Of a stretch of 64,000 bases of DNA, positions 1-64,000 are shown piece after piece. Source of the DNA: Paenibacillus sp. SYP-B4298 (GTDB lineage: Bacteria > Bacillota > Bacilli > Paenibacillales > Paenibacillaceae); assembly GCF_027627475.1 (NCBI RefSeq), contig NZ_CP115484.1, forward strand, positions 2,340,001 to 2,404,000, given 5' to 3'. The notes under the pieces are model-generated. The model was not told where the DNA came from, did not search any database, and saw only the letters and a program-made list of their open reading frames with translations. The position numbers and the translations under genes are program-made. Each line of letters begins with the position of its first letter. The stretch's first letter is position 1.

Positions 1-75
1 GACAGGTCGATCCGGCACCATCAGTTGCCCATAAGTCGCGACCATCACAGCCTCTATGACAAAACGACGACGCAT
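1..75 (-). CDS. N-terminal end of a hypothetical protein (cut by the window edge)
   Basis: Only the first 25 codons lie in the window. On the minus strand an ATG at 75-73 is preceded by a GAGGGGGAT ribosome binding site and opens a frame beginning MRRRFVIEAVMVATYGQL that runs off the left edge. The presence of a good Shine-Dalgarno site and an uninterrupted frame supports a real gene start. The start resembles, from memory only, a conserved Paenibacillus/Bacillus protein of unknown function, and I assign no role. A TATAAT-like hexamer lies upstream at 141-146 (minus-strand sense), but no convincing -35 accompanies it. Confidence 0.6.
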   Translation of the reverse strand, partial: MRRRFVIEAVMVATYGQLMVPDRPV

Positions 76-375
76 TTTGTATCCCCCTCTCTATATCAGC
101 CTGTTCATGCTAGCAGATTAACGATCTATGCTTGCCCTATATTATACCTCAATCGCCATCGAAACGGTACAGGCAAAACGGACAAGGGCAATCATCCCTC
201 CGCAAGCACGACTAGGGTCTGGCCCGGTATGCTCCGCTGTCTATCTCGGTTGCCCTCTTGGATCAGCAATATCGCATTACGTCAAGCTCCTAGCGAGCAG
301 CGATTCCGGCATTGCTTGAAGCCGGGCATGGAGGTACAATGGGCATACTGGCATTTTTTGAAGGAGGCACTACGT
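76..375. other. Intergenic region between two divergent genes
   Basis: About 300 bases separate the minus-strand gene at the left edge from ypdA. The only signals I can support are the ribosome binding sites at each end (GAGGGGGAT near 84, AAGGAGG at 361-367) and a TATAAT-like hexamer at 141-146 for the leftward gene. A plus-strand frame is open through much of it in phase with ypdA, but it has no ribosome binding site and its translation has no resemblance to the start of the reductase family, so I leave it as non-coding. Confidence 0.5.
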
Positions 376-1371
376 ATGAAGGAAAAGCAAGAGCAAGTGA
401 TTATTATTGGGGCTGGGCCATGCGGACTGGCCGCGGCACTGGAGCTGCATAGCCACGGCTTCGATCCGCTACTGATCGAGAAGCGCAATGTGGTTCACTC
501 CATCTCCCAATATCCCATCTACATGCAGTTCTTCAGTACGCCCGAGCTGCTGGAGATCGCTGGTGTACCGTTTACAACCGCGCATGACAAGCCTAGCCGC
601 CTGGAAGCGCTGAATTACTATCGCAATGTCGCGCTGCGCAGCGGCGTGCGCATCCATGCCTATGAGACCGTCACCAGCTTAACGAAGGAAGCCGAGGGCT
701 TCACCTTGACGAGCATCCGCAAGAACGGCGAAGCTCATACATACTGCACACGCCACGTTGTCATTGCGACCGGCTATTTTGACCATCCGAATCTGCTGGG
801 CATTCCGGGCGAGGACCATGACAAGGTATCCCACTTCTTCCGTGAGGCACATCCCTACACGGGGATGCAGGTCACCATCATCGGAGGAAGCAACTCCGCA
901 GTCGATGCCGCACTAGAGCTGGAGCGGGTCGGCGCCAAGGTAACCGTCGTCTATCGCGGCGAGGACTATTCGCCAAGCATCAAGCCGTGGGTGCTGCCAA
1001 TTATGAAAGCTATGGTTGCCAAAGGACGGATTGCCTTCCGATTCCAGTCCCGCGTGATCGAGATTACCCCGGCTGAGGTCGTCATTGAGACGTCCGGCGG
1101 CACGGAGCGGCTGCCGAATGATTTCGTGCTGGCGTTAACCGGATTTCATCCAGACAGAGAATTTTTGGGGAGCGCTGGAGTAACGATGGAGGCGGAAGGA
1201 TACCCGACCTTTAACGAAGAGACGATGGAGACCAATGTGCCCGGGATTTACCTGGCAGGGGTGGTCGCCTCGCGCCACGAGGCCAATGAGATTTTCATTG
1301 AGACAGGGCGTTTCCACGGTCACAAAATTACCCGCCACTTGCTGGAGCAAGCGGCGAAGCAGGAAGGATGA
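376..1371 (+). CDS. ypdA: YpdA-type bacillithiol disulfide reductase (NAD(P)H/FAD)
   Basis: A 331-residue flavoprotein of the thioredoxin-reductase-like fold. In Bacillota the YpdA/Bdr family uses NADPH to reduce bacillithiol disulfide in the cytoplasm as part of thiol redox homeostasis. Seen in the sequence: an N-terminal FAD-binding Rossmann motif (IIIGAGPCG, residues 9-17) containing the Cys that is conserved in YpdA; a second dinucleotide motif (IIGGSNSAVDAALELE, around residue 175) for NADPH; a GIYLAGVVA motif near the C-terminus typical of the FAD-binding closing strand. No CxxC redox pair is present, which separates it from thioredoxin reductase proper. The start is the ATG at 376, eight bases after a clean AAGGAGG; the longer upstream frame is not used. 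The stop overlaps the next start (ATGA at 1368-1371), so ypdA and the MFS gene are translationally coupled. Confidence 0.88.
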   Translation: MKEKQEQVIIIGAGPCGLAAALELHSHGFDPLLIEKRNVVHSISQYPIYMQFFSTPELLEIAGVPFTTAHDKPSRLEALNYYRNVALRSGVRIHAYETVTSLTKEAEGFTLTSIRKNGEAHTYCTRHVVIATGYFDHPNLLGIPGEDHDKVSHFFREAHPYTGMQVTIIGGSNSAVDAALELERVGAKVTVVYRGEDYSPSIKPWVLPIMKAMVAKGRIAFRFQSRVIEITPAEVVIETSGGTERLPNDFVLALTGFHPDREFLGSAGVTMEAEGYPTFNEETMETNVPGIYLAGVVASRHEANEIFIETGRFHGHKITRHLLEQAAKQEG

Positions 1372-2726
1372 GCAGGATGAGATCACGCCAGCTATTTGTG
1401 ATGGTCAGCATCGTGTTGACCACGCTGGTCGCTTCGATCGACGCGACCATTACGAATACGACCATGCCCATCATTGCCGAGGAGCTTGGCGGGTACTCGC
1501 TATATGCGTGGTCCTTCGCGGCCTACATGATTTTTGCCACCGTGCTGACACCGGTTGCCGGACGCATCTCTGACCTGTACGGCAGAAAGAAAATATTCGG
1601 CTTCGGTATCCTGTTCTTCCTCCTCGGCTCGCTGCTGTGCGGTCTGGCCGACTCCATGCTTCAGCTTGTCATCTACCGGGCCGTGCAGGGGATGGGAGCA
1701 GGCATTATGACCCCCTTCCCACTTATCATCGCCGGGGATCTGTTCGCCGTCGAGAAGCGCGGGAGGATTCAGGCGATGTTCTCCGCCATGTGGGGGGTGT
1801 CGGCTGTCGTAGCTCCATTGCTTGGCTCGTTGTTCGTGGAGCTGGCAAGCTGGCGCTGGATTTTTCTCATTAATATTCCAGTCTGTATCCTGGCCTTTGC
1901 CTTCCTCCTGTTCTACAAGGAAGCCTATGAGCCACGCAAATCCCCTATCGATGTGTGGGGGTCTGTCCTCTTCGCCGCCGGGGTCAGCCTGCTGCTGGCA
2001 GCGACGACGGTTGAAAGCCATGTCTGGCTATATGCTGTGTCTGGCGCCCTGCTGCTAATGTTATTTTGGGCGGTGGAGAAGCGTCACGCTTCGCCAATTG
2101 TGCCGCTGCAGCTATTTCGTATCCCGGCTAATAAATGGATGATCATCAATTCCTTCTTAACATGCGCCGCCTTGTTCGGCACCTCCAGCTATGTGCCGCT
2201 GTTTCTCCAGCATGAGAACTATTCCGTCTTCATGAGCGGCGTGTCTCTTCTCGGGATGTCGGTCGGCTGGATGGCCTGCTCGGTTCCAGCCGGACGCTGG
2301 GTGTTGCGCTATGGCTATACACGGCTGATGCTGATCGGCAACCTGACGCTGCTGGCCTCCGGCATTATGCTGATGTTCCTAAGCCCTGCGACCGGATTTA
2401 TCTATGTTACTCTGGCAATGACCGTCCAAGGGGTCGGCTATGGATTGCTGTTCACCGTCACAACGATTGGGGCACAGCAGCTCGTTCGATCGGATCAGAG
2501 CGGCATCTCCACCTCGCTCCAGATGTTCTCGCGCAACATCGGCACAGCGATCGGAGTGACCGTGATGGGCGCATTGCTGCTGCGGGGCGAGTTCATGGAG
2601 GGTATCCGTCTCATCTTCCTGTACGGTACCCTGGTTTGCCTGGCTGGCCTGGCCACCGTCTGGTTTATCCGCGATAACAAGCAGCCTTCAGAAGAGCGGC
2701 AGGTGCCTGCGGAGCAGCTCCATTAG
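1368..2726 (+). CDS. Major facilitator superfamily drug exporter (DHA2/EmrB-like)
   Basis: A polytopic membrane protein of about 450 residues with alternating hydrophobic segments throughout, an early motif-A loop (GRISDLYGRKK, about residue 65) between helices 2 and 3, and a following helix with RAVQGMGAGIMTP, all typical of proton-coupled DHA2 drug/H+ antiporters. It would export small molecules across the cytoplasmic membrane; the substrate cannot be read from sequence. It overlaps the end of ypdA by four bases (ATGA), so the two are co-expressed. An AGGAAGG site at 1361-1367 directly abuts the ATG at 1368 but sits nine bases before an in-frame ATG at 1377, so the true start may be 1377. 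Its last 39 bases overlap the 3' end of the convergent kinase gene. Confidence 0.85.
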   Translation: MSRMRSRQLFVMVSIVLTTLVASIDATITNTTMPIIAEELGGYSLYAWSFAAYMIFATVLTPVAGRISDLYGRKKIFGFGILFFLLGSLLCGLADSMLQLVIYRAVQGMGAGIMTPFPLIIAGDLFAVEKRGRIQAMFSAMWGVSAVVAPLLGSLFVELASWRWIFLINIPVCILAFAFLLFYKEAYEPRKSPIDVWGSVLFAAGVSLLLAATTVESHVWLYAVSGALLLMLFWAVEKRHASPIVPLQLFRIPANKWMIINSFLTCAALFGTSSYVPLFLQHENYSVFMSGVSLLGMSVGWMACSVPAGRWVLRYGYTRLMLIGNLTLLASGIMLMFLSPATGFIYVTLAMTVQGVGYGLLFTVTTIGAQQLVRSDQSGISTSLQMFSRNIGTAIGVTVMGALLLRGEFMEGIRLIFLYGTLVCLAGLATVWFIRDNKQPSEERQVPAEQLH

Positions 2727-3791
2727 CTGCGGCTCATGCGCCTCGATCCAGCCGCATACGAAAGCGGTGCGCTTCATCTGTTCCGCCCATTCCTGTGGTG
2801 GGTCAAGCTGCTGCTGATAACGATCGGCAAAGTGAAGATGTACATCGGCCATCCTGAGCTTCATCAGCGCTGGGATGGCCGTAATCTCCTCAGCAGTCAG
2901 CTTGCGGCGGCTGCCAAATCCCTCCACAAATAACTCCAGCCGCTCCAGCGAACGCTCTGTCCTGCCTTCCACGATCAGCTCTGGCAGCACTACAGCCAGC
3001 TCCATGGCGCGCAGATCAATGGTGCAGAACTCAAAGTCGAGTACACCAACCACCTCCTCCCCTCTCGCTACAGCATTCGTAAAGACAACGTCGCCATGCA
3101 CCCACTGTTCAGGCAGCGAGCTTAGCTGCGCCTCCGCCTCCATCAATTCGCCGCGCACCCGCTCCAGCAGCTCTAGCTGCGGCAGCAGCCCGGTCAACTG
3201 CTCGTCTCCTCTCACCCAGCTCGCCATTTCTGCTGCATCCAGATGCTCATAATTGCTGCTCAGCTTGTAGTACGGCGTATACGCCGGCTCATCCTCCAAG
3301 ATCAAGCCATCGAGCGCTCCGCTCATGGTTCCGCATGCCTGACCCAGCCCGTAAATATGCGGCCCATACTCCCCATCCGGTCGTTGACCCTCGATGTAGA
3401 TATACAGCGCGGCGAGCTTGCCATCCTTGCCGACGGCAATCGTCCCGCCGCTGCGGCAAGCCACCGGACGCGGCACCGAAAATCCCAGCTCCATACGGCT
3501 GAGCGCATGCAGCACATGATGCTCCAGCCGTACCTTGGCCTCCTCCTTATGGTTGTCATACAGGCGCAGCACATAACGGCTACCCCCGCTATAGACGATA
3601 CGGGTCGTATTGTTCTTGCCGCTCTCCTCCTTCACTACTCGGCACGGTCGGGGCAGATCGTAGAGATCAAGATACCGCTCCAATACGAGCGCGCGATCCT
3701 CGGCGTCTATCTCGTATGGCGAGCTCATCTCCTCAGTTCCCTCCAAGCCGCTCTGCTGCTCTTTCCTATGCTTTGTCTGCTCCTTCAACAC
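2688..3791 (-). CDS. Aminoglycoside phosphotransferase (APH)/choline-kinase-like enzyme
   Basis: A 367-residue protein of the APH/homoserine-kinase-II fold, a soluble ATP-dependent small-molecule kinase. Visible signatures are a nucleotide-binding N-lobe with RYVLRLYDNHKEE (about residue 72), the catalytic loop QWVHGDVVFTN (about residue 230; H-G-D and N) and the metal-binding LDFEF (about residue 250). These families phosphorylate hydroxyl groups of aminoglycosides, homoserine, choline or related compounds; the substrate here is unknown. It is the last gene of the gntR operon, 14 bases after the SDR gene. The start is a GTG at 3791 after a strong AAGGAGGG; a TTG follows directly. Its 3' end overlaps the MFS gene on the other strand by 39 bases. 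Confidence 0.8.
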   Translation of the reverse strand: MLKEQTKHRKEQQSGLEGTEEMSSPYEIDAEDRALVLERYLDLYDLPRPCRVVKEESGKNNTTRIVYSGGSRYVLRLYDNHKEEAKVRLEHHVLHALSRMELGFSVPRPVACRSGGTIAVGKDGKLAALYIYIEGQRPDGEYGPHIYGLGQACGTMSGALDGLILEDEPAYTPYYKLSSNYEHLDAAEMASWVRGDEQLTGLLPQLELLERVRGELMEAEAQLSSLPEQWVHGDVVFTNAVARGEEVVGVLDFEFCTIDLRAMELAVVLPELIVEGRTERSLERLELFVEGFGSRRKLTAEEITAIPALMKLRMADVHLHFADRYQQQLDPPQEWAEQMKRTAFVCGWIEAHEPQLMELLRRHLPLF

Positions 3792-3805
3792 CGTTTCCCT
3801 CCTTC

Positions 3806-4558
3806 CTATTCCTCATAGATCATTTTGCGCGTCATCCCGCCATCGATGACCAGATTAATACCGTTGACAAAATCATTTCGCCCCTCACTCAGATATAGAC
3901 AGGCGCGCGCAATGTCCTCCGGCCGTCCGACACGCCCGGACAGATGCTGACGATGATCCGTCTCGCGCAACTGACTGTAGTCCCCGGTCTCGATCCAGCC
4001 AGGGCTAATGCAATTCACTGTAATGCGATGCTTCGCCAGCGAGGCTGCCATAGCGTGCGTGAGCGCTACCAGCCCACCCTTCGAGGCTGCATACGCTTCG
4101 CTATCCGGCTCAGACATTATCGCTCGTGTAGACGCAATATGGATGATGCTCCCGCCCTCTGGCTGCTGCTTCATCCGGGCCGCAGCTTCGCGCCCGCACA
4201 AAAAAGCACCGCGCAGATTGCAGTGGAGAACGCTGTCCCATTCGTCCACCGTCAGCTCGAACATGCTCTTCGTTATGCCGAAGCCCGCATTGTTGATGAG
4301 CACATCGAGCCGCCCGAATACATTCCATGCCTCCTGGATCATTGCTGCAACCTGATGCTCGGAGGCCAAGTCTGCTGCTGCCGCATAGAGACGCTCTGAA
4401 CCAAATTCAGCCGCCAGCCGTTTATTTAAGCTTTGCAGCCGCGCCTCCTCCTTGTCCGTTATCGCGACATGGTAATCCGCTTCCAAGTATGCCTTTGCCA
4501 GCTCTGCGCCAATCCCCCCGGCCGCTCCGGTAATGACTGCCACTCGTCTCATAGCCAT
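3806..4558 (-). CDS. Short-chain dehydrogenase/reductase (FabG-like)
   Basis: A 250-residue classical SDR, a cytosolic NAD(P)(H)-dependent oxidoreductase. Motifs seen: the cofactor-binding TGAAGGIG (residues 10-17), the structural NNAG (about 90), the catalytic Ser in HIAST (about 143) and the Tyr-x-x-x-Lys in YAASK (about 156-160), followed by ISPGW. The C-terminal DGG motif (VIDGGMTR) is also in place, so the enzyme should be active. The substrate is not predictable. Start ATG 4558 is preceded by AAAGGAG. It lies 23 bases after the ABC ATPase gene and 14 bases before the kinase gene, within the gntR operon, an unusual companion for an ABC-2 transporter. Confidence 0.85.
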   Translation of the reverse strand: MAMRRVAVITGAAGGIGAELAKAYLEADYHVAITDKEEARLQSLNKRLAAEFGSERLYAAAADLASEHQVAAMIQEAWNVFGRLDVLINNAGFGITKSMFELTVDEWDSVLHCNLRGAFLCGREAAARMKQQPEGGSIIHIASTRAIMSEPDSEAYAASKGGLVALTHAMAASLAKHRITVNCISPGWIETGDYSQLRETDHRQHLSGRVGRPEDIARACLYLSEGRNDFVNGINLVIDGGMTRKMIYEE

Positions 4559-4581
4559 CGTCTCCTTTTCAGATCGTCACT

Positions 4582-5304
4582 CTATCGTATATCGGCATCA
4601 TCCACACTGGCAATCGGCAGGCTGGAGCTGTGCTCCGCCAACAGTTCGCGCAGGCTGCCCCCTTGGTCGCGCAGATCGTCCATATAGACATCCGCCTTCA
4701 CAAGTCCTTGACGCAATATAATCGCACGATCGATCACATTCTCAATCTCGTCAATCAGATGGGTGGCAATGAGGACCGTCTCCTCCCCATGCAAGCTGCC
4801 TACGAGCAGCCTTAGAAAGCTTTGGCGAGTAAGCAGATCCTTCCCGATCAACGGCTCATCCATCAGGATGTAGTCAGCCTGCTTGGCCAGTCCCGCGCTA
4901 ATCTCCAGCTTCAGCTTTTGCCCCTTGGAGAAGGTCCTGATTCGCCTGTCTCCATCCAGCGCATACAATTCGAGCAGTTGCCTATAATGCTTGTGATCAA
5001 ACAACGGGAAAAACTTCGCCAAAAAATGTCCGTACTCCAGCGGCGTCATATGGGGCAGAAAGCTCCCTTCCTCCGTCACAAAGGCCAGCTTGTCGTACTG
5101 CTGCTGCACAGGTCTGCCCTCGATGCTCACTGTGCCGCCCTGCAGCTCGCCCAGCCCCATGATCGCCTTGAGCAATGTCGTTTTGCCGCTCCCGTTCTCT
5201 CCCAATATGCCGACCACCTCCCCTCTAGGAATCGCCAGGTGACGAATATAGATTCCGTGCGAACTGCTGCCATATCGCTTATCTATGTCGCTTAGCTCAA
5301 TCAT
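4582..5304 (-). CDS. ABC transporter ATP-binding protein (YtrB-like)
   Basis: A 240-residue ABC ATPase. Seen: Walker A GENGSGKT (about residue 38), a signature region with FSKGQKLKLE in place of canonical LSGGQ, Walker B YILMDEPL, and an H-loop IATHL. The FSKGQ signature is typical of YtrB/YxlF-like ATPases that pair with ABC-2 permeases. The start at 5304 (MIELSDIDKRYG) is chosen because it follows an AAGGAGGGG site by five bases; the open frame extends 28 codons further upstream but without a site. It lies 28 bases after the 430-residue membrane-anchored protein and should energise the transporter formed with the upstream membrane protein genes of the operon. Confidence 0.87.
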   Translation of the reverse strand: MIELSDIDKRYGSSSHGIYIRHLAIPRGEVVGILGENGSGKTTLLKAIMGLGELQGGTVSIEGRPVQQQYDKLAFVTEEGSFLPHMTPLEYGHFLAKFFPLFDHKHYRQLLELYALDGDRRIRTFSKGQKLKLEISAGLAKQADYILMDEPLIGKDLLTRQSFLRLLVGSLHGEETVLIATHLIDEIENVIDRAIILRQGLVKADVYMDDLRDQGGSLRELLAEHSSSLPIASVDDADIR

Positions 5305-5332
5305 ACTACCCCTCCTTGATGCTGCCGTCCCT

Positions 5333-6625
5333 TCAATGACCGTCCTTGATCTGCAGGTGATCGAAGAAACGGTAATCCAGTGGATCATACCTAAAACTGA
5401 GCTGCGCCGGGACGCGCCTTGCCCGGATCACATCATCATTCCAGTCTGAGCGAATCTCTCCCTTATAGACAATCTCGCCCCGATCATACACCTCAATCAA
5501 CAGCCGCTTGGGGCGAGCAAACGAATACTCAATCTCCTCGTGACCCTCCCGGTTATCCTCCATCTGCCGCAGTATGATTAGGCGCCCCTCTACACTGCGC
5601 ATCGACAGTAACGCTTCAACCGTCATATTGTCTGCCCCATCCGAGAAGTCTGCCCTTACCTGATGGATGAGCGCAATCCGGTCGGCGACCTCCACCGTGA
5701 GCAGCATACGATACAGCTTGCCATCCGACGTAGTCTGGCTGAAGCTCAGATTAAGCTGCTGCTGCTCAGAATCGGCATAGGCCTGATAACGAGCCCCATA
5801 GCTACTCGACTCCGCCGCAACCGCATCACCGATATAGACCCCTGGCACCTCCAGCTCGCCCAGCAATTGTCCGCTGGCTGCATCATAAGCTGTAAGCTGC
5901 AGCATCCCGCCCTTGGTCATGACCACGACCAGCTTGCCATCTACCGCCTCCAGACCCAGCACCTGAACAGCCTCCTCCTCTGTAAGCCCATTGACTCCGA
6001 GTGGTATGGCTGTCAGTTCATGGCTATCCGTCGCATCCGGCGGCTGCGGGTAACCCCATTCATAGAAGGCAAGCTTGAAGATACTGCTGCTGCCCGTATA
6101 ATCCGTTGTGACGGGAGTCGTATAGTACACATCCTCGCCATCCACTGCTAGCCCATATTCGAGTGGATTCGAATACCTACTGACCTGTCCCTCAAGGCGG
6201 CTACCGTTAAAGGTCAGCACAGGCGCCACATTCGCCTTCCCTGCGGGAACCGGATACAGGCCGCTAATATCGCGCGCTACAATCTCGAACGGCCCACTGC
6301 CGTATACCTCATATTCCTTATTTCCAACCCGCTTGGCCTCACCTGCGATGTAGCTGTTGCTACGCGCCAACTGCGGCTGGTCGAACAGCACCGTCTCCTT
6401 AACCACCTTGTCCTGCCGGGTAGTAAACGTCATCGCATGGTAGCCATCGCGCAATTCTCCCGAGATGATCGCCTCTCCCAGTGCCTCTTTGCTACCTGCA
6501 ATATCCTCCAGTACGAGCGTGCTGTCCTCCTTGGCGCGATAGATACCCAGGCTAAGGAGCAGCATAATCGCGAGCCCGACGGCAAGCATCGGAAGCGCTG
6601 CATGGTCTACAACTCGTCTTCGCAT
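5333..6625 (-). CDS. Membrane-anchored hypothetical protein in the gntR-ABC operon
   Basis: About 430 residues. One transmembrane segment lies near the N-terminus (LPMLAVGLAIMLLLSLGIYR), followed by a large hydrophilic domain predicted to lie outside the membrane, with repeated beta-strand-like stretches (VYYTTPVTTDYTG; KLVVVMTKGGMLQLTAYDA) suggestive of a beta-propeller or quinoprotein-like fold. No catalytic motif is recognisable. Its position between the permease and ATPase genes suggests an accessory subunit of that transporter, comparable in position to YtrC/YtrD of the Bacillus ytr operon, but the sequence itself does not prove this. Start: ATG 6625 sits about seven bases after GAGAGGAG; the ATG at 6631 is too close to it, and a longer frame starts at 6655. 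Confidence 0.65.
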   Translation of the reverse strand: MRRRVVDHAALPMLAVGLAIMLLLSLGIYRAKEDSTLVLEDIAGSKEALGEAIISGELRDGYHAMTFTTRQDKVVKETVLFDQPQLARSNSYIAGEAKRVGNKEYEVYGSGPFEIVARDISGLYPVPAGKANVAPVLTFNGSRLEGQVSRYSNPLEYGLAVDGEDVYYTTPVTTDYTGSSSIFKLAFYEWGYPQPPDATDSHELTAIPLGVNGLTEEEAVQVLGLEAVDGKLVVVMTKGGMLQLTAYDAASGQLLGELEVPGVYIGDAVAAESSSYGARYQAYADSEQQQLNLSFSQTTSDGKLYRMLLTVEVADRIALIHQVRADFSDGADNMTVEALLSMRSVEGRLIILRQMEDNREGHEEIEYSFARPKRLLIEVYDRGEIVYKGEIRSDWNDDVIRARRVPAQLSFRYDPLDYRFFDHLQIKDGH

Positions 6626-6658
6626 CTTCATTCTCCTCTCAAGTGTATCATGCAAGCC

Positions 6659-7432
6659 TCAAGCGACCGTCCCTCGTCGCAGCAACTGGAGGCTGTGACC
6701 GATGAACCAGGCACTCAACAACAGCAGCAGAGCGCTGCTCCAGTACAAGCCAGAGGGCTCCCCGTAATATATCGGCTCGCTCATTCTATACCCTGCTACA
6801 CGTATAATGAGCAGTACTGCTGCAATGACCGCCACCTCTCCCCACAGCTTTCTGCTCCGCTCGCACAGTGTGGCATAGTAAGTTCCGGTCAGCAGCGCCG
6901 CTGCAATCGCGACCGTTGAGAGCAGCCGGCTGAAGCTGAACGGCAACAGCATACGGAACCATTCCGAGCGTATGACAGCAAGGAACCATCCATTATGCAT
7001 GACATACCCTTCTCCACCCGCCCGGAACGCTCGTGCCGCAGCCAATTCGTAGCCAAGCCATGCCCCGGCTCCTTGCGCCGCGAGCAGCAGCAACAGCGCC
7101 GTAGCCGCTGTCGTTAGCTTCGCCGCATACAATGCCTCCCGGCGAACAGGCAGTGTCAGGAAGGTGTAGATGCTCTTGCTGCCCGAGTAGGCGCGGTACA
7201 CGCTACGAACATAATACGCCAGCAGCAGCAAGATATAGACTCCGCAAGTAAGCGCTGCTCCGGAGGAGACATAGAGTGTCTCGTAGCGTTCCACCACAGT
7301 ATACGGGCCATAATCATTTGTTGCGGCATGAATCAGCAGGAGCGGTGTTCCCAGCGCACCTGCGCAGAGCAGAATGATGGCTCGAAGCCAGGCGGCAAAT
7401 TCTGCATTCAATAGACGATAATAACCTTTCAT
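6659..7432 (-). CDS. ABC-2 type membrane permease subunit (putative)
   Basis: A 257-residue integral membrane protein with about six hydrophobic helices (for example AIILLCAGALGTPLLLIHAA, ALTCGVYILLLLAYYV, LTTAATALLLLLAAQGAGAW, VAVIAAVLLIIRVAGY and LYWSSALLLLLSAWFIG) and no enzymatic motif. The size, topology and the adjacent ATPase gene fit an ABC-2 permease. It is the second gene of the operon, 77 bases after gntR; that gap contains a second copy of the putative GntR operator. The start at ATG 7432 is about eight bases after GAGGAGG; the ATG at 7438 is nearly fused to the site. The substrate is unknown; the homologous arrangement in Bacillus (ytr) responds to cell-wall antibiotics, which is context, not proof. 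Confidence 0.72.
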   Translation of the reverse strand: MKGYYRLLNAEFAAWLRAIILLCAGALGTPLLLIHAATNDYGPYTVVERYETLYVSSGAALTCGVYILLLLAYYVRSVYRAYSGSKSIYTFLTLPVRREALYAAKLTTAATALLLLLAAQGAGAWLGYELAAARAFRAGGEGYVMHNGWFLAVIRSEWFRMLLPFSFSRLLSTVAIAAALLTGTYYATLCERSRKLWGEVAVIAAVLLIIRVAGYRMSEPIYYGEPSGLYWSSALLLLLSAWFIGHSLQLLRRGTVA

Positions 7433-7447
7433 AAGCATCTCCTCCTC

Positions 7448-7467
7448 TGTATTACTCCTCTAGTACA
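7448..7467 (-). promoter_or_regulatory. Putative GntR/YtrA-type operator, copy 2
   Basis: On the minus strand this reads TGTACTA-GAGGAG-TAATACA: two seven-base arms (six of seven complementary) around a six-base spacer. The same arms and spacer length occur at 7908-7927 upstream of gntR. It lies between gntR and the permease gene, just before the permease ribosome binding site, where a bound repressor could block read-through or an internal promoter. Seen in sequence; the binding protein is inferred from context. Confidence 0.6.
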
Positions 7468-7509
7468 ATAATTGCAGATCGACACCAGAGGTGCCTTCCT
7501 GTCCCTGAT

Positions 7510-7881
7510 CTAGTCCCATAGCTCGCTCAGCAGCTCAACCACACGCTTGAATGATAGATTGATCTCCTTGGCGGAGCCAATAAACTCCTTCACCAATCCG
7601 CTCGTCAGCTCCGTCTCAATCCGCGCCCGCACCTCGTCATCCACATAGATAACGCTCCCCAGCGTACTGCTCGTGCGAACATAGCCCTCGTCCTCCATCA
7701 GCTTGAAAGCCTTCTGCACTGTATTCGGATTAATCTGCAGTTGTGCCGCCACCTCGCGTCGCGATGGCAGCTTGTCACCGCTCATAGCTTCGCCAAGCAC
7801 AATTTTGCGCTTCACATATCGCGCGGCCTGCACATAGACCGGTTCCTTATTGTTCAGCTTCAGCTCATAGAAATTCAGCAC
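7510..7881 (-). CDS. GntR family repressor, YtrA subfamily
   Basis: A 123-residue regulator: an N-terminal winged helix-turn-helix (KLPSRREVAAQLQINPNTVQ, about residues 38-57, with EDEGYV in the wing) followed by a short two-helix C-terminal dimerisation region of about 50 residues. The short effector-less C-terminus defines the YtrA subfamily, which usually represses a linked ABC transporter operon. It is the first gene of a six-gene operon (permease, membrane protein, ATPase, SDR, kinase). Start: GTG at 7881 after a GGGGTGATC site. An inverted repeat overlapping the predicted promoter (7908-7927) and a second copy after the gene (7448-7467) suggest autoregulation and control of the downstream genes. 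Confidence 0.88.
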   Translation of the reverse strand: MLNFYELKLNNKEPVYVQAARYVKRKIVLGEAMSGDKLPSRREVAAQLQINPNTVQKAFKLMEDEGYVRTSSTLGSVIYVDDEVRARIETELTSGLVKEFIGSAKEINLSFKRVVELLSELWD

Positions 7882-7907
7882 ACGCAGATCACCCCGCCTT
7901 CGATTAT

Positions 7908-7940
7908 TGTATTATGTCACTAGTACAGATAGAATGTCAA
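7908..7940 (-). promoter_or_regulatory. gntR operon promoter with overlapping operator (copy 1)
   Basis: Minus-strand sense: -35 TTGACA (7935-7940), 18-base spacer, -10 CATAAT (7911-7916). The inverted repeat TGTACTA-GTGACA-TAATACA (7908-7927) covers the -10 and part of the spacer, an arrangement typical of repression by occlusion. The arms match those of the second copy at 7448-7467 exactly, while the spacers differ, which marks the arms as the conserved element. Confidence 0.68.
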
Positions 7941-8206
7941 GAGTCCAATTTCTCAATCAGCACCAAAAATTCATTTTATTGACATAATTTTGAAGTTGTC
8001 GTATACCGGCTACAGCTATGACCATGGCTTCTTCAGTGTCTACTAGGCAGCCATTTACCAGAGTCATAACAATGATGTCTAATTGAAATCCATCTTGATT
8101 CGACCAGGGCTGTCTGCAAGCGCCTTACCTTTCGGACAGCCCTTCGAGTTAGTCTCTACCGTATTATATCCATGCTCCCCGCTGTCTTCTCCCTGCCTAT
8201 CGACTA
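7941..8206. other. Intergenic region between the gntR promoter and the APC permease gene
   Basis: No gene is visible here. It holds the upstream side of the gntR promoter and, at 8107-8142, an inverted repeat GGGCTGTC / GACAGCCC with a 20-base loop lying downstream of the permease gene (minus-strand sense). There is no T-tract after it on either strand, so it may be an RNA hairpin that stabilises the permease mRNA end rather than a standard terminator. Confidence 0.4.
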
Positions 8207-10054
8207 CTACATATGCCTGTATCTTTGCTCAATGTGCAGCATTTCCTCATGAGACAACGGTCGTGCGAATTGACGGCGACGGTTGCCAATTACCCCATTC
8301 ACCACAAATGCGGACAGCAGTACCCCTGCCGAGAGCACGGCGGCAACAATCGAGAGCAGTACAACTGTCATGACAAGGATGAACAGCAGCCAGACAAAGG
8401 CAATCCAGCAGACTGTTTTTCGCATGCTCCCCAGTTGCCAGACTCCACTGGACGACTCTGCAGAGAGCCGGTGCTGCAACAATCTGCGACCGCGTGGACG
8501 CAGCAGCTCCAGCCCGAGCGGAATAGCAGCGGCAGCACTCGAGCCCAACAGTGTAACCGCCGTGAGCAGCCACAGCCAGTCAGTCCCGAGCGCCCCTCCC
8601 CTCCAAGAATCAGGCTGCTGGGCATCTGTAGCCCGCTCCGGTACGATCCTCCCTTCGCTTCCTCCAGCCGATACTCTGTCCCGCGCAAGGCTCTCGCTGA
8701 GTGACAACTCCCCTGATGTTCGACTCTCCAATGCCAGCGGCGGCCGCATGTTCTCTGACGCGAGGCCATGGCTGCCATCCCAAGGTCTAACGGCCTGCAA
8801 CGTCCCGAGCACCGCCAGCCCAACCAGCACTAATGCAGCGATCAGCCGTCCTGGGGTTTGCCGCTCAGTTGAAACCGCCGCCATAGAACGCCCCCATGCT
8901 GATCTGCGATCTCGGAAGAAGGCGAACCACATGCGTGAGCTGGCATTCAACACCCCGAGCCCGCTTCCCCAGAGCGCCCCAAGCACTGCGAGTGGTACTA
9001 GCGCCGCGAGCCATCCGTTCCATACGCCGAGTCCCTTGCCGAGCAAGGTCATGAACAAGCCACTGCCCGAGCTGCCCCCAGCACCCACAGTCGCCTCTGC
9101 AGTGGACAGCGCCAGCACTGCCAGCAGCACATAACACGCGAGAAATCCATACACTGGCGCCAAATAGATGTTCCAGGGCACATGTTGCTCAGGCGCTGTC
9201 GCCTCTTCCATCGTATAGGCAGCAGCATCCGAGCCACTAAATAACCGGAACATGAGCAGCACTGCCATCATCATCGCCAGCCAGCCGCCGCTGCCAGCAG
9301 TCTCGGGGCGCAGCGTGAACAAAAATTCCGCAGGCTGCAGCCTTGGGCCGATAAACAAGAACAAGCCGGCCGCCACGCCAGCTACCAGCAATATTTGCAG
9401 CCATGTCCCGAGCTGCAGGAACAGCGCAACCCAGCGCCGACCGGTCCAGGCTACGAGCGCCTGCGAGCCGAGCAGCAGCGCAGCACATAGCATAAAGGAC
9501 AGCCATCCGTTGCCCAGACCCGCATAGGTCGCGGCGAACGGCTGCACGAGCAATGCCCCCGCCCCAGCAAGCAGCACCAGCAGCGCCAGATCTCCGAAGC
9601 CGCGCAGCCATGCCGCTGCAAAGCCGAAGCCCTGGCCTCCGCGAGCCAATGCCCAGTGATAGCAGCCCCCGGCTGTCGGCAGCGCCGCCGCCAATTCCGC
9701 TTGGGCGGCCGCCAATGCGAATGCAAATAGCGCTGCCACAGGCAGCGCTATGCTAAATCCCCATGCCCCGGTCAGTGCATAGACCGGTCCGAAATACAGC
9801 GCCGCTCCGCCCAGCACCGACATCGTTGCAAATGAAGCGCTGAATGTGCCCCATCCGCTCCAGTTGCGGCTTAGCTGCTGGGCATAGCCCAGCTTGTTCA
9901 GCGACTGCTTATCCGATATATACTGCACATAGACAGAAGCCGGCCTGCTGCCGCTCGCTGTGCGGCCGACCTGCCTTCCCGCTGCCACGGCCAGAAACAG
10001 TGCCACACCGCAGACGACAGCGAACAGCAATACACCAACCAGTACACTATACAT
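8207..10054 (-). CDS. APC superfamily amino-acid/amine permease
   Basis: About 615 residues with at least a dozen hydrophobic helices. Family signatures: after the first helices an ANTIPORT-like region GWGTFSASFATMSVLGG, then AELAAALPTAGGCYHWA (consensus region of amino-acid permeases, about residue 130) and a third-helix FGFAAAWLRGFGDLALL. These match eukaryotic-like GABA/choline/amino-acid transporters of the APC superfamily. A hydrophilic insert of about 70 residues (codons from about 8590 to 8800), rich in Ser, Arg and Gly, interrupts the helices in the C-terminal third and is unusual. The protein also starts with an extra hydrophobic segment before the conserved core. ATG 10054 is preferred over GTG 10063 because GGGAGGG is two bases from the latter. 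It lies 48 bases downstream of the solute-binding protein gene and is probably co-transcribed with it. Confidence 0.78.
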   Translation of the reverse strand: MYSVLVGVLLFAVVCGVALFLAVAAGRQVGRTASGSRPASVYVQYISDKQSLNKLGYAQQLSRNWSGWGTFSASFATMSVLGGAALYFGPVYALTGAWGFSIALPVAALFAFALAAAQAELAAALPTAGGCYHWALARGGQGFGFAAAWLRGFGDLALLVLLAGAGALLVQPFAATYAGLGNGWLSFMLCAALLLGSQALVAWTGRRWVALFLQLGTWLQILLVAGVAAGLFLFIGPRLQPAEFLFTLRPETAGSGGWLAMMMAVLLMFRLFSGSDAAAYTMEEATAPEQHVPWNIYLAPVYGFLACYVLLAVLALSTAEATVGAGGSSGSGLFMTLLGKGLGVWNGWLAALVPLAVLGALWGSGLGVLNASSRMWFAFFRDRRSAWGRSMAAVSTERQTPGRLIAALVLVGLAVLGTLQAVRPWDGSHGLASENMRPPLALESRTSGELSLSESLARDRVSAGGSEGRIVPERATDAQQPDSWRGGALGTDWLWLLTAVTLLGSSAAAAIPLGLELLRPRGRRLLQHRLSAESSSGVWQLGSMRKTVCWIAFVWLLFILVMTVVLLSIVAAVLSAGVLLSAFVVNGVIGNRRRQFARPLSHEEMLHIEQRYRHM

Positions 10055-10102
10055 GCCCTGCACCCCCTCCCGCTATATGTATGAGAGAGGGAGGGCATTT
10101 AA

Positions 10103-12019
10103 TCATCGTACAAGCGAATTGAGCTTGTCCATCATGTCCTTATATTCCTTGGAGGCCTGCATAGCTTCAATATATGCATCCCATTCGTCAAGTGACGCTT
10201 CGCCCGTGATGACAGCACGCTTCATTTCCTCTGTCATGCTAATCAACTCTCTGAATGCGCCTCTGCTAAATACCGTATCGCGGCCAACAAGCGGCATCGC
10301 CGCTCTAACCGAAGAGAGGCCGGTCGATGATGTGGCGGCTGTCGAACTCTTCTCCGAAGCAGTGGACGAAGCCGAACCCGTTGTCTGCCCCTTCACTGCC
10401 TTCCACTGCTCCACAGCCTCTGTATAAGCCGCGCGAGCTCGCAGGTCCAATCCTTCCAGCAGTCTGGCATCCGGCAACGCCTCCCTTCGGCCGAACAGGC
10501 TATCCACCGCCGCTTGCTCGGCAGTTGTCCAGCCATCCAGTTGGCGCCAACCGTCGGTCTGGCTGCGGGCAATCCCCTTGTCCAGCCAGTCGAGTAGGAA
10601 TGGCACCATGTCCCTTCTCACTGTAACGGGGATGATATACATGCCTGAGCCAGCAGTATTATACGGCACTAGCTCCGAACCATCCTCCGTCAGCAGGCCG
10701 GTGAGTGGAACCCACAGCGCCTCCGCACCGCTCCCTGGGCTCATCTGCTGTGTCAACATCGCCGCATCAGTCAACGTCATCGCAGCCAGTCCAACCTGCC
10801 CCGAGACGAGCATATCCCGTGCGCCCTCGCTAGACTGCGAAATAAAACCAGGGTCGAGCAGACCGTCCTTATGCGCCCGCGCGAGCCATTGCAGTGCCTT
10901 GCGCTCCTGCGGGAGTGTTACGGCGTCCACCACCTTGCCGCCAGACACCACGAAGCGATCAGGCAGAGCGGTATATGCCTGCTCAACCCAGGAGAGCGAG
11001 CCGAGACTGTCCTCCGGCATCCTGCTGCTCAAGCCAATGACAGGCCCCTTCTTGCTTCCACCCGGCCATTGATCCGCGATCTGCTTCATCGCTGTATACA
11101 GCTCGTCCATCGTACTTGGAGGCGCGATGCCGAACTTGTCCAGCCAATCCTGGCGAATCATTGGATAAGGCGCATCCAGCTCGCTGTAAGGCCGTGGTAT
11201 GCCGTAGATGCGGCCGTCGATTGTCCGAGCTGACGGCCCCCCGCGATCAACAAGCGCCTTCAAGCGTGGATATTGAGCGATGTCTTCGGTCAGATCGAGT
11301 GAAAAGGATTGGAACAGTTCATTATCAAGTATAAATGGCCGCTCAAGCAGCATCAGATCCGTCATATCTCCAGAAGCGATCGAAATATTGGTACGTTCAT
11401 AGTAATAATCTGGGTGATAGAACTTTGCATTCACATTTACCTTCCAGTGCTCTTTCATATAATCGCCCAGCTTGTCCGGGTAGGACAGCACGCCATTATC
11501 GGCACGGGTCATCACGGAGAAGCTCGCTATTACATTTGGGTCCCTCAGCAGAATCGGATGTCCGTTGCCCTTCCAGAACACCTGCAAACCGCTCTCGACA
11601 GCAGTCAGGCGAAGCGGCACATAGAGCTGTCCATAGCTTGTATAAGGCGCCACTCCCTCTAATTGAATCGTCTTGCCATTCTTTTGTGCTGTCTGCCTTC
11701 CCTTCCAGAAAACCCAGGATTTCCCGTTCGGATGAATCGCTGACATCTTGCCTTCCACTTCATTCCAAGTGACACGGTATCCGAGATAGGACAGCCACCC
11801 ACGGGCGGGAATCATGCTGACCCCCTCCCAGATCGCAACATTCCACATATAAGGGGCGCCCTCCAGTTGGACAAGCGCCGAGCTATGCGAGTCCTGATCC
11901 TCGAATGGCTGAAGACCTAGCGCATAAGCTGAAGCACTGCTGTCAAGCGATCCAATCAGCAGTGCGGCGCCAAGCGCAGCCCCCATCCATTTCCTCACAG
12001 GCTTGTCTTGCTTTCTCAT
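10103..12019 (-). CDS. Extracellular solute-binding protein with copper-amine-oxidase-like N-terminal domain
   Basis: A 638-residue secreted protein. Residues 1 to about 30 form a signal peptide (basic start, hydrophobic GAALGAALLIGSL, Ala-rich cleavage region) without a lipobox Cys. Residues about 45-150 resemble the copper-amine-oxidase N-terminal repeat domain common in Paenibacillus surface proteins (VSMIPARGWLSYLGY; LYVPLRLTAVESG). From about 165 to 530 a family 1 extracellular solute-binding domain follows (IYGIPRPYSELD; MIRQDWLDKFG; GQVGLAAMT), then a Ser/Thr/Ala-rich linker and a C-terminal WDAYIEAMQASKEY segment typical of LipO-like sugar-binding proteins. It probably binds an oligosaccharide or peptide outside the cell. 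No ABC permeases lie next to it; the neighbour is an APC permease. Start ATG after AGGAGG. Confidence 0.8.
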   Translation of the reverse strand: MRKQDKPVRKWMGAALGAALLIGSLDSSASAYALGLQPFEDQDSHSSALVQLEGAPYMWNVAIWEGVSMIPARGWLSYLGYRVTWNEVEGKMSAIHPNGKSWVFWKGRQTAQKNGKTIQLEGVAPYTSYGQLYVPLRLTAVESGLQVFWKGNGHPILLRDPNVIASFSVMTRADNGVLSYPDKLGDYMKEHWKVNVNAKFYHPDYYYERTNISIASGDMTDLMLLERPFILDNELFQSFSLDLTEDIAQYPRLKALVDRGGPSARTIDGRIYGIPRPYSELDAPYPMIRQDWLDKFGIAPPSTMDELYTAMKQIADQWPGGSKKGPVIGLSSRMPEDSLGSLSWVEQAYTALPDRFVVSGGKVVDAVTLPQERKALQWLARAHKDGLLDPGFISQSSEGARDMLVSGQVGLAAMTLTDAAMLTQQMSPGSGAEALWVPLTGLLTEDGSELVPYNTAGSGMYIIPVTVRRDMVPFLLDWLDKGIARSQTDGWRQLDGWTTAEQAAVDSLFGRREALPDARLLEGLDLRARAAYTEAVEQWKAVKGQTTGSASSTASEKSSTAATSSTGLSSVRAAMPLVGRDTVFSRGAFRELISMTEEMKRAVITGEASLDEWDAYIEAMQASKEYKDMMDKLNSLVR

Positions 12020-12052
12020 TCGCTAACCTCCTGTTCATCTAAGGCGAGAAGA

Positions 12053-12078
12053 AGTGGCACGCCTCAGGCTGCGCCACT
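12053..12078 (-). terminator. Hairpin after the DUF3298 gene, possible terminator
   Basis: AGTGGC (12053-12058) pairs with GCCACT (12073-12078) and an inner GCC/GGC extends the stem. In the minus-strand sense it is followed by the pyrimidine-rich TTCTTCTCGCC. It lies between the stop of the DUF3298 gene (12107) and the start of the solute-binding protein gene (12019). The T-tract is imperfect. Confidence 0.4.
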
Positions 12079-12106
12079 GGTTCCCCAACCTGCACACTGG
12101 TATTGC

Positions 12107-12754
12107 TTAATCATTGGCCAGCATGACGCCCAGCGGCCCTTCTTCATTGGCAATATCCTGCACATCATAGACTGGAATCGGGAAATAAGGAAACCCGTAG
12201 ACATAAGGCGTGATCTCATAGAGCTGAAAATAGACCACAAGAGACCGATCGGCAATATAAAAATCCTGATCCGGTCGGATGCCCTCAAACGGACCAAACA
12301 CGGGTACATCCCGCGCCTTGATCTGCGCCCCGATGATGGCATCCAGCCGTTTGCGATAGTCGCTGCCCGGTTTGAACAATTCAGAGAGCTTGTAGCGCTT
12401 GCCCGTCTTCGTGTCAAAAGTCAGCGAGGCTTGAAGCGTCAACCCGTGCGCCCCGCCCGTATAGGCATAATTGAACAGGGAGAGGCTGAGTATGTCCTTC
12501 TCATTCGTTTTGGTCTCGAACCATCCGATCATTTCGGAGCGCGGGTCCTCCAGCGAGCCTTGGCTGCTGACCAACCGGTGTACCTCGGCCCGAATCTCCT
12601 GATTGATCTTCTCCATCGCATTGCGATTCTCAAGACCCTGGACGACCGGCACCCACAGCTCAATCTTCGGATAAGTAAGACGGGTAGGCTGAATGACAGC
12701 CGGAGCAGCAAAAGCCATACAATAGACACCTGCCTGTCGATTAAGATGTTCCAT
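12107..12754 (-). CDS. DUF4163/DUF3298 domain protein (RsiV/PdaC-type domain)
   Basis: About 215 residues. An N-terminal DUF4163-like stretch (YPKIELWVPVVQGLENRNAM) is followed by a DUF3298 domain with its hallmarks GGAHGL (about residue 100) and VVYFQLYEITPYVYGFP (about 185). The same pair forms the extracytoplasmic part of RsiV (anti-sigma factor and lysozyme receptor) and is found in PdaC. This copy has no visible transmembrane segment or signal peptide, so its location is uncertain. Start: ATG 12754; a GTG at 12763 is also in frame. It lies 60 bases downstream of the GNAT gene in the same direction and may belong to that operon. Confidence 0.7.
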   Translation of the reverse strand: MEHLNRQAGVYCMAFAAPAVIQPTRLTYPKIELWVPVVQGLENRNAMEKINQEIRAEVHRLVSSQGSLEDPRSEMIGWFETKTNEKDILSLSLFNYAYTGGAHGLTLQASLTFDTKTGKRYKLSELFKPGSDYRKRLDAIIGAQIKARDVPVFGPFEGIRPDQDFYIADRSLVVYFQLYEITPYVYGFPYFPIPVYDVQDIANEEGPLGVMLAND

Positions 12755-12814
12755 TGTATGCACAGGCCCCTTGTTTCCATGCCTGATACTGGCTTAGAGA
12801 CCCCTATCATAGCT

Positions 12815-13315
12815 TTATAACAGGCACAAGTGCAGCTCGTGCCACTCCATGCCGGCATGCTCTGATGCGCTGCGTCCCCGATACTGAAATCCCAGCTCCT
12901 CATAAAATCCGATCAAATGCGGCTCGCACATCAACATAATCGCCTCCAGCCCCTCCTCACGGCAACTGGCAATAACACGCCGCATCAGCTCGCTTCCGAC
13001 ACCCTGACGGCGGAAACGGCTATCCACCGCCACCGTCAGCACACAGAAGCGGCTGCCTTGTGCTTCATCCTCATGCGCTGCCTTCATAGCGTCATCTGCA
13101 CAGTCCCGCGCATTCGTTCTTACACCGTTGGCAATGCCTGCAAGCTTCCCGCTGCCGCTATCCCAAGCCGACCAGAAGAAGGAAGGAAACCACTGCTTCC
13201 TGTACTGAAACGCTTCCAGTGTTGCCGCTGCGGCTTCCGGGTAGCTGGCGGACTCCAGTGCGTAAGCCTGCTCCAGCTCATGGCGCTCGATGAGGCGGTA
13301 GTTCAGCCCGCTCAT
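12815..13315 (-). CDS. GNAT family N-acetyltransferase
   Basis: A 166-residue acetyltransferase of the GNAT fold. The acetyl-CoA binding motif A is visible as VDSRFRRQGVGSELMRRV (about residues 97-114; R-x-x-G-x-G), followed by IMLMCEPHLIGFYEELGF, the usual motif-B Tyr region. The N-terminal part (ERHELEQAYALESASYPEAAA) resembles arylalkylamine N-acetyltransferase-like proteins. The substrate is not predictable. The ATG overlaps the stop of the ABC ATPase gene (ATGA, 13312-13315), so the two are translationally coupled. Confidence 0.82.
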   Translation of the reverse strand: MSGLNYRLIERHELEQAYALESASYPEAAAATLEAFQYRKQWFPSFFWSAWDSGSGKLAGIANGVRTNARDCADDAMKAAHEDEAQGSRFCVLTVAVDSRFRRQGVGSELMRRVIASCREEGLEAIMLMCEPHLIGFYEELGFQYRGRSASEHAGMEWHELHLCLL

Positions 13316-14034
13316 AGCTGCATCTTCTCAGCCGTCGTCAGGCGCCGTCCGCGCACATCAAGCACAAGTTGGCCTTGATTGAGACCAATTATGCGATCAG
13401 AGTACTTCTCCGCCAGCTCGCTCTGATGAAGAACAGCGATTACAGTGAGCCCTTGCTTGGTCAATTCCTTCAAGTCCTTCAGAATATTCTCCGCAGAATG
13501 CGGATCGAGTCCCCCGACCGGCTCGTCAGCCAGCAGCACCTTGGCGCCATGCACCAGCGCCCTGGCAATCGCTACCCGCTGCCGCTCCCCGCCGCTCAGC
13601 TTCTCGGCCTTCTGCCGTGCCTTATCCAGCAGTCCCAGCTTCTCCAGCGTGTCCATGGCGCCCATATAGTCGTCATTGCGAACCATGCCCGTCACCATCC
13701 GCCACAGCGGCGTCTGGTGCTTTGTGCCGACCAGCACATTTTTAAGTGCCGTGCGGTTAGGCGACAGATGCGGCTTCTCCTCCAGGAAGGCGAACTCGCG
13801 CCGAATCTTGCGCAGCCCGGTCCAGGCGTTGCCCAAAATATCTGTTCCTTCTACGGTATACTTGCCGGACGTCCATTTTTCCCTTAATGCCAGACATTTG
13901 AGAAGCATGCTCTTGCCGCTGCCGCTTGCGCCGACAATCGTGACAAATTCGCCTTTATGCGCTACAAAGCTGACATCGGAGAGCACCTTCGGTCCCCCAG
14001 GTATTTGCTTGGTCAAACGGTCAATCTTGATCAT
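13312..14034 (-). CDS. Orphan ABC ATPase of the PhnC type
   Basis: A 240-residue ABC ATPase with Walker A GASGSGKS (about 36-43), signature LSGGERQR (about 144), Walker B VLLADEP (about 165) and an H-loop with IAVLHQ (about 199). The HQ switch, the position of GLDPHSAE and the overall length match PhnC-type phosphonate transporter ATPases. No binding protein or permease gene lies beside it; instead a GNAT acetyltransferase overlaps its stop by four bases. It may serve a permease encoded elsewhere or act in a non-transport role. The start ATG is 10 bases after GGAGG. The upstream 60 bases abut the LexA-box promoter of the divergent small gene. Confidence 0.82.
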   Translation of the reverse strand: MIKIDRLTKQIPGGPKVLSDVSFVAHKGEFVTIVGASGSGKSMLLKCLALREKWTSGKYTVEGTDILGNAWTGLRKIRREFAFLEEKPHLSPNRTALKNVLVGTKHQTPLWRMVTGMVRNDDYMGAMDTLEKLGLLDKARQKAEKLSGGERQRVAIARALVHGAKVLLADEPVGGLDPHSAENILKDLKELTKQGLTVIAVLHQSELAEKYSDRIIGLNQGQLVLDVRGRRLTTAEKMQL

Positions 14035-14089
14035 CGCTTCGGCCCCTCCGTCTATTCTATAAATCTAGTTTACGGGAAATAAAAAATAC

Positions 14090-14139
14090 TTTCCATACGA
14101 ACAAACGTTTGATATAATAAAAGCAAGAACAAACGTTCT
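14090..14139 (+). promoter_or_regulatory. SOS promoter: sigma-A elements with two LexA (DinR) boxes
   Basis: Box 1, CGAACAAACGTTTG (14098-14111), fits the Gram-positive SOS consensus CGAACRNRYGTTYG at every position and sits in the promoter spacer. Box 2, AGAACAAACGTTCT (14126-14139), keeps the GAAC-N4-GTTC core and covers the predicted transcription start. Between them lies a perfect TATAAT (14113-14118), with a TTTCCA -35-like element 17 bases upstream (14090-14095). This layout is what is expected for tight LexA repression of the small gene starting at 14171. Confidence 0.8.
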
Positions 14140-14170
14140 AAATCATGGATTCTGAAGGAGGATGATCATC

Positions 14171-14392
14171 ATGCACAACTGCGAACATTATCGGTTTATC
14201 GAGAAGCATCGGCCGTGGAGGGATTTGACCTTTAAGTTTTATTCTGATGGAAGGTTGACGATTATTGATAACGGTGCAGGGGAGGTGATCACCCCTCGGG
14301 ATTTGAAGGGCGCAAGCCATGATTTCTATGTACGCAAGCGAATTGCATTTATTAAGAACGATCTGGAAGCCAAGCGATTAAGGTTTGCGTGA
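14171..14392 (+). CDS. Small SOS-controlled protein of unknown function
   Basis: A 73-residue basic, soluble protein beginning MHNCEHYRF and ending DLEAKRLRFA, with aromatic and charged residues spread throughout and no membrane segment or recognised motif. I do not recognise the family. The start is ATG 14171, nine bases after AAGGAGG (14155-14161); the in-frame ATG at 14162 lies directly against that site. The two LexA boxes in its promoter make it a likely DNA-damage-induced gene. It stands alone; the next gene downstream is on the other strand. Confidence 0.72.
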   Translation: MHNCEHYRFIEKHRPWRDLTFKFYSDGRLTIIDNGAGEVITPRDLKGASHDFYVRKRIAFIKNDLEAKRLRFA

Positions 14393-14657
14393 TTGCATGT
14401 TCCGCTATATGCCACCTAGCCACCATACAAGCGGCAGGAGAGGGGATCGTACAGCTCAGATGCAGATGCTCTATCATCTCGCGACAACGATCGGCGCGAT
14501 GATGCCGCAACCCGTGGTCGGCGCTGCGGGTGCTGTCAGTGATGTGAACGGTCGGACGCCTCTATATGTACAGATTTTGTGGCTTCCGTCCGATTCTCAT
14601 CCCAGGTTCCCCTCTCCTCCCGCTATTACAGCCCAGTGGTCTGTCTTGGCGTATGGA

Positions 14658-14795
14658 TTAAGGCTGCTGCTTATTGATTCCGTTCAGGCTGGGCGGACGA
14701 TGAGCGGCTTTTTCGTGCTTCACCGTCTGCGCCTCTTCCTTCATCTGCGATTCGTTATGTTGATTCTCCGTCTGCTGGCTCCGATTATGCGGCAT
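14658..14795 (-). CDS. 45-residue hydrophilic protein, unknown function
   Basis: ATG 14795 is preceded by GGAGGTGATC (14799-14808), a ten-base match to the 3' end of 16S rRNA, with only three bases in between. The encoded peptide (MPHNRSQQTENQHNESQMKE...) is rich in Gln, Asn, His, Glu and Lys, has no hydrophobic stretch and ends in NKQQP. The composition recalls small spore or stress proteins of Bacillota, but I do not recognise the family and no sporulation promoter could be established. The strength of the ribosome binding site is the main support. Confidence 0.55.
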   Translation of the reverse strand: MPHNRSQQTENQHNESQMKEEAQTVKHEKAAHRPPSLNGINKQQP

Positions 14796-14965
14796 CCTGA
14801 TCACCTCCGCTCTCATTATGCGCTGTAATCCAGCCGCCCTATTCATGTACGCTGTATTTCATTAGGATTTTCGCATGATTACCCTGGCAGTGGATCATGA
14901 GCGCATATGTGGTTCAACCTACCGCTCTCATGCAGCAAAGCAGCATGCGCGGGCGACTGCATCGG

Positions 14966-14994
14966 TTGACCTTGGCGGCGCATTCAGGTAGATT
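14966..14994 (+). promoter_or_regulatory. Promoter of the HAD phosphatase gene
   Basis: TTGACC (14966-14971), 17-base spacer, TAGATT (14989-14994). It lies about 65 bases before the start codon at 15058 and is the best sigma-A match in this intergenic region. The -10 matches four of six consensus bases. Confidence 0.45.
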
Positions 14995-15057
14995 GGTAGA
15001 AGGGATGATAGGTTATCAACGTTGTTCGATATGAATTTTGGCTGCGAAGGAGCTTTT

Positions 15058-15792
15058 ATGAAACAAACGCTTATATTTGATCTGGACGATACATTGGTTC
15101 ATTGCACGAAATATTTTCACCTTGCCCTCGACCGGTTTGTGGAGCTGATGCAATCCTGGTTCGGACAATACGGCCTTACGGCGAACGATATTCGCCAAAA
15201 ACAGATCGAAATTGATATCGCCGGTGTTCAGGAGCTCGGCTTTCAATTCGATCACTTCCCTCAATCCTTCTTAATGACCTATGAATGCTTTTCAGAGCGT
15301 TATGGAAGAAGGCAACAGCCCCTGGAGAAGGACAGACTGTGGACGCTGGGCTGCAGTGTGCTTGATGAGGAGACGGAGCCCTATCCCTATATGGAAGAGA
15401 CGCTTGACATCCTCGCCGAGCAGGGACATACACTCCACTTGTACACTGGCGGGGAGACGCTGATTCAGCAGCGCAAGATAGAACGTTTGGCGCTGGAGCG
15501 GTACTTTGAATCGCGTGTCTATGTGCGTCAGCATAAGAATAGCGAGGCGCTGGAGCAGATATTGACAGACGGACAGTTCGAGCGCTCACAGACATGGATG
15601 ATCGGCAACTCCATCCGCACAGATGTGGTGCCTGCGTTAACGGCAGGCATCCATGCCATCCATGTGGAAGCCATCGACGAATGGGTGTATAACATGGTTC
15701 CTATCGATGTCGAGCCGCTCGGCGCGCTGCTGTTGCTCAAGCAACTGCGCGACGTGCCCGGTGCGATCTCGCAGTATATCGGCTGCAGGTAA
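15058..15792 (+). CDS. HAD superfamily hydrolase (phosphatase-like)
   Basis: A 244-residue cytosolic HAD hydrolase. Motif I is FDLDDTLV (residues 7-14; the first Asp is the nucleophile). Motif II corresponds to LHLYTGG (about 125), motif III Lys lies in the RKIERLAL region, and motif IV appears as WMIGNSIRTDVVPALTAG (about 180-197), which carries the Gly-Asn-Ser-x-x-x-Asp variant. Such enzymes dephosphorylate small metabolites; the substrate is unknown. The start at ATG 15058 follows GAAGGAG; 12 further upstream codons in frame lack a site. The gene is single and convergent with topB, with a long hairpin between the two stops. Confidence 0.8.
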   Translation: MKQTLIFDLDDTLVHCTKYFHLALDRFVELMQSWFGQYGLTANDIRQKQIEIDIAGVQELGFQFDHFPQSFLMTYECFSERYGRRQQPLEKDRLWTLGCSVLDEETEPYPYMEETLDILAEQGHTLHLYTGGETLIQQRKIERLALERYFESRVYVRQHKNSEALEQILTDGQFERSQTWMIGNSIRTDVVPALTAGIHAIHVEAIDEWVYNMVPIDVEPLGALLLLKQLRDVPGAISQYIGCR

Positions 15793-15817
15793 CAACCCGC
15801 TCCATTCCCTTGTATAT

Positions 15818-15859
15818 AACGCCCTACTTACACGGATTGATGTCAGTAAGTGGGGCGTT
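15818..15859. terminator. Hairpin between convergent HAD and topB genes
   Basis: AACGCCCTACTTAC (15818-15831) is complementary to GTAAGTGGGGCGTT (15846-15859) except for one G-T pair, giving a 14-base stem with a 14-base loop. It lies between the stops of two convergent genes and can act for both, although neither flank has a clear T-tract. Confidence 0.55.
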
Positions 15860-15881
15860 CATATGTCACGATGTTACGATA

Positions 15882-18200
15882 TTATGACTCATATCGCACA
15901 GCCACATGGCCACGTTCTCGATCTCGCAGCACAACCACACCCTTGCGTACCTGGCCGCTTGGCTGCTTGAATGTGAGCTTGCCTGTCGTTCCTTTCGTCA
16001 CCAACTGCCTCGCCATCGCCGCGCTCAGCTTCTTCTCGGGCATCGCCTTCCAGATGACGAAGGTGCAGCCTTCCCGGTAGTGCGTACAGCCATAGCCGCG
16101 CTTGCCCTCGATGATCTGCCCCTTGCAGCCCTGACGCGGGCACGGGCCTAGCAGCTCTGGCTGCCTGGAGGCGGCGGACTCCGTCTCCGCAGTCAGACTG
16201 CGCGACGTGGCGACGCCAGAGGCTGCGCCCGTGCGAGCCATCGACCTTGCGCCGGCTGTCCGCTCAGAGGTTGACCTGCCCGCCGCCGAGCTGCCGCGGC
16301 TTCTTCCCTTGGCTGGCCCACTCTTACGCCTGCCCTCCTCCTCCGCGAACAGCGATGGCGGAGCCGGACGCTGCGTTCGCACCTTCTGAACGATGAGGCT
16401 GGCGAATTGCTTCACCTTATCCATAAAATCGAGATCGCTGGCGGCTCCCTTGGAGATCTGATGCAGCCGCTGCTCCCAGCGCCCCGTCATCTCCGGCGAA
16501 GCCAGCAGCTCGACGCCTGCATCGCGAATCAACTCAATGGCTGCGCAGCCCTTCGTTGTGATGTCCAGCTTTTTGCCAGATAGCGTAATATAGCCCACCT
16601 GCTTCAGTCGTTCGATGGTCGCTGCCCGAGTAGCCGGCGTGCCTAGCCCGGTGTCCTTCATCGCCTCCTTCAGCTCATCGTCCTCGATGCTCTTGCCTGC
16701 CGTCTCCATCGCCTTGAGCAGTGTGCCCTCTGTATAGGATTTGGGCGGCTGGGTCGTCTTCTCCTTCACCTCTGCCTCGCGGCACAGGACAGGCGCGTTC
16801 TTGTCGACAGAGAAGCTTCGGTCTACGATCAGCTCCTCCTCCTCCTCGTCATCCTCCGCCTTCTTCTTGCGGCTGCGACCAGGCTTGTCCTGCTCCTTCG
16901 TCTCCTCCTGCACTACCTTCCAGCCGGGATCAAGCTGCTGCTTGACCTTCGTTTTGAACCGCTCCTGCTCGACCTCTGTCAGCACCTCATGGTTGCTGTA
17001 CACCGCCGGCGGATAATATTGCGACAGGAAACGCCGCACGATCAGATCATATATTTTTTGCTCATCTGCACTCAGCGTCCCGGCCTTCTTCGGCGTCGGC
17101 AGAATCGCGTGGTGATCCTCGACCTTGGATGGATTGCATACGGCCTTATTGCCCTTATGTACACGGGAACGATCCGCCCCTGTCGCCAGTTGACCATAGG
17201 ATGTCTGCTGCAGCATCGTCAGCACCTTGTCCATGATCGGCAGATTCTCCTCCGTCACATAGTTCGAATTCGTGCGCGGATACGTAATCAGCTTATGCTT
17301 CTCATACAACGCCTGTGCCACATCAAGCGTCTTCTTCGCAGGGAAACCGTATCTGCCATTCGCCTCACGCTGCAGCAATGTCAGATCGTATAGCCGGAAC
17401 GGATACTCCTTGGACTCCTTCACCTCATAGGACAGGATGCGTCCCTCCTTGCCCTTGACCTTATCCGCCAGCGCCTGCGCCTTGAGCGGGTCGGTGAGCC
17501 GGTCACCCTGCCACAGTCCGTTATAGCCGCCTGCAGCCTGCTTGAAGCTGGCCCGCAGCACGTAATATGTCTCCGGCTTGAACGCCTCGATCTCCTTATA
17601 ACGGTCGAACAGCAGCGCCAGCACGGGCGTCTGCACACGGCCGACAGACAGCAAGGCGCGATGGCGGATCGTGAAAGCGCGCGAGGCATTCATTCCGATC
17701 AGCCAGTCGGCCTCGCTGCGCGCCTTGGCTGCGCGGGTCAGCGGATCGTATTCCGTATCGCTGCGCAGCTTCTCGAAGCCGCGGCGGATCGTCTCTGGCG
17801 TCAGATCGGAGATCCATAGCCTGTCGGCAGGCAGCCGAATCTTCAAGTATTGAATGATGAGATGGAAGATCAACTGCCCCTCCCGCCCGGCGTCACATGC
17901 ATTGACGACTCTGCCGCAGCGTCCGGCCAGCTCCTTGATCGTCTTCAATTGATCCCGTGTCCGGGGATTGGGCCATAGCTTGAAGCGATCAGGAATAATT
18001 GGCAGATCCTCGGCATTCCATTTCTTATACCTCGCATCGTACTGATCCGGCTCCGCCAGGCTGACCAGGTGGCCGATCGCCCAGGTAATAATATAGCGTT
18101 CCCCTTCCAGATAGGTGCGGCGGTTCTGCGCCCTAGGCTCCAGCACCGCCGCAATCGACCTGCCCATATCCGGCTTCTCCGCAATAATTAACGTTTTCAC
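15882..18200 (-). CDS. topB: DNA topoisomerase III (type IA)
   Basis: About 772 residues. The type IA topoisomerase relaxes and decatenates DNA through a Tyr-linked single-strand break. Visible parts: N-terminal TOPRIM domain (TLIIAEKPDMGRSIA; catalytic DAGREG at about 105), the central domains, and the active-site Tyr in ITYPRTNSNYV (about 310). The C-terminus has one zinc-finger-like repeat (CPRQGCKG...CTHYREGC, about 710-735) and a basic, Ser/Arg/Gly-rich linker before it. A highly charged insert (RKKKAEDDEEEEE) near residue 450 is unusual. The start is GTG 18200, after GGGAG; the frame continues five codons upstream to another GTG. A palindrome lies just before the start. Confidence 0.92.
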   Translation of the reverse strand: MKTLIIAEKPDMGRSIAAVLEPRAQNRRTYLEGERYIITWAIGHLVSLAEPDQYDARYKKWNAEDLPIIPDRFKLWPNPRTRDQLKTIKELAGRCGRVVNACDAGREGQLIFHLIIQYLKIRLPADRLWISDLTPETIRRGFEKLRSDTEYDPLTRAAKARSEADWLIGMNASRAFTIRHRALLSVGRVQTPVLALLFDRYKEIEAFKPETYYVLRASFKQAAGGYNGLWQGDRLTDPLKAQALADKVKGKEGRILSYEVKESKEYPFRLYDLTLLQREANGRYGFPAKKTLDVAQALYEKHKLITYPRTNSNYVTEENLPIMDKVLTMLQQTSYGQLATGADRSRVHKGNKAVCNPSKVEDHHAILPTPKKAGTLSADEQKIYDLIVRRFLSQYYPPAVYSNHEVLTEVEQERFKTKVKQQLDPGWKVVQEETKEQDKPGRSRKKKAEDDEEEEELIVDRSFSVDKNAPVLCREAEVKEKTTQPPKSYTEGTLLKAMETAGKSIEDDELKEAMKDTGLGTPATRAATIERLKQVGYITLSGKKLDITTKGCAAIELIRDAGVELLASPEMTGRWEQRLHQISKGAASDLDFMDKVKQFASLIVQKVRTQRPAPPSLFAEEEGRRKSGPAKGRSRGSSAAGRSTSERTAGARSMARTGAASGVATSRSLTAETESAASRQPELLGPCPRQGCKGQIIEGKRGYGCTHYREGCTFVIWKAMPEKKLSAAMARQLVTKGTTGKLTFKQPSGQVRKGVVVLRDRERGHVAVRYES

Positions 18201-18218
18201 ATGCCTCTCCCTCACTCT

Positions 18219-18231
18219 GCGTTAATAACGC
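18219..18231. repeat. Perfect palindrome upstream of topB
   Basis: GCGTTA-A-TAACGC is a perfect 13-base palindrome, extended by CTGC/GCAG with one extra base. It lies 18 bases upstream of the topB start codon, inside the expected leader. A larger inverted repeat, ACGCTCC / GGAGCGT with a 20-base loop, lies just beyond it (about 18236-18269). Either could be a protein site or leader hairpin; nothing shows which. Confidence 0.4.
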
Positions 18232-18380
18232 GCAGCAACGCTCCTTCAATTCATACATCATAACGGAGCGTGCCACAGCAGCTACATCCGTCTGCCTTCC
18301 CGGTTGGTTGGCAAGCACCCTAAAATTGCATGAATCATCGAAGCATTCTGCTTCTGCACACCAGGCTGTTCATCCTCCCC

Positions 18381-18704
18381 TTAGCGGAAGCTGCACGCCC
18401 GTATACGTTCCTGGATGTCGTTGTCTAATATGTAATCCGCAATCTGCTGCTTCTCGTCTGCGGTGAACTGATATTCACAATCACAGCCCTCATCCAGCGG
18501 CACGATCTGGGCGATCTGTCCACCATGAGTGCAGATGACCATAATGGTCAGATCAATCAGGTCGTCCGGTGCCGCCCCTTGCAAGCCTGCCTCCAGCTCG
18601 AAGCGTAGCTCTACATCGATCCATTGTTCATCCCGCCGCTCCAGACGGGGGGTGAAGGAGGCGAATCTGAGCTGTGTAATCGTATCTGATCCGTATTTGA
18701 TCAC
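18381..18704 (-). CDS. Hypothetical protein, about 107 residues
   Basis: A small soluble acidic protein with no recognised domain. Its core (LRFASFTPRLERRDEQWIDVELRFELEAG) looks like beta strands, followed by CTHGGQIAQIVPLDEGCDCEY with three Cys residues and a C-terminal helical region (DEKQQIADYILDND). I do not recognise the family. The start GTG 18704 is chosen because GGAGG lies eight bases before it; the frame is open a further 15 codons upstream to 18749 but that ATG has no site. It is followed 180 bases later by topB in the same direction. Confidence 0.6.
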   Translation of the reverse strand: MIKYGSDTITQLRFASFTPRLERRDEQWIDVELRFELEAGLQGAAPDDLIDLTIMVICTHGGQIAQIVPLDEGCDCEYQFTADEKQQIADYILDNDIQERIRACSFR

Positions 18705-18821
18705 GCGTATTCCCTCCATTTTCGCATTATTATGCGATGTCATCCTCATATTTTACCATAGCTAATCATAATCTGCCTCTATATGCGGCTGCTTCTGGAC
18801 ATCGCCAAGTATCTGATCAGC

Positions 18822-18877
18822 ACAAAATAAGACTCCCCTTATGACAGCAAATCGATCGGATCGTTTGCTTTCATAAG
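18822..18877 (-). terminator. Rho-independent terminator of the ABC exporter operon
   Basis: CTTATGACAGCAAATCGATC (18838-18857) and its partner ending TTTGCTTTCATAAG (18877) form a long imperfect stem. In the minus-strand sense the stem is followed by GGGGAGTCTTATTTTGTG, a T-rich tail. It lies about 70 bases past the stop of the permease gene at 18950. Confidence 0.65.
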
Positions 18878-18949
18878 AGAAGCCTGATTCCTTCCACGAT
18901 AGAAATTCCCCTTCTCCGCCCTGATTGCACAGCACGGCCTATATGTCGC

Positions 18950-20479
18950 CTACCTGCCCCGCAGCAGCAATCGCTTCAACCTAGCATAGCCGAGTCCATA
19001 GGCCAGAGCTAACAGCCCGACAAGCACGAGAATGAGCGCCAGTGTGGCTCCGAACGATAGCTCGCCACCGCCTGCGGCCGAGCCAAGCAGCCAGAAGAGC
19101 AAGGACGCGCCAATCCCCGCCCACGCTCCCGCTCCGCTTGGCAATTGCTCGCTAATTTCCGCCGAGTTTTTCTGATCATTCTTCTCTATAGTGGCGAGCT
19201 GGATGCCCGCCGCAGCGATACCGACCAGGATGACGATCAGGCCGATCCCAAGCAGCAGAGCGATGAACGACAAGCTTAGCTGCTGTGCGACGGGGAGTCC
19301 GCTGCATAGCGCAAATGCCCAGACACTCAGGAAGCTGATGCCTCCGATCGGCAGAGCCGCCAGCATCTTGCCAATTAACAGATGACGCGGATGAGTTCCG
19401 GAAATAATATAAAAAGCCAGATTGCGCCCTTCCCCTACGAACATCGCAGCCAGCACCTCGCCATAGCTGAGCAAGGCGACCAACACACCGGCTGCAAGGA
19501 CAAGCATGCCCTGCCAACTCTCATCCTGCTCGGCAATCATCGGCCCTAGAAAGTATGCAGCTATGAGACCAGCAAGAAGAAAGAGCAGACGCACATACGT
19601 AATGCGGTTTCTACCGAATTGCAGCCATTCCTTCGCCTGGATCGCTCCTACAGCTCCTTGCACCATCGCAGGCCAGCCAGACTTCGCCGAGGCGTTGCGG
19701 CCGGTATCGAGCCGCTTGGATACAAGCTGCCAGCCTTGGCGGTAGACGGTTCCCAGACGAGTGGGCCACAGCCATAACGAAAGCCCCATATAGGCGCCCG
19801 GCAGCATGAGAACAGCCGCAACGAGATAAATTAGATTCTGGTTATCCCGCAGGAGACTCCCGATCAGATCAAAGGGTACACCGCTCGCCAGCATATAGAC
19901 CAGATAGATGACCAGGGCGATGAATACCCCCGGCACCAGCACACGTGTGGCACCCAGCACAGCAGGCACCGCCCGCACGATATAAATGAGCGCCAGCAGC
20001 CCCGTCAGGTCGCCCAGCAATCCGGCCCCAACGCTCAGCAACAGCAGCAGCGGCGCTGTCCAGGGGACCAGTTCGCCAGGAAGCAGATTGCTTAATATAA
20101 TGGCTGTCACCAGTCCGTTGAATGCCTTCGCCGGGAGCTCTGCCAGGACAACAGCGGACAACATCTGCGCAGGCGGGCAGGATGAGATATGCACAAATGG
20201 CAAGAAGCGGTCCGAATACAATTGCCCCTCCTGCTTGCCGAAGACATCCAATATGCTGATGAGCACAGACAGACCCAAGATCAGTGCAATGACGATACTC
20301 AGACTATATTCGGGCGCATTGCGAAACAGGATGACGATCCAGGTAACAGCGCCTAATTGGGCGAGCTTCAGCCATAGCCCGAGCTTGAAGCGACTGAAGC
20401 GCCACGACTGATTCCATCTCTCCCGCCAGATGGCGGCAACCATTGCACGCAGCGGCAAGGCGCTCGTTGTGCGCGACAT
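18950..20479 (-). CDS. ABC exporter permease (polytopic, about 509 residues)
   Basis: An integral membrane protein with roughly 10-12 hydrophobic helices over its whole length (for example IVIALILGLSVLISILDVFG, LIYLVAAVLMLPGAYMGLSL, LLFLLAGLIAAYFLGPMI, LALILVLVGLLALAYGLGY). There is no enzymatic motif. Length and topology resemble YthQ/EcsB-like ABC exporter membrane subunits. The start codon overlaps the stop of the ATPase gene by one base (TAATG at 20479), so the two are translationally coupled and almost certainly form one transporter. It lies 3' of the NRPS operon but is served by its own promoter; export of or immunity to the peptide is possible, not shown. Confidence 0.75.
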   Translation of the reverse strand: MSRTTSALPLRAMVAAIWRERWNQSWRFSRFKLGLWLKLAQLGAVTWIVILFRNAPEYSLSIVIALILGLSVLISILDVFGKQEGQLYSDRFLPFVHISSCPPAQMLSAVVLAELPAKAFNGLVTAIILSNLLPGELVPWTAPLLLLLSVGAGLLGDLTGLLALIYIVRAVPAVLGATRVLVPGVFIALVIYLVYMLASGVPFDLIGSLLRDNQNLIYLVAAVLMLPGAYMGLSLWLWPTRLGTVYRQGWQLVSKRLDTGRNASAKSGWPAMVQGAVGAIQAKEWLQFGRNRITYVRLLFLLAGLIAAYFLGPMIAEQDESWQGMLVLAAGVLVALLSYGEVLAAMFVGEGRNLAFYIISGTHPRHLLIGKMLAALPIGGISFLSVWAFALCSGLPVAQQLSLSFIALLLGIGLIVILVGIAAAGIQLATIEKNDQKNSAEISEQLPSGAGAWAGIGASLLFWLLGSAAGGGELSFGATLALILVLVGLLALAYGLGYARLKRLLLRGR

Positions 20480-21918
20480 TATCCAACCTCCAGTGCAGGC
20501 ATATTTCCCGTCAGTTGCAGAAATACCTGCTCCAGATTGGCCTCTGGCAGCTCAAGCTGCACACGCAGCTCCTCCATCGTACCGAGCGCCTGCAGCTCGC
20601 CCCGGTCAATAATCGCCACCCGGTCGGCAAGCTCCTCCGCCAGCGCCAGAATGTGAGTCGTAATAAAGACCGCGGTTCCCTGATTGGCCGCGGCCACGAT
20701 CAGATCCTTCACCTCGCGCGCGGCGCGCGGGTCAAGGCCGTTCGTGACTTCATCCAGCAGCAGAACCTTAGGCTGATGGATCAATCCGGCGGCGATCGCC
20801 ATCTTGCGTTTCATGCCCAGAGAGAAGCCGCGAATCAGATGATCCCCCCACTGCTCCAGCTTCAGCGATTGCAGCAGCTCCTCCGTCCGCCGCCGCGCCT
20901 CCTGCTCCGCGACGCCATACATACCAGCGACGAACCACAGAAACTCCCGTGCCGTTAGCCCCTCTCGAAGCAGTGGATTATCCGGTACATAGCCAATCAG
21001 CTTGCGCGCCGTCAGCCCATCCCTGAACATATCCTGTCCGCAGATGCTAATCTCCCCGTCGCTCGGGTCGAGCAGTCCAATCATCATCTTGATGGTGGTC
21101 GTCTTTCCGGCGCCATTGCTGCCCAGAAATGCCAAAATCTCTCCCGGCTCCACGGTCAGGTCGATGCCCTTGACCGCTTCGAAGCTGCCATAACGCTTGC
21201 GCAGCCCTGCAAGGCGAATCGCCTTGCCCTCTCCCTTGCCGCTGGACACCAGTCGCCTCCGAACAGGCACAGCGTCGCCTGGGTCCTCTTGCATGGTTGC
21301 AGATAACCCGCTTTCTGTATCGGCAATACCGTCTTCCCCGTGATAGGCTGCCACCTCCGTCTCCGCCAAGGGTGAGGCTCCCTCCTTGACAGCGCGATAA
21401 CGTTCCAGGCTCTCCAAGTATGCGGCAGGCTCGTCGACACTGAATACGATGTGCTCCACACGTTCTGTCTTTTTGCTCGGCCACGGCATGGCCATCTCCA
21501 TCGGCTCCTTCAGCTCGATCTCTAGCATGTTGAATTCATCAGCCACCAGAAACATCGACTTGCTGTCCGGGTCGTACTTCATCTCCTGCTGCGGCAGTGA
21601 TAGCTTGGAGGGCAGTCCTCCTCTGCGGGATACGATCGAAGCGATACGGTGATGCGGAACCTGAACCACGGAGCCAAAATAACGGAATTCCAGCCCCTCC
21701 CTACTTATCGTATGCCGTTCCTTGATGACCACCAGCATACTCCGTGTCCCTGCAAACAGCACCAGCAAGCCTACGGCAAGCACGATCCAGTTCCATGGCG
21801 AAGACAACAACAGCGCTGCTACAAGGCTGCCAGCAAAAACCAGCGCTAACCCGATGAATAATCCAATCGTATTGCCGAGCAGCATGGAAGACTTTTTGCG
21901 GAACGTAAAATGGCTCAC
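20479..21918 (-). CDS. ABC exporter ATPase fused to an N-terminal membrane/PH-like domain
   Basis: A 479-residue protein. Residues about 10-65 hold two transmembrane helices (LLGNTIGLFIGLALVFAGSL; WIVLAVGLLVLFAGT), residues about 70-130 resemble a bacterial PH-like domain (HTISREGLEFRYFGSVVQVP), then comes an acidic linker. The ABC domain begins near 230: Walker A GSNGAGKT (about 268), signature FSLGMKRKM, Walker B VLLLDEVTNGLDP and an H-loop ITTHI. The FSLGM signature and TNGLDP loop are typical of exporter ATPases of the CcmA/Nod/drug group. Fusion of a membrane-anchored PH-like domain to the ATPase is unusual. Start: GTG 21918, eight bases after GGAGG. It is the first gene of a two-gene operon with an extended -10 promoter. 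Confidence 0.78.
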   Translation of the reverse strand: MSHFTFRKKSSMLLGNTIGLFIGLALVFAGSLVAALLLSSPWNWIVLAVGLLVLFAGTRSMLVVIKERHTISREGLEFRYFGSVVQVPHHRIASIVSRRGGLPSKLSLPQQEMKYDPDSKSMFLVADEFNMLEIELKEPMEMAMPWPSKKTERVEHIVFSVDEPAAYLESLERYRAVKEGASPLAETEVAAYHGEDGIADTESGLSATMQEDPGDAVPVRRRLVSSGKGEGKAIRLAGLRKRYGSFEAVKGIDLTVEPGEILAFLGSNGAGKTTTIKMMIGLLDPSDGEISICGQDMFRDGLTARKLIGYVPDNPLLREGLTAREFLWFVAGMYGVAEQEARRRTEELLQSLKLEQWGDHLIRGFSLGMKRKMAIAAGLIHQPKVLLLDEVTNGLDPRAAREVKDLIVAAANQGTAVFITTHILALAEELADRVAIIDRGELQALGTMEELRVQLELPEANLEQVFLQLTGNMPALEVG

Positions 21919-21967
21919 CTATCCAACCTCCATATTTTTGTATTGTAAGGAAACAAATTCAAAATCT

Positions 21968-21976
21968 ATTATAGCA
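21968..21976 (-). promoter_or_regulatory. Extended -10 promoter of the ABC exporter operon
   Basis: Minus-strand sense TGCTATAAT: a consensus TATAAT (21968-21973) with the TGn extension (21974-21976). The upstream DNA is AT-rich with no clear -35 at 17 bases, which an extended -10 can tolerate. The start codon at 21918 lies about 50 bases downstream. This separates the exporter from the NRPS operon. Confidence 0.6.
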
Positions 21977-22006
21977 TAATTGTATTATTTTTCATTTATC
22001 AAGCGT

Positions 22007-22036
22007 AAAACGGCTGCCTCCGTCCTTAATAGGCAG
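22007..22036 (-). terminator. Weak terminator after the type II thioesterase gene
   Basis: Minus-strand sense CTGCCT (22031-22036) and AGGCAG (22014-22019) form a six-base stem with an 11-base loop, followed by CCGTTTT. It is placed just after the last gene of the NRPS operon. The stem is short and the T-tract has only four bases. Confidence 0.35.
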
Positions 22037-22043
22037 AGCTCTA

Positions 22044-22826
22044 TTAAAACAATCTGTTCCAGCTTGCTAAATGAGTGATGGTATCGATCTCCTTGGTCAT
22101 CCCGGCAATCAGCTCCTGTTGATGCGTCATGAGGAAAAAATGCCCGCCGGGCAGCATCTCGCTTTTGAAGCGGCTGGCGGTGAATCGCTCCCAGTTGCGC
22201 AGTTGCGGCTCCGGCACCATCTCATCCTGCTTCCCTCCCCAAGCTACTATGGGGCATGTTAATTTGCCTCCCTCATACACATAGGTCTCTGACATCTGAA
22301 AATCAGCCCGCAAGATCGGCGAGCACAAATCCATAAGCTCTGTATCGGCGAGCACCTCTTCAGGAGTACCGCCATACAGGCGCAAGCCCGCCCGGAACTC
22401 CTCCTCCGGCAAACGGTAGATCGGCGCAATCTCCCGCTCCGCATCCGGGGCATTTCTTCCACCCACCATAAGCTGCATCGGGCCAACCCCGAACTGGGCT
22501 TTGCTATATAATGCCAGCTCGAAGGCCACAATCGCGCCCAGGCTATGCCCATAGAACAACACCGGCTTGTCCATATACGGGCGAATGGCATGTGCTGCGG
22601 AACTTGCCAATGCGCGGACATCCGTATAGAGCTCCTCCCCGATACGTGTACCGTGGCCTGGATATTGAACAGCCCATACTTCAACCGTATCCGGCAGCAG
22701 CTTATGCCAGTTGCGAAATACGGATGACGTCCCTCCTGCATAAGGGAAGCAAAACAGGCGAAACAGTGCGCGTTCATTTTTCTGCCGGCAACTTAGCCAG
22801 CGGCTGCTATCTGATAGATTCGTCAA
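22044..22826 (-). CDS. Type II thioesterase of the NRPS cluster (GrsT/SrfTE-like)
   Basis: About 260 residues of the alpha/beta-hydrolase fold. Stand-alone type II thioesterases remove wrong acyl groups from blocked carrier domains and so keep NRPS lines running. Seen: the oxyanion region RLFCFPYAGG (about 25), nucleophile elbow FYGHSLGA (about 92; Ser), the family marker LMVGGRNAPD (S replaced by G in the usual VSGR), and the C-terminal catalytic His in LPGGHFFL (about 230) with the Asp in GGKQDEMV. It is the last gene of the operon, about 75 bases after the NRPS with the terminal TE. I place the start at TTG 22826, nine bases after AAGGAG; an upstream TTG at 22844 overlaps that site. Confidence 0.88.
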   Translation of the reverse strand: MTNLSDSSRWLSCRQKNERALFRLFCFPYAGGTSSVFRNWHKLLPDTVEVWAVQYPGHGTRIGEELYTDVRALASSAAHAIRPYMDKPVLFYGHSLGAIVAFELALYSKAQFGVGPMQLMVGGRNAPDAEREIAPIYRLPEEEFRAGLRLYGGTPEEVLADTELMDLCSPILRADFQMSETYVYEGGKLTCPIVAWGGKQDEMVPEPQLRNWERFTASRFKSEMLPGGHFFLMTHQQELIAGMTKEIDTITHLASWNRLF

Positions 22827-22901
22827 CCCGTTCAGCTCCTTCAAAAATGAGTTAATGAATAAAGCAGAGGGGAGAGGCTTCCTCCCCCTTCTGCAATGAA
22901 A

Positions 22902-25900
22902 CTACTGCTGCAGCACATCTTGCATATGTTGTGCGACAGCCTCCACATGAGGCGAATCCATCATCGTATGATGCTCGCCGGACACATAACGAACGTCGAC
23001 GCCTTGCAACGCAAGCTCCTCCCAGCCCATGGACGGTTCTCCGCCTGCGCTGCCCGGATCATCGACCCGAATAAGAGTGAGCGCTCCGCTGTATCCTTCC
23101 GGCTCATAGCTGCGTGTAGCTGCTGACAGCTCGCGATAGATTCGAACCAGCGCCTCCGCATTGGCCGTGCTCATCTCGTCTGCCGCAACGCCGCGCGTCT
23201 TCGCCTCCTCCAGCAGTGCAGCGAGCTGCTCCTCCGGTTCGACCTGCCTCACCTCGGCCAGCGGAATGTCGATCAGGCGCGACCATAGCTCGGCATCGCT
23301 CAGTTCCAACTCCTCGTCCTCTGTGTCATAGCGGGCAGGCGTGTCCAGCAAGAATAGCTGCTCGACCTCCGCACCCTCCAGGGTCAACTGGCGTGCCATC
23401 TCGTAGGCAATCGTGCCGCCGATAGACCAGCCTCCAAGACGGTATGGGCCGCCAGGATGAGCGCTGCGAAGCTGCTCGATGTAGTCCCTGGCCACCTCCT
23501 CGATCGTTCCGGTTGACATGCCGTCCAGCGCCCGCGACTGGAACGCATGGAACGGTTGATCCGGGCCAAGCAGCTTCGCCAGCGACATATACGCCAGTAC
23601 CAGACCGCCAGCCGGATGGACGAAGAATAGCGGAGGACGGCTGCCATGCGGCTGAAGCGTGACCAGCGGATTGAACGGCGCAGCCGGGCTCTCCATCATG
23701 AGCACGCGAGCCAGTTCGGCAACCGTACCCTTCTCCAGCACCAGGCTGACCGGCAGCTCGCTGCCGAATTCCTGTTTGATTCGCATTACCAGACGAATAG
23801 CCAACAACGAATGGCCTCCCAGCGCGTAGAACGAGTCATGAATGCCGATCTCCGACAACTCCAACTGCTCCTCGAACAACTGCATTAGCCTTAACTCCGT
23901 CACATTGCGCGGCGCAGTATACTCCCGGCTCTCAGTCAGCTCCGGCTGCGGCAGCGCCTTGCGGTCGATCTTGCCGCTGGCTGTCAGCGGCAGCCGCTCC
24001 AGCAGCACGATCGCAGACGGCACCATGTACGCCGGCAACTGCTCCTCCAGCGCCTTGCGCCAGGATTGCCGCAGCTCCTGCTCCGACGCCGCTCCTGTAC
24101 CGCTCTGCTCCTGCGCCACCGCATACGCGATCAGACGCTTCTCGCCTCCGGCTCCTGCGCGAATTGCCGCCACCGCCTGCTTCACTCCAGGCTGGCTCGC
24201 CAGCGCTCCTTCCACCTCCTCCAGCTCGATCCGGTAGCCTCTCAGCTTCACCTGACCGTCCAGTCGTCCTACATATTCCAACTGTCCGTCCGTGCGATAC
24301 CTTACCAGATCGCCCGTCCGGTACAGCCGCGCCCCTGGCCGGAACGGATGCGCTACGAACACCGCCTCCGTCAGCTCCGGCTTGTTCAGGTAGCCCCGTG
24401 CCAGCCCGCGTCCGCCAATGTACAGCTCACCCGCTACGCCCACCGGCACCGGCTGACGATGCGCATCCAACACATACACCTCGGTGTTGGCGATCGGACG
24501 GCCGATCGGCACCTCCTCATACGCCGCCCGTTCCTCCGGCGCGCGGAAGGCCGTGCTGATCACCGTCGTCTCCGTCGGGCCATACGTGTTATACCAGGAC
24601 ACCCGTCCCTGAACCATCTCCTGCCATCGGGCATATTGCGCGGGCGATGGGCGCTCGCCGCCGATGATGACCGCTCGCACGCTTCCCGGCAGCTTCACCT
24701 CCCCGCTCGACAGGGACTGGCTCCACTCCTGCCAATACGCTGTCGCCAGGTTCAGCACGCTCACCCGCTCCGACTCGATCAGCTCCGTGAACTCCCGCAC
24801 GCCCAGCAGCCGCTCCCGCGGCATGACCAGCGTTCCCCCATGCAGCCAGGTCGGGAAGATTTCCTCCACCGCGGCATCGAAGCTGATCGTCGCCATCTGC
24901 AGCACCCGGTCGCTGCTGCTCAATTCATACAGCCTCCCGGCGCTCACATTATGGTTCAGCAGCGATCCGTGCGTGATGACTACACCTTTTGGCTGACCGG
25001 TCGAGCCCGAGGTATAGATCACGTAGGCCGCATGCTCCGGCTTCACGCCGCTCTTAGGCACAGTCGTCGCTTCCGCGGCGATCTGCTCCCGCTCCGCGTC
25101 CAGACAGACCGCCCGCGCATGGTGCTCCGGCAGCCGCGCGGCCACCGCCGACTGCGTCACCAGCAGCGGCAGCTTCGTGTCTGCCAGCATATAGGCGATC
25201 CGCTCCGCCGGATAGCTAGCGTCGATCGGCACATACGCCGCTCCTGCCTTCAGGATGCCCAGCAGTCCTATCGCCAGCTCGGACGTCCGCTCCGCGCACA
25301 GCCCCACCAGCACCTCCGGCCCGGCTCCCAGTCGCCGCAGATAATGCGCCACCTGGTTCGACCGCTCCTCCAGCTCGCGGTACGTTAGCTGCTCCTCGCC
25401 TGCGATCAGCGCGGGCGCGTCCGGCGTTGCTGCGGCCTGCTCGGCGATCAGCTCATGCACGCACCGCTCCGGCAGCGCCTCCAAGGTCGCATTCCAGCTC
25501 TCCAGCAGCTCGGTCAGCTCGGCGGCCTCCAGCCATGGCAGCTCCGTCACCGCGCATTCCGGCTGCTCCGCCATCGCCAGCAGCAGCCGTGACAGCCGCT
25601 GTAGCAGTTCGGCTGCTCCCTGCTCATCCAGCCGGTCGGTCTCATACCCGAGCTGCAGCTCCAGCTCCTCTCCCGGCAGCACCGACAGCGTCAGCGGATA
25701 GTTCGTCCGCTCATATGCTTGTACGCCCACGAGCTGAAGCCCATCGTGCTCGGCTGATTCCTCACTTGCAGCTTGGCCTCCAGCCTCGCCTGCCGCACTG
25801 CTGCTTGCCGCCGTGCCAGGCATCTCGCCAGACCTGGCTGTCCCACGCACACTCTCCACCTGAGTCGCCTGCTCTACCGATGCCCCGGCCTCAGCTTCCA

Positions 25901-28900
25901 GCTCCACTGAAGCCGCAGCCTCCGACGCGCCGCCCGTTACCGTCGTCTGAATCGGATAATTTTCGTACACAATCAGGCTCTCGAACAGCGGCGTGCCTTG
26001 CGGTACGTCGCTCCAGCTCTGTATCTCGCTGAGCGCCGCATACTCATACACCTGCTTCGCCGACTGCTCCTCCTGCAGCTCGCGCAGGTAGGACACTACA
26101 TCCGTTCCGCTCTTCACCCGCACCCGTACCGGCAGCGTATTGATGAACAGCCCTACCATTGTCTCCACGCCCTCCAGCTCAGCCGGACGGCCCGATACGG
26201 TCGCTCCGAATACGACATCCGCTTCCCCGCTCCAGCGGCTCAGCAGCAGCGCCCATGCGCCCTGCACCAGCGTATTGAGCGTGAGCTGATGCGATCGCGC
26301 GAACTGGTTCAACTGTGCGCTCTCCGACACACTCAGCGGCCGCGCAGCCTCCGCGAAGCCCTTGGCTCCTCTGACCTCGCTTGCTGGCAACGCCGTCGGC
26401 CCTTCCACTCCTGACAGATACGTCTGCCAGAAGGTCGCTGCCGCCTGCCGGTCCTGCTGCTGCAGCCAGCCGATGTAGTCCCGGTATGGCCGGATAGAGG
26501 CCAGCTCCAGCTCGCGCCCACTGCAGATCGCTTCATACAGCGCAAAAAATTCCTGAATGACAATCGGATTGCTCCAGCCGTCCAGCAGCAGGTGATGGAA
26601 CGTCCACACCATGCTCACCGTCTGCTTGTCCCTCCGTATAAGCGCGAAGCGCATCAGCGGCGCCTGGCTGAAGTCGAAGCCCTGCTCCCTGTCCTCCAGC
26701 AGATACTGCTCCAGCTTCGTCTCCTGCTCTGAAGACGTGTACTCGCTCCAGTCCAGCTCTACAATTGGCAGGCGCACCTCATCGCTCACCGATTGCAGCG
26801 GCTGATCAAAGCCGCTTAGCTCGATACGGACGCGCAGCCCGCTATGTCGGCGGAGCAGCTCACGCCACGCCTGCTCGAAGGCCTGTCGGTTAAATGCTCC
26901 GCTCAGCGTCAAGCAGCTCTGCTCGCAATAGATGCCGGCATCCGGCCTGGCAAGCGAATGGTACAGCATCCCCTCTTGAAGCGGACTAAGCGGATACAGG
27001 TCGCGAATATGCCTGTCGGACGCATACAACCGATCTAATTGCTCTTGGGAGACCGCAAGCAACGGGAAATCCGATGGCGTCACCCCTCCGGCATGCGGCA
27101 GGCGGCAGTGATCTATCATGACGCGCAGCTCCTGCACGAAGGCTGCTGCCAGCCTTTCGATCGTCTCGACCCGATGCAGCCTTGAACTGAACGTCCAATT
27201 CAGTATCAACTGTCCGCCGCTGACACCGCCATTAATTTCGATCAGATGATCGCGCGGGGCATCTGGATGATGCGGCTGACCGGATGATTCCGGCGCTCCA
27301 GAGATCCATCCGCTCTCCTGAGCCATCTGATCCATTTGGCCCAAGTAGTTGAACAGAATACCCGGCGATTCCACATGCTCAAGTTGCTGTGCTGTCTCTG
27401 CATGTCCGTTAAGATAGCGCAGCAGCCCATAGCCGATGCCCTTATGCGGAATGCTGCGAAGCTGTTCCTTCACCCCCTTCAAATCCCGTTCCAGCGAACC
27501 GTCACCATCGAGTGCCAGCAGCACCGGATGAACCGTTGTAAACCATCCTACTGTGCGCGAAAGATCGACATCGTCGAACAAGTCCTCCCGCCCATGCTCC
27601 TCCAGATGGATACGTACTCGCTTCTCTCCCGTCCAGGCCGCGAGGGCCCTTGCAAGTGCCGTCATCAGAAGATCATTAATTCTCGTTCTGTACACCGGCG
27701 GCATCTCCTGCAGCAGTGCGGTCGTCGCCTCGGCATCCAGCACACTCATGATGGACTGCGCATCAGCGTAGGTATTTACCGCTGACACCGCCTCCAGCGA
27801 GACATCTCCATCGAGCGGCAACGGCAGTGGACGAAGACGCTCCTCCTGAAGCCAGTAAGTCCGCTCCTCTTGCATGGCAGGGGACTGCGCATAATCGTGC
27901 AGTCTTCTCGCCCATGCCTGGAACGAGGTCGTCTTGTCCGGCAGAGTAAGCGGCTCACCCTGCAGCGCCTGCGAATAGGCGGTCTGCAAATCCTCCATGA
28001 GAATACGCCAGGACACACCGTCCACCGCTAAATGGTGGATAATCAGCAGCAGTCGCGCCGGCTGCCCCGCACCCAGGTCGAATACTGCGGCGCGCATGAT
28101 CGGGCCGTTCTCCAGCGCCAGTGATTGTTGCAGTCGCTGCGCCTCCTCCTCGATTCGGCGTGTCTGCTCCTCCTGCTCCAGACCCGACAGATCCAGTCTG
28201 GTGACCGGCACACTCTCATCCGGTGCAGCTATCGTCTGACGCCAGCCCTCCTCTGTCTTCGCATAGCGAAGCCTCAATGCATCATGGTGGCGCGATAGCA
28301 ATGCCAGTGACTGGCGAATGGCTCTGGCATCCACCGGCTGGCGGATCGCGAGCAGCATCGCCTGATTCCAATGATGTCTTGAAGGAATCTCCTGCTCGAA
28401 GAACCAGTGCTGGATTGGCGTCAGCAGAACATCACCAGTGACCGGCCCCTGCTCCGCAATGACGGGAGCCGAGAGCTTTGCGACCGCGGCTAGCCCAGCC
28501 ACGGTCTGATGCTCGAACATCTGCTTCGGCGTCAGCTTCAAGCCAGCCTGTCCCGCTCGCGACACGATCTGAATGCTGACGATCGAGTCGCCCCCCAGCT
28601 CGAAGAAATTATCATGAATGCCGACCCGCGACACCCCAAGCGCCTGCGCCCATAGCTGGCAGAGCTGTGCCTCCACCGCATTTCGCGGCGCAGTATACTC
28701 CCGGCTCTCAGTCAGCTCCGGCTGCGGCAGCGCCTTGCGGTCGATCTTGCCGCTGGCTGTCAGCGGCAGCCGCTCCAGCAGCACGATCACGGACGGCACC
28801 ATGTACGCCGGCAACTGCTCCTCCAGCGCTTTGCGCCAGGACTGCCGCAGCTCCGACTCCGACACCGTTCCTGTCTCGCCCTGCTCCTGCGCCACCGCAT

Positions 28901-31900
28901 ACGCGATCAGACGCTTCTCGCCTCCGGCTCCTGCGCGAATTGCCGCCACCGCCTGCTTCACTCCAGGCTGGCTCGCCAGCGCTCCTTCCACCTCCTCCAG
29001 CTCGATCCGGTAGCCTCTCAGCTTCACCTGACCGTCCAGACGTCCTACATATTCCAACTGTCCATCCGTGCGATACCTTACCAGATCGCCCGTCCGGTAC
29101 AGCCGCGCCCCTGGCCGGAACGGATGCGCTACGAACACCGCCTCCGTCAGCTCCGGCTTGTTCAGGTAGCCCCGTGCCAGCCCGCGTCCGCCAATGTACA
29201 GCTCACCCGCTACGCCCACCGGCACCGGCTGACGATGCGCATCCAACACATACACCTCGGTGTTGGCGATCGGACGGCCGATCGGCACCTCCTCATACGC
29301 CGCCCGTTCCTCCGGCGCGCGGAAGGCCGTGCTGATCACCGTCGTCTCCGTCGGGCCATACGTGTTATACCAGGACACCCGTCCCTGAACCATCTCCTGC
29401 CATCGGGCATATTGCGCGGGCGATGGGCGCTCGCCGCCGATGATGACCGCTCGCACGCTTCCCGGCAGCTTCACCTCCCCGCTCGACAGGGACTGGCTCC
29501 ACTCCTGCCAATACGCTGTCGCCAGGTTCAGCACGCTCACCCGCTCCGACTCGATCAGCTCCGTGAACTCCCGCACGCCCAGCAGCCGCTCCCGCGGCAT
29601 GACCAGCGTTCCCCCATGCAGCCAGGTCGGGAAGATTTCCTCCACCGCGGCATCGAAGCTGATCGTCGCCATCTGCAGCACCCGGTCGCTGCTGCTCAAT
29701 TCATACAGCCTCCCGGCGCTCACATTATGGTTCAGCAGCGATCCGTGCGTGATGACTACACCTTTTGGCTGACCGGTCGAGCCCGAGGTATAGATCACGT
29801 AGGCCGCATGCTCCGGCTTCACGCCGCTCTTAGGCACAGTCGTCGCTTCCGCGGCGATCTGCTCCCGCTCCGCGTCCAGACAGACCGCCCGCGCATGGTG
29901 CTCCGGCAGCCGCGCGGCCACCGCCGACTGCGTCACCAGCAGCGGCAGCTTCGTGTCTGCCAGCATATAGGCGATCCGCTCCGCCGGATAGCTAGCGTCG
30001 ATCGGCACATACGCCGCTCCTGCCTTCAGGATGCCCAGCAGTCCTATCGCCAGCTCGGACGTCCGCTCCGCGCACAGCCCCACCAGCACCTCCGGCCCGG
30101 CTCCCAGTCGCCGCAGATAATGCGCCACCTGGTTCGACCGCTCCTCCAGCTCGCGGTACGTTAGCTGCTCCTCGCCTGCGATCAGCGCGGGCGCGTCCGG
30201 CGTTGCTGCGGCCTGCTCGGCGATCAGCTCATGCACGCACCGCTCCGGCAGCGCCTCCAAGGTCGCATTCCAGCTCTCCAGCAGCTCGGTCAGCTCGGCG
30301 GCCTCCAGCCATGGCAGCTCCGTCACCGCGCATTCCGGCTGCTCCGCCATCGCCAGCAGCAGCCGTGACAGCCGCTGTAGCAGTTCGGCTGCTCCCTGCT
30401 CATCCAGCCGGTCGGTCTCATACCCGAGCTGCAGCTCCAGCTCCTCTCCCGGCAGCACCGACAGCGTCAGCGGATAGTTCGTCCGCTCATATGCTTGTAC
30501 GCCCACGAGCTGAAGCCCATCGTGCTCGGCTGATTCCTCACTTGCAGCTTGGCCTCCAGCCTCGCCTGCCGCACTGCTGCTTGCCGCCGTGCCAGGCATC
30601 TCGCCAGACCTGGCTGTCCCACGCACACTCTCCACCTGAGTCGCCTGCTCTACCGATGCCCCGGCCTCAGCTTCCAGCTCCACTGAAGCCGCAGCCTCCG
30701 ACGCGCCGCCCGTTACCGTCGTCTGAATCGGATAATTTTCGTACACAATCAGGCTCTCGAACAGCGGCGTGCCTTGCGGTACGTCGCTCCAGCTCTGTAT
30801 CTCGCTGAGCGCCGCATACTCATACACCTGCTTCGCCGACTGCTCCTCCTGCAGCTCGCGCAGGTAGGACACTACATCCGTTCCGCTCTTCACCCGCACC
30901 CGTACCGGCAGCGTATTGATGAACAGCCCTACCATTGTCTCCACGCCCTCCAGCTCAGCCGGACGGCCCGATACGGTCGCTCCGAATACGACATCCGCTT
31001 CCCCGCTCCAGCGGCTCAGCAGCAGCGCCCATGCGCCCTGCACCAGCGTATTGAGCGTGAGCTGATGCGATCGCGCGAACTGGTTCAACTGTGCGCTCTC
31101 CGACACACTCAGCGGCCGCGCAGCCTCCGCGAAGCCCTTGGCTCCTCTGACCTCGCTTGCTGGCAACGCCGTCGGCCCTTCCACTCCTGACAGATACGTC
31201 TGCCAGAAGGTCGCTGCCGCCTGCCGGTCCTGCTGCTGCAGCCAGCCGATGTAGTCCCGGTATGGCCGGATAGAGGCCAGCTCCAGCTCGCGCCCACTGC
31301 AGATCGCTTCATACAGCGCAAAAAATTCCTGAATGACAATCGGATTGCTCCAGCCGTCCAGCAGCAGGTGATGGAACGTCCACACCATGCTCACCGTCTG
31401 CTTGTCCCTCCGTATAAGCGCGAAGCGCATCAATGGCGCCTGGCTGAAGTCGAAGCCCTGCTCCCTGTCCTCCAGCAGATACTGCTCCAGCTTCGTCTCC
31501 TGCTCCGAGGACGTAAACTTGCTCCAGTCCAGCTCCACGATCGGCAGAGCTGCTTCCTTTGCCAGGACCAACACAGGCTGCTCCAACCCTTCCCACTCGA
31601 CTCGGCTGTATAACACCGGATGGCGGTTCCATACACGAGCCCATGCCGCCACGAAAGCATCCCTTTGGAACGCTCCCTTCAACGTAAAGCAGCTCTGCTC
31701 GCAATAGATGCCGGAATGAGGCTCTGCAAGCGAATGGAATAGCATTCCGGTCTGCATCGGTGTCAATGGATACAGATCTTGCAGATGCGGCTCTTGTCTG
31801 TATAACTGGTCGAGGCGCGTGGACGTGATGGATACCAACGGGAAATCCGAAGGCGTCACGCCTCCTGCCCCAACGCTGCGGCAGTGAGCAATGATGTCGC

Positions 31901-34900
31901 GGAGCGATTGCACATACAGCTCCGCCAGCTTGGACATCTCTTCTTCCCGGAATACCTGCTCGCTGAACAGCAGACCTGCATGGAAGCATCCATCCGTCAC
32001 CATAGCGGCAATCTCGATCAAGTAGCGCCGGAGGCCGGACGAACTGCTGTCGAGTGCCGTCTCCTCATAAGCCGGAGCAAACCATGCATCCCTCACATCG
32101 CCCTGGCTCTGAGACAGACTCGACTGACCCAGATAATTGAACAATGCCACAGACTCTGGCATCGTAGACAGCCACCGGGATGCCTCGCTGTCACGACACA
32201 GATAACGCAACAAGCCATAGCCCGTTCCCCTTCTCGGAATACGGCGGAGCTCCTCCTTGACCCGCTTGAGCGAGCTGCCCGGCTCCTCTCCCGGCACAGC
32301 TTGCAGGCGCACCGGGTAGATGGAGGTGAACCAGCCGACGGTGCGCGATACATCCACATCGTCGAACAGCTCCTCCCGTCCATGCCCCTCCATATCGATC
32401 TGAAGCTGGGTAAGTCCCGTCCACTGATAGTACGCATCCATCAGTGCCGTCAACAGCACATCGTTGATCTGAGTACGATACACCGACGGCACCTCCTGCA
32501 GCAGTGCCCGCGTCTCCTCGGCAGAAAGCGCAGCAGATACCGAGCGGACAGTGTCTGCCGTATTGCGGCTCGCCGCTTCCGCATAACTGCTGCAATCCTG
32601 CCACGGCAGGTTGATTCCGAGCGGCTCAGCTAGCGTGCGCCAATGCTCCAGCTCTTGGCGAACCTCCACAGCTTGCGCATATTGTGCAAGACGGGCGGCG
32701 TACTGTTGATACGAGGTTGTTTTCGTCGGAAGCTGCACCTGATGGCCTGCCATTATCTGGCCATAGGCAGCCTCCAGATCTTCAGCCAGGATGCGCCAGG
32801 ACACGGCATCAACGGCCAGATGGTGAATGACGATAAACAATCGGGCGAATCCATGCTCCCGGCTTTCGAGCAGCGCCGCTCTCATTAGTGGGCCGTCTGA
32901 TAGATTCAGACCTGCCTGCAGCCTTCCGGTGAATTCTACGATCGCCGTATGTCTGTCCTGTTCAGTCAACCCTGACAGATCTTGATACTCTAGGATTGAT
33001 CCATCTTGTGCCGCCTCGGACCACTGTCTCCACTCGCCATTCTTCCTTTCAAACCGCAGACGCAGGGCATCATGTTGGCGAATCAGCTTCGCCATAGCCG
33101 CCTCCAGCGCCACACGGTCAACCGGCGTTGCTACAGACAGCAGCATCGACTGATTCCAGTAATCGCGATGCTCCATCTCCCTCTCGAAGAACCAATGCTG
33201 CACTGGCGTTAGCACAACCTCGCCGATCACCTCGCCTTGCTCCGCTTGTACATGCCTCCATACGGCTGATGCAGCCAGTCTGGCTATCGTCGGCTGCTCG
33301 AATACGAGCTTAGGTGTAATATAGATTCCGGCTTGCCGGGCACGGGACACCATCTGCAAGCTTAAGATCGAGTCGCCGCCAAGCTCGAAGTAATTGTCGT
33401 GCACGCCCACTTGCTTCACGCCCAGCACATCGCTCCAGATTCCAGCGAGTTGTCGTTCCAGCTCTGTACGCGGCAGCTCCAGCGGCTTGTCCTCCGCCAT
33501 TTGGCCTGTCTGCGGAGCGGGCAGCGCCTTGCGGTCCAGCTTCCCATTAGGAGACAGCGGCATCGCATCAAGAAACGTATAGCTAGCGGGCACCATGTAG
33601 TCTGGCAGCTTCTCCCGCAGGAATTGGCTCAGCTCTGCAGAATCGATCGGCTCTCCCTGTACTCGGGCGACATACGCCGCAAGCTGCTTATGTCCTCCAG
33701 CCAGCTCGCGAGCAATAACCGCCGCCTCCCGGACCGCAGGATGAGAGGCGAGCACAGCCTCGATCTCACCGAGCTCAATACGGAAGCCGCGAATTTTCAC
33801 CTGATGGTCTATCCGCCCGAGATACTCAATCACGCCATCCTCCATGTAGCGCGCCAGGTCTCCCGTCTTATAGAGGCGGGAGGCTCCGGAAGCATCGAAG
33901 GGATCGCGGATGAACCGCTCCGCAGTCAGCTTCGGCTGGTTCAGATAGCCGCGAGCCAGACCGATGCCGCCAATATGCAGCTCGCCTGGCACACCGACAG
34001 GCACCGGCCGCAACTGCTCATCCAGTATATAGATGCGAATATTGGCAATGGGTACACCGATCGGCACAACGCGCAGTGCGCTATCACGACAGCATGTCCA
34101 GTGGGTCACATCAATCGCTGCCTCCGTCGGCCCGTAGAGATTGTGCAGCTCTGCATCCATTCTTGCGAAGAATCGTTCCTGGCTCGGGTAAGGGAGCGCT
34201 TCGCCGCTGCACATGACATGGCGGATTGAAGCACAGCGCTCAATCTCCTCCTCCTCCAAGAACGCCTGCAGCATCGACGGTACAAAATGTATGACCGAGA
34301 TGCGTTCACGGACGATCAGATCGCGCAGATATGCCGAATCCCGATGTCCGCCGGGCGCTGCCAGCACCAGTGCCGCTCCGGTTATGAGCGGCCAGAAAAA
34401 CTCCCAGACCGATACGTCGAAGCTGAACGGTGTTTTTTGCAGCACGCGATCCTCTGCCGTCAATGCATAGCGCTCCTGCATCCATAACAATCGATTCACC
34501 ACGGCGCGGTGTATATTGACGACCCCCTTCGGCCGTCCCGTCGAGCCGGATGTATAGATGACATAGCACATATGGTCAGGAGACGGCCGTGAAGGTCGGG
34601 AGTTTGCCCCTGTCCCTTCCTCTGTCCCGATTCCTGTCTCTGACGCTGTCTCCAGATCAGTCCCATCAGCCAGCCTTTCAGCGCTCTCCGCTGCGATAGC
34701 CGCTTGCAGTTCATCCAGGCACAACGTCCTCGACGGCTCTGGCAGGCAATGCGACAGTCCGCGGACGCTGAGCACCAGCGGCATGCCGGAGTCCTCCAGC
34801 ATGAAGGCGATGCGATCGTGAGGATAATCAGGATCGATCGGGAGATATGCCCCACCCGCCTTCATGATCGCCAGCAGAGATAGCGCCATATCCAGGGATC

Positions 34901-37900
34901 GCTCCAGACATACGCCAACTATCGTCTCCGGACCGACGCCAAGACGCTGCAGATAACGCGCCAACTGATTCGCCCGCGCATCCAGCTCGGCATAGCTCCA
35001 CGTCTGCTCTCCGCAGATGATCGCAGGCAGTTGCGGCGTGCGCTGCGCCTGCTGCTCTATCAGTTGGTGAATGCATTGCTCCAGCGGATACTCCGCATCG
35101 GTCATATTCCAGCGGTTCAACTGCTCCTGCTCCTGATCGCTTAGTAGAGCGAGTGAGCTAACATGCTGTCCACCATCTGTGCACATTGTCCCGACCAGGC
35201 TGGCTAGATGGTTCAGCATTCGCTTCGCTGCCTGTGTCGACAGGCGAGCCGGATCATAGGTGAGTGCCAGCTCGAACGGGTCTCCCGGAACCGCCAGCAG
35301 CGTCAGTGGATAATTCGTCTGCTCAAACAGATACATCGAGCCGATGGACAGCCCGCCCCCATCATCTGCTTGCTGACCCGCAGCGCTGGCCGGGTAGTTC
35401 TCAAATACAACCAGACTGTCGAACAACTGAACCCCCTGCCCCAAGCTGCTGCAGCCTTGTATCATCTGCAACGGGCTGTACTCATACTCTCGTTGCTCCG
35501 CCTGCTTGCTCTGCACCTCCCGCAGCCACGCCAGCACGGTCTGTTGCTCCGGTATGGCGATGCGTACAGGCAGCGTATTAATGAAGATGCCCATCATCGA
35601 TTCCACTCCGTCCAGCTCCGCAGGCCGCCCAGACACTGTAGAACCGAATACGATGTCCTTGCCGCCGCCATACAAGCTGAGCAGCAACGCCCAGGCGCCC
35701 TGGATTACAGAGCTTGCCGTCAACTGATGACGTCGTGTAAAGCTGTGCAGTTGCTCTGTCGCCTCGCTGGACATCGCCAGCCGCTCCGTACAGTGCTCGC
35801 CCGGCTCCGCACCTCCTGCTGCCAGTTGCCCAGGCAACGGCGTAGGCTCGGCGAACCCTTGCAGCAGCTCTTGCCAGTACCGCTTGGCCCGCTCCATATC
35901 CTGCTGCTGCAGCCACTCAATATAGTCCCGGTAAGGACGAAGCGCTCCCAGCGTCAGCTCGCTGCCCTCTACAGCAGCATGATAGCCCTGCAGCACCTCG
36001 GCGATCAGAGCATTCATGCTCCAGCCGTCCAGCAGCAGATGATGGTAGCTCCACAGGAAATAATGACTATCCTCCGTCAGGCGAATGATGGCCATCCGCA
36101 TGAGCGGCGCACGCTCCAGGTCGAATCCTTGCCGCCTGTCCGCCAGCAGCCACGCCTCAATCATCGCCTCGCGCTCTGCTTCGCTATGCATGCGCCAGTC
36201 TCGCCGCTCAACGGGGACGACCGCATGGCGGTAGACAACCTGATGCGGAGCATCCAGCTCCTCCCAGAAAAATGCCGTCCGCAGCACCGCATGGCGCGCC
36301 GCTGCCTGCTTCCAGGCCTGTTCCATCGCATCAGGATGGAAGTCGCCCTGGATCACCCAGCTCATCTGCTCAAAATAGGCGGGCGAGCCTGGCTCATAGG
36401 CGGTATGGAACAGCATCCCCTGCTGCATCGGCGACAGCGGATATACATCCTCCACACCGCGGCCATCCCCGAGCAAGCGGTCAAGCTGAGGCTGTGACAG
36501 CTTCGCCAGCGGGAAGTCTGTTGGCGTTACGCCCCCGGAGCTCGGCTGCAGGCAATGCGCAATCAACTGCTCCAGCTCCTGCATATACCGCTCAGCAAGT
36601 CTCACAATACTGGCTCGTTCATGACGATGCTCGCTATAGGTCCATGTCATTCGCAGCGTGCCGCCCGCGACGAGCCCGGTCAGATCGATCAGATGCAGGC
36701 GCTGCTCGCGCTCGTCCTGCTCTGCCCCGGTCGACTCGGGAGCCTGAGCGAACAGGCGATCCTCCTTGGTGGTCAACACTTGATCGAACTGCCCCAGGTA
36801 ATTGAAGCTGAGCTGCGGCTTTGGTAGCTCATCAAGCTGCTTCGCCCTCTCGTTCCCGTTCATGTAGCGCAGCAAGCTGTAGCCTATACCATTGCGAGGT
36901 ATTCGGCGCAACTGCTCCTTGACCGACTTGATCGATTGAGCAACATCCGCAGCATCTACAGCATCAGCAGCTCCGCTTGCTTCGAGCAGCACGGGATACA
37001 TCGAGGTAAACCATCCGACTGTACGGGAAACATCCGCTTCAGCGAACAGCTCCTCGCGGCCGTGCCCTTCCATATGAAGGAGCAGACGAGCATTGCCTGA
37101 CCAGGAGGACACCGTTCGCAGCAGCGCGGCCAATAGCAGATCGTTAATCTGAGTACGATATACAGCAGGCACTTCCTGCAGCAACTGCTGCGTCCTCGAC
37201 GCGGACAGCTCTGTCACTACATCGCGGGACGATTCCACCGTGTTGTGTCCCGTCACATGATCAACCGGAAGCCCGGACACCTCCTGCCAGTTCCCGGATA
37301 GCCAGTAGGTAGCGTCTGACTGGAGCTTGTCCCCAGTCGCATACGCAGCCAGCTTGCCGGCCCAATCACGATAGGCCGTCGTCTTCGGCGGCAACTGGAT
37401 CGCATGACCCTCCAGCACCCCCTGCCCGATCCTCTCCAGATCCTCCATAATAATTCGCCAGGAGACACCGTCGACCCCCAGATGATGGATCACCAGCAGC
37501 AGCCTGCCGATCTGACCTGGCCCGAGGTCAAAATGCACCGCCCTCAGCAGCATGCCGGCATCCAGTGCGATCTGGCGCTGCGCCTCGGCTGCCTGTCGCT
37601 CGATCATCTCCTGCTGCTGCTCAGCAGGGATGCCGCTCAGGTCGATCGAGATGAGCGCGTCATGCGATACCGCGTCGGCATAGGACTGCTCCCATACCCC
37701 ATCCTCCTGAACGAACCGTGCCCGCAGCGCATCATGATGCGCGAGCAGCCGTTCCACTACAGCCCTCAGATGGTCGAGGGTCAACGACGGATGAACGCAG
37801 AACATCATGGATTGATTGAAATGATGAGGCGACTGCCATGGCTGCTCGAAGAACCAGCGCTGAATGGGCACAAGCGGAGCCGATCCGCTCACCATTCCCT

Positions 37901-40900
37901 GCTCTGCCTCCACCGCCGCCCCCAAGGAAATCTCTGGAGCCAGCTCGGCAATGGTCTGATACCGGAACAACTGCTTCGGCGTTAATTGCAGCCCTCTCGC
38001 ACGACAGCGGCTTACAATCTGGATGCTCAGTATGGAATCCCCGCCCAGCTCGAAGAAATTATCATGAATGCCAATGGGCGAAACGCCAAGCACCTCAGCC
38101 CATACATCAGCTAGCGTCTGTTCCTTATCCGTGCGCGGAGGCGTATGTACCTTCATCTCGTCCGGGAGCTCCGCCTCCGGCAGCGCACGGCGATCCACCT
38201 TGCCGTTAGCAGTTACGGGCATCCTCTCCAGCATTACGAAGGCAGAAGGAATCATATACTCCGGCAGGCGGGAGCGCAGATAGGCACGCCACTCTTCCCT
38301 GTGGATAGCAGCGTCGTCTGCCGCTTGCTGGCTCTGTGGGGACGAGCAGGCGGCGGGAACAACATAGGCCACCAACTGGCTTGCACCGGATTGCCCTTCC
38401 TTGACCAGGATGACTGCTTCCTGAACGGACGGATGCTCGGCAAGCGATTGCTCGATCTCTCCCAGCTCGATCCGATAGCCGCGAATACTGACTTGATCGT
38501 CCTTGCGTCCCAGGAATGCCAGTGTGCCATCCCGCAAGTAGCGCACCATATCGCCCGTTCTGTATAGCCGCTCGCCCGGCCGGAACGGATGGGGAACGAA
38601 TCGCTCGGCCGTGAGCTGCGGCTGCCCGATGTAGCCGCGCGCGAGCCCTGCGCCGCCGATATACAGCTCTCCACTTACGCCGTCTGGAACCGGCTGCATG
38701 CGCTCATCCAGCACATAGATCAATGTATTGTCAATTGGTCGACCGATGGATGGAAGCTGCAGCCGGCTGTCATGCACCGCTACAGGAGCAACCGCACCCG
38801 CCAGGGCAACAACTGTCGCCTCCGTTGGTCCATAATGATTCACCAGGCCAAATGGAAGCTTGCCAGACGGATAGTGCCGCAAGCGGTCTCCTCCAGTAAG
38901 CAACTGGCGCAATGGACAGTCGGCAGGCCAATCCAGCGACAGGACGGCCTCTGCCATCGGCGTAGGCAGGAAGCTGACCGTCACGCCATGGCGCACCATC
39001 CAATCGCGCAGTCCAACCGGATCGGCGCGCAGCTCGGGATCAGGAATATATAGCGCCGCGCCTGCTGTAAGTGTCGGCCACAGCTCCCATACCGAGGCGT
39101 CGAATGCCGGCCCAGCATACAGCGTCGTTCGGTCCGAGGCTGTCAGCCCATACGCCCGTTGATGCCAATGAATCAGATTCAGCAAGCCGCGATGCTCGAT
39201 TTGAACACCCTTGGGCTTGCCGGTCGAGCCCGACGTGAAGATGACATAGGCCAACTGCTCCGGCTGCGCGGAGCCAGCGGGCGCAACATCGCTCCGCTCG
39301 CCAGCATATCGCTGTACATCATCCAGCTCGATGACCGTTGCTGCGGTCGCGGGCGCCTGCTTCAGCAAGCGCTGCTCTGCCAGGAGCACCGCAGCTCCTG
39401 ACTCCTCGAGCATATAGGCGGCGCGCTCCGTGGGATACGCCGGATCAATCGGCAAGTAGGCGCCGCCAGCCTTCATGATCGCCAGCAAGGCGGTTACCTG
39501 CGCAGCAGAGCGATCCGCCAGCACGCCGACCACCGTCTCCTCCTTAACTCCCAGTTGGCGCAAATGATGAGCGAGTTGGTTCGCGCGTGCGTTCAACTCC
39601 CTGTAGGTTAACACTCCACCGCCGTCAACCACGGCCGGGGCATCAGGCTGCTGCTCTGCCCATTCTGCGATTCGTCCATGCACGCAGTGAACGTCTGCCG
39701 GGGCATCACATGCGGTCTGATTGCGCTCCGTCAACAGAGTATGCAGCTCCTGCTCACCCAGCATGGGCAGCTTGGCAATCGGCTGATCCGGACGTGCAGC
39801 CGCCGCTGCGAGGAGGCGGCACAGATGATCGAGCATGCGAATGATCGTGTCCGTGTCGAACAGATCGCTGTTGTATTCCATTTGGGCGATCATGCCATTC
39901 GTTCCGGTATCGAGCATCATCAAGGTGAGATCGAACTTGGCGCTGCGACTGCCTAGAGCGAAGGGCTCCACCGAGAACTCGCCACCCTCAACTGGCTCGC
40001 CTGTCACTCCACTATCCTCATCCAACGTGAACATCACCTGAAACAGTGGAGAATGGCTCACCGCACGTCCAGGCTGCAGCGCATCCACCAGCCGTTCAAA
40101 CGGCACATCCTGATGCGAATAGGCGTCCAGCGCCGTCTGCCTGACCTGGTGCAGCAGCTCGCGGAAGCTCATCCCGCCTTCAAGCTCGCTGCGCAGCACC
40201 AGTGTATTGACGAAAAATCCGATCAAGCCTTCAATTTCGGATAGCCCTCTATTGGCGACAGGCGTGCCGACCAGGATGTCCTGCTTGCCCGTATAGCGGA
40301 AGAGCAGCGCCTTGAAGGCTGCCAGCAGAGTCATGAACAAGCTCGCCCCTTCCTTGCGGCTCAGCTCGCGCAAGGGCTGAATGAGCGACTCCTCCACAGG
40401 AACGGATACAATATCGCCATTGAAGGTCTGCAGCGCCGGCCGTGGACGATCCGAAGGCAGCTCCAGTACATGATCCGCCCCTTGGAGCTTGCCGCGCCAA
40501 TAATCGAGCTGCTGCTTCAGGCCGGCCTCGCTCAGCCGCTCCCGTTGCCAGATTGCATAATCCGTATATTGAATCGGCAAGGCCGGAAGTGGCGAGGGCA
40601 AACCCGCTGTGGTGCAAGCATAGAGCTGCCATAGCTCCTGCTGGAAAATTTGGAGCGACCAGCCGTCAAACACAATATGGTGAAACGTGATCAGCAATAC
40701 ATGATCCTGCTCTCCGAGCTGGATCAACAGGCCGCGGAGCAGCGGGCCTACAGCCAGATCAAACGGGCGCGCAGCCTCGGAATTCGCCAGCCGCAGCGCA
40801 GCTTCCTCGACATCTCCCCCCTCAGCCTGCGCATCGGCTCGTGCGAGCGGGAAGCTCCATCCCTCCTCCACCGGGTCAACAAGCTGCCGCGCCTTCCCCT

Positions 40901-41213
40901 CACGCTCGACAAAGCGGGTGCGCAGCGTGCCATGCCTCCGGATAATTTCGGTCAAGCTGTCCTGCAGGACAGCTTGATGAAGCGCTCCGGATAAACGAAC
41001 CGCATACGGAATGTTATAGTGACTAGTGCCGGAGTCAAGCTGATCCAGCAGCCATAACCGCTGCTGCGCATAGGACAGCTCAACCCCCTCCGAATCTAAG
41101 GGACGAGGCAGCGGAGACGGCCTGGCGGCCGTCTTCCTCTCCTCCAATTTTCTCATCAGCAGCTCACGCTGCTCCGGGCTCAGCGCCGCCATGCGGGCAT
41201 TCATATCACTCAT
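22902..41213 (-). CDS. Four-module NRPS, terminal synthetase: C-A-T-E, C-A-T-E, C-A-T-E, C-A-T-TE
   Basis: 6103 residues. N-terminal docking helix (about 1-45), then an LCL-type C domain (SYAQQRLWLLDQL; HHIVFDG about 180). Carrier Ser sites lie near residues 1060, 2615, 4208 and 5802; the first three are GGDSI, the last GGHSL. Read by eye, codes are: A1 DAWFLGHVVK (Leu), A2 DVWHMSLIDK (Ser), A3 and A4 DAENIGTVIK (same residue, probably basic). Three E domains have intact HHxxxD motifs near 1245, 2799 and 4397 and a complete TVGWFT. C2-C4 are DCL-like, in keeping with D donors. The chain predicted is D-Leu, D-Ser, D-X, X. The TE (about 5850-6100) has GGWSIGG and GEHH, so it can release or cyclise. 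Start ATG 41213 abuts the stop of the previous gene, nine bases after AGGAG. Modules 3 and 4 share nearly identical DNA. Confidence 0.93.
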   Translation of the reverse strand: MSDMNARMAALSPEQRELLMRKLEERKTAARPSPLPRPLDSEGVELSYAQQRLWLLDQLDSGTSHYNIPYAVRLSGALHQAVLQDSLTEIIRRHGTLRTRFVEREGKARQLVDPVEEGWSFPLARADAQAEGGDVEEAALRLANSEAARPFDLAVGPLLRGLLIQLGEQDHVLLITFHHIVFDGWSLQIFQQELWQLYACTTAGLPSPLPALPIQYTDYAIWQRERLSEAGLKQQLDYWRGKLQGADHVLELPSDRPRPALQTFNGDIVSVPVEESLIQPLRELSRKEGASLFMTLLAAFKALLFRYTGKQDILVGTPVANRGLSEIEGLIGFFVNTLVLRSELEGGMSFRELLHQVRQTALDAYSHQDVPFERLVDALQPGRAVSHSPLFQVMFTLDEDSGVTGEPVEGGEFSVEPFALGSRSAKFDLTLMMLDTGTNGMIAQMEYNSDLFDTDTIIRMLDHLCRLLAAAAARPDQPIAKLPMLGEQELHTLLTERNQTACDAPADVHCVHGRIAEWAEQQPDAPAVVDGGGVLTYRELNARANQLAHHLRQLGVKEETVVGVLADRSAAQVTALLAIMKAGGAYLPIDPAYPTERAAYMLEESGAAVLLAEQRLLKQAPATAATVIELDDVQRYAGERSDVAPAGSAQPEQLAYVIFTSGSTGKPKGVQIEHRGLLNLIHWHQRAYGLTASDRTTLYAGPAFDASVWELWPTLTAGAALYIPDPELRADPVGLRDWMVRHGVTVSFLPTPMAEAVLSLDWPADCPLRQLLTGGDRLRHYPSGKLPFGLVNHYGPTEATVVALAGAVAPVAVHDSRLQLPSIGRPIDNTLIYVLDERMQPVPDGVSGELYIGGAGLARGYIGQPQLTAERFVPHPFRPGERLYRTGDMVRYLRDGTLAFLGRKDDQVSIRGYRIELGEIEQSLAEHPSVQEAVILVKEGQSGASQLVAYVVPAACSSPQSQQAADDAAIHREEWRAYLRSRLPEYMIPSAFVMLERMPVTANGKVDRRALPEAELPDEMKVHTPPRTDKEQTLADVWAEVLGVSPIGIHDNFFELGGDSILSIQIVSRCRARGLQLTPKQLFRYQTIAELAPEISLGAAVEAEQGMVSGSAPLVPIQRWFFEQPWQSPHHFNQSMMFCVHPSLTLDHLRAVVERLLAHHDALRARFVQEDGVWEQSYADAVSHDALISIDLSGIPAEQQQEMIERQAAEAQRQIALDAGMLLRAVHFDLGPGQIGRLLLVIHHLGVDGVSWRIIMEDLERIGQGVLEGHAIQLPPKTTAYRDWAGKLAAYATGDKLQSDATYWLSGNWQEVSGLPVDHVTGHNTVESSRDVVTELSASRTQQLLQEVPAVYRTQINDLLLAALLRTVSSWSGNARLLLHMEGHGREELFAEADVSRTVGWFTSMYPVLLEASGAADAVDAADVAQSIKSVKEQLRRIPRNGIGYSLLRYMNGNERAKQLDELPKPQLSFNYLGQFDQVLTTKEDRLFAQAPESTGAEQDEREQRLHLIDLTGLVAGGTLRMTWTYSEHRHERASIVRLAERYMQELEQLIAHCLQPSSGGVTPTDFPLAKLSQPQLDRLLGDGRGVEDVYPLSPMQQGMLFHTAYEPGSPAYFEQMSWVIQGDFHPDAMEQAWKQAAARHAVLRTAFFWEELDAPHQVVYRHAVVPVERRDWRMHSEAEREAMIEAWLLADRRQGFDLERAPLMRMAIIRLTEDSHYFLWSYHHLLLDGWSMNALIAEVLQGYHAAVEGSELTLGALRPYRDYIEWLQQQDMERAKRYWQELLQGFAEPTPLPGQLAAGGAEPGEHCTERLAMSSEATEQLHSFTRRHQLTASSVIQGAWALLLSLYGGGKDIVFGSTVSGRPAELDGVESMMGIFINTLPVRIAIPEQQTVLAWLREVQSKQAEQREYEYSPLQMIQGCSSLGQGVQLFDSLVVFENYPASAAGQQADDGGGLSIGSMYLFEQTNYPLTLLAVPGDPFELALTYDPARLSTQAAKRMLNHLASLVGTMCTDGGQHVSSLALLSDQEQEQLNRWNMTDAEYPLEQCIHQLIEQQAQRTPQLPAIICGEQTWSYAELDARANQLARYLQRLGVGPETIVGVCLERSLDMALSLLAIMKAGGAYLPIDPDYPHDRIAFMLEDSGMPLVLSVRGLSHCLPEPSRTLCLDELQAAIAAESAERLADGTDLETASETGIGTEEGTGANSRPSRPSPDHMCYVIYTSGSTGRPKGVVNIHRAVVNRLLWMQERYALTAEDRVLQKTPFSFDVSVWEFFWPLITGAALVLAAPGGHRDSAYLRDLIVRERISVIHFVPSMLQAFLEEEEIERCASIRHVMCSGEALPYPSQERFFARMDAELHNLYGPTEAAIDVTHWTCCRDSALRVVPIGVPIANIRIYILDEQLRPVPVGVPGELHIGGIGLARGYLNQPKLTAERFIRDPFDASGASRLYKTGDLARYMEDGVIEYLGRIDHQVKIRGFRIELGEIEAVLASHPAVREAAVIARELAGGHKQLAAYVARVQGEPIDSAELSQFLREKLPDYMVPASYTFLDAMPLSPNGKLDRKALPAPQTGQMAEDKPLELPRTELERQLAGIWSDVLGVKQVGVHDNYFELGGDSILSLQMVSRARQAGIYITPKLVFEQPTIARLAASAVWRHVQAEQGEVIGEVVLTPVQHWFFEREMEHRDYWNQSMLLSVATPVDRVALEAAMAKLIRQHDALRLRFERKNGEWRQWSEAAQDGSILEYQDLSGLTEQDRHTAIVEFTGRLQAGLNLSDGPLMRAALLESREHGFARLFIVIHHLAVDAVSWRILAEDLEAAYGQIMAGHQVQLPTKTTSYQQYAARLAQYAQAVEVRQELEHWRTLAEPLGINLPWQDCSSYAEAASRNTADTVRSVSAALSAEETRALLQEVPSVYRTQINDVLLTALMDAYYQWTGLTQLQIDMEGHGREELFDDVDVSRTVGWFTSIYPVRLQAVPGEEPGSSLKRVKEELRRIPRRGTGYGLLRYLCRDSEASRWLSTMPESVALFNYLGQSSLSQSQGDVRDAWFAPAYEETALDSSSSGLRRYLIEIAAMVTDGCFHAGLLFSEQVFREEEMSKLAELYVQSLRDIIAHCRSVGAGGVTPSDFPLVSITSTRLDQLYRQEPHLQDLYPLTPMQTGMLFHSLAEPHSGIYCEQSCFTLKGAFQRDAFVAAWARVWNRHPVLYSRVEWEGLEQPVLVLAKEAALPIVELDWSKFTSSEQETKLEQYLLEDREQGFDFSQAPLMRFALIRRDKQTVSMVWTFHHLLLDGWSNPIVIQEFFALYEAICSGRELELASIRPYRDYIGWLQQQDRQAAATFWQTYLSGVEGPTALPASEVRGAKGFAEAARPLSVSESAQLNQFARSHQLTLNTLVQGAWALLLSRWSGEADVVFGATVSGRPAELEGVETMVGLFINTLPVRVRVKSGTDVVSYLRELQEEQSAKQVYEYAALSEIQSWSDVPQGTPLFESLIVYENYPIQTTVTGGASEAAASVELEAEAGASVEQATQVESVRGTARSGEMPGTAASSSAAGEAGGQAASEESAEHDGLQLVGVQAYERTNYPLTLSVLPGEELELQLGYETDRLDEQGAAELLQRLSRLLLAMAEQPECAVTELPWLEAAELTELLESWNATLEALPERCVHELIAEQAAATPDAPALIAGEEQLTYRELEERSNQVAHYLRRLGAGPEVLVGLCAERTSELAIGLLGILKAGAAYVPIDASYPAERIAYMLADTKLPLLVTQSAVAARLPEHHARAVCLDAEREQIAAEATTVPKSGVKPEHAAYVIYTSGSTGQPKGVVITHGSLLNHNVSAGRLYELSSSDRVLQMATISFDAAVEEIFPTWLHGGTLVMPRERLLGVREFTELIESERVSVLNLATAYWQEWSQSLSSGEVKLPGSVRAVIIGGERPSPAQYARWQEMVQGRVSWYNTYGPTETTVISTAFRAPEERAAYEEVPIGRPIANTEVYVLDAHRQPVPVGVAGELYIGGRGLARGYLNKPELTEAVFVAHPFRPGARLYRTGDLVRYRTDGQLEYVGRLDGQVKLRGYRIELEEVEGALASQPGVKQAVAAIRAGAGGEKRLIAYAVAQEQGETGTVSESELRQSWRKALEEQLPAYMVPSVIVLLERLPLTASGKIDRKALPQPELTESREYTAPRNAVEAQLCQLWAQALGVSRVGIHDNFFELGGDSIVSIQIVSRAGQAGLKLTPKQMFEHQTVAGLAAVAKLSAPVIAEQGPVTGDVLLTPIQHWFFEQEIPSRHHWNQAMLLAIRQPVDARAIRQSLALLSRHHDALRLRYAKTEEGWRQTIAAPDESVPVTRLDLSGLEQEEQTRRIEEEAQRLQQSLALENGPIMRAAVFDLGAGQPARLLLIIHHLAVDGVSWRILMEDLQTAYSQALQGEPLTLPDKTTSFQAWARRLHDYAQSPAMQEERTYWLQEERLRPLPLPLDGDVSLEAVSAVNTYADAQSIMSVLDAEATTALLQEMPPVYRTRINDLLMTALARALAAWTGEKRVRIHLEEHGREDLFDDVDLSRTVGWFTTVHPVLLALDGDGSLERDLKGVKEQLRSIPHKGIGYGLLRYLNGHAETAQQLEHVESPGILFNYLGQMDQMAQESGWISGAPESSGQPHHPDAPRDHLIEINGGVSGGQLILNWTFSSRLHRVETIERLAAAFVQELRVMIDHCRLPHAGGVTPSDFPLLAVSQEQLDRLYASDRHIRDLYPLSPLQEGMLYHSLARPDAGIYCEQSCLTLSGAFNRQAFEQAWRELLRRHSGLRVRIELSGFDQPLQSVSDEVRLPIVELDWSEYTSSEQETKLEQYLLEDREQGFDFSQAPLMRFALIRRDKQTVSMVWTFHHLLLDGWSNPIVIQEFFALYEAICSGRELELASIRPYRDYIGWLQQQDRQAAATFWQTYLSGVEGPTALPASEVRGAKGFAEAARPLSVSESAQLNQFARSHQLTLNTLVQGAWALLLSRWSGEADVVFGATVSGRPAELEGVETMVGLFINTLPVRVRVKSGTDVVSYLRELQEEQSAKQVYEYAALSEIQSWSDVPQGTPLFESLIVYENYPIQTTVTGGASEAAASVELEAEAGASVEQATQVESVRGTARSGEMPGTAASSSAAGEAGGQAASEESAEHDGLQLVGVQAYERTNYPLTLSVLPGEELELQLGYETDRLDEQGAAELLQRLSRLLLAMAEQPECAVTELPWLEAAELTELLESWNATLEALPERCVHELIAEQAAATPDAPALIAGEEQLTYRELEERSNQVAHYLRRLGAGPEVLVGLCAERTSELAIGLLGILKAGAAYVPIDASYPAERIAYMLADTKLPLLVTQSAVAARLPEHHARAVCLDAEREQIAAEATTVPKSGVKPEHAAYVIYTSGSTGQPKGVVITHGSLLNHNVSAGRLYELSSSDRVLQMATISFDAAVEEIFPTWLHGGTLVMPRERLLGVREFTELIESERVSVLNLATAYWQEWSQSLSSGEVKLPGSVRAVIIGGERPSPAQYARWQEMVQGRVSWYNTYGPTETTVISTAFRAPEERAAYEEVPIGRPIANTEVYVLDAHRQPVPVGVAGELYIGGRGLARGYLNKPELTEAVFVAHPFRPGARLYRTGDLVRYRTDGQLEYVGRLDGQVKLRGYRIELEEVEGALASQPGVKQAVAAIRAGAGGEKRLIAYAVAQEQSGTGAASEQELRQSWRKALEEQLPAYMVPSAIVLLERLPLTASGKIDRKALPQPELTESREYTAPRNVTELRLMQLFEEQLELSEIGIHDSFYALGGHSLLAIRLVMRIKQEFGSELPVSLVLEKGTVAELARVLMMESPAAPFNPLVTLQPHGSRPPLFFVHPAGGLVLAYMSLAKLLGPDQPFHAFQSRALDGMSTGTIEEVARDYIEQLRSAHPGGPYRLGGWSIGGTIAYEMARQLTLEGAEVEQLFLLDTPARYDTEDEELELSDAELWSRLIDIPLAEVRQVEPEEQLAALLEEAKTRGVAADEMSTANAEALVRIYRELSAATRSYEPEGYSGALTLIRVDDPGSAGGEPSMGWEELALQGVDVRYVSGEHHTMMDSPHVEAVAQHMQDVLQQ
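23908..26729. repeat. Direct repeat of 2.8 kb inside the NRPS gene, copy in module 4
   Basis: This stretch is repeated at 28684-31505, offset 4776 bases (exactly 1592 codons, so in frame). It covers the C domain from just after its N-terminal part through the end of the A domain. By eye I count about 15 differences, nearly all in the outer 400 bases at the 3' (A-domain tail) side and two near 26643; I saw none between about 24290 and 26640. The carrier domains and following regions do not match, so copying was limited to the C-A unit. Confidence 0.92.
28684..31505. repeat. Direct repeat of 2.8 kb inside the NRPS gene, copy in module 3
   Basis: Partner of 23908-26729. Identity starts just inside the junction between A and T domains and ends within the C domain near the codons for TSSEQETKLEQYLLEDREQG. 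The identity at synonymous positions shows the copy is recent or kept equal by gene conversion. Confidence 0.92.
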
Positions 41214-44200
41214 CTATTCATTCTCCTTATCTGCCGCCTGCTCCCCCATCAATTGCAGGAGCTCCTCCTCCGAGATGCCTTCAAGCTCATCCAATAGCTC
41301 TTCCAGCACTGCTGCATCGGCTTTTTCTTGCTCAGATTGTTGAATTTGTAACGCCAGCGCCTCTACCGTAGGTGCATCAAAGATCGCTCGAAGCGGAATA
41401 TCCGTATCAAACACGTCGCGAATGCGGGACATCAGCCGAGTGGCAATCAAGGAATGACCGCCCAGTTCAAAGAAGTTGTCATGGACACCGACCCGCTCCA
41501 GACCGATCACCTCCGCCCAGATCGCTGCAAGCTTGCGCTCGGCAGGCGTGCGCGGCTCCACATAGCCTCGCTCCAGCTCAGGACGGGAGGCTGCAGGGGC
41601 AGGAAGCGCCTTGCGATCCGTCTTGCCGTTGCCCGTCATCGGGAAAGCATTCATGAAGACAAAGGCAGACGGCACCATATAATCCGGCAGACGCGCAGCC
41701 AGGTAACTGCGAAGCTCGGCAGATGCCAGCTCCGGCTGGTCTGTCGCCACATAAGCGACCAGCCGTTTCTCCGGCAGGTCGTCCTGGCGCGCCAGCACGA
41801 TGGCCTCGCGCACATCTGGATGATGAGCCAACCGCGCCTCGATCTCGCCCAATTCAATGCGGAAGCCGCGGATTTTGACCTGATCGTCGGCGCGTCCCAT
41901 ATAGACCAGTTCCCCGCCTGACATCCGGCAGGCCAGATCGCCGGTCCGGTACAGCCTCTCCTGCGGGTCATCAGCATACGGATTCGCCAGGAAGCGCTCC
42001 GCCGTCAGCTCGGGACGGTGCAGATAACCACGTGTCACACCGGCTCCCTCTACATACATTTCACCTGGAACTCCAATCGGCACAGGCTGCAGCCCGTCAT
42101 CCAGCACATATAGCTGCAGATCGGCAATCGGCTGCCCGATGAGGCTGCCGCTTTCCGCCTCCACATCCTGCCTTGTAATCGGTCGGTACGTGACATGGAC
42201 GGTCGTCTCGGTAATGCCATACATATTGACCAGCATAGGGCGCTGGTCGCCATACCGCTCCAGCCATGGGCGCAGAGCCTGCAATTCCAACGCTTCACCG
42301 CCGAAAATGATATAGCGCAAAGATGAAGCGGCTACGTCCATCTCCCGCTCCACCCGCATCAGAGCATAAAAGGCGGAAGGCGTCTGATTCAGCACAGTCA
42401 CCTGCTGCTCTGCCAGCAAGCGTCCGAAGTCTTCAGTGGAGCGGCTAATATGCTGTGGAACGATGACCAGACGGCCGCCGTACAGGAGCGCACCCCACAT
42501 TTCCCATACAGAGAAGTCAAATGCATACGAATGGAACAGCGTCCATACATCCGTTTCATTGAAGCCGTATACGGCTTCGGTGGCCGTGAACAAGCGAACG
42601 ACATGGCGGTGGCATACGGCAACGCCCTTCGGTGTGCCTGTCGAGCCTGACGTATAAATCACATACGCCAGATTGTCGCCACCAGCAGAGGACACAGGCG
42701 CAACCACAGACTCCGCAGCCAGCTCTGCACCGAGCTCATCCAGATCCACCAATGGCCCGCTGTATGCAGCGATCGCCTGCCGGGTGCTTCCTTGCGCAAC
42801 GAGCAGCGACATTCGGGAATCCTCGATCATAAATGATAGACGCTCCACAGGATACGATGGATCGAGCGGCACATATGCCCCTCCCGCCTTGAGAATGGAG
42901 ATAATCGCCACCATCAGCTCCAGCGAGCGCTCCAGACAGACGCCCACCAGCACCTCAGGCCCCACACCCTGCCGTTGCAAATAATGGGCCAGCCTGTTAG
43001 TACGCTCGTTCAATTCCGCATAGGTCATCGTCTGCTCGCCGCATACGAGTGCAATCCTGTCAGGACTTCGCTCCGCCATCCGGGCGAACCCGTCATGGAT
43101 GCGCATCTCCCCTGCACCCGATCCCAGCTTCTGCTCCTGCTTAGGCAGCAATAACGCACGCTCTGCTTCCGTAATCATGCGCAGACTGGCACAAGGCTTG
43201 TCCCACCCCGTGGCAGCATCCTCCAGCAGCATCTCCAGATGCCCCATCATGCGGGCCATCGCCTCTTCCTCATACCAGGCGCTATCATAGGCCAGCCGCA
43301 GCTTCAGGCATTCTCCCGGTGCAGCAACCAGCATCAGCGGATAATTCGTCTGGTCGATCGTTTCGGATGACGCAACACCCGGACCATCGCCAGCCTCGCC
43401 ACCTAACGACTGCACCGGATAATTCTCGAAGACAACGACCGTATCGAACAGATTGACACCGCGCGGCACCTCGCTCCAGCCATGCACCGCAACCAGCGGG
43501 CTGAACTCATGCTCGCGCTGCTCTACCAGCTCGCTCTGGAGCTGCCGGAAGAACTCTGCAAGCTGCTGCTGCGAGTCCATCTGGACACGCACCGGCAATG
43601 TATGAATGAATAAGCCCACCATCTGCTCTACACCCGGCAGCTCTGCGGGGCGTCCAGCCGCCGTCGAGCCGAACAACACATCATTTTCCCCGGAATAACG
43701 AGCGAGCAGCAGTGCCCATATGCCCTGCACCACAGTGCTCAATGTCACATTATGTCTGCGAGCCAGCAGCGTGAGCTGCTCGGTAGCCGTCGCTGACAGC
43801 TCCCGCTCGTTCTGAAGATAGTTGGACGCTCCCATCGGCCGCGCACTGCATACACTAAGCCGTGTCGGGGCGGTGAAGCCCTGTAGGCGCGCCGTCCAGT
43901 AGCGCTCGGCTGCCCCAGCGTCCTGACGCTGCAGCCAGGCGATATAGTCGCGGTAAGGCTTACGGCTTGCAAGGTGCGGCTCCCCTCCGGCATTGAACGC
44001 CTCATAGGCCTGCAGCAGCTCGCCCAGAACAAGCGGGATGCTCCAGCCGTCCAGCAGCAGATGATGGAATGTCCAGACGCAATGCGCGGTCTGCTCTTCC
44101 ATCTGGAACATGGCCAATCTCATGAGCGGAGCCTGCCGCAGATCGAAGCCTTGACGCCGATCCTGCTCCAGATAGCCTGCCAGTCTCGATGTCTGCTCCT

Positions 44201-47200
44201 CAGCGCTCAGATTTTGCCAGTCCTCGTGAACGTAAGGCAACTCCACATCGCTGTAGACCACCTGATGCGGCTCGCTCAGTCCTTCCCAGATGAATCCCGT
44301 TCGCAATACCGAATGGCTGGCGCACAGCCGTTCCCAGGCCCGCTGCCAGGCCTCCCGCTCCAGTTGGCCCTGAATCGTAAAGCTCACCTGCTGCACGTAC
44401 ACTCCCGATTCGGGCGCGTAGACAGAGTGGAACAACATGCCCTCCTGGGTTGGCGCGAGTACATAAGCATCCTCTATGCGCCTCGCAGGGACAAGATGAC
44501 GGGCAATCTGCTCTTCGCTCAGACGGGCAAGCGGGAAGTCGGAAGGCGACCACTGCGCCTCCTCCCCTTCACGGCAAGCGGCAATCAGCTCGCGCAGCGA
44601 CTGCGCCGCATGCTCGATCAGCGAGCTCATCCATTCCTCCTCAAACAGCTTGATGCTGTAGGATGCTGACAGTTGCAGCCTGCCGCCGTATATGATACCG
44701 CCCGTATCCAGCAGATGGGCGAGCGGGTCGAGCGGATGCTGGACATCGCCCGAAGCCTCCGGCGCCATGCCGAACACGCCTCCTTCAGCCTCTGTGTTCT
44801 GGAATTGACCCAAGTAGTTGAAGCTGATCTGCGGGACGGGCAGCGAGCGCAATTTATCCGCTAGCTGTTGATTTTGCGACAGATAGCGCAGCGCTCCGTA
44901 GCTTAACCCCTGTGCGGGCGCAAGGCGCAACTGCTCCTTGATCGCCTTCAGCGCAGCGCCTGGAGACAGCTTGGGTGCAAGCTCCACATAGACCGGATAC
45001 ATGGAGGTAAACCATCCGACGGTACGCGAGGTGTCTATTCCTTCGGTGATTTCCTCTCTCCCATGACTCTCCATGTGAAGGAGCAGGCCCGTCTGTCCGG
45101 TAAGCCGTTGCAGGCCTTGCAGCCAAGCCATCAACAACGCATCCTGAATATTCGCACGGTATAATGCAGGAACATCCTGGAGCAGCGTTCGAGTCTCCTC
45201 CTCGCTCAGCAGTGTCTCCACCGTAAGGAAGGATGCCGCTGTATTCGCCTGGATTCGTTCCGCCTCGCTAAGCCCTGCGCGCACCGGGAGCGGAGCATAA
45301 GGCTTATCTGCGATCGACAGCCAGTAATTCGCCTCGGCCTGCACCGCTTCAGAATCGGCATACGCACGAAGCTGATTACTCCATTCCTGATAAGAAACCG
45401 TCTTGGCCGGCAGCTTGGGCGAAAGCCCTGTCGCAGCCTGGCTGTAGGCCTCCTCCAGATCCTCAAGCAAAATGCGCCATGATACAGCGTCCACCGCCAT
45501 ATGATGAATGATCAGCAGCAGCCTCGCCTCGCGATCCGGGCCAAGATGGAATAGTACAGCTCGCATAATTGGCCCTTGGTGCAGATCGAGACTGCGCTGA
45601 AGCAGGTCAGATTGTTCAGATATAGCGGCGCTCTGCTCGGCCTCAGATAGCTGGGACAGATCGATCTCCTCCAGCTTCACCTGATCATCTACGCTCCCTG
45701 CCATTTGCCGCCAGCCTGCCTCGTCCTTGACATACCGCATACGCAGCGCATCATGATGCACCGCCAGCGCGACAATCGACTGCTCCAGCGCCGCCATATG
45801 CAGTGGAGGACGAACCGTCAGCAGCATGGCCTGGTTCCAATGGCTGCGATACGCAAGCGGTTGTTCCAGGAACCAATGCTGAATCGGTGTCAATGAAATT
45901 TCGCCGGTCACTGGGCCTTGCGCGGATCGTGTATGCGCGGCATGCTCCGCAACGGCGGCCAGCTCCGCAATCGTAGGCTGGTTGAAGATCTGCTTGGGCG
46001 TCAGCCGCAAGCCTGCACGCGACGCTCGGGACACGACCTGGATGCTCAAGATGGAGTCGCCGCCCAGTTCAAAGAAATTATCGTGTATCCCGATCGGCGA
46101 GATGCCTAGCACCTCCTCCCAGACCCCTGCCAGCGAGCGCTCCTTCGCATCGCGCGGCTCGACATAGCCAGCAGCATCCTTCGCATACTCCGGCACCGGC
46201 AGCTTACTGCGGTCGACCTTGCCATTTGGTGTAAGCGGCAGCCCCTCCAGTACGGTAAAGGTCGCAGGAACCATATAATTCGGCAGTTGTTCCTTGAGCG
46301 ACTGGCGGATAGCCTGTATCGAGCGCTCCACATCCCGACCTGATTGCAGCACGACATAGGCAGCCAGACGCTTCTCGCCTGGACGATCCTCTCTGACCAC
46401 AACGACCGCTTCCTTCACCATCTCCTGCGCGGCAAGTGCAGCTCCGATCTCTCCCAGTTCGATCCGCATGCCGCGTATTTTCACCTGATCGTCATTGCGG
46501 CCGATGAATTCAATCTCGCCCCCAGGCAAATATTTAGCAAGGTCTCCGGTGCGGTACAGCTTCTGCCCACGCTTGAACGGACTGTTCACGAAGCGCTCCT
46601 CCGACAGCTCCGGACGATGGAGGTAGCCTCTGGCAACTCCTGCTCCGCCGATATACAGTTCGCCGACAGCGCCCTGCGGAACCGGACGCAGCAGGTGATC
46701 CAGCAGATAGACGACCGTATTGGCAATCGGTCGGCCGATCGATGGCGGATGCGGCTCTGCAATGGCGCTTCGGGTCTGGACCTTTCCCGCAGTCGCAACA
46801 ACCGTTGCCTCCGATGGGCCGTAATGGTTGTACAGTGCAAAGGGCAGCGACTCCGGAGGATGCTGGACAAGCCTGTCCCCCCCTGTTAGCAGCGCCCGCA
46901 GCGCTGTATCCCCTGGCCACTCCAGGTGCAGCATCGGCTCGGCAAGCGGCGTCGGTACGAAGGAGACGGTGATGCGCTCAGCGACCAGCCAATTGCGCAG
47001 CTCCTCCGGGTGCAGCCTCGTATCCTCATCTGGAATATGCAGGCTTGCGCCTGTCGCCAGATACGGCCAGCTCTCCCACACCGATGCATCGAACGCTGTA
47101 CCGGACAGCACGGTAGCCCGGTCATCCGGCTGAATCTGATAGGTCTGCTCATGCCAGCAGACCAGATTGAGCAGACTGCTGTGCGCAATTTCGACTCCCT

Positions 47201-50200
47201 TCGGTTGTCCGGTAGAGCCTGAGGTGTAGATCACATAAGCCAATGGCTGTGCTGAAGCCTCTCCGTCGTTCTGCCCAAGCAGCCTCTGGCTGTCAACTCC
47301 GCCCGCACCGCTGTTCCCTGCCTCCTGCTGCAGCGCCTGCTCGACAGCCAGCGCCTTGCCATTCCATTCCGGCAGCTTGCTCAGAAGATGCTGCTGTGTC
47401 AACAGCACCGATACCTGCGAATCCGTCAGCATGTAGAACAGCCGCTCCTTCGGATATGCGGGATCAAGCGGCATATAGGCAGCTCCCGCCTTCCATATGC
47501 CGAGCATGGCGGCCGCCTGCTCAACCGAACGCTCCATGCAGATCGCTACAATGTTGCCGCTGTGCACACCGCTTTCCCGCAGAGCGTCCGCAAGCCGCTC
47601 AGCCATCGCATTCAGCTCACCATAGTTAGCCGTCTGTTCTGCGGATGCAATCGCAAGCGCTGACGGCTGGCGGCGTGCCTGATCCTCGAACCGTTCCAGC
47701 ACGGTGCTCTTAGGCAGCTCCATCGCCGTCGCATTCCATTCCACCAGCAGCCGATCGCGTTCTTGCCGTGTCAGCATATTCAGTTGACCCAGCCTCTGAG
47801 CCGGACGGTCTGCCATCTCCCGCAGCAGTGTAGCCATCTGCTCCGCCATCCGCTGCATGCTTTCCTCCGCGAATAGACTCGGATCATACAGCAACTGCAG
47901 CAGCAACTCCTCTCCAGGGAGCGCGACGACTGTGATTGGGAAGTTGGTCTGCTCGAAGGTCTGGAAGCTATGGAGGCGAAGTTCATTCGTGCTGCCCTGC
48001 TCCAGTCCTTCCTTAACCGGATAATTCTGGAATACAACAATACTGTCGAACAGCGGCGTCCCATTGGGCATCTCGCTCCAGCCTTGAATCTGTGCGAGCG
48101 GACTGTATTCATATTGGCGAAGCTCCAGCATCTGCGTGCCGAGCTGCTGCAGCCAGCGCTGCACAGTCTCCTCCTCACGAATTCTAACCCGCAGCGGCAG
48201 CGTATTGATGAACAGTCCGATCATCGCTTCAAAGCTCGGCAGTTCAGTCGGTCGTCCAGCGACGGTGACGCCGAACATGACCTCCTCCTCGCGTGTGTAG
48301 CGGCTAAGCAGCAATGCCCACGCTCCCTGAATCAGGGTGCTCCAGGTCAGCTCGCAATGACGAAGCATCTCCTGCATGCGTGCGGCTGATCGCGCCGGAA
48401 CCGTGAAGGATACTGCGGCACTGGCGTCCTGTCCACCTGGTGACCTGCGGCTGGCTGGCAGTGCCGTAGGTGATGTCAACCCTTGTAGCTGTGATCTCCA
48501 ATAAGCCTCGGCGGACTTCATATCCTGCTGCTGAAGCCAGGCGATATAGTCCCGATAAGTCGACTGGACGGGCGTGTGCACCACTCGTTCTCCGCGCGCC
48601 AATGTGTCATAGCTCGCCAGCACCTCCGCAAGCAGCGTCGGGATGCTCCAGCCATCCAGCAGGATATGATGAAAGCTCCATACGCATCTGTAGCTCTCTG
48701 CACCGAAGTGAATCAGTGTGATACGCAGCAGCGGCGGCTCACCCAGATCAAACAGCCGTTCCCGATCTGCCTCCAAAAAGTCGACCCATGCTGCACCCTG
48801 CTCCTGCTCGCTCAGCCCACTAAAGTCCAATCGCTCATATGGAAGTTTAGCAGCGCGCAGGACGAACTGATGCGGCTTGTCCAATCCGTTCCAGATGAAG
48901 CCTGTGCGCAAAATAGCATGCCGATTCAGTATATGCTGCCAGGCCTGCTGCCAGGCAGCCTCATCCAGCTTCCCTGCCAGCGCGAAGCTGGATTGCTCGA
49001 AATATTGCTTGGAGCCGGGAGAATACACCGTATGGAACAGCATCCCCTCTTGCATCGGAGATACCGCGTACAGATCCTCTGTATGCCGCCCGATCTGAGC
49101 TTGTCCGACCAGTTCCTCCTGTGTCACCGTTGCAAGCGGGAAGTCTGCCGGATGATAGCGTATCGCCTCGTCCGCGAAGCTTGCCGAGATGAAGGAGCGC
49201 AGCGTCCTCAGGTAACGATTAGCCAACTGCTCAACCGTCCTGCCTTCATACAGGTCAAGGCTGTAGGTCCACGTCATATTGAACCGTCCGCCGCTGACCA
49301 TTGCATTGATGTCCAGCAGATAGGAACGGATATTGGCTTCGTCCAGCACCGGCCCGGATGCTTCCGGCGCCAAACCGAACCATGCATTCCCCTCCTCCGA
49401 CGCAGATGGATGGCGGAACTGACCCAAGTAGTTAAAGCTGATCTCAGGCTTTGGCAGATGGCTCAGTTTCTCCCGGGTCATTGGATCGCTCATATAACGA
49501 AGCAGGCCGAAGCCGATCCCGTTATTAGGCATAGCGGACAGCAATTCCTTCACATAACCGATGGCCTCTTGCGGCCCCTGAGCCTTGGTCGTGTCCATAT
49601 AGACCGGATACTGCGTGGTGAACCAGCCGACCGTGCGAGACAGTTGGATGCCTGCGATAATATCTTCGCGACCGTGCCCCTCTACATCAACCGCTACTTG
49701 GCGCAAGCCGCTCCATTCACCGACGCTGTGAGCCAATGCAGCCAGCAGCACCTCCTTCATCTGTGCACGGTATACCTCCGGAAGCTCCCGCAGCAGCCGC
49801 TGCGTCTCCTGCTCGTTCAGCTCGACATAGATCGTCGCCGCGGAGCTCTCCGTGTTGCGCCGCTGCCCGTTCAGCTCCCTCTCGTCGAGCGGGTAGTCTG
49901 TCGGGAGCCGCTCTGCACCTGCCCCCGCCGCCTTCAGCCACCATTGCGCCTCTTGCTTCAGCTCAGGAGAAGCTGCATAACGCTGCAATCCCTCTGCCCA
50001 TCTCTTGAATGAGGTCGTCTTGGCTGGCAGGGCTGGCTGCTGCTGACGAGATGCTGCCTCGTAAGCCTGCTCCAGATCCTCAAGCAGAATCTGCCAGGAC
50101 ACGGCATCGATGACCAGATGATGAACCACCAGCAGCAGACGTGCAGGCTCGCCGTCTCCCAGGTTGAACAGCACCGCTCTCACAAGCGGCCCGGACAAGC

Positions 50201-53200
50201 TCAAGCTCTGTTGCCATGCTGCAGCCGACTGCTCCAGCTCCTTGCGGCGATCCTGCTCAGAGACAGCAGACAGATCTACCTTCTCCAGCAGGCTGAACTC
50301 ATGTTCCTCTGCGATGGAAGGCACCCATCCTGCTTCTGCCGGGGCAAAGCCTATGCGCAGCGCATCATGATGAGCCAGCAGGCAGTCCATCGCCTGCTGC
50401 AGCGCAGCCTCATCTACCGGTTGGCGCACCGTCAGGAGCATCGCCTGGTTCCAGTGATGGCGAGCCTGAATATCCTGTTCGAAGAACCAATGCTGAATCG
50501 GGGTGAGCGGCAGCGGTCCTGCGATCTGTTCCGGCTCGCTGTCTTGCGCCTCGTCCTGCTGTACCACTCGGGACAACTGGGCAATCGTGCGCTGCTCGAA
50601 TATATCGCGCGGTGTCACCCGCAGTCCTTCCTGTGCCGCTCGGGCTACAACCTGGATGGACAGAATGGAATCACCGCCAAGCTCGAAGAAGCTGTCATCT
50701 ATACCTACCTGCTCCACGCCAAGCACCGAAGACCAGATGCGACACAAAGCTTCCTCCAGCGGATTGCGCGGCGCCGCCGACCCCTTCGTCGAATCGGCAA
50801 GGCTATAATTCGGCGCCGGAAGCGCCTTGCGATCTACCTTGCCGCTTGGCGTCATCGGCAGCCCGTCAATTCGGACGATCGCGGCTGGTACCATATATGC
50901 AGGCAATAGCTCGTGCAAATACTCGCGCAGCTCCGCTTCATGCACCGCTTCGCCCTCTTGCTGTACAACATAGGCGACTAACCGCTTGTCGCCAGGCTTG
51001 TCCTCCCTGGCCGCGACCACAGCGTCCCGCACCTTGGCATGACGTACAAGGTAAACTTCAATTTCCCCCAATTCTATGCGGAATCCGCGTATTTTCACCT
51101 GATCATCAGTTCGGCCGCCATACTCCAGTTGACCGTCCGGCAAATACCGGCCGAGGTCTCCTGTACGATACAGTCGTTCTCCAGTCTGGAACGGGTTCGC
51201 TACAAACCGCTCCCGGTCAAGCTCCGGCCTATTCAGGTAGCCGATAGCCAGCCCCGCTCCGCCAATATACATCTCCCCAAGCACACCTTCTGGCACGGGC
51301 TCCAGTCGCTCATCGAGCACATAGATTTGCGTGTTCGGCAGCGGTCGGCCCATCGGCAGCTCCTTATACCCCTTCACCGCCTCGCTTGCGCGGAACACCG
51401 TGCAACTGACTGTTGCCTCCGTCGGCCCGTAGGTGTTGAACCATTCCACTTGTCCAGCCGTCGCTTGCAGCCATTGGGCAAAGCGCTCTGGAGATGGCCG
51501 CTCGCCGCCAACAATTACGGCACGAACGGTCGTCGGAAGCGTCGCTTGTCCTTGCGCCATGCCGCTGACCCATTCATGCCAGTAAGCGGTAGGCAGATTT
51601 AATATCGTCACCTGATGGCGCTCGGCCAGCGCCCCGCATTCCGCCGGGCTCATCAGCCGCTCAGGCATCATGACCACAGCCGCCCCGCATAGCCAGGTGG
51701 GGAACAGCTCCTCGACCGCCGCGTCGAAGCTGATCGTCGCGAATTGCAGCACACGGTCGTCACAGGTCAGGCCGAACTGGTCGATTACTGCCAGATTATG
51801 GTTGCGCAGCGCATGATGGCTGATGACGACCCCCTTGGGTGTACCTGTAGAGCCTGAGGTGTAGATCACATAAGCCGGATGGGCTTGCGTAACTCCAGTG
51901 TATGGCTTATCTATCGGCTCGCTGGTCAACTCCTCGGCAGCCTTGTCCAGCATAATCAGCCGCACTCCGGTCTGCGGCAGTGCAGAGGCCAGTACCGATG
52001 TCGTCAACAGCAGGCTCAGCTTCGCATCCGACAGCATATAGGCAATTCTCTCCTGCGGGTATTCAGGGTCCAGCGGCACATAGGCCGCTCCCGCCTTGAG
52101 TACAGCTAGCAATGCCACCGCCTGCTCGGTCGAGCGATTGCAATATAGCCCCACCAGCGCTCCCGGCCCGGCCCCCTGACGTTGCAGATAAGAGGCCAAC
52201 TGGCTAGCGCGCCTCTCCAGCTCCAGGTAGGTGAGCGATTCATCGCCGCATAGCAACGCGATCGCATCCGGAGTCCGCTTCGCTTGCTCGGCGATCCGCT
52301 CGTGCACCAGCAGACCGCTCCCATAGTCTGCTGTCCCGCCCGAAGCCAGCTCCAGCATGCGCTCGCGCTCAGCCTTCGTCAGCAGCGGCACAGAAGCCAG
52401 CGTCCGTTCCATATCCTCAGACATGCCCGTCAGCACAGTGAGCAGTTGACTCACAACCCGCTCGATCGTTGCATGATCATAGAGCGCACGGTCGTATGCA
52501 ATCGACAGCTCAAGCGATTCGCCAGGAACTGCGCTTAACGTAATCGGATAGTTGGTCTGCTCCTCGGAGCGAACCTGAACGATCTGCTCCAGCAGGCCGC
52601 TCTCCTGCTCGGCTACCTGCTGAATCGGGTAATTCTCGAACACGACGATGCTGTCGAACAGCGATTGCCCCCGCTCGGCGCCGCTCCAGCCCTGGACAGC
52701 AGACAGCGGACAATATTCATACTCGCGTATGCTCGCCTGCAGCTCCTGCAGGTCAGATAAGTACGTCAGCACATCGCTGCTTGGGTCTGCGCTGATGCGC
52801 ACTGGGAGCGTATTAATGAACAGACCCACCATAGCCTCGACGCCAGGGAGATGAGCCGGGCGGCCGGAGACCGTCGTACCGACGGTCACCGCTTGCTCCC
52901 GCGTGTTGCGGGCAAGGACGAGCCCCCATGCTCCTAATACAAATGTGCTTAGCGTTAGCTGATGGCGGCGCGCCAGCTCGCGCAGCTTCTCCGTCACCTC
53001 CGCGTCGAGGCTTGCGGCTGCCTCGCCGAAGCCGCTTCCCGCAGTTGCAGGGGCGGCCGGCAGGGAGGCAGGCGCTCCCGCCCCCTGCAGCATCCTGCGC
53101 CAGAACTGCTCCGCCTGCTCCATGTCTTGCCGCTGCTGCCAGGCAATATAATCGCGGTAAGGCCGCACGGCTGGCAGCCGCAGCGACTCGCGCTTGCTCA

Positions 53201-53693
53201 GCGACGTGTAGATGGCGAACAGCTCCCCCATCACAATCGAGATGCTCCAGCCGTCCAGCAGAATATGGTGGAAGAACCAGACGAACCGCCAGCGGTCATC
53301 CTGAAGCCGGATCAGCCCCAGCCGCAGCAGCGGTGCCTGCGCCAGGTCGAAGCCAGCGCTCCGCTGCCTGCGCAGTCGCTCGTCGAACCGCTCTTGCTGC
53401 TCCGCTTCCGCCAGATTGCGCCAGTCCTCCACATCCAGCGGCACCGCAAGCTGATGATGTACAATTTGCACCGGCTTGTCTGTATCTTCCCATACAAAGG
53501 CTGTGCGCAAGATGTCATGGCGCTTCATCACCTCGCCCCATGCCTGCTCGAACAGGCCAGGCTCCAACTCGCCCTCAAAATCACAGCTATAGGACACGAC
53601 ATATACGCCCGACTCCGGCGCGTATAAGGTATGAAAGAGCATTCCCCGCTGTGTTGGGGACAGCGCGTATATATCCTTTATGTTTGCGGTCAT
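41214..53693 (-). CDS. Three-module NRPS: C-A-T-E, C-A-T-E, C-A-T
   Basis: 4159 residues. It begins directly with an acceptor-docking C domain (MTANIKDIYALSPTQRGML; DCL type). Landmarks: C motifs HHILLDG/HHLLLDG near 148, 1678 and 3213; A-core YTSGSTG near 614, 2159 and 3684; carrier Ser near 1008 (GGDSI), 2548 (GGDSI) and 4080 (GGHSL); E motifs HHLVIDA near 1191 and HHMAVDA near 2733. Codes by eye: A1 DAENIGTVSK (probably a basic residue; compare the bacitracin Lys code DAESIGSVCK), A2 DAWFLGHVVK (Leu), A3 DFWNIGMVHK (the classic Thr code). Predicted output: D-X, D-Leu, L-Thr. After the last carrier comes an acidic tail (LLDELEGISEEELLQLMGE) that should dock to the next protein. The ATG lies two bases after the preceding stop, with GGAGG 11 bases upstream; the stop TAG touches the next ATG. 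Confidence 0.93.
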   Translation of the reverse strand: MTANIKDIYALSPTQRGMLFHTLYAPESGVYVVSYSCDFEGELEPGLFEQAWGEVMKRHDILRTAFVWEDTDKPVQIVHHQLAVPLDVEDWRNLAEAEQQERFDERLRRQRSAGFDLAQAPLLRLGLIRLQDDRWRFVWFFHHILLDGWSISIVMGELFAIYTSLSKRESLRLPAVRPYRDYIAWQQRQDMEQAEQFWRRMLQGAGAPASLPAAPATAGSGFGEAAASLDAEVTEKLRELARRHQLTLSTFVLGAWGLVLARNTREQAVTVGTTVSGRPAHLPGVEAMVGLFINTLPVRISADPSSDVLTYLSDLQELQASIREYEYCPLSAVQGWSGAERGQSLFDSIVVFENYPIQQVAEQESGLLEQIVQVRSEEQTNYPITLSAVPGESLELSIAYDRALYDHATIERVVSQLLTVLTGMSEDMERTLASVPLLTKAERERMLELASGGTADYGSGLLVHERIAEQAKRTPDAIALLCGDESLTYLELERRASQLASYLQRQGAGPGALVGLYCNRSTEQAVALLAVLKAGAAYVPLDPEYPQERIAYMLSDAKLSLLLTTSVLASALPQTGVRLIMLDKAAEELTSEPIDKPYTGVTQAHPAYVIYTSGSTGTPKGVVISHHALRNHNLAVIDQFGLTCDDRVLQFATISFDAAVEELFPTWLCGAAVVMMPERLMSPAECGALAERHQVTILNLPTAYWHEWVSGMAQGQATLPTTVRAVIVGGERPSPERFAQWLQATAGQVEWFNTYGPTEATVSCTVFRASEAVKGYKELPMGRPLPNTQIYVLDERLEPVPEGVLGEMYIGGAGLAIGYLNRPELDRERFVANPFQTGERLYRTGDLGRYLPDGQLEYGGRTDDQVKIRGFRIELGEIEVYLVRHAKVRDAVVAAREDKPGDKRLVAYVVQQEGEAVHEAELREYLHELLPAYMVPAAIVRIDGLPMTPSGKVDRKALPAPNYSLADSTKGSAAPRNPLEEALCRIWSSVLGVEQVGIDDSFFELGGDSILSIQVVARAAQEGLRVTPRDIFEQRTIAQLSRVVQQDEAQDSEPEQIAGPLPLTPIQHWFFEQDIQARHHWNQAMLLTVRQPVDEAALQQAMDCLLAHHDALRIGFAPAEAGWVPSIAEEHEFSLLEKVDLSAVSEQDRRKELEQSAAAWQQSLSLSGPLVRAVLFNLGDGEPARLLLVVHHLVIDAVSWQILLEDLEQAYEAASRQQQPALPAKTTSFKRWAEGLQRYAASPELKQEAQWWLKAAGAGAERLPTDYPLDERELNGQRRNTESSAATIYVELNEQETQRLLRELPEVYRAQMKEVLLAALAHSVGEWSGLRQVAVDVEGHGREDIIAGIQLSRTVGWFTTQYPVYMDTTKAQGPQEAIGYVKELLSAMPNNGIGFGLLRYMSDPMTREKLSHLPKPEISFNYLGQFRHPSASEEGNAWFGLAPEASGPVLDEANIRSYLLDINAMVSGGRFNMTWTYSLDLYEGRTVEQLANRYLRTLRSFISASFADEAIRYHPADFPLATVTQEELVGQAQIGRHTEDLYAVSPMQEGMLFHTVYSPGSKQYFEQSSFALAGKLDEAAWQQAWQHILNRHAILRTGFIWNGLDKPHQFVLRAAKLPYERLDFSGLSEQEQGAAWVDFLEADRERLFDLGEPPLLRITLIHFGAESYRCVWSFHHILLDGWSIPTLLAEVLASYDTLARGERVVHTPVQSTYRDYIAWLQQQDMKSAEAYWRSQLQGLTSPTALPASRRSPGGQDASAAVSFTVPARSAARMQEMLRHCELTWSTLIQGAWALLLSRYTREEEVMFGVTVAGRPTELPSFEAMIGLFINTLPLRVRIREEETVQRWLQQLGTQMLELRQYEYSPLAQIQGWSEMPNGTPLFDSIVVFQNYPVKEGLEQGSTNELRLHSFQTFEQTNFPITVVALPGEELLLQLLYDPSLFAEESMQRMAEQMATLLREMADRPAQRLGQLNMLTRQERDRLLVEWNATAMELPKSTVLERFEDQARRQPSALAIASAEQTANYGELNAMAERLADALRESGVHSGNIVAICMERSVEQAAAMLGIWKAGAAYMPLDPAYPKERLFYMLTDSQVSVLLTQQHLLSKLPEWNGKALAVEQALQQEAGNSGAGGVDSQRLLGQNDGEASAQPLAYVIYTSGSTGQPKGVEIAHSSLLNLVCWHEQTYQIQPDDRATVLSGTAFDASVWESWPYLATGASLHIPDEDTRLHPEELRNWLVAERITVSFVPTPLAEPMLHLEWPGDTALRALLTGGDRLVQHPPESLPFALYNHYGPSEATVVATAGKVQTRSAIAEPHPPSIGRPIANTVVYLLDHLLRPVPQGAVGELYIGGAGVARGYLHRPELSEERFVNSPFKRGQKLYRTGDLAKYLPGGEIEFIGRNDDQVKIRGMRIELGEIGAALAAQEMVKEAVVVVREDRPGEKRLAAYVVLQSGRDVERSIQAIRQSLKEQLPNYMVPATFTVLEGLPLTPNGKVDRSKLPVPEYAKDAAGYVEPRDAKERSLAGVWEEVLGISPIGIHDNFFELGGDSILSIQVVSRASRAGLRLTPKQIFNQPTIAELAAVAEHAAHTRSAQGPVTGEISLTPIQHWFLEQPLAYRSHWNQAMLLTVRPPLHMAALEQSIVALAVHHDALRMRYVKDEAGWRQMAGSVDDQVKLEEIDLSQLSEAEQSAAISEQSDLLQRSLDLHQGPIMRAVLFHLGPDREARLLLIIHHMAVDAVSWRILLEDLEEAYSQAATGLSPKLPAKTVSYQEWSNQLRAYADSEAVQAEANYWLSIADKPYAPLPVRAGLSEAERIQANTAASFLTVETLLSEEETRTLLQDVPALYRANIQDALLMAWLQGLQRLTGQTGLLLHMESHGREEITEGIDTSRTVGWFTSMYPVYVELAPKLSPGAALKAIKEQLRLAPAQGLSYGALRYLSQNQQLADKLRSLPVPQISFNYLGQFQNTEAEGGVFGMAPEASGDVQHPLDPLAHLLDTGGIIYGGRLQLSASYSIKLFEEEWMSSLIEHAAQSLRELIAACREGEEAQWSPSDFPLARLSEEQIARHLVPARRIEDAYVLAPTQEGMLFHSVYAPESGVYVQQVSFTIQGQLEREAWQRAWERLCASHSVLRTGFIWEGLSEPHQVVYSDVELPYVHEDWQNLSAEEQTSRLAGYLEQDRRQGFDLRQAPLMRLAMFQMEEQTAHCVWTFHHLLLDGWSIPLVLGELLQAYEAFNAGGEPHLASRKPYRDYIAWLQRQDAGAAERYWTARLQGFTAPTRLSVCSARPMGASNYLQNERELSATATEQLTLLARRHNVTLSTVVQGIWALLLARYSGENDVLFGSTAAGRPAELPGVEQMVGLFIHTLPVRVQMDSQQQLAEFFRQLQSELVEQREHEFSPLVAVHGWSEVPRGVNLFDTVVVFENYPVQSLGGEAGDGPGVASSETIDQTNYPLMLVAAPGECLKLRLAYDSAWYEEEAMARMMGHLEMLLEDAATGWDKPCASLRMITEAERALLLPKQEQKLGSGAGEMRIHDGFARMAERSPDRIALVCGEQTMTYAELNERTNRLAHYLQRQGVGPEVLVGVCLERSLELMVAIISILKAGGAYVPLDPSYPVERLSFMIEDSRMSLLVAQGSTRQAIAAYSGPLVDLDELGAELAAESVVAPVSSAGGDNLAYVIYTSGSTGTPKGVAVCHRHVVRLFTATEAVYGFNETDVWTLFHSYAFDFSVWEMWGALLYGGRLVIVPQHISRSTEDFGRLLAEQQVTVLNQTPSAFYALMRVEREMDVAASSLRYIIFGGEALELQALRPWLERYGDQRPMLVNMYGITETTVHVTYRPITRQDVEAESGSLIGQPIADLQLYVLDDGLQPVPIGVPGEMYVEGAGVTRGYLHRPELTAERFLANPYADDPQERLYRTGDLACRMSGGELVYMGRADDQVKIRGFRIELGEIEARLAHHPDVREAIVLARQDDLPEKRLVAYVATDQPELASAELRSYLAARLPDYMVPSAFVFMNAFPMTGNGKTDRKALPAPAASRPELERGYVEPRTPAERKLAAIWAEVIGLERVGVHDNFFELGGHSLIATRLMSRIRDVFDTDIPLRAIFDAPTVEALALQIQQSEQEKADAAVLEELLDELEGISEEELLQLMGEQAADKENE

Positions 53694-53695
53694 CT

Positions 53696-56600
53696 TTAGC
53701 TGTTCCTCCCGCTATCCATTTTTTTTAGAATTCGATCCAGTTGCTTTTGCGATAATTCCGCTTCAGGGAAATCCGATGGCGTGTACGCGGCCGAATGGGA
53801 CGTTTCCTCCGATTGGCAATGCCTGACCAGCTCCAGCAGCGCATGCCTGACATCGTCTGCCACCTGCTCAATCGTCTCTCTGCGATGCAGATTGGTGCTA
53901 TAGGTGAACATCAGATGAAGCTGCTGACGAACGACCATCCCGGCCACATCAATCATATGCTGCCGTGCATTGCCAGCCTCCTGTGTCATGCCGCTCGACT
54001 CCTTGGCCTGCCTCAGCAGCCCGTCCTCACGGTAGAGCGATGACATCTGACCCAGATAGTTGTAGCTGATCTCTACCTCAGGAAATGCTGTCTTCAGCTC
54101 CTGGCAGCGCTCGTCCTCATCCAGATAACGTACAATACCGAAGCCGAAGCCCCGCTCCGGCACGGCCCTCAACTGCTCCTTCACCGCGAGCAGCCTGGAG
54201 ATCACGCCGTCTGTCTGCGAGGAGTCGAGCAGTACCGGATAGATCGAGGTGAACCAGCCGACTGTACGCGACAGATCGGTTCCCTCAAGCTGCTCGCGTC
54301 CATGACCCTCCAGGTGCAGCAGCAGCTTGCTGCTGCCTGTCCAATTCTCCATTGCCGTGAGCAGCGCGGACAGCAGCGCCTCGTCAATTCGGGTGCGATA
54401 GGCCGCAGGCACTTGCTGCAGCAGCAGTCTCGTGCTCTCCTCGTCCAGCTCCACACTAACCGTCTCTGCTGAGAGGAGCGTATTCAACTCGGCAAGCTCA
54501 TCATCATCGGCTGCGTAATCGAGCGGTACACGCGGTATCCAGGTGCAGGCCATACTCTCCCAGAACGGGAGATGCTTGCGGTATGTTCCCCGCTGCGCCT
54601 CCTCTGCCAGACGCTTCGCCCATTGCTGGAAGGAGGTCGTCTTGGGCGGCAATGCAGGCGGATCGCCCGCCGCCAACTGTTGGCACAGCGTCTCTACATC
54701 CTCCAGCAGGATGCGCCAGGATACCCCGTCCACAACGAGATGGTGTATCGCCAGAAATAATCTGGCAGGCTGGTCGCCAAGTCCGAACCACGCTGCAGAC
54801 CACACGCGGCCTGCCTGCAGATCCATGCCCGTCTGAAGCTCGGCAGCCACCGCTTCGATGCGCTGTTGTTGCTGCTCCGCAGACAACTGCGAGAGCTCCT
54901 CACATACCAGCGCAACCTCGCACTCGCCTGCGTTGTATTGCCTCCAGCCCCCATCCACCTCTTCAAACCTCATGCGCAGCGCATCATGATGGGATACAAG
55001 CAACTGCAGCATCTGCTGTACCTGCTCCGGCTGCAATTGAACATGCAGCTCCAGCATGAATGATTGGTTCCAGTAGCTGCGGCTCGCCAGCGGCAAATGG
55101 AAGAACCAGTGCTGCACCGGCGTCAGCGGAACCTCTCCTTCTACCCGTCCCTGCTCGGCCTGCGGGGCGGCTGTTGACTCCGCCACTGCGGCAAGCTCGG
55201 CTATCGTCTGATAGTGGAACAGTTGCTTCGGCGTCAGCTTGAGCCCGGCTTGCTGCGCACGCGCCACAATCTGGATGCTCAGGATCGAATCTCCTCCCAG
55301 CTCGAAGAAATTATCATGCCGCCCCACCTGGTCGATACCAAGCACCTCCGACCAGATCGCAGCAAGCGCGAGCTCCTGCGGCTCTGTCGGCGCGACATAC
55401 CTTGCCTGGGAGACCAGCTTCGGCTCCGGGAGCTGCGCACGGTTCACCTTGCCGCTAGGCAGCAATGGCAATACATCCAGCAGCATTATTACAGTAGGAA
55501 CCATGTAATCCGGCAGGCGCTCCTTCATATAGTCGCGCAGTTGCTCCTCCGTGACCGTCTCCTCTGTCCCGGACAGCGCTGCATAAGCCACCAGACGCTT
55601 CTCGCCGCCGCTGCCCGTATGTGCAACAACCACGGCCTGACCTACAGCAGGATGCATGCTCAGCTCCCGCTCGATTTCTCCCGGCTCGATCCGATAACCG
55701 CGCACCTTGACCTGATGATCCAATCGTCCCAAAAATTCAATCCAGCCCTCTGGTGAATAACGCACCAGATCACCGGTTCGATACAGCCGTTCTCCTTGCT
55801 TGAACGGATGCGCTACAAACTTCTCGGCTGTCAGCTCCGGCTGGTTCAGATAGCCGCGAGCCAGGCCATCGCCGCCCACATACAGCTCGCCAGGCATGCC
55901 CAGCGGCATGAGACGCCCTGATTTATCCAGAATATAGCAGTCGGTGCCTTGTACCGGCCTGCCGATCGGGATCGTCTGCGACTGGCCTTGAGGAATCCGA
56001 TAATAGCAGGTAAAGGTTGTATTTTCCGTTGGCCCATATCCATTCACAACCTCCAGCCCTTCAAGCTCCAGCGCCTTGCGCACATGAGGAACACTCAGCG
56101 TGTCCCCGCCTGCCCATAGCTGCTTCAGCCCTCGCAGACCTTGCGGATATTCGTCCACCATCGTATGGAACAACGGGGCAGTCAGCCACGCCACGGTAAC
56201 ACCGCATTCCACCATATACTCACCTAGCTCCTGTACAGACGGCAGACCCGGCGGCATGATCGCAAGCGTGCCCCCTCTCAGCAGACTCCCCCAAATCTCA
56301 AAGGTCGACGCATCAAAGGATACCGGAGCGAACTGCAGCATCACCTCGCCCGGGCCAAGCCGCGCTTCCTCCAGCCCAAGCGCCAGCCGCACGACGGCGC
56401 GATGCGACACGGCCACCCCCTTAGGCCGTCCGGTTGAACCGGATGTATACATCACATAAGCAAGCTGCTGCGCATCGCCTGACGCCCTCCATGGCGCGAC
56501 CGGCTCCCGCATCATGCGCTCCCATTCCTCATCCAGCAGGATGACTCTCTCCGCTGCGGGCAGCCCTTGCTGTACGCTGCGTTCTGTCACCAGCAGACGC

Positions 56601-59600
56601 AGCTTCGTCTCCTCGGCCATTAGGCGAAGACGTTCCTCCGGGTAGTCAGGATCGAGCGGGATATAGATGCCTCCCGCCTTCACGATGCCGACCAGCGCAA
56701 TGATGGCCTCTATCGATCGCTCCAGCGCCAGACCCACAGGAACCTCAGGCCCGACGCCCAGCTTGCGCAAGTACGAGGCTACCCGGTCAGCCCGGCGGTT
56801 CAACTCGGCGTATGTCATCTGTGACTCTCCAAACACCAGTGCCAACGCTTCAGGTGTACGATCCGCTTGCTCCGTGAATAGCTGCCCGATCGTCTTGTTG
56901 CGCGGGTAGCTGACCACAGTCGCATCCCACTCCTGCAATAGCCGCTGCTCCTCCGCGGCAGCCAGCATCGGAAGCTCGCCTACCGGGCTGGACGGCCGCT
57001 CTGTCATACTCTCCAGCAGACGGCGCACATGCCCAAGCAGTTGCTGCATCATCGGTTCGCTATAGCGCGCGGAGTCATAAGCTGCGCGCAGCTCCAGCTC
57101 TTCACCCGGAATGACCGTAATTGTAATCGGATAGTTCGTCCGCTCATGCGTGGCAATGTCCACGAGCTCCATCGCCTGGGAGGAGGCCTCTGGCGCAATC
57201 GCTGCTGCTACCTCCGCATCCGGTCTTAAAACCGGATAATTCTCGTATACCAGCAGACTCTCAAATAGCGGCGTTCCGCGAGGAATCTCGCTTAGACGGT
57301 GAATCTCCGCCAGAGACAGATATTCATATTGCCTCATATCGGTCTGCGCGGCTTGCAATTGTCTCAGCCATTCCAGCACAGCTAGCTGTGGCGACACGAG
57401 CTGCCTGACAGGCAGCGTATTAATGAACAGGCCGACCATCGCCTCCACGCCCTCCAGCTCGGCCGGACGGCCGGATACGGTCGTGCCGAACAGCACATCC
57501 GCTTCACCGCTGTATCGACTGAGCGCCAGTCCCCAGGCACCCTGGAGCAGTGTGCTCAATGTCAACTGACCGCTGCGAGCCATCGCGTCCAGCTCTCCGG
57601 TCAGCCTGCTGCCAAGCTTGACGCGAAGCTCCTGCACATCCGGCTGCTCTGTGCCTGCCGCCACGGTGCCCATAATGGCGGACGGGCTCTCCAGACCCTT
57701 CATATAGCGCTGCCAGTATTCCCTTGCCGCCTCCATGTCCTGCTTCGCCAGCCAGGCCGCATAATTTCGGTAAGAAGGCACAGCCTCAAGCTGTGGATGC
57801 GCTCCGGCAGCATAGGCTTCATAGAGCGTGAACCACTCGCGAATAACCGTCGGCACACTCCAACCGTCCAGCAGCAGATGGTGAAACGTCCAGATGAGCT
57901 GATGCCGCTGCTCATCCAACCTCACCACCGTTACCCGCATCAATGGCGATTGGTCAAATTCAAACCCGCGTATTTTGTCCGATTCCAGCAACAGCTCCAG
58001 CCTGTACGGCTGCTCCTTCCCAGGCACGGCGCTCAAATCCGCGTATTCGATAGGGACAGCCGCTTCCTTGAGCAGGACAAGATGCGGGCGATCCAATCCT
58101 TCCTGCATCACGCAGGTACGCAAGATTTCATGCCGCTGCAGCAGCTCGCGCCAGGCTCGCCGAAGGAGCTGCTCATCCGGCGCTCCGAGCACGGTGAAGA
58201 CGCATTGCTCGCAGTAGAGGCCGGAATCTGGCGATTCGATCGAATGATAGAGCATCCCCTCTTGCATCGGCGTCAGCGGGAATAGATCCTCCATGCCTGG
58301 ATAACGGTCATAGATCTGTTCCAGTTGCTCCGCTGTCACCTGTGCAAGCGGCACATCGGACACGGTAATGCCGCCTGTGCCTGGGCGGCAACAGTGCGCG
58401 ATCAGCTCGCCCAGTTCACGCATGTAGAGGTCGGCCAGCCGCTCGATCGTCTCCGGGTTGAGATGATTCCTGCTGTACACCCAAGTCATACTCAACCCGC
58501 CCCCGGCAATAACTCCCGAGATGTCGAGCAGTTGCTCGCGCCTATAAGCCGGGTCCACCTCATCTCCCATGGACTCGGGGGCACCGCCGAAGAGCGCCTC
58601 TTGGCCTGCGGGAAGCAGATGATCGAACTGACCCAAGTAATTAAAGCTCAGCTTGGGCACCGGCAGCGCCTCCGCCTCCGCATGTCTGCTCATGTACCGC
58701 AGCAGGCCATAACCGAGGCCGCGCCCCGGAATGGCGCGCAGTTGCTCCTTGACTGACTTGAGATGGAGCCCAGGGTCAAGCCGCTCGGGGAGCTCCAGCA
58801 GCACAGGGAACATCGCTGTGAACCATCCCACTGTTCTGGACAGATCCAGCTCTTCGCCGATCTCTTCCCGTCCATGCCCTTCAAGATAGAGCAACAGTCT
58901 GCGATCCTTCGTCCAGGCTGACATGGCGCGAGCCAATGCGGTCAGCAGCACATCGTTGATCTGTGTCCGATATGCCGCAGGAACCTCCGTCAGAAGCTGC
59001 CGCGTCTGCTCATTGCTTAAGCGTCGCATCGTCTGACCGCTAGCCGCGGCTGTGTAGGAACCGCCATCTTGATCGACTGGGAAGGCGGGCTCTTGTAGGT
59101 ACCTCTCGCTCATCCAGTAAGCGGCTTCCGCCTGCACTTGCGCTGATTGCGCAAAGCGTTTAAGCTGTGCCGACCACTCCAAGAGCGAGGTGGTCTTGGG
59201 TGGCAGCTCTGTCTGCCGCTGGTCGAGCAGTTGGCCGCACAGCGTATGGAGATCATCCAGCAGAATCCGCCAGGACACCCCATCCACCGCCAGATGGTGA
59301 ATAATAAGCAGCAGCCTGCACGGCTCCCCCACTTTCAAGCGGAAGTAGACGGCGTTCAGCAGCATCCCTTCGTCAAGACGGATACGGCGCTGGGCGGCCT
59401 GCGCCTCATCCTCCAGCGCGGACACCTGCTGCTCGCGCCCCAGATGCGACAGATCGATGACCGTCAGGGATACCGGCCTGCCCGTTCCGGCATTGTACAG
59501 CCTGGCCGTCCGGCCAGTCCCTTCCACACGCAGCCGCAACGCATCATGGTGAGCGACCAGCGCATCCAGTGCCCGCTGCAGCAAGGCTGGAGAGAGCGAC

Positions 59601-62600
59601 GGCTGCACTGTCAGCATCAGACCCTGATTGAAATGATGCGGCGCTGCCAGCTCCCGCTCCAAAAACCAGCCTTGAATCGGCGTCGGGCATACTTCGCCCT
59701 CTACGACCCCCTGAATCGCTGTGATGCGCCTCGCGCGGGTAGCGGCTTGCGCCAGCGCGGCTATCGTCTGGTGCTCGAATAGATGCTTCGGTGTCAGTTG
59801 CAGGCCGTGCTTTTTCGCCCGGTTGACGATCTGGATGCTTAATATCGAATCCCCGCCAAGCGTAAAATAATTGTCATGGATGCCTACCCGTCCTACGCCA
59901 AGCACCTCCGACCAGATCGAGGCCAGTTGCTCCTCCGCCTCGTTGCGGGGCGCCTCGTATCCTTGCGTCGATACAGCCTCCAGCGGCTCAGGCAAGCCGT
60001 TGCGATCTACCTTGCCGTTAGCTGTAAGCGGGAGCCGCTCCAGCACAGTAATGGACGGCGGAACCATATAGTCCGGCAGCTCCGCCTGCATAAATGATCG
60101 GAGCTGCTCCGCCTGCAGCATCGCATCCTCATAGAGAGATGGCGCGACATATGCGAGCAGTCGCGGCTCGCCGGAGGCGCCGGGACGGATGAGCACGGCC
60201 GCCTCCCGAATGCCGGGATAACGAAGCAGCGTCTGCTCGATCTCGCCCAGCTCGACACGGAAGCCGCGAACACTCACCTGATCATCCATGCGGCCGACGT
60301 ACTCAATCTCGCCTTCCGGCGTATATCTGCACAAGTCTCCAGTCGCATACATCCGCTCTTGCTGCGAGCGAGCATTCAGATGGCGAACAAACTTCCGCGC
60401 AGTCAGCTCCGGCTGCCCCCAGTAGCCTCTGGCCAGACTTTTCCCCGCAATATACAGCTCGCCAGCTACCCCGACAGGCACTGCCTGGCGATGATGATCC
60501 AGTATATAGACCTGTGTATTGCTGATCGGACGGCCAATCGTAGGGCGGGTTGCTCGCTCTGCTGTCGGCACCAGACCACTGGTGGCCACCACCGTGTTCT
60601 CCGTCGGACCGTAGTTGTTGAACAATTGAAAAGGCAGAGCCGGATCTGCATAACGATGCAGTGTATCCCCACCTACAAGCAGCGCCCTTAGCGGTGCAGA
60701 AGCAGGCCAGTCCAGCTCCAGCAGCCGTTCTCCAAGCGGTGTCGGCAGGAAGCTGATCGTTATGCGCTGACGCAGCAGCCATTCCTGCAGTTGCTCCGGC
60801 ATCAGTCTGCATTCCTCATCTGGCACCAGCAGGGAAGCGCCTGCCGTCAAATACGGCCATATCTCCCACACCGACGCATCGAAGGCCGTGCCGGCAATCA
60901 AGGTGGCGCGATCTTGCGCAGTCACCATGTAGGCCTCGCAGTGCCATTCGATCAGGTGCAGCAGTGCCGCGTGGGTAACCTCCACCCCCTTGGGGCGTCC
61001 CGTCGAGCCGGAGGTATAGATGACATAAGCCAGGTCGGACAGCTCCGTCCAGTCAGGCGGCGGCTGATCATTTGCACACTCAAGGTGTGGCCAATCCGCA
61101 TCCAGCGCAATCGTGCGAGGCCGCCGCTCTGGCAGCCGCTCTGCAACATGCGCTTGAGTAAGCAACAGCGGCGCCCCCGTATCCTCCAGAATGAATTGCA
61201 GTCGTTCCCTGGGATAACCGGGGTCGAGCGGCACATAAGCGCCACCCGCCTTCATAATCCCCAGCAGGCCTACCACCAGCTCTGCAGAACGCTCTGCGCA
61301 GATGGCAACCAGTGTTTCTCTGCCAACGCCTGCCCCACGCAAATAATGAGCCAGTTGATTGGAACGCCGCTCCAACTCGGCATAAGTAAGCTCGACCTTG
61401 CCCGCGCTGATCGCTGCTTGTGAGGGCGCAGCAGCAGCCCGCTCCGCGAATCGACGGTGCGCAGTCAGCATGCCCGCTAGCGGACGTTCGGTACGGTTCC
61501 ACTCCACAAGCATCCGGTTCAGCTCCTGCTCCGACAAGGAAGGCAGCGATGATAATGGCTGATCTGCATACTGAACGAAGCCGTTCAGCACCGTCTTGAG
61601 CTGCTCCAGTAGACGCTCGATCGCCTCGCCCGCAAATCTCGCCGGATCGAACAGCAACTGCATTTCGAAGGAAGGGCCAGGCAATGCAATAATTGTGATC
61701 GGATAACCGGTCTGCTCATAGCTCTGCACCCCTGCCAGCTTCAAGCCGCCATGCCGTTCGATGACGGTGCCGTCAATCGGGTAGTTCTCAAAGACGACGA
61801 GGCTGTCGAACAGTCGCTGACCGCCAGTGAGGCCGCTCCATTGTTGCACCTCCAACAGCGGGCTGTGCTCGTAAGCCCGAAGCTGTGTCAGCTCGGCCTG
61901 CAGCGCCTGCAGCCACTCGGCTGCAAGCTCATGCCCTGGAACCGTAACACGCACCGGAAGCGTATTAATGAACAGACCCACCATCGACTCAGCTCCCGGC
62001 AGTGTATGCGGACGTCCGGATACAACCGAGCCGAACACCACATCCTCCTCGCGGCTAACACGGCTCAGCACTAGCGCCCATGCGCCCTGCAGCACCGTGC
62101 TCATCGTCACCCGCTGCTGCTTCGCGAAGGCCTGCAGCAAGCTCGTCTCCTCCTCGGAGAGCTGAATGCGGCGCTCATTATCGCTTTCATGAGGATTGGG
62201 AAGTCCGCCCAGCGCCAGCGGAGTGGGAACATTCGCCCCTTGCAGCTTCTGCCGCCAGAACGACTCGGTCTGCTCTGGGCGCTGCTTCCTAAGCCAGCCA
62301 ATATAATTCCGGTAGGGCTGAACAGTGCCTAGTACCCTCTCCTCCCCATTGCGGAAGGCTTCATATAGCTGAAATACTTCCTGAAACAACACCCCGATGC
62401 TCCAGCCGTCCACCAGCAGATGGTGGATCGTCAGCACAAAGGCATACCGCTCTTCCTCCATGCGAATCAGCGCCAGCCGCAGCAGCGGGGGATTCGTCAG
62501 CTCGAAGCCCCTGCTCCTGTCGGCGCTCAGGTAGCGCTCCAGCCGTCCTGACTGCTCATCAGCAGACAGATCCCGCCAGTCAAGCCGCTCCAGCGGCAGC

Positions 62601-62851
62601 TCCACACTGCGGTGTACAACTTGAATCGGCTCTTTCACATCCTCGCTTATAACGGATGCACGCAATATCGCATGGCGCTGCACAAGCTGCTGCCACGCCC
62701 GCTCCCAGGCGGCATCATCCAGCGCGCCGCTCAGATGCAGCGCGGACTGGATGATATATACACCGGATTCGGGTGCATACAAGCTGTGGAACAGCATTCC
62801 CTGCTGCATCGGAGAGAGCGGGTAAAAGTCTTCCATATTTTTCAGAGTCAT
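53696..62851 (-). CDS. Two-module NRPS: C-A-T-E, C-A-T-E
   Basis: About 3051 residues. Starts with an acceptor-docking segment and a DCL-type C domain (MEDFYPLSPMQQGMLFHSL; HHLLVDG near 147). A1 (core near 615) has code DAWFLGNVVK, the established Leu code. A2 (core near 2137) has DAFWWGGTFK, close to Val codes such as DAFWIGGTFK; Ile is an alternative. Carrier Ser sites are GGDSI near 1000 and 2522. Both E domains have intact HHLAVDG/HHLVVDG (near 1189 and 2707), EGHGRE and TVGWFT. Predicted output: D-Leu, D-Val. The C-terminal tail (YTPSDFPEAELSQKQLDRILKK) follows the last E domain and should be the donor docking segment for the next synthetase. ATG 62851 is preferred; GGAAGGA lies about 12 bases upstream, and a TTG at 62878 opens nine further codons. 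Confidence 0.92.
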   Translation of the reverse strand: MTLKNMEDFYPLSPMQQGMLFHSLYAPESGVYIIQSALHLSGALDDAAWERAWQQLVQRHAILRASVISEDVKEPIQVVHRSVELPLERLDWRDLSADEQSGRLERYLSADRSRGFELTNPPLLRLALIRMEEERYAFVLTIHHLLVDGWSIGVLFQEVFQLYEAFRNGEERVLGTVQPYRNYIGWLRKQRPEQTESFWRQKLQGANVPTPLALGGLPNPHESDNERRIQLSEEETSLLQAFAKQQRVTMSTVLQGAWALVLSRVSREEDVVFGSVVSGRPHTLPGAESMVGLFINTLPVRVTVPGHELAAEWLQALQAELTQLRAYEHSPLLEVQQWSGLTGGQRLFDSLVVFENYPIDGTVIERHGGLKLAGVQSYEQTGYPITIIALPGPSFEMQLLFDPARFAGEAIERLLEQLKTVLNGFVQYADQPLSSLPSLSEQELNRMLVEWNRTERPLAGMLTAHRRFAERAAAAPSQAAISAGKVELTYAELERRSNQLAHYLRGAGVGRETLVAICAERSAELVVGLLGIMKAGGAYVPLDPGYPRERLQFILEDTGAPLLLTQAHVAERLPERRPRTIALDADWPHLECANDQPPPDWTELSDLAYVIYTSGSTGRPKGVEVTHAALLHLIEWHCEAYMVTAQDRATLIAGTAFDASVWEIWPYLTAGASLLVPDEECRLMPEQLQEWLLRQRITISFLPTPLGERLLELDWPASAPLRALLVGGDTLHRYADPALPFQLFNNYGPTENTVVATSGLVPTAERATRPTIGRPISNTQVYILDHHRQAVPVGVAGELYIAGKSLARGYWGQPELTARKFVRHLNARSQQERMYATGDLCRYTPEGEIEYVGRMDDQVSVRGFRVELGEIEQTLLRYPGIREAAVLIRPGASGEPRLLAYVAPSLYEDAMLQAEQLRSFMQAELPDYMVPPSITVLERLPLTANGKVDRNGLPEPLEAVSTQGYEAPRNEAEEQLASIWSEVLGVGRVGIHDNYFTLGGDSILSIQIVNRAKKHGLQLTPKHLFEHQTIAALAQAATRARRITAIQGVVEGEVCPTPIQGWFLERELAAPHHFNQGLMLTVQPSLSPALLQRALDALVAHHDALRLRVEGTGRTARLYNAGTGRPVSLTVIDLSHLGREQQVSALEDEAQAAQRRIRLDEGMLLNAVYFRLKVGEPCRLLLIIHHLAVDGVSWRILLDDLHTLCGQLLDQRQTELPPKTTSLLEWSAQLKRFAQSAQVQAEAAYWMSERYLQEPAFPVDQDGGSYTAAASGQTMRRLSNEQTRQLLTEVPAAYRTQINDVLLTALARAMSAWTKDRRLLLYLEGHGREEIGEELDLSRTVGWFTAMFPVLLELPERLDPGLHLKSVKEQLRAIPGRGLGYGLLRYMSRHAEAEALPVPKLSFNYLGQFDHLLPAGQEALFGGAPESMGDEVDPAYRREQLLDISGVIAGGGLSMTWVYSRNHLNPETIERLADLYMRELGELIAHCCRPGTGGITVSDVPLAQVTAEQLEQIYDRYPGMEDLFPLTPMQEGMLYHSIESPDSGLYCEQCVFTVLGAPDEQLLRRAWRELLQRHEILRTCVMQEGLDRPHLVLLKEAAVPIEYADLSAVPGKEQPYRLELLLESDKIRGFEFDQSPLMRVTVVRLDEQRHQLIWTFHHLLLDGWSVPTVIREWFTLYEAYAAGAHPQLEAVPSYRNYAAWLAKQDMEAAREYWQRYMKGLESPSAIMGTVAAGTEQPDVQELRVKLGSRLTGELDAMARSGQLTLSTLLQGAWGLALSRYSGEADVLFGTTVSGRPAELEGVEAMVGLFINTLPVRQLVSPQLAVLEWLRQLQAAQTDMRQYEYLSLAEIHRLSEIPRGTPLFESLLVYENYPVLRPDAEVAAAIAPEASSQAMELVDIATHERTNYPITITVIPGEELELRAAYDSARYSEPMMQQLLGHVRRLLESMTERPSSPVGELPMLAAAEEQRLLQEWDATVVSYPRNKTIGQLFTEQADRTPEALALVFGESQMTYAELNRRADRVASYLRKLGVGPEVPVGLALERSIEAIIALVGIVKAGGIYIPLDPDYPEERLRLMAEETKLRLLVTERSVQQGLPAAERVILLDEEWERMMREPVAPWRASGDAQQLAYVMYTSGSTGRPKGVAVSHRAVVRLALGLEEARLGPGEVMLQFAPVSFDASTFEIWGSLLRGGTLAIMPPGLPSVQELGEYMVECGVTVAWLTAPLFHTMVDEYPQGLRGLKQLWAGGDTLSVPHVRKALELEGLEVVNGYGPTENTTFTCYYRIPQGQSQTIPIGRPVQGTDCYILDKSGRLMPLGMPGELYVGGDGLARGYLNQPELTAEKFVAHPFKQGERLYRTGDLVRYSPEGWIEFLGRLDHQVKVRGYRIEPGEIERELSMHPAVGQAVVVAHTGSGGEKRLVAYAALSGTEETVTEEQLRDYMKERLPDYMVPTVIMLLDVLPLLPSGKVNRAQLPEPKLVSQARYVAPTEPQELALAAIWSEVLGIDQVGRHDNFFELGGDSILSIQIVARAQQAGLKLTPKQLFHYQTIAELAAVAESTAAPQAEQGRVEGEVPLTPVQHWFFHLPLASRSYWNQSFMLELHVQLQPEQVQQMLQLLVSHHDALRMRFEEVDGGWRQYNAGECEVALVCEELSQLSAEQQQQRIEAVAAELQTGMDLQAGRVWSAAWFGLGDQPARLFLAIHHLVVDGVSWRILLEDVETLCQQLAAGDPPALPPKTTSFQQWAKRLAEEAQRGTYRKHLPFWESMACTWIPRVPLDYAADDDELAELNTLLSAETVSVELDEESTRLLLQQVPAAYRTRIDEALLSALLTAMENWTGSSKLLLHLEGHGREQLEGTDLSRTVGWFTSIYPVLLDSSQTDGVISRLLAVKEQLRAVPERGFGFGIVRYLDEDERCQELKTAFPEVEISYNYLGQMSSLYREDGLLRQAKESSGMTQEAGNARQHMIDVAGMVVRQQLHLMFTYSTNLHRRETIEQVADDVRHALLELVRHCQSEETSHSAAYTPSDFPEAELSQKQLDRILKKMDSGRNS

Positions 62852-62902
62852 TGTGTACGCACGTTCCTTCCGAATCAAAATGCCAGCTCATCTCCGGTAC
62901 GA

Positions 62903-64000
62903 TCAGGAGCCGGATTGTTTCTTGATCGCATCAAGGAATCCGTCCAACTCGGACTGATCCCAGCCAAACTCCGCAAAATCCGCCGAGGAGTAAGCATCCG
63001 CTCCATTCTCCCTAAGATGGAGAATCAGGTCTCGCAGTGAGTCCATCGTCTCTCTGGCGAGCTGCACTGCCGCAGCGCCGAGTTGAGCGCTACAACTGCA
63101 CTCGATCTGCAGCCGTCCCTCCGTGATGCCCGCGGCGACCGCAATCTCCGCCCCGCCCCGAATATACTCCGCGCAGCTCTCGCCTGGCGGCATCTCCACC
63201 TCGGCAAATTGCGTCCACGCTGTACCTGCTGCGGCTAGATCTGCCTCATCTTCATAGCAGTAGCTTAGATGTGGCTTGATGCCGCCCTCATGCGCGCTCG
63301 CCAGCTCCGCATAAGCGGTACGCAGCGATTCGCTGCCGATGCCATGCCGCGGCATACGGCGCAACTGCTCCTTGACCGGCGCGATCAGCTCCGGCAAAGG
63401 CTGTATAGCACCCAGCTCCAGCCATAATGAGAAGCGCGAGTTGAACTGCCCGACCGTCCGCGTAAGGTGGAGTGAGTCCTCTCGACCACGTCCGGTCTCC
63501 TCTACCTCCACCAGCAGCGCGCGATTGGCTGCCTGCTGCATCAGCGCCTTCGCCAGAGCAGCCAGCACAAGCTCGCTTGCCTCTGCACGGTATGCCGGAG
63601 CGACCTCGTGCATCAGTGCGTAGGTATCCTCAGCGGACAAGTTTGCCCGGATTGCACTTTGGATCGCGCCAGAGAGTGACGACCCGAGGATCATCTCTCC
63701 TGTCGATACAGATGGCTCATTCAGTCGCAGCGGCTCCGCCTCCATTTCCATTGACCATGATGTCTGCCCACTCGATGCCTCTACGATCTCCTCCTGCTCC
63801 AAGGCTTGCTGAACCCAGGTGTGGAAAGCGACCGTCCTTAGCGGCAGTTGCACCGTCTCTCCGGCAAGCGCCTGACAATAAGCGCGATGCACATCTTCCA
63901 ACAGCAACGACCATGAGTGCCGATCTGCTACCATGCTGTGCACAGCCAGCAGCAACTGCTCGGGGTGTTGGTCTCCGAAGTCCAGCAGCACGGCGCCCAC
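62903..64000 (-). CDS. C-terminal end of the preceding NRPS, ending in a degenerate epimerization domain (partial)
   Basis: The frame is open through the right edge, so only the last 365 residues are visible and the GTG at 64000 is not a start. They align with the E domain family by pattern: LLLAVHSMVADRHSW (consensus HHxxxDGxSW), YRAEASELVLAALAKAL (consensus YRTQINDVLLTALA), LTRTVGQFNSRF (consensus SRTVGWFTSMY) and a C-terminal docking tail (SELDGFLDAIKKQSG). The second His of HHxxxDG, the catalytic base in tyrocidine-type E domains, is Ser, the last Gly is Arg, the EGHGRE motif is altered (ETGRGRED), and the NYLGQ motif is missing (SYCYED). It is therefore probably inactive as an epimerase. 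The gap to the next gene is about 50 bases. The amino acid loaded by this last module cannot be seen. Confidence 0.85.
   Translation of the reverse strand: MGAVLLDFGDQHPEQLLLAVHSMVADRHSWSLLLEDVHRAYCQALAGETVQLPLRTVAFHTWVQQALEQEEIVEASSGQTSWSMEMEAEPLRLNEPSVSTGEMILGSSLSGAIQSAIRANLSAEDTYALMHEVAPAYRAEASELVLAALAKALMQQAANRALLVEVEETGRGREDSLHLTRTVGQFNSRFSLWLELGAIQPLPELIAPVKEQLRRMPRHGIGSESLRTAYAELASAHEGGIKPHLSYCYEDEADLAAAGTAWTQFAEVEMPPGESCAEYIRGGAEIAVAAGITEGRLQIECSCSAQLGAAAVQLARETMDSLRDLILHLRENGADAYSSADFAEFGWDQSELDGFLDAIKKQSGS

Follow-up and report, generated by a model that had tools for sequence, protein, structure and literature searches.

Polyketide lines started by FkbH and DH-KR parts include the bryostatin, difficidin and boromycin types, and linear gramicidin has a formylating start and a strict alternation of D and L residues. 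The gramicidin chain has 15 residues (excerpt of PMC12383022). Among the Pseudomonas peptins, fuscopeptin has 19 residues and a lactone from Thr15 to residue 19, and the tolaasin lactone comprises five residues (excerpt of PMC12473245). The operon of Paenibacillus sp. SYP-B4298 analysed here resembles the peptins (fuscopeptin, tolaasin, syringopeptin), as that excerpt describes them, in that their 18-25 residues are mostly D, the tail is hydrophobic and the C-terminal part short and cationic; with fuscopeptin it shares the same geometry of 19 residues with Thr at position 15, the ring here being predicted. It differs from the peptin systems in belonging to a probable spore-former and in having separate E domains, one TE and, where peptins begin with a fatty acid, an FkbH front end. 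Like the linear gramicidin synthetase of Brevibacillus, it is a very long NRPS with a small N-terminal cap and many D residues, but its E-bearing modules stand in consecutive runs, it has an FkbH front end and a TE, and its product would have a cationic C-terminus. With MaoC-SDR, FkbH and a carrier protein, the line begins as the FkbH/DH-KR polyketide lines do; in those the parts feed a ketosynthase, in the present operon an NRPS condensation domain.

The window, that is, the whole stretch of 64,000 nucleotides analysed, covers bases 2340001-2404000 of a 6.26-Mb genome in one contig. A Spo0A match of 415 bits (cut-off 200) in this genome indicates that the host is probably an endospore-forming member of Bacillota. 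Together with the fetched upstream sequence, the window revealed an operon at genome positions 2358950-2453238, entirely on the minus strand, with 12 ORFs, all open across 94 kb, in the order 784-aa protein, FkbH, MaoC-SDR protein, NRPS A to F, type II TE and ABC pair. The six NRPSs have 4946, 4176, 5672, 3060, 4159 and 6103 aa (28116 aa in sum), and three starter genes thus precede NRPS A. The window carries modules 11-19, i.e., 9 of the 19 modules, at 22902-62878 on the minus strand. The sequence-only reading of the window had assumed one missing upstream gene; an upstream part does exist, but it comprises ten modules in three NRPS genes. A genome of another genus in the same family (G175) holds an operon with all 12 gene functions. 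The features in window coordinates are as follows.

18950..21918, minus: ABC pair, a 479-aa ATP-binding protein (PF00005, 105.5 bits) and a 509-aa membrane protein
22044..22844, minus: type II thioesterase, 266 aa (PF00975, 138.8 bits; G175 orthologue 64%)
22902..41213, minus: NRPS F, 6103 aa, modules 16-19 and TE
22917..23633, minus: terminal TE domain (PF00975, 106.6 bits; GWSIG, with Asp and His located by eye)
24167..26717 (approximate ends), minus: module 19 copy of the tract shared by modules 18 and 19
28943..31493 (approximate ends), minus: module 18 copy of the same tract
39750..41090, minus: C16, LCL-type by tree and PDB matches, after the E-less Thr module 15
41214..53693, minus: NRPS E, 4159 aa, modules 13, 14 and 15
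53696..62878, minus: NRPS D, 3060 aa, modules 11 and 12
61526..62842, minus: C11, DCL-type by tree and PDB matches, behind the dead E10
62903..64000, minus: NRPS C (5672 aa, modules 7-10), 3' end, with most of E10 and the conserved C-terminal docking tail
63014..64000, minus: most of the degenerate E10, the eighth E domain in the window, with HSMVADR in place of HHxxxDG

An Rfam search gave no matches within the window, and a search of plasmid DNA returned seven records with 0-1% query coverage each. Several other genes were noted. A phosphotransferase of the APH family (77.1 bits) lies at 2688-3791 of the window; downstream of the operon and outside the window, a D-Ala-D-Ala-type ligase adjoins an alanine racemase (locus L008, 12943-15323), and the Van-specific models all scored below their cut-offs for this ligase. 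Across the whole genome the Condensation family was matched 76 times, with pieces counted in, and a 7045-aa open frame at about 165-185 kb, among these matches, points to at least one further very large NRPS.

The entire line contains 19 C, 19 A and 15 E domains and a single TE. The A-domain codes, read by alignment to GrsA PheA, gave the following assignments.

Module 1: DAWFLGHVV, Leu
Module 2: DLFNNALTY, Ala
Module 3: DAWFLGHVV, Leu
Module 4: DALFMGATI, Val (best guess)
Module 5: DAFFLGATF, Val/Ile, no E
Module 6: DAWFLGHVV, Leu
Module 7 (NRPS C): DLFNNALTY, Ala
Module 8 (NRPS C): DAFFFGATY, Ile/Val, no E
Module 9 (NRPS C): DVENVGAIT, basic
Module 10 (NRPS C): DLFNNALTY, Ala, dead E
Module 11 (NRPS D): DAWFLGNVV, Leu, E
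Module 12 (NRPS D): DAFWWGGTF, Val, E
Module 13 (NRPS E): DAENIGTVS, basic, Lys in the predicted product, E
Module 14 (NRPS E): DAWFLGHVV, Leu, E
Module 15 (NRPS E): DFWNIGMVH, Thr, no E
Module 16 (NRPS F): DAWFLGHVV, Leu, E
Module 17 (NRPS F): DVWHMSLID, Ser, E
Module 18 (NRPS F): DAENIGTVI, basic, Lys-like, E
Module 19 (NRPS F): DAENIGTVI, basic, Lys-like, TE instead of E

We take DLFNNALTY to be an Ala code, and modules 4, 5 and 8 presumably select Val or Ile. Published codes, as given in excerpts of the sources, match DAWFLGNVVK to Leu, DFWNIGMVHK to Thr and DVWHMSLVDK to Ser (PMC12283262), DAFWIGGT to Val (PMC10548584), and DAESIGSV of bacitracin BacB to Lys and DFWNIGMV to Thr (PMC3207962). 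The Lys assignments are based on the agreement of DAENIGTV with this bacitracin code at six of eight positions. Since DVENVGAIT fits the Arg pattern in the excerpt of PMC12283262 at 8 of 9 positions, residue 9 is called just basic. The predicted residues 1-10 are Leu-Ala-Leu-Val-Val/Ile-Leu-Ala-Ile/Val-basic-Ala and the predicted residues 11-19 are Leu-Val-Lys-Leu-Thr-Leu-Ser-Lys-Lys, so that the product is probably a C3 hydroxyacid, perhaps lactyl, followed by 19 residues, 14 of them predicted to be D. The window alone had earlier been read as nine complete modules, seven of them with an intact E domain. Both counts stand, with nine C-A-T modules (11-19) and with HHxxxD(G/A) in modules 11, 12, 13, 14, 16, 17 and 18, and the codes returned the same residue order (Leu, Val, basic, Leu, Thr, Leu, Ser, basic, basic). 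The same reading knew of no described lipopeptide of this order; a published product with a matching order was not found among the entries listed from open-licence PMC papers, and the lipopeptide part of the statement lacks support, as discussed below.

The stereochemistry was assessed from the E domains and the C-domain types. HHxxxD is present in 14 of the 15 E domains (in E4 a Ser follows its Asp; E18 departs from the strict RTVGWFT pattern and has the E-HGR motif). The exception is E10, which reads HSMVADR and scores 180.7 bits, compared with 386-497 for the 14 others. C1, C6, C9 and C16 group together in the C-domain tree as an LCL clade (support 0.999), which includes all three C domains behind the E-less modules 5, 8 and 15, and all 14 C domains downstream of an HHxxxD-bearing E domain fall in the DCL group. 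All 17 testable junctions thus show a C type in agreement with the E content; the exception is C11, which is placed in the DCL group despite the dead E10 upstream. The PDB matches agree with the tree for C16 (Txo1 363, Txo2 359 and TycC 257 bits; SrfA-C 122) and for C11 (McyB, PvdL, BacC, SrfA and TycB, 389 to 262 bits; Txo2 105), given the LCL and DCL labels that we assume for these entries. Accordant E domains and C types uphold the earlier view of a large NRPS with a mostly D product: positions 5, 8, 15 and 19 are predicted to be L, and 14 residues D. With its E domain dead, Ala10 is probably L as well, and the DCL-type C11 would have to take either an L residue or a residue whose epimerisation happens elsewhere.

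Judged by its motifs, E10 is dead in both lines, the G175 copy retaining HHLAID without an E-HGR motif (by eye). The two E10 orthologues are 33.9% identical, compared with 57.1 ± 3.5% (minimum 50.1%) for the other 12 E pairs. The final 30 residues of NRPS C are identical at 27 of 30 positions between the two lines, and the ends of NRPS A and D at 21 of 30, and we infer that the E10 fold may have been retained so that the docking tail is still offered to NRPS D.

The 577-aa FkbH protein, encoded ahead of the NRPS genes, scored 287.2 bits with TIGR01686 (cut-off 146.65), as in FkbH-started lines. The 506-aa MaoC-SDR protein has a MaoC and an SDR domain with DxxPLH, GxSRGxGAA and YxxxK conserved, and the front of NRPS A consists of a GNAT-like piece, which aligns to the C-terminal part of FkbH, a carrier at residue 269 and C1. 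Homologues of the MaoC-SDR protein were found in 3 of the 295 family genomes and in three plasmid records, and at all six loci (the present one, G175, a third family genome G035 and three Streptomyces plasmids) the protein has a carrier and an FkbH-type protein either fused to it or encoded nearby. MaoC-SDR, FkbH and carrier are fused ahead of a polyketide synthase in G035 and S. anulatus. The G035 line itself (L019 7797-19310 and L020) is an uncharacterised C3-started line of the same family, whose first PKS protein has the order MaoC-SDR-FkbH-ACP-KS, the FkbH part being called by eye and the ACP by Pfam.

In the proposed scheme, FkbH would make a glyceryl unit from 1,3-bisphosphoglycerate and load it on the leading carrier of NRPS A; dehydration and reduction by the MaoC-SDR protein would then give a lactyl unit, and the LCL-type C1 would couple this C3 hydroxyacid to Leu1. 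FkbH is tabulated as forming D-lactate-ACP from 1,3-bpg and ACP (excerpt of PMC7901079), and this entry, together with the company of MaoC-SDR, FkbH and carrier in six of six loci, makes lactyl the first choice. The conversion on the carrier is suggested by the gene company of MaoC-SDR. A literature search on FkbH and lactyl found nothing, and the FkbH-carrier units within the cystomanamide NRPSs are reported to give glycerate (excerpt of PMC9581180). Glyceryl and acryloyl are the alternative starters. The MaoC-SDR protein could also halt at a different oxidation state, a possibility that counts against the lactyl scheme.

A fatty-acyl starter was rejected as first choice in view of the FkbH front end and the place of C1 in the LCL clade (0.999); neither a starter C domain nor an acyl ligase was found for module 1. 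The earlier term lipopeptide is thus at odds with a front end made of FkbH, MaoC-SDR and a GNAT-like piece with carrier. A conventional lipopeptide, its N-terminus or glyceryl hydroxyl carrying a fatty acid attached with help from the degenerate C-like N-terminus of the 784-aa protein, would agree with the acylation of most D-rich peptins reported in the excerpt of PMC12473245. The 784-aa protein shows a weak C-domain relation (33.2 bits) followed by an FkbH-like HAD part, but HHxxxDG was not seen in the C-like region of either orthologue. The first Asp of the HAD motif, a residue of recognised role, is replaced by Glu in both. As an acyl-CoA ligase was likewise not noted among the operon genes and C1 groups with LCL domains, we regard this explanation as unlikely.

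Comparison with G175 showed which parts of the line are conserved. The operon was found in 2 of the 295 family genomes sampled and in one of seven genomes of its own genus, the other congeners being without it; in the order (1 of 392) and phylum (1 of 398) samples the one positive was the genome itself. At most three candidates were scored per genome in the latter two samples, so distant homologues may have escaped. Protein identities between the two operons are 58, 61, 59 and 60% for NRPS A, D, E and F, 61% for the first 1474 residues of NRPS B against ORF B of G175, 68% for FkbH, 56% for MaoC-SDR, 64% for the type II TE, 64 and 60% for the ABC proteins and 38% for the 784-aa protein. G175 has the same flanks and 16 modules, our modules 6-8 (Leu-Ala-Ile/Val) being absent. 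Thirteen of the 16 comparable A codes are identical; positions 5 and 9 differ by one residue each, and position 10 is wholly different (Ala here, Leu in G175). The segment Thr-Leu-Ser-Lys-Lys is kept in both lines, its Thr being residue 15 of 19 here and 12 of 16 in G175. A frame change between modules 4 and 5 of G175 (contig 11, 112885-112957; L013-L014) gives two overlapping ORFs and is either real or a sequencing error.

Scanning the DNA identity of module pairs in 150-base windows suggested how the lines diverged. Outside the tracts, paired modules are 43-71% identical, and sharply bounded A-domain tracts are near-identical, with one or two intermediate windows (75-94%) at their edges. Four such pairs lie in 22902-62878 of the window and the upstream genome sequence 2404000-2447331: modules 7/10 (99-100% over ~1.5 kb), 3/6 (93-100% over ~1.65 kb), 5/8 (86-99% over ~1.65 kb) and 18/19 (99-100% over ~2.5 kb, with a repeat spacing of 4776). 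G175 has pairs of its own (7/11 and 15/16, 96% protein identity), and in the A-domain tree m18/m19 and h15/h16 each pair within their own genome, which argues that A domains were overwritten independently in both lineages. By its codes, position 10 carries in each line a copy of a different neighbour (Ala or Leu). The tree also pairs E4/E7, C5/C8 and C6/C9 (supports 0.997, 0.983 and 0.927). The present line seems to have gained its three additional modules; with two lines compared, their loss in G175 is a possible alternative.

In both genomes the operon is flanked by gltD-like and topB-like genes, here about 95 kb apart (genome 2358215-2453667, from 18215 of the window past its right edge). 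Eight of the 17 non-holders were fetched, and six of them have a gap of 0.7-2.3 kb between these genes. G160 has a 7.2-kb gap and a weak topB match (34%), and G048 shows no topB in the fetched stretch and a TEII-like match (35%) after gltD, perhaps part of another NRPS cluster at the same site. The ABC ATPase was present in 2 of 19 genomes, the two operon holders (84 candidates scored per genome). The GC content of the operon is 59.5% here, against 54.3 and 54.5% in the flanks, and 50.2% in G175, against 45.2 and 44.6%. Recent transfer was set aside, as the identities of the operon proteins lie in the same range as those of the core genes on either side; these identities and the GC comparison fit better with long residence or with old inheritance and loss. 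Against this stand the congeners without the operon.

Elongation in module order would give a 19-mer with 14 predicted D residues, and the single TE domain at the end of module 19, whose triad looks intact, would free it, in the likeliest case closed into a lactone of five residues between Thr15 and Lys19. The putative product, whose hydrophobic, protease-resistant tail would carry a cationic ring, may insert in membranes like the Pseudomonas peptins, and the ABC pair probably serves in its export or in protection of the producer. To this whole scheme, a C3-started 19-module line with a Thr15-Lys19 lactone and a membrane-inserting product, we give an even chance. The same 19-mer might instead be linear, or lactonised on the hydroxyl of the lactyl or glyceryl starter, which stays free after C1, leaving Thr15 a mere residue. 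One TE with an intact-looking triad suits hydrolysis or either ring, and a lone TE is no proof of a ring; the conservation of Thr-Leu-Ser-Lys-Lys in both the 16-module and the 19-module line, next to a preceding stretch that changes, speaks for the Thr ring, and we consider the linear or starter-closed product possible at somewhat less than an even chance. That the cluster is decaying or silent would agree with the lost E10 motif, with the overwriting of A domains and with the presence of the operon in just 2 of 295 family genomes. We find such a loss of function quite improbable, as all 12 ORFs are open over 94 kb, 13 of 16 codes are the same in another genus, and the other 12 orthologous E domains are 57% identical.

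Within the preferred C3-started scheme, a membrane-active peptide is the best guess for function, from the geometry of fuscopeptin as given in the excerpt cited above and from the order of the residues, of which 1-8 are aliphatic by code and the basic ones come after. The peptide had also been called possibly amphipathic. The helical hydrophobic moment, calculated for the code-derived peptides with position 4 as Val, positions 5 and 8 as Ile and every basic code as Lys, did not exceed that of composition-preserving shuffles at 100, 120, 160, 170 or 180 degrees for either peptide; because the share of shuffles reaching the observed moment was 0.07 to 0.79 across the ten tests, an amphipathic helix is not claimed. 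With its 14 HHxxxD-bearing E domains and aliphatic residues 1-8, the line is peptin-like in being long, mostly D and hydrophobic in its tail. A Thr code stands at 15 of 19 here and at 12 of 16 in G175, with ring closure predicted, and the start has FkbH-type genes where peptins have a fatty-acyl N-terminus. It is on account of this front end that we do not count the product as a member of the peptin family; by function it would be a peptin-like membrane agent. Tentatively, the line may be a Bacillota counterpart of the peptins with a lactyl-capped, mostly D peptide segment in place of a lipid as membrane anchor, extended from a 16-mer to a 19-mer by recombination, with swapped A-domain cores and a dead E domain as docking adaptor.

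The dead E10 before a DCL-type C11 poses a testable stereochemical puzzle at residue 10. The orthologous pair represents a natural experiment in assembly-line evolution, with three extra modules and with A domains cleanly replaced where C, T and E keep their places, and the tract boundaries are directly useful for work on NRPS modularity. If the proposed scheme is true, a polyketide-type C3 starter would be coupled to an NRPS line that ranks among the longer ones, and the fuscopeptin-like geometry would have been reached by an independent route outside Pseudomonas.
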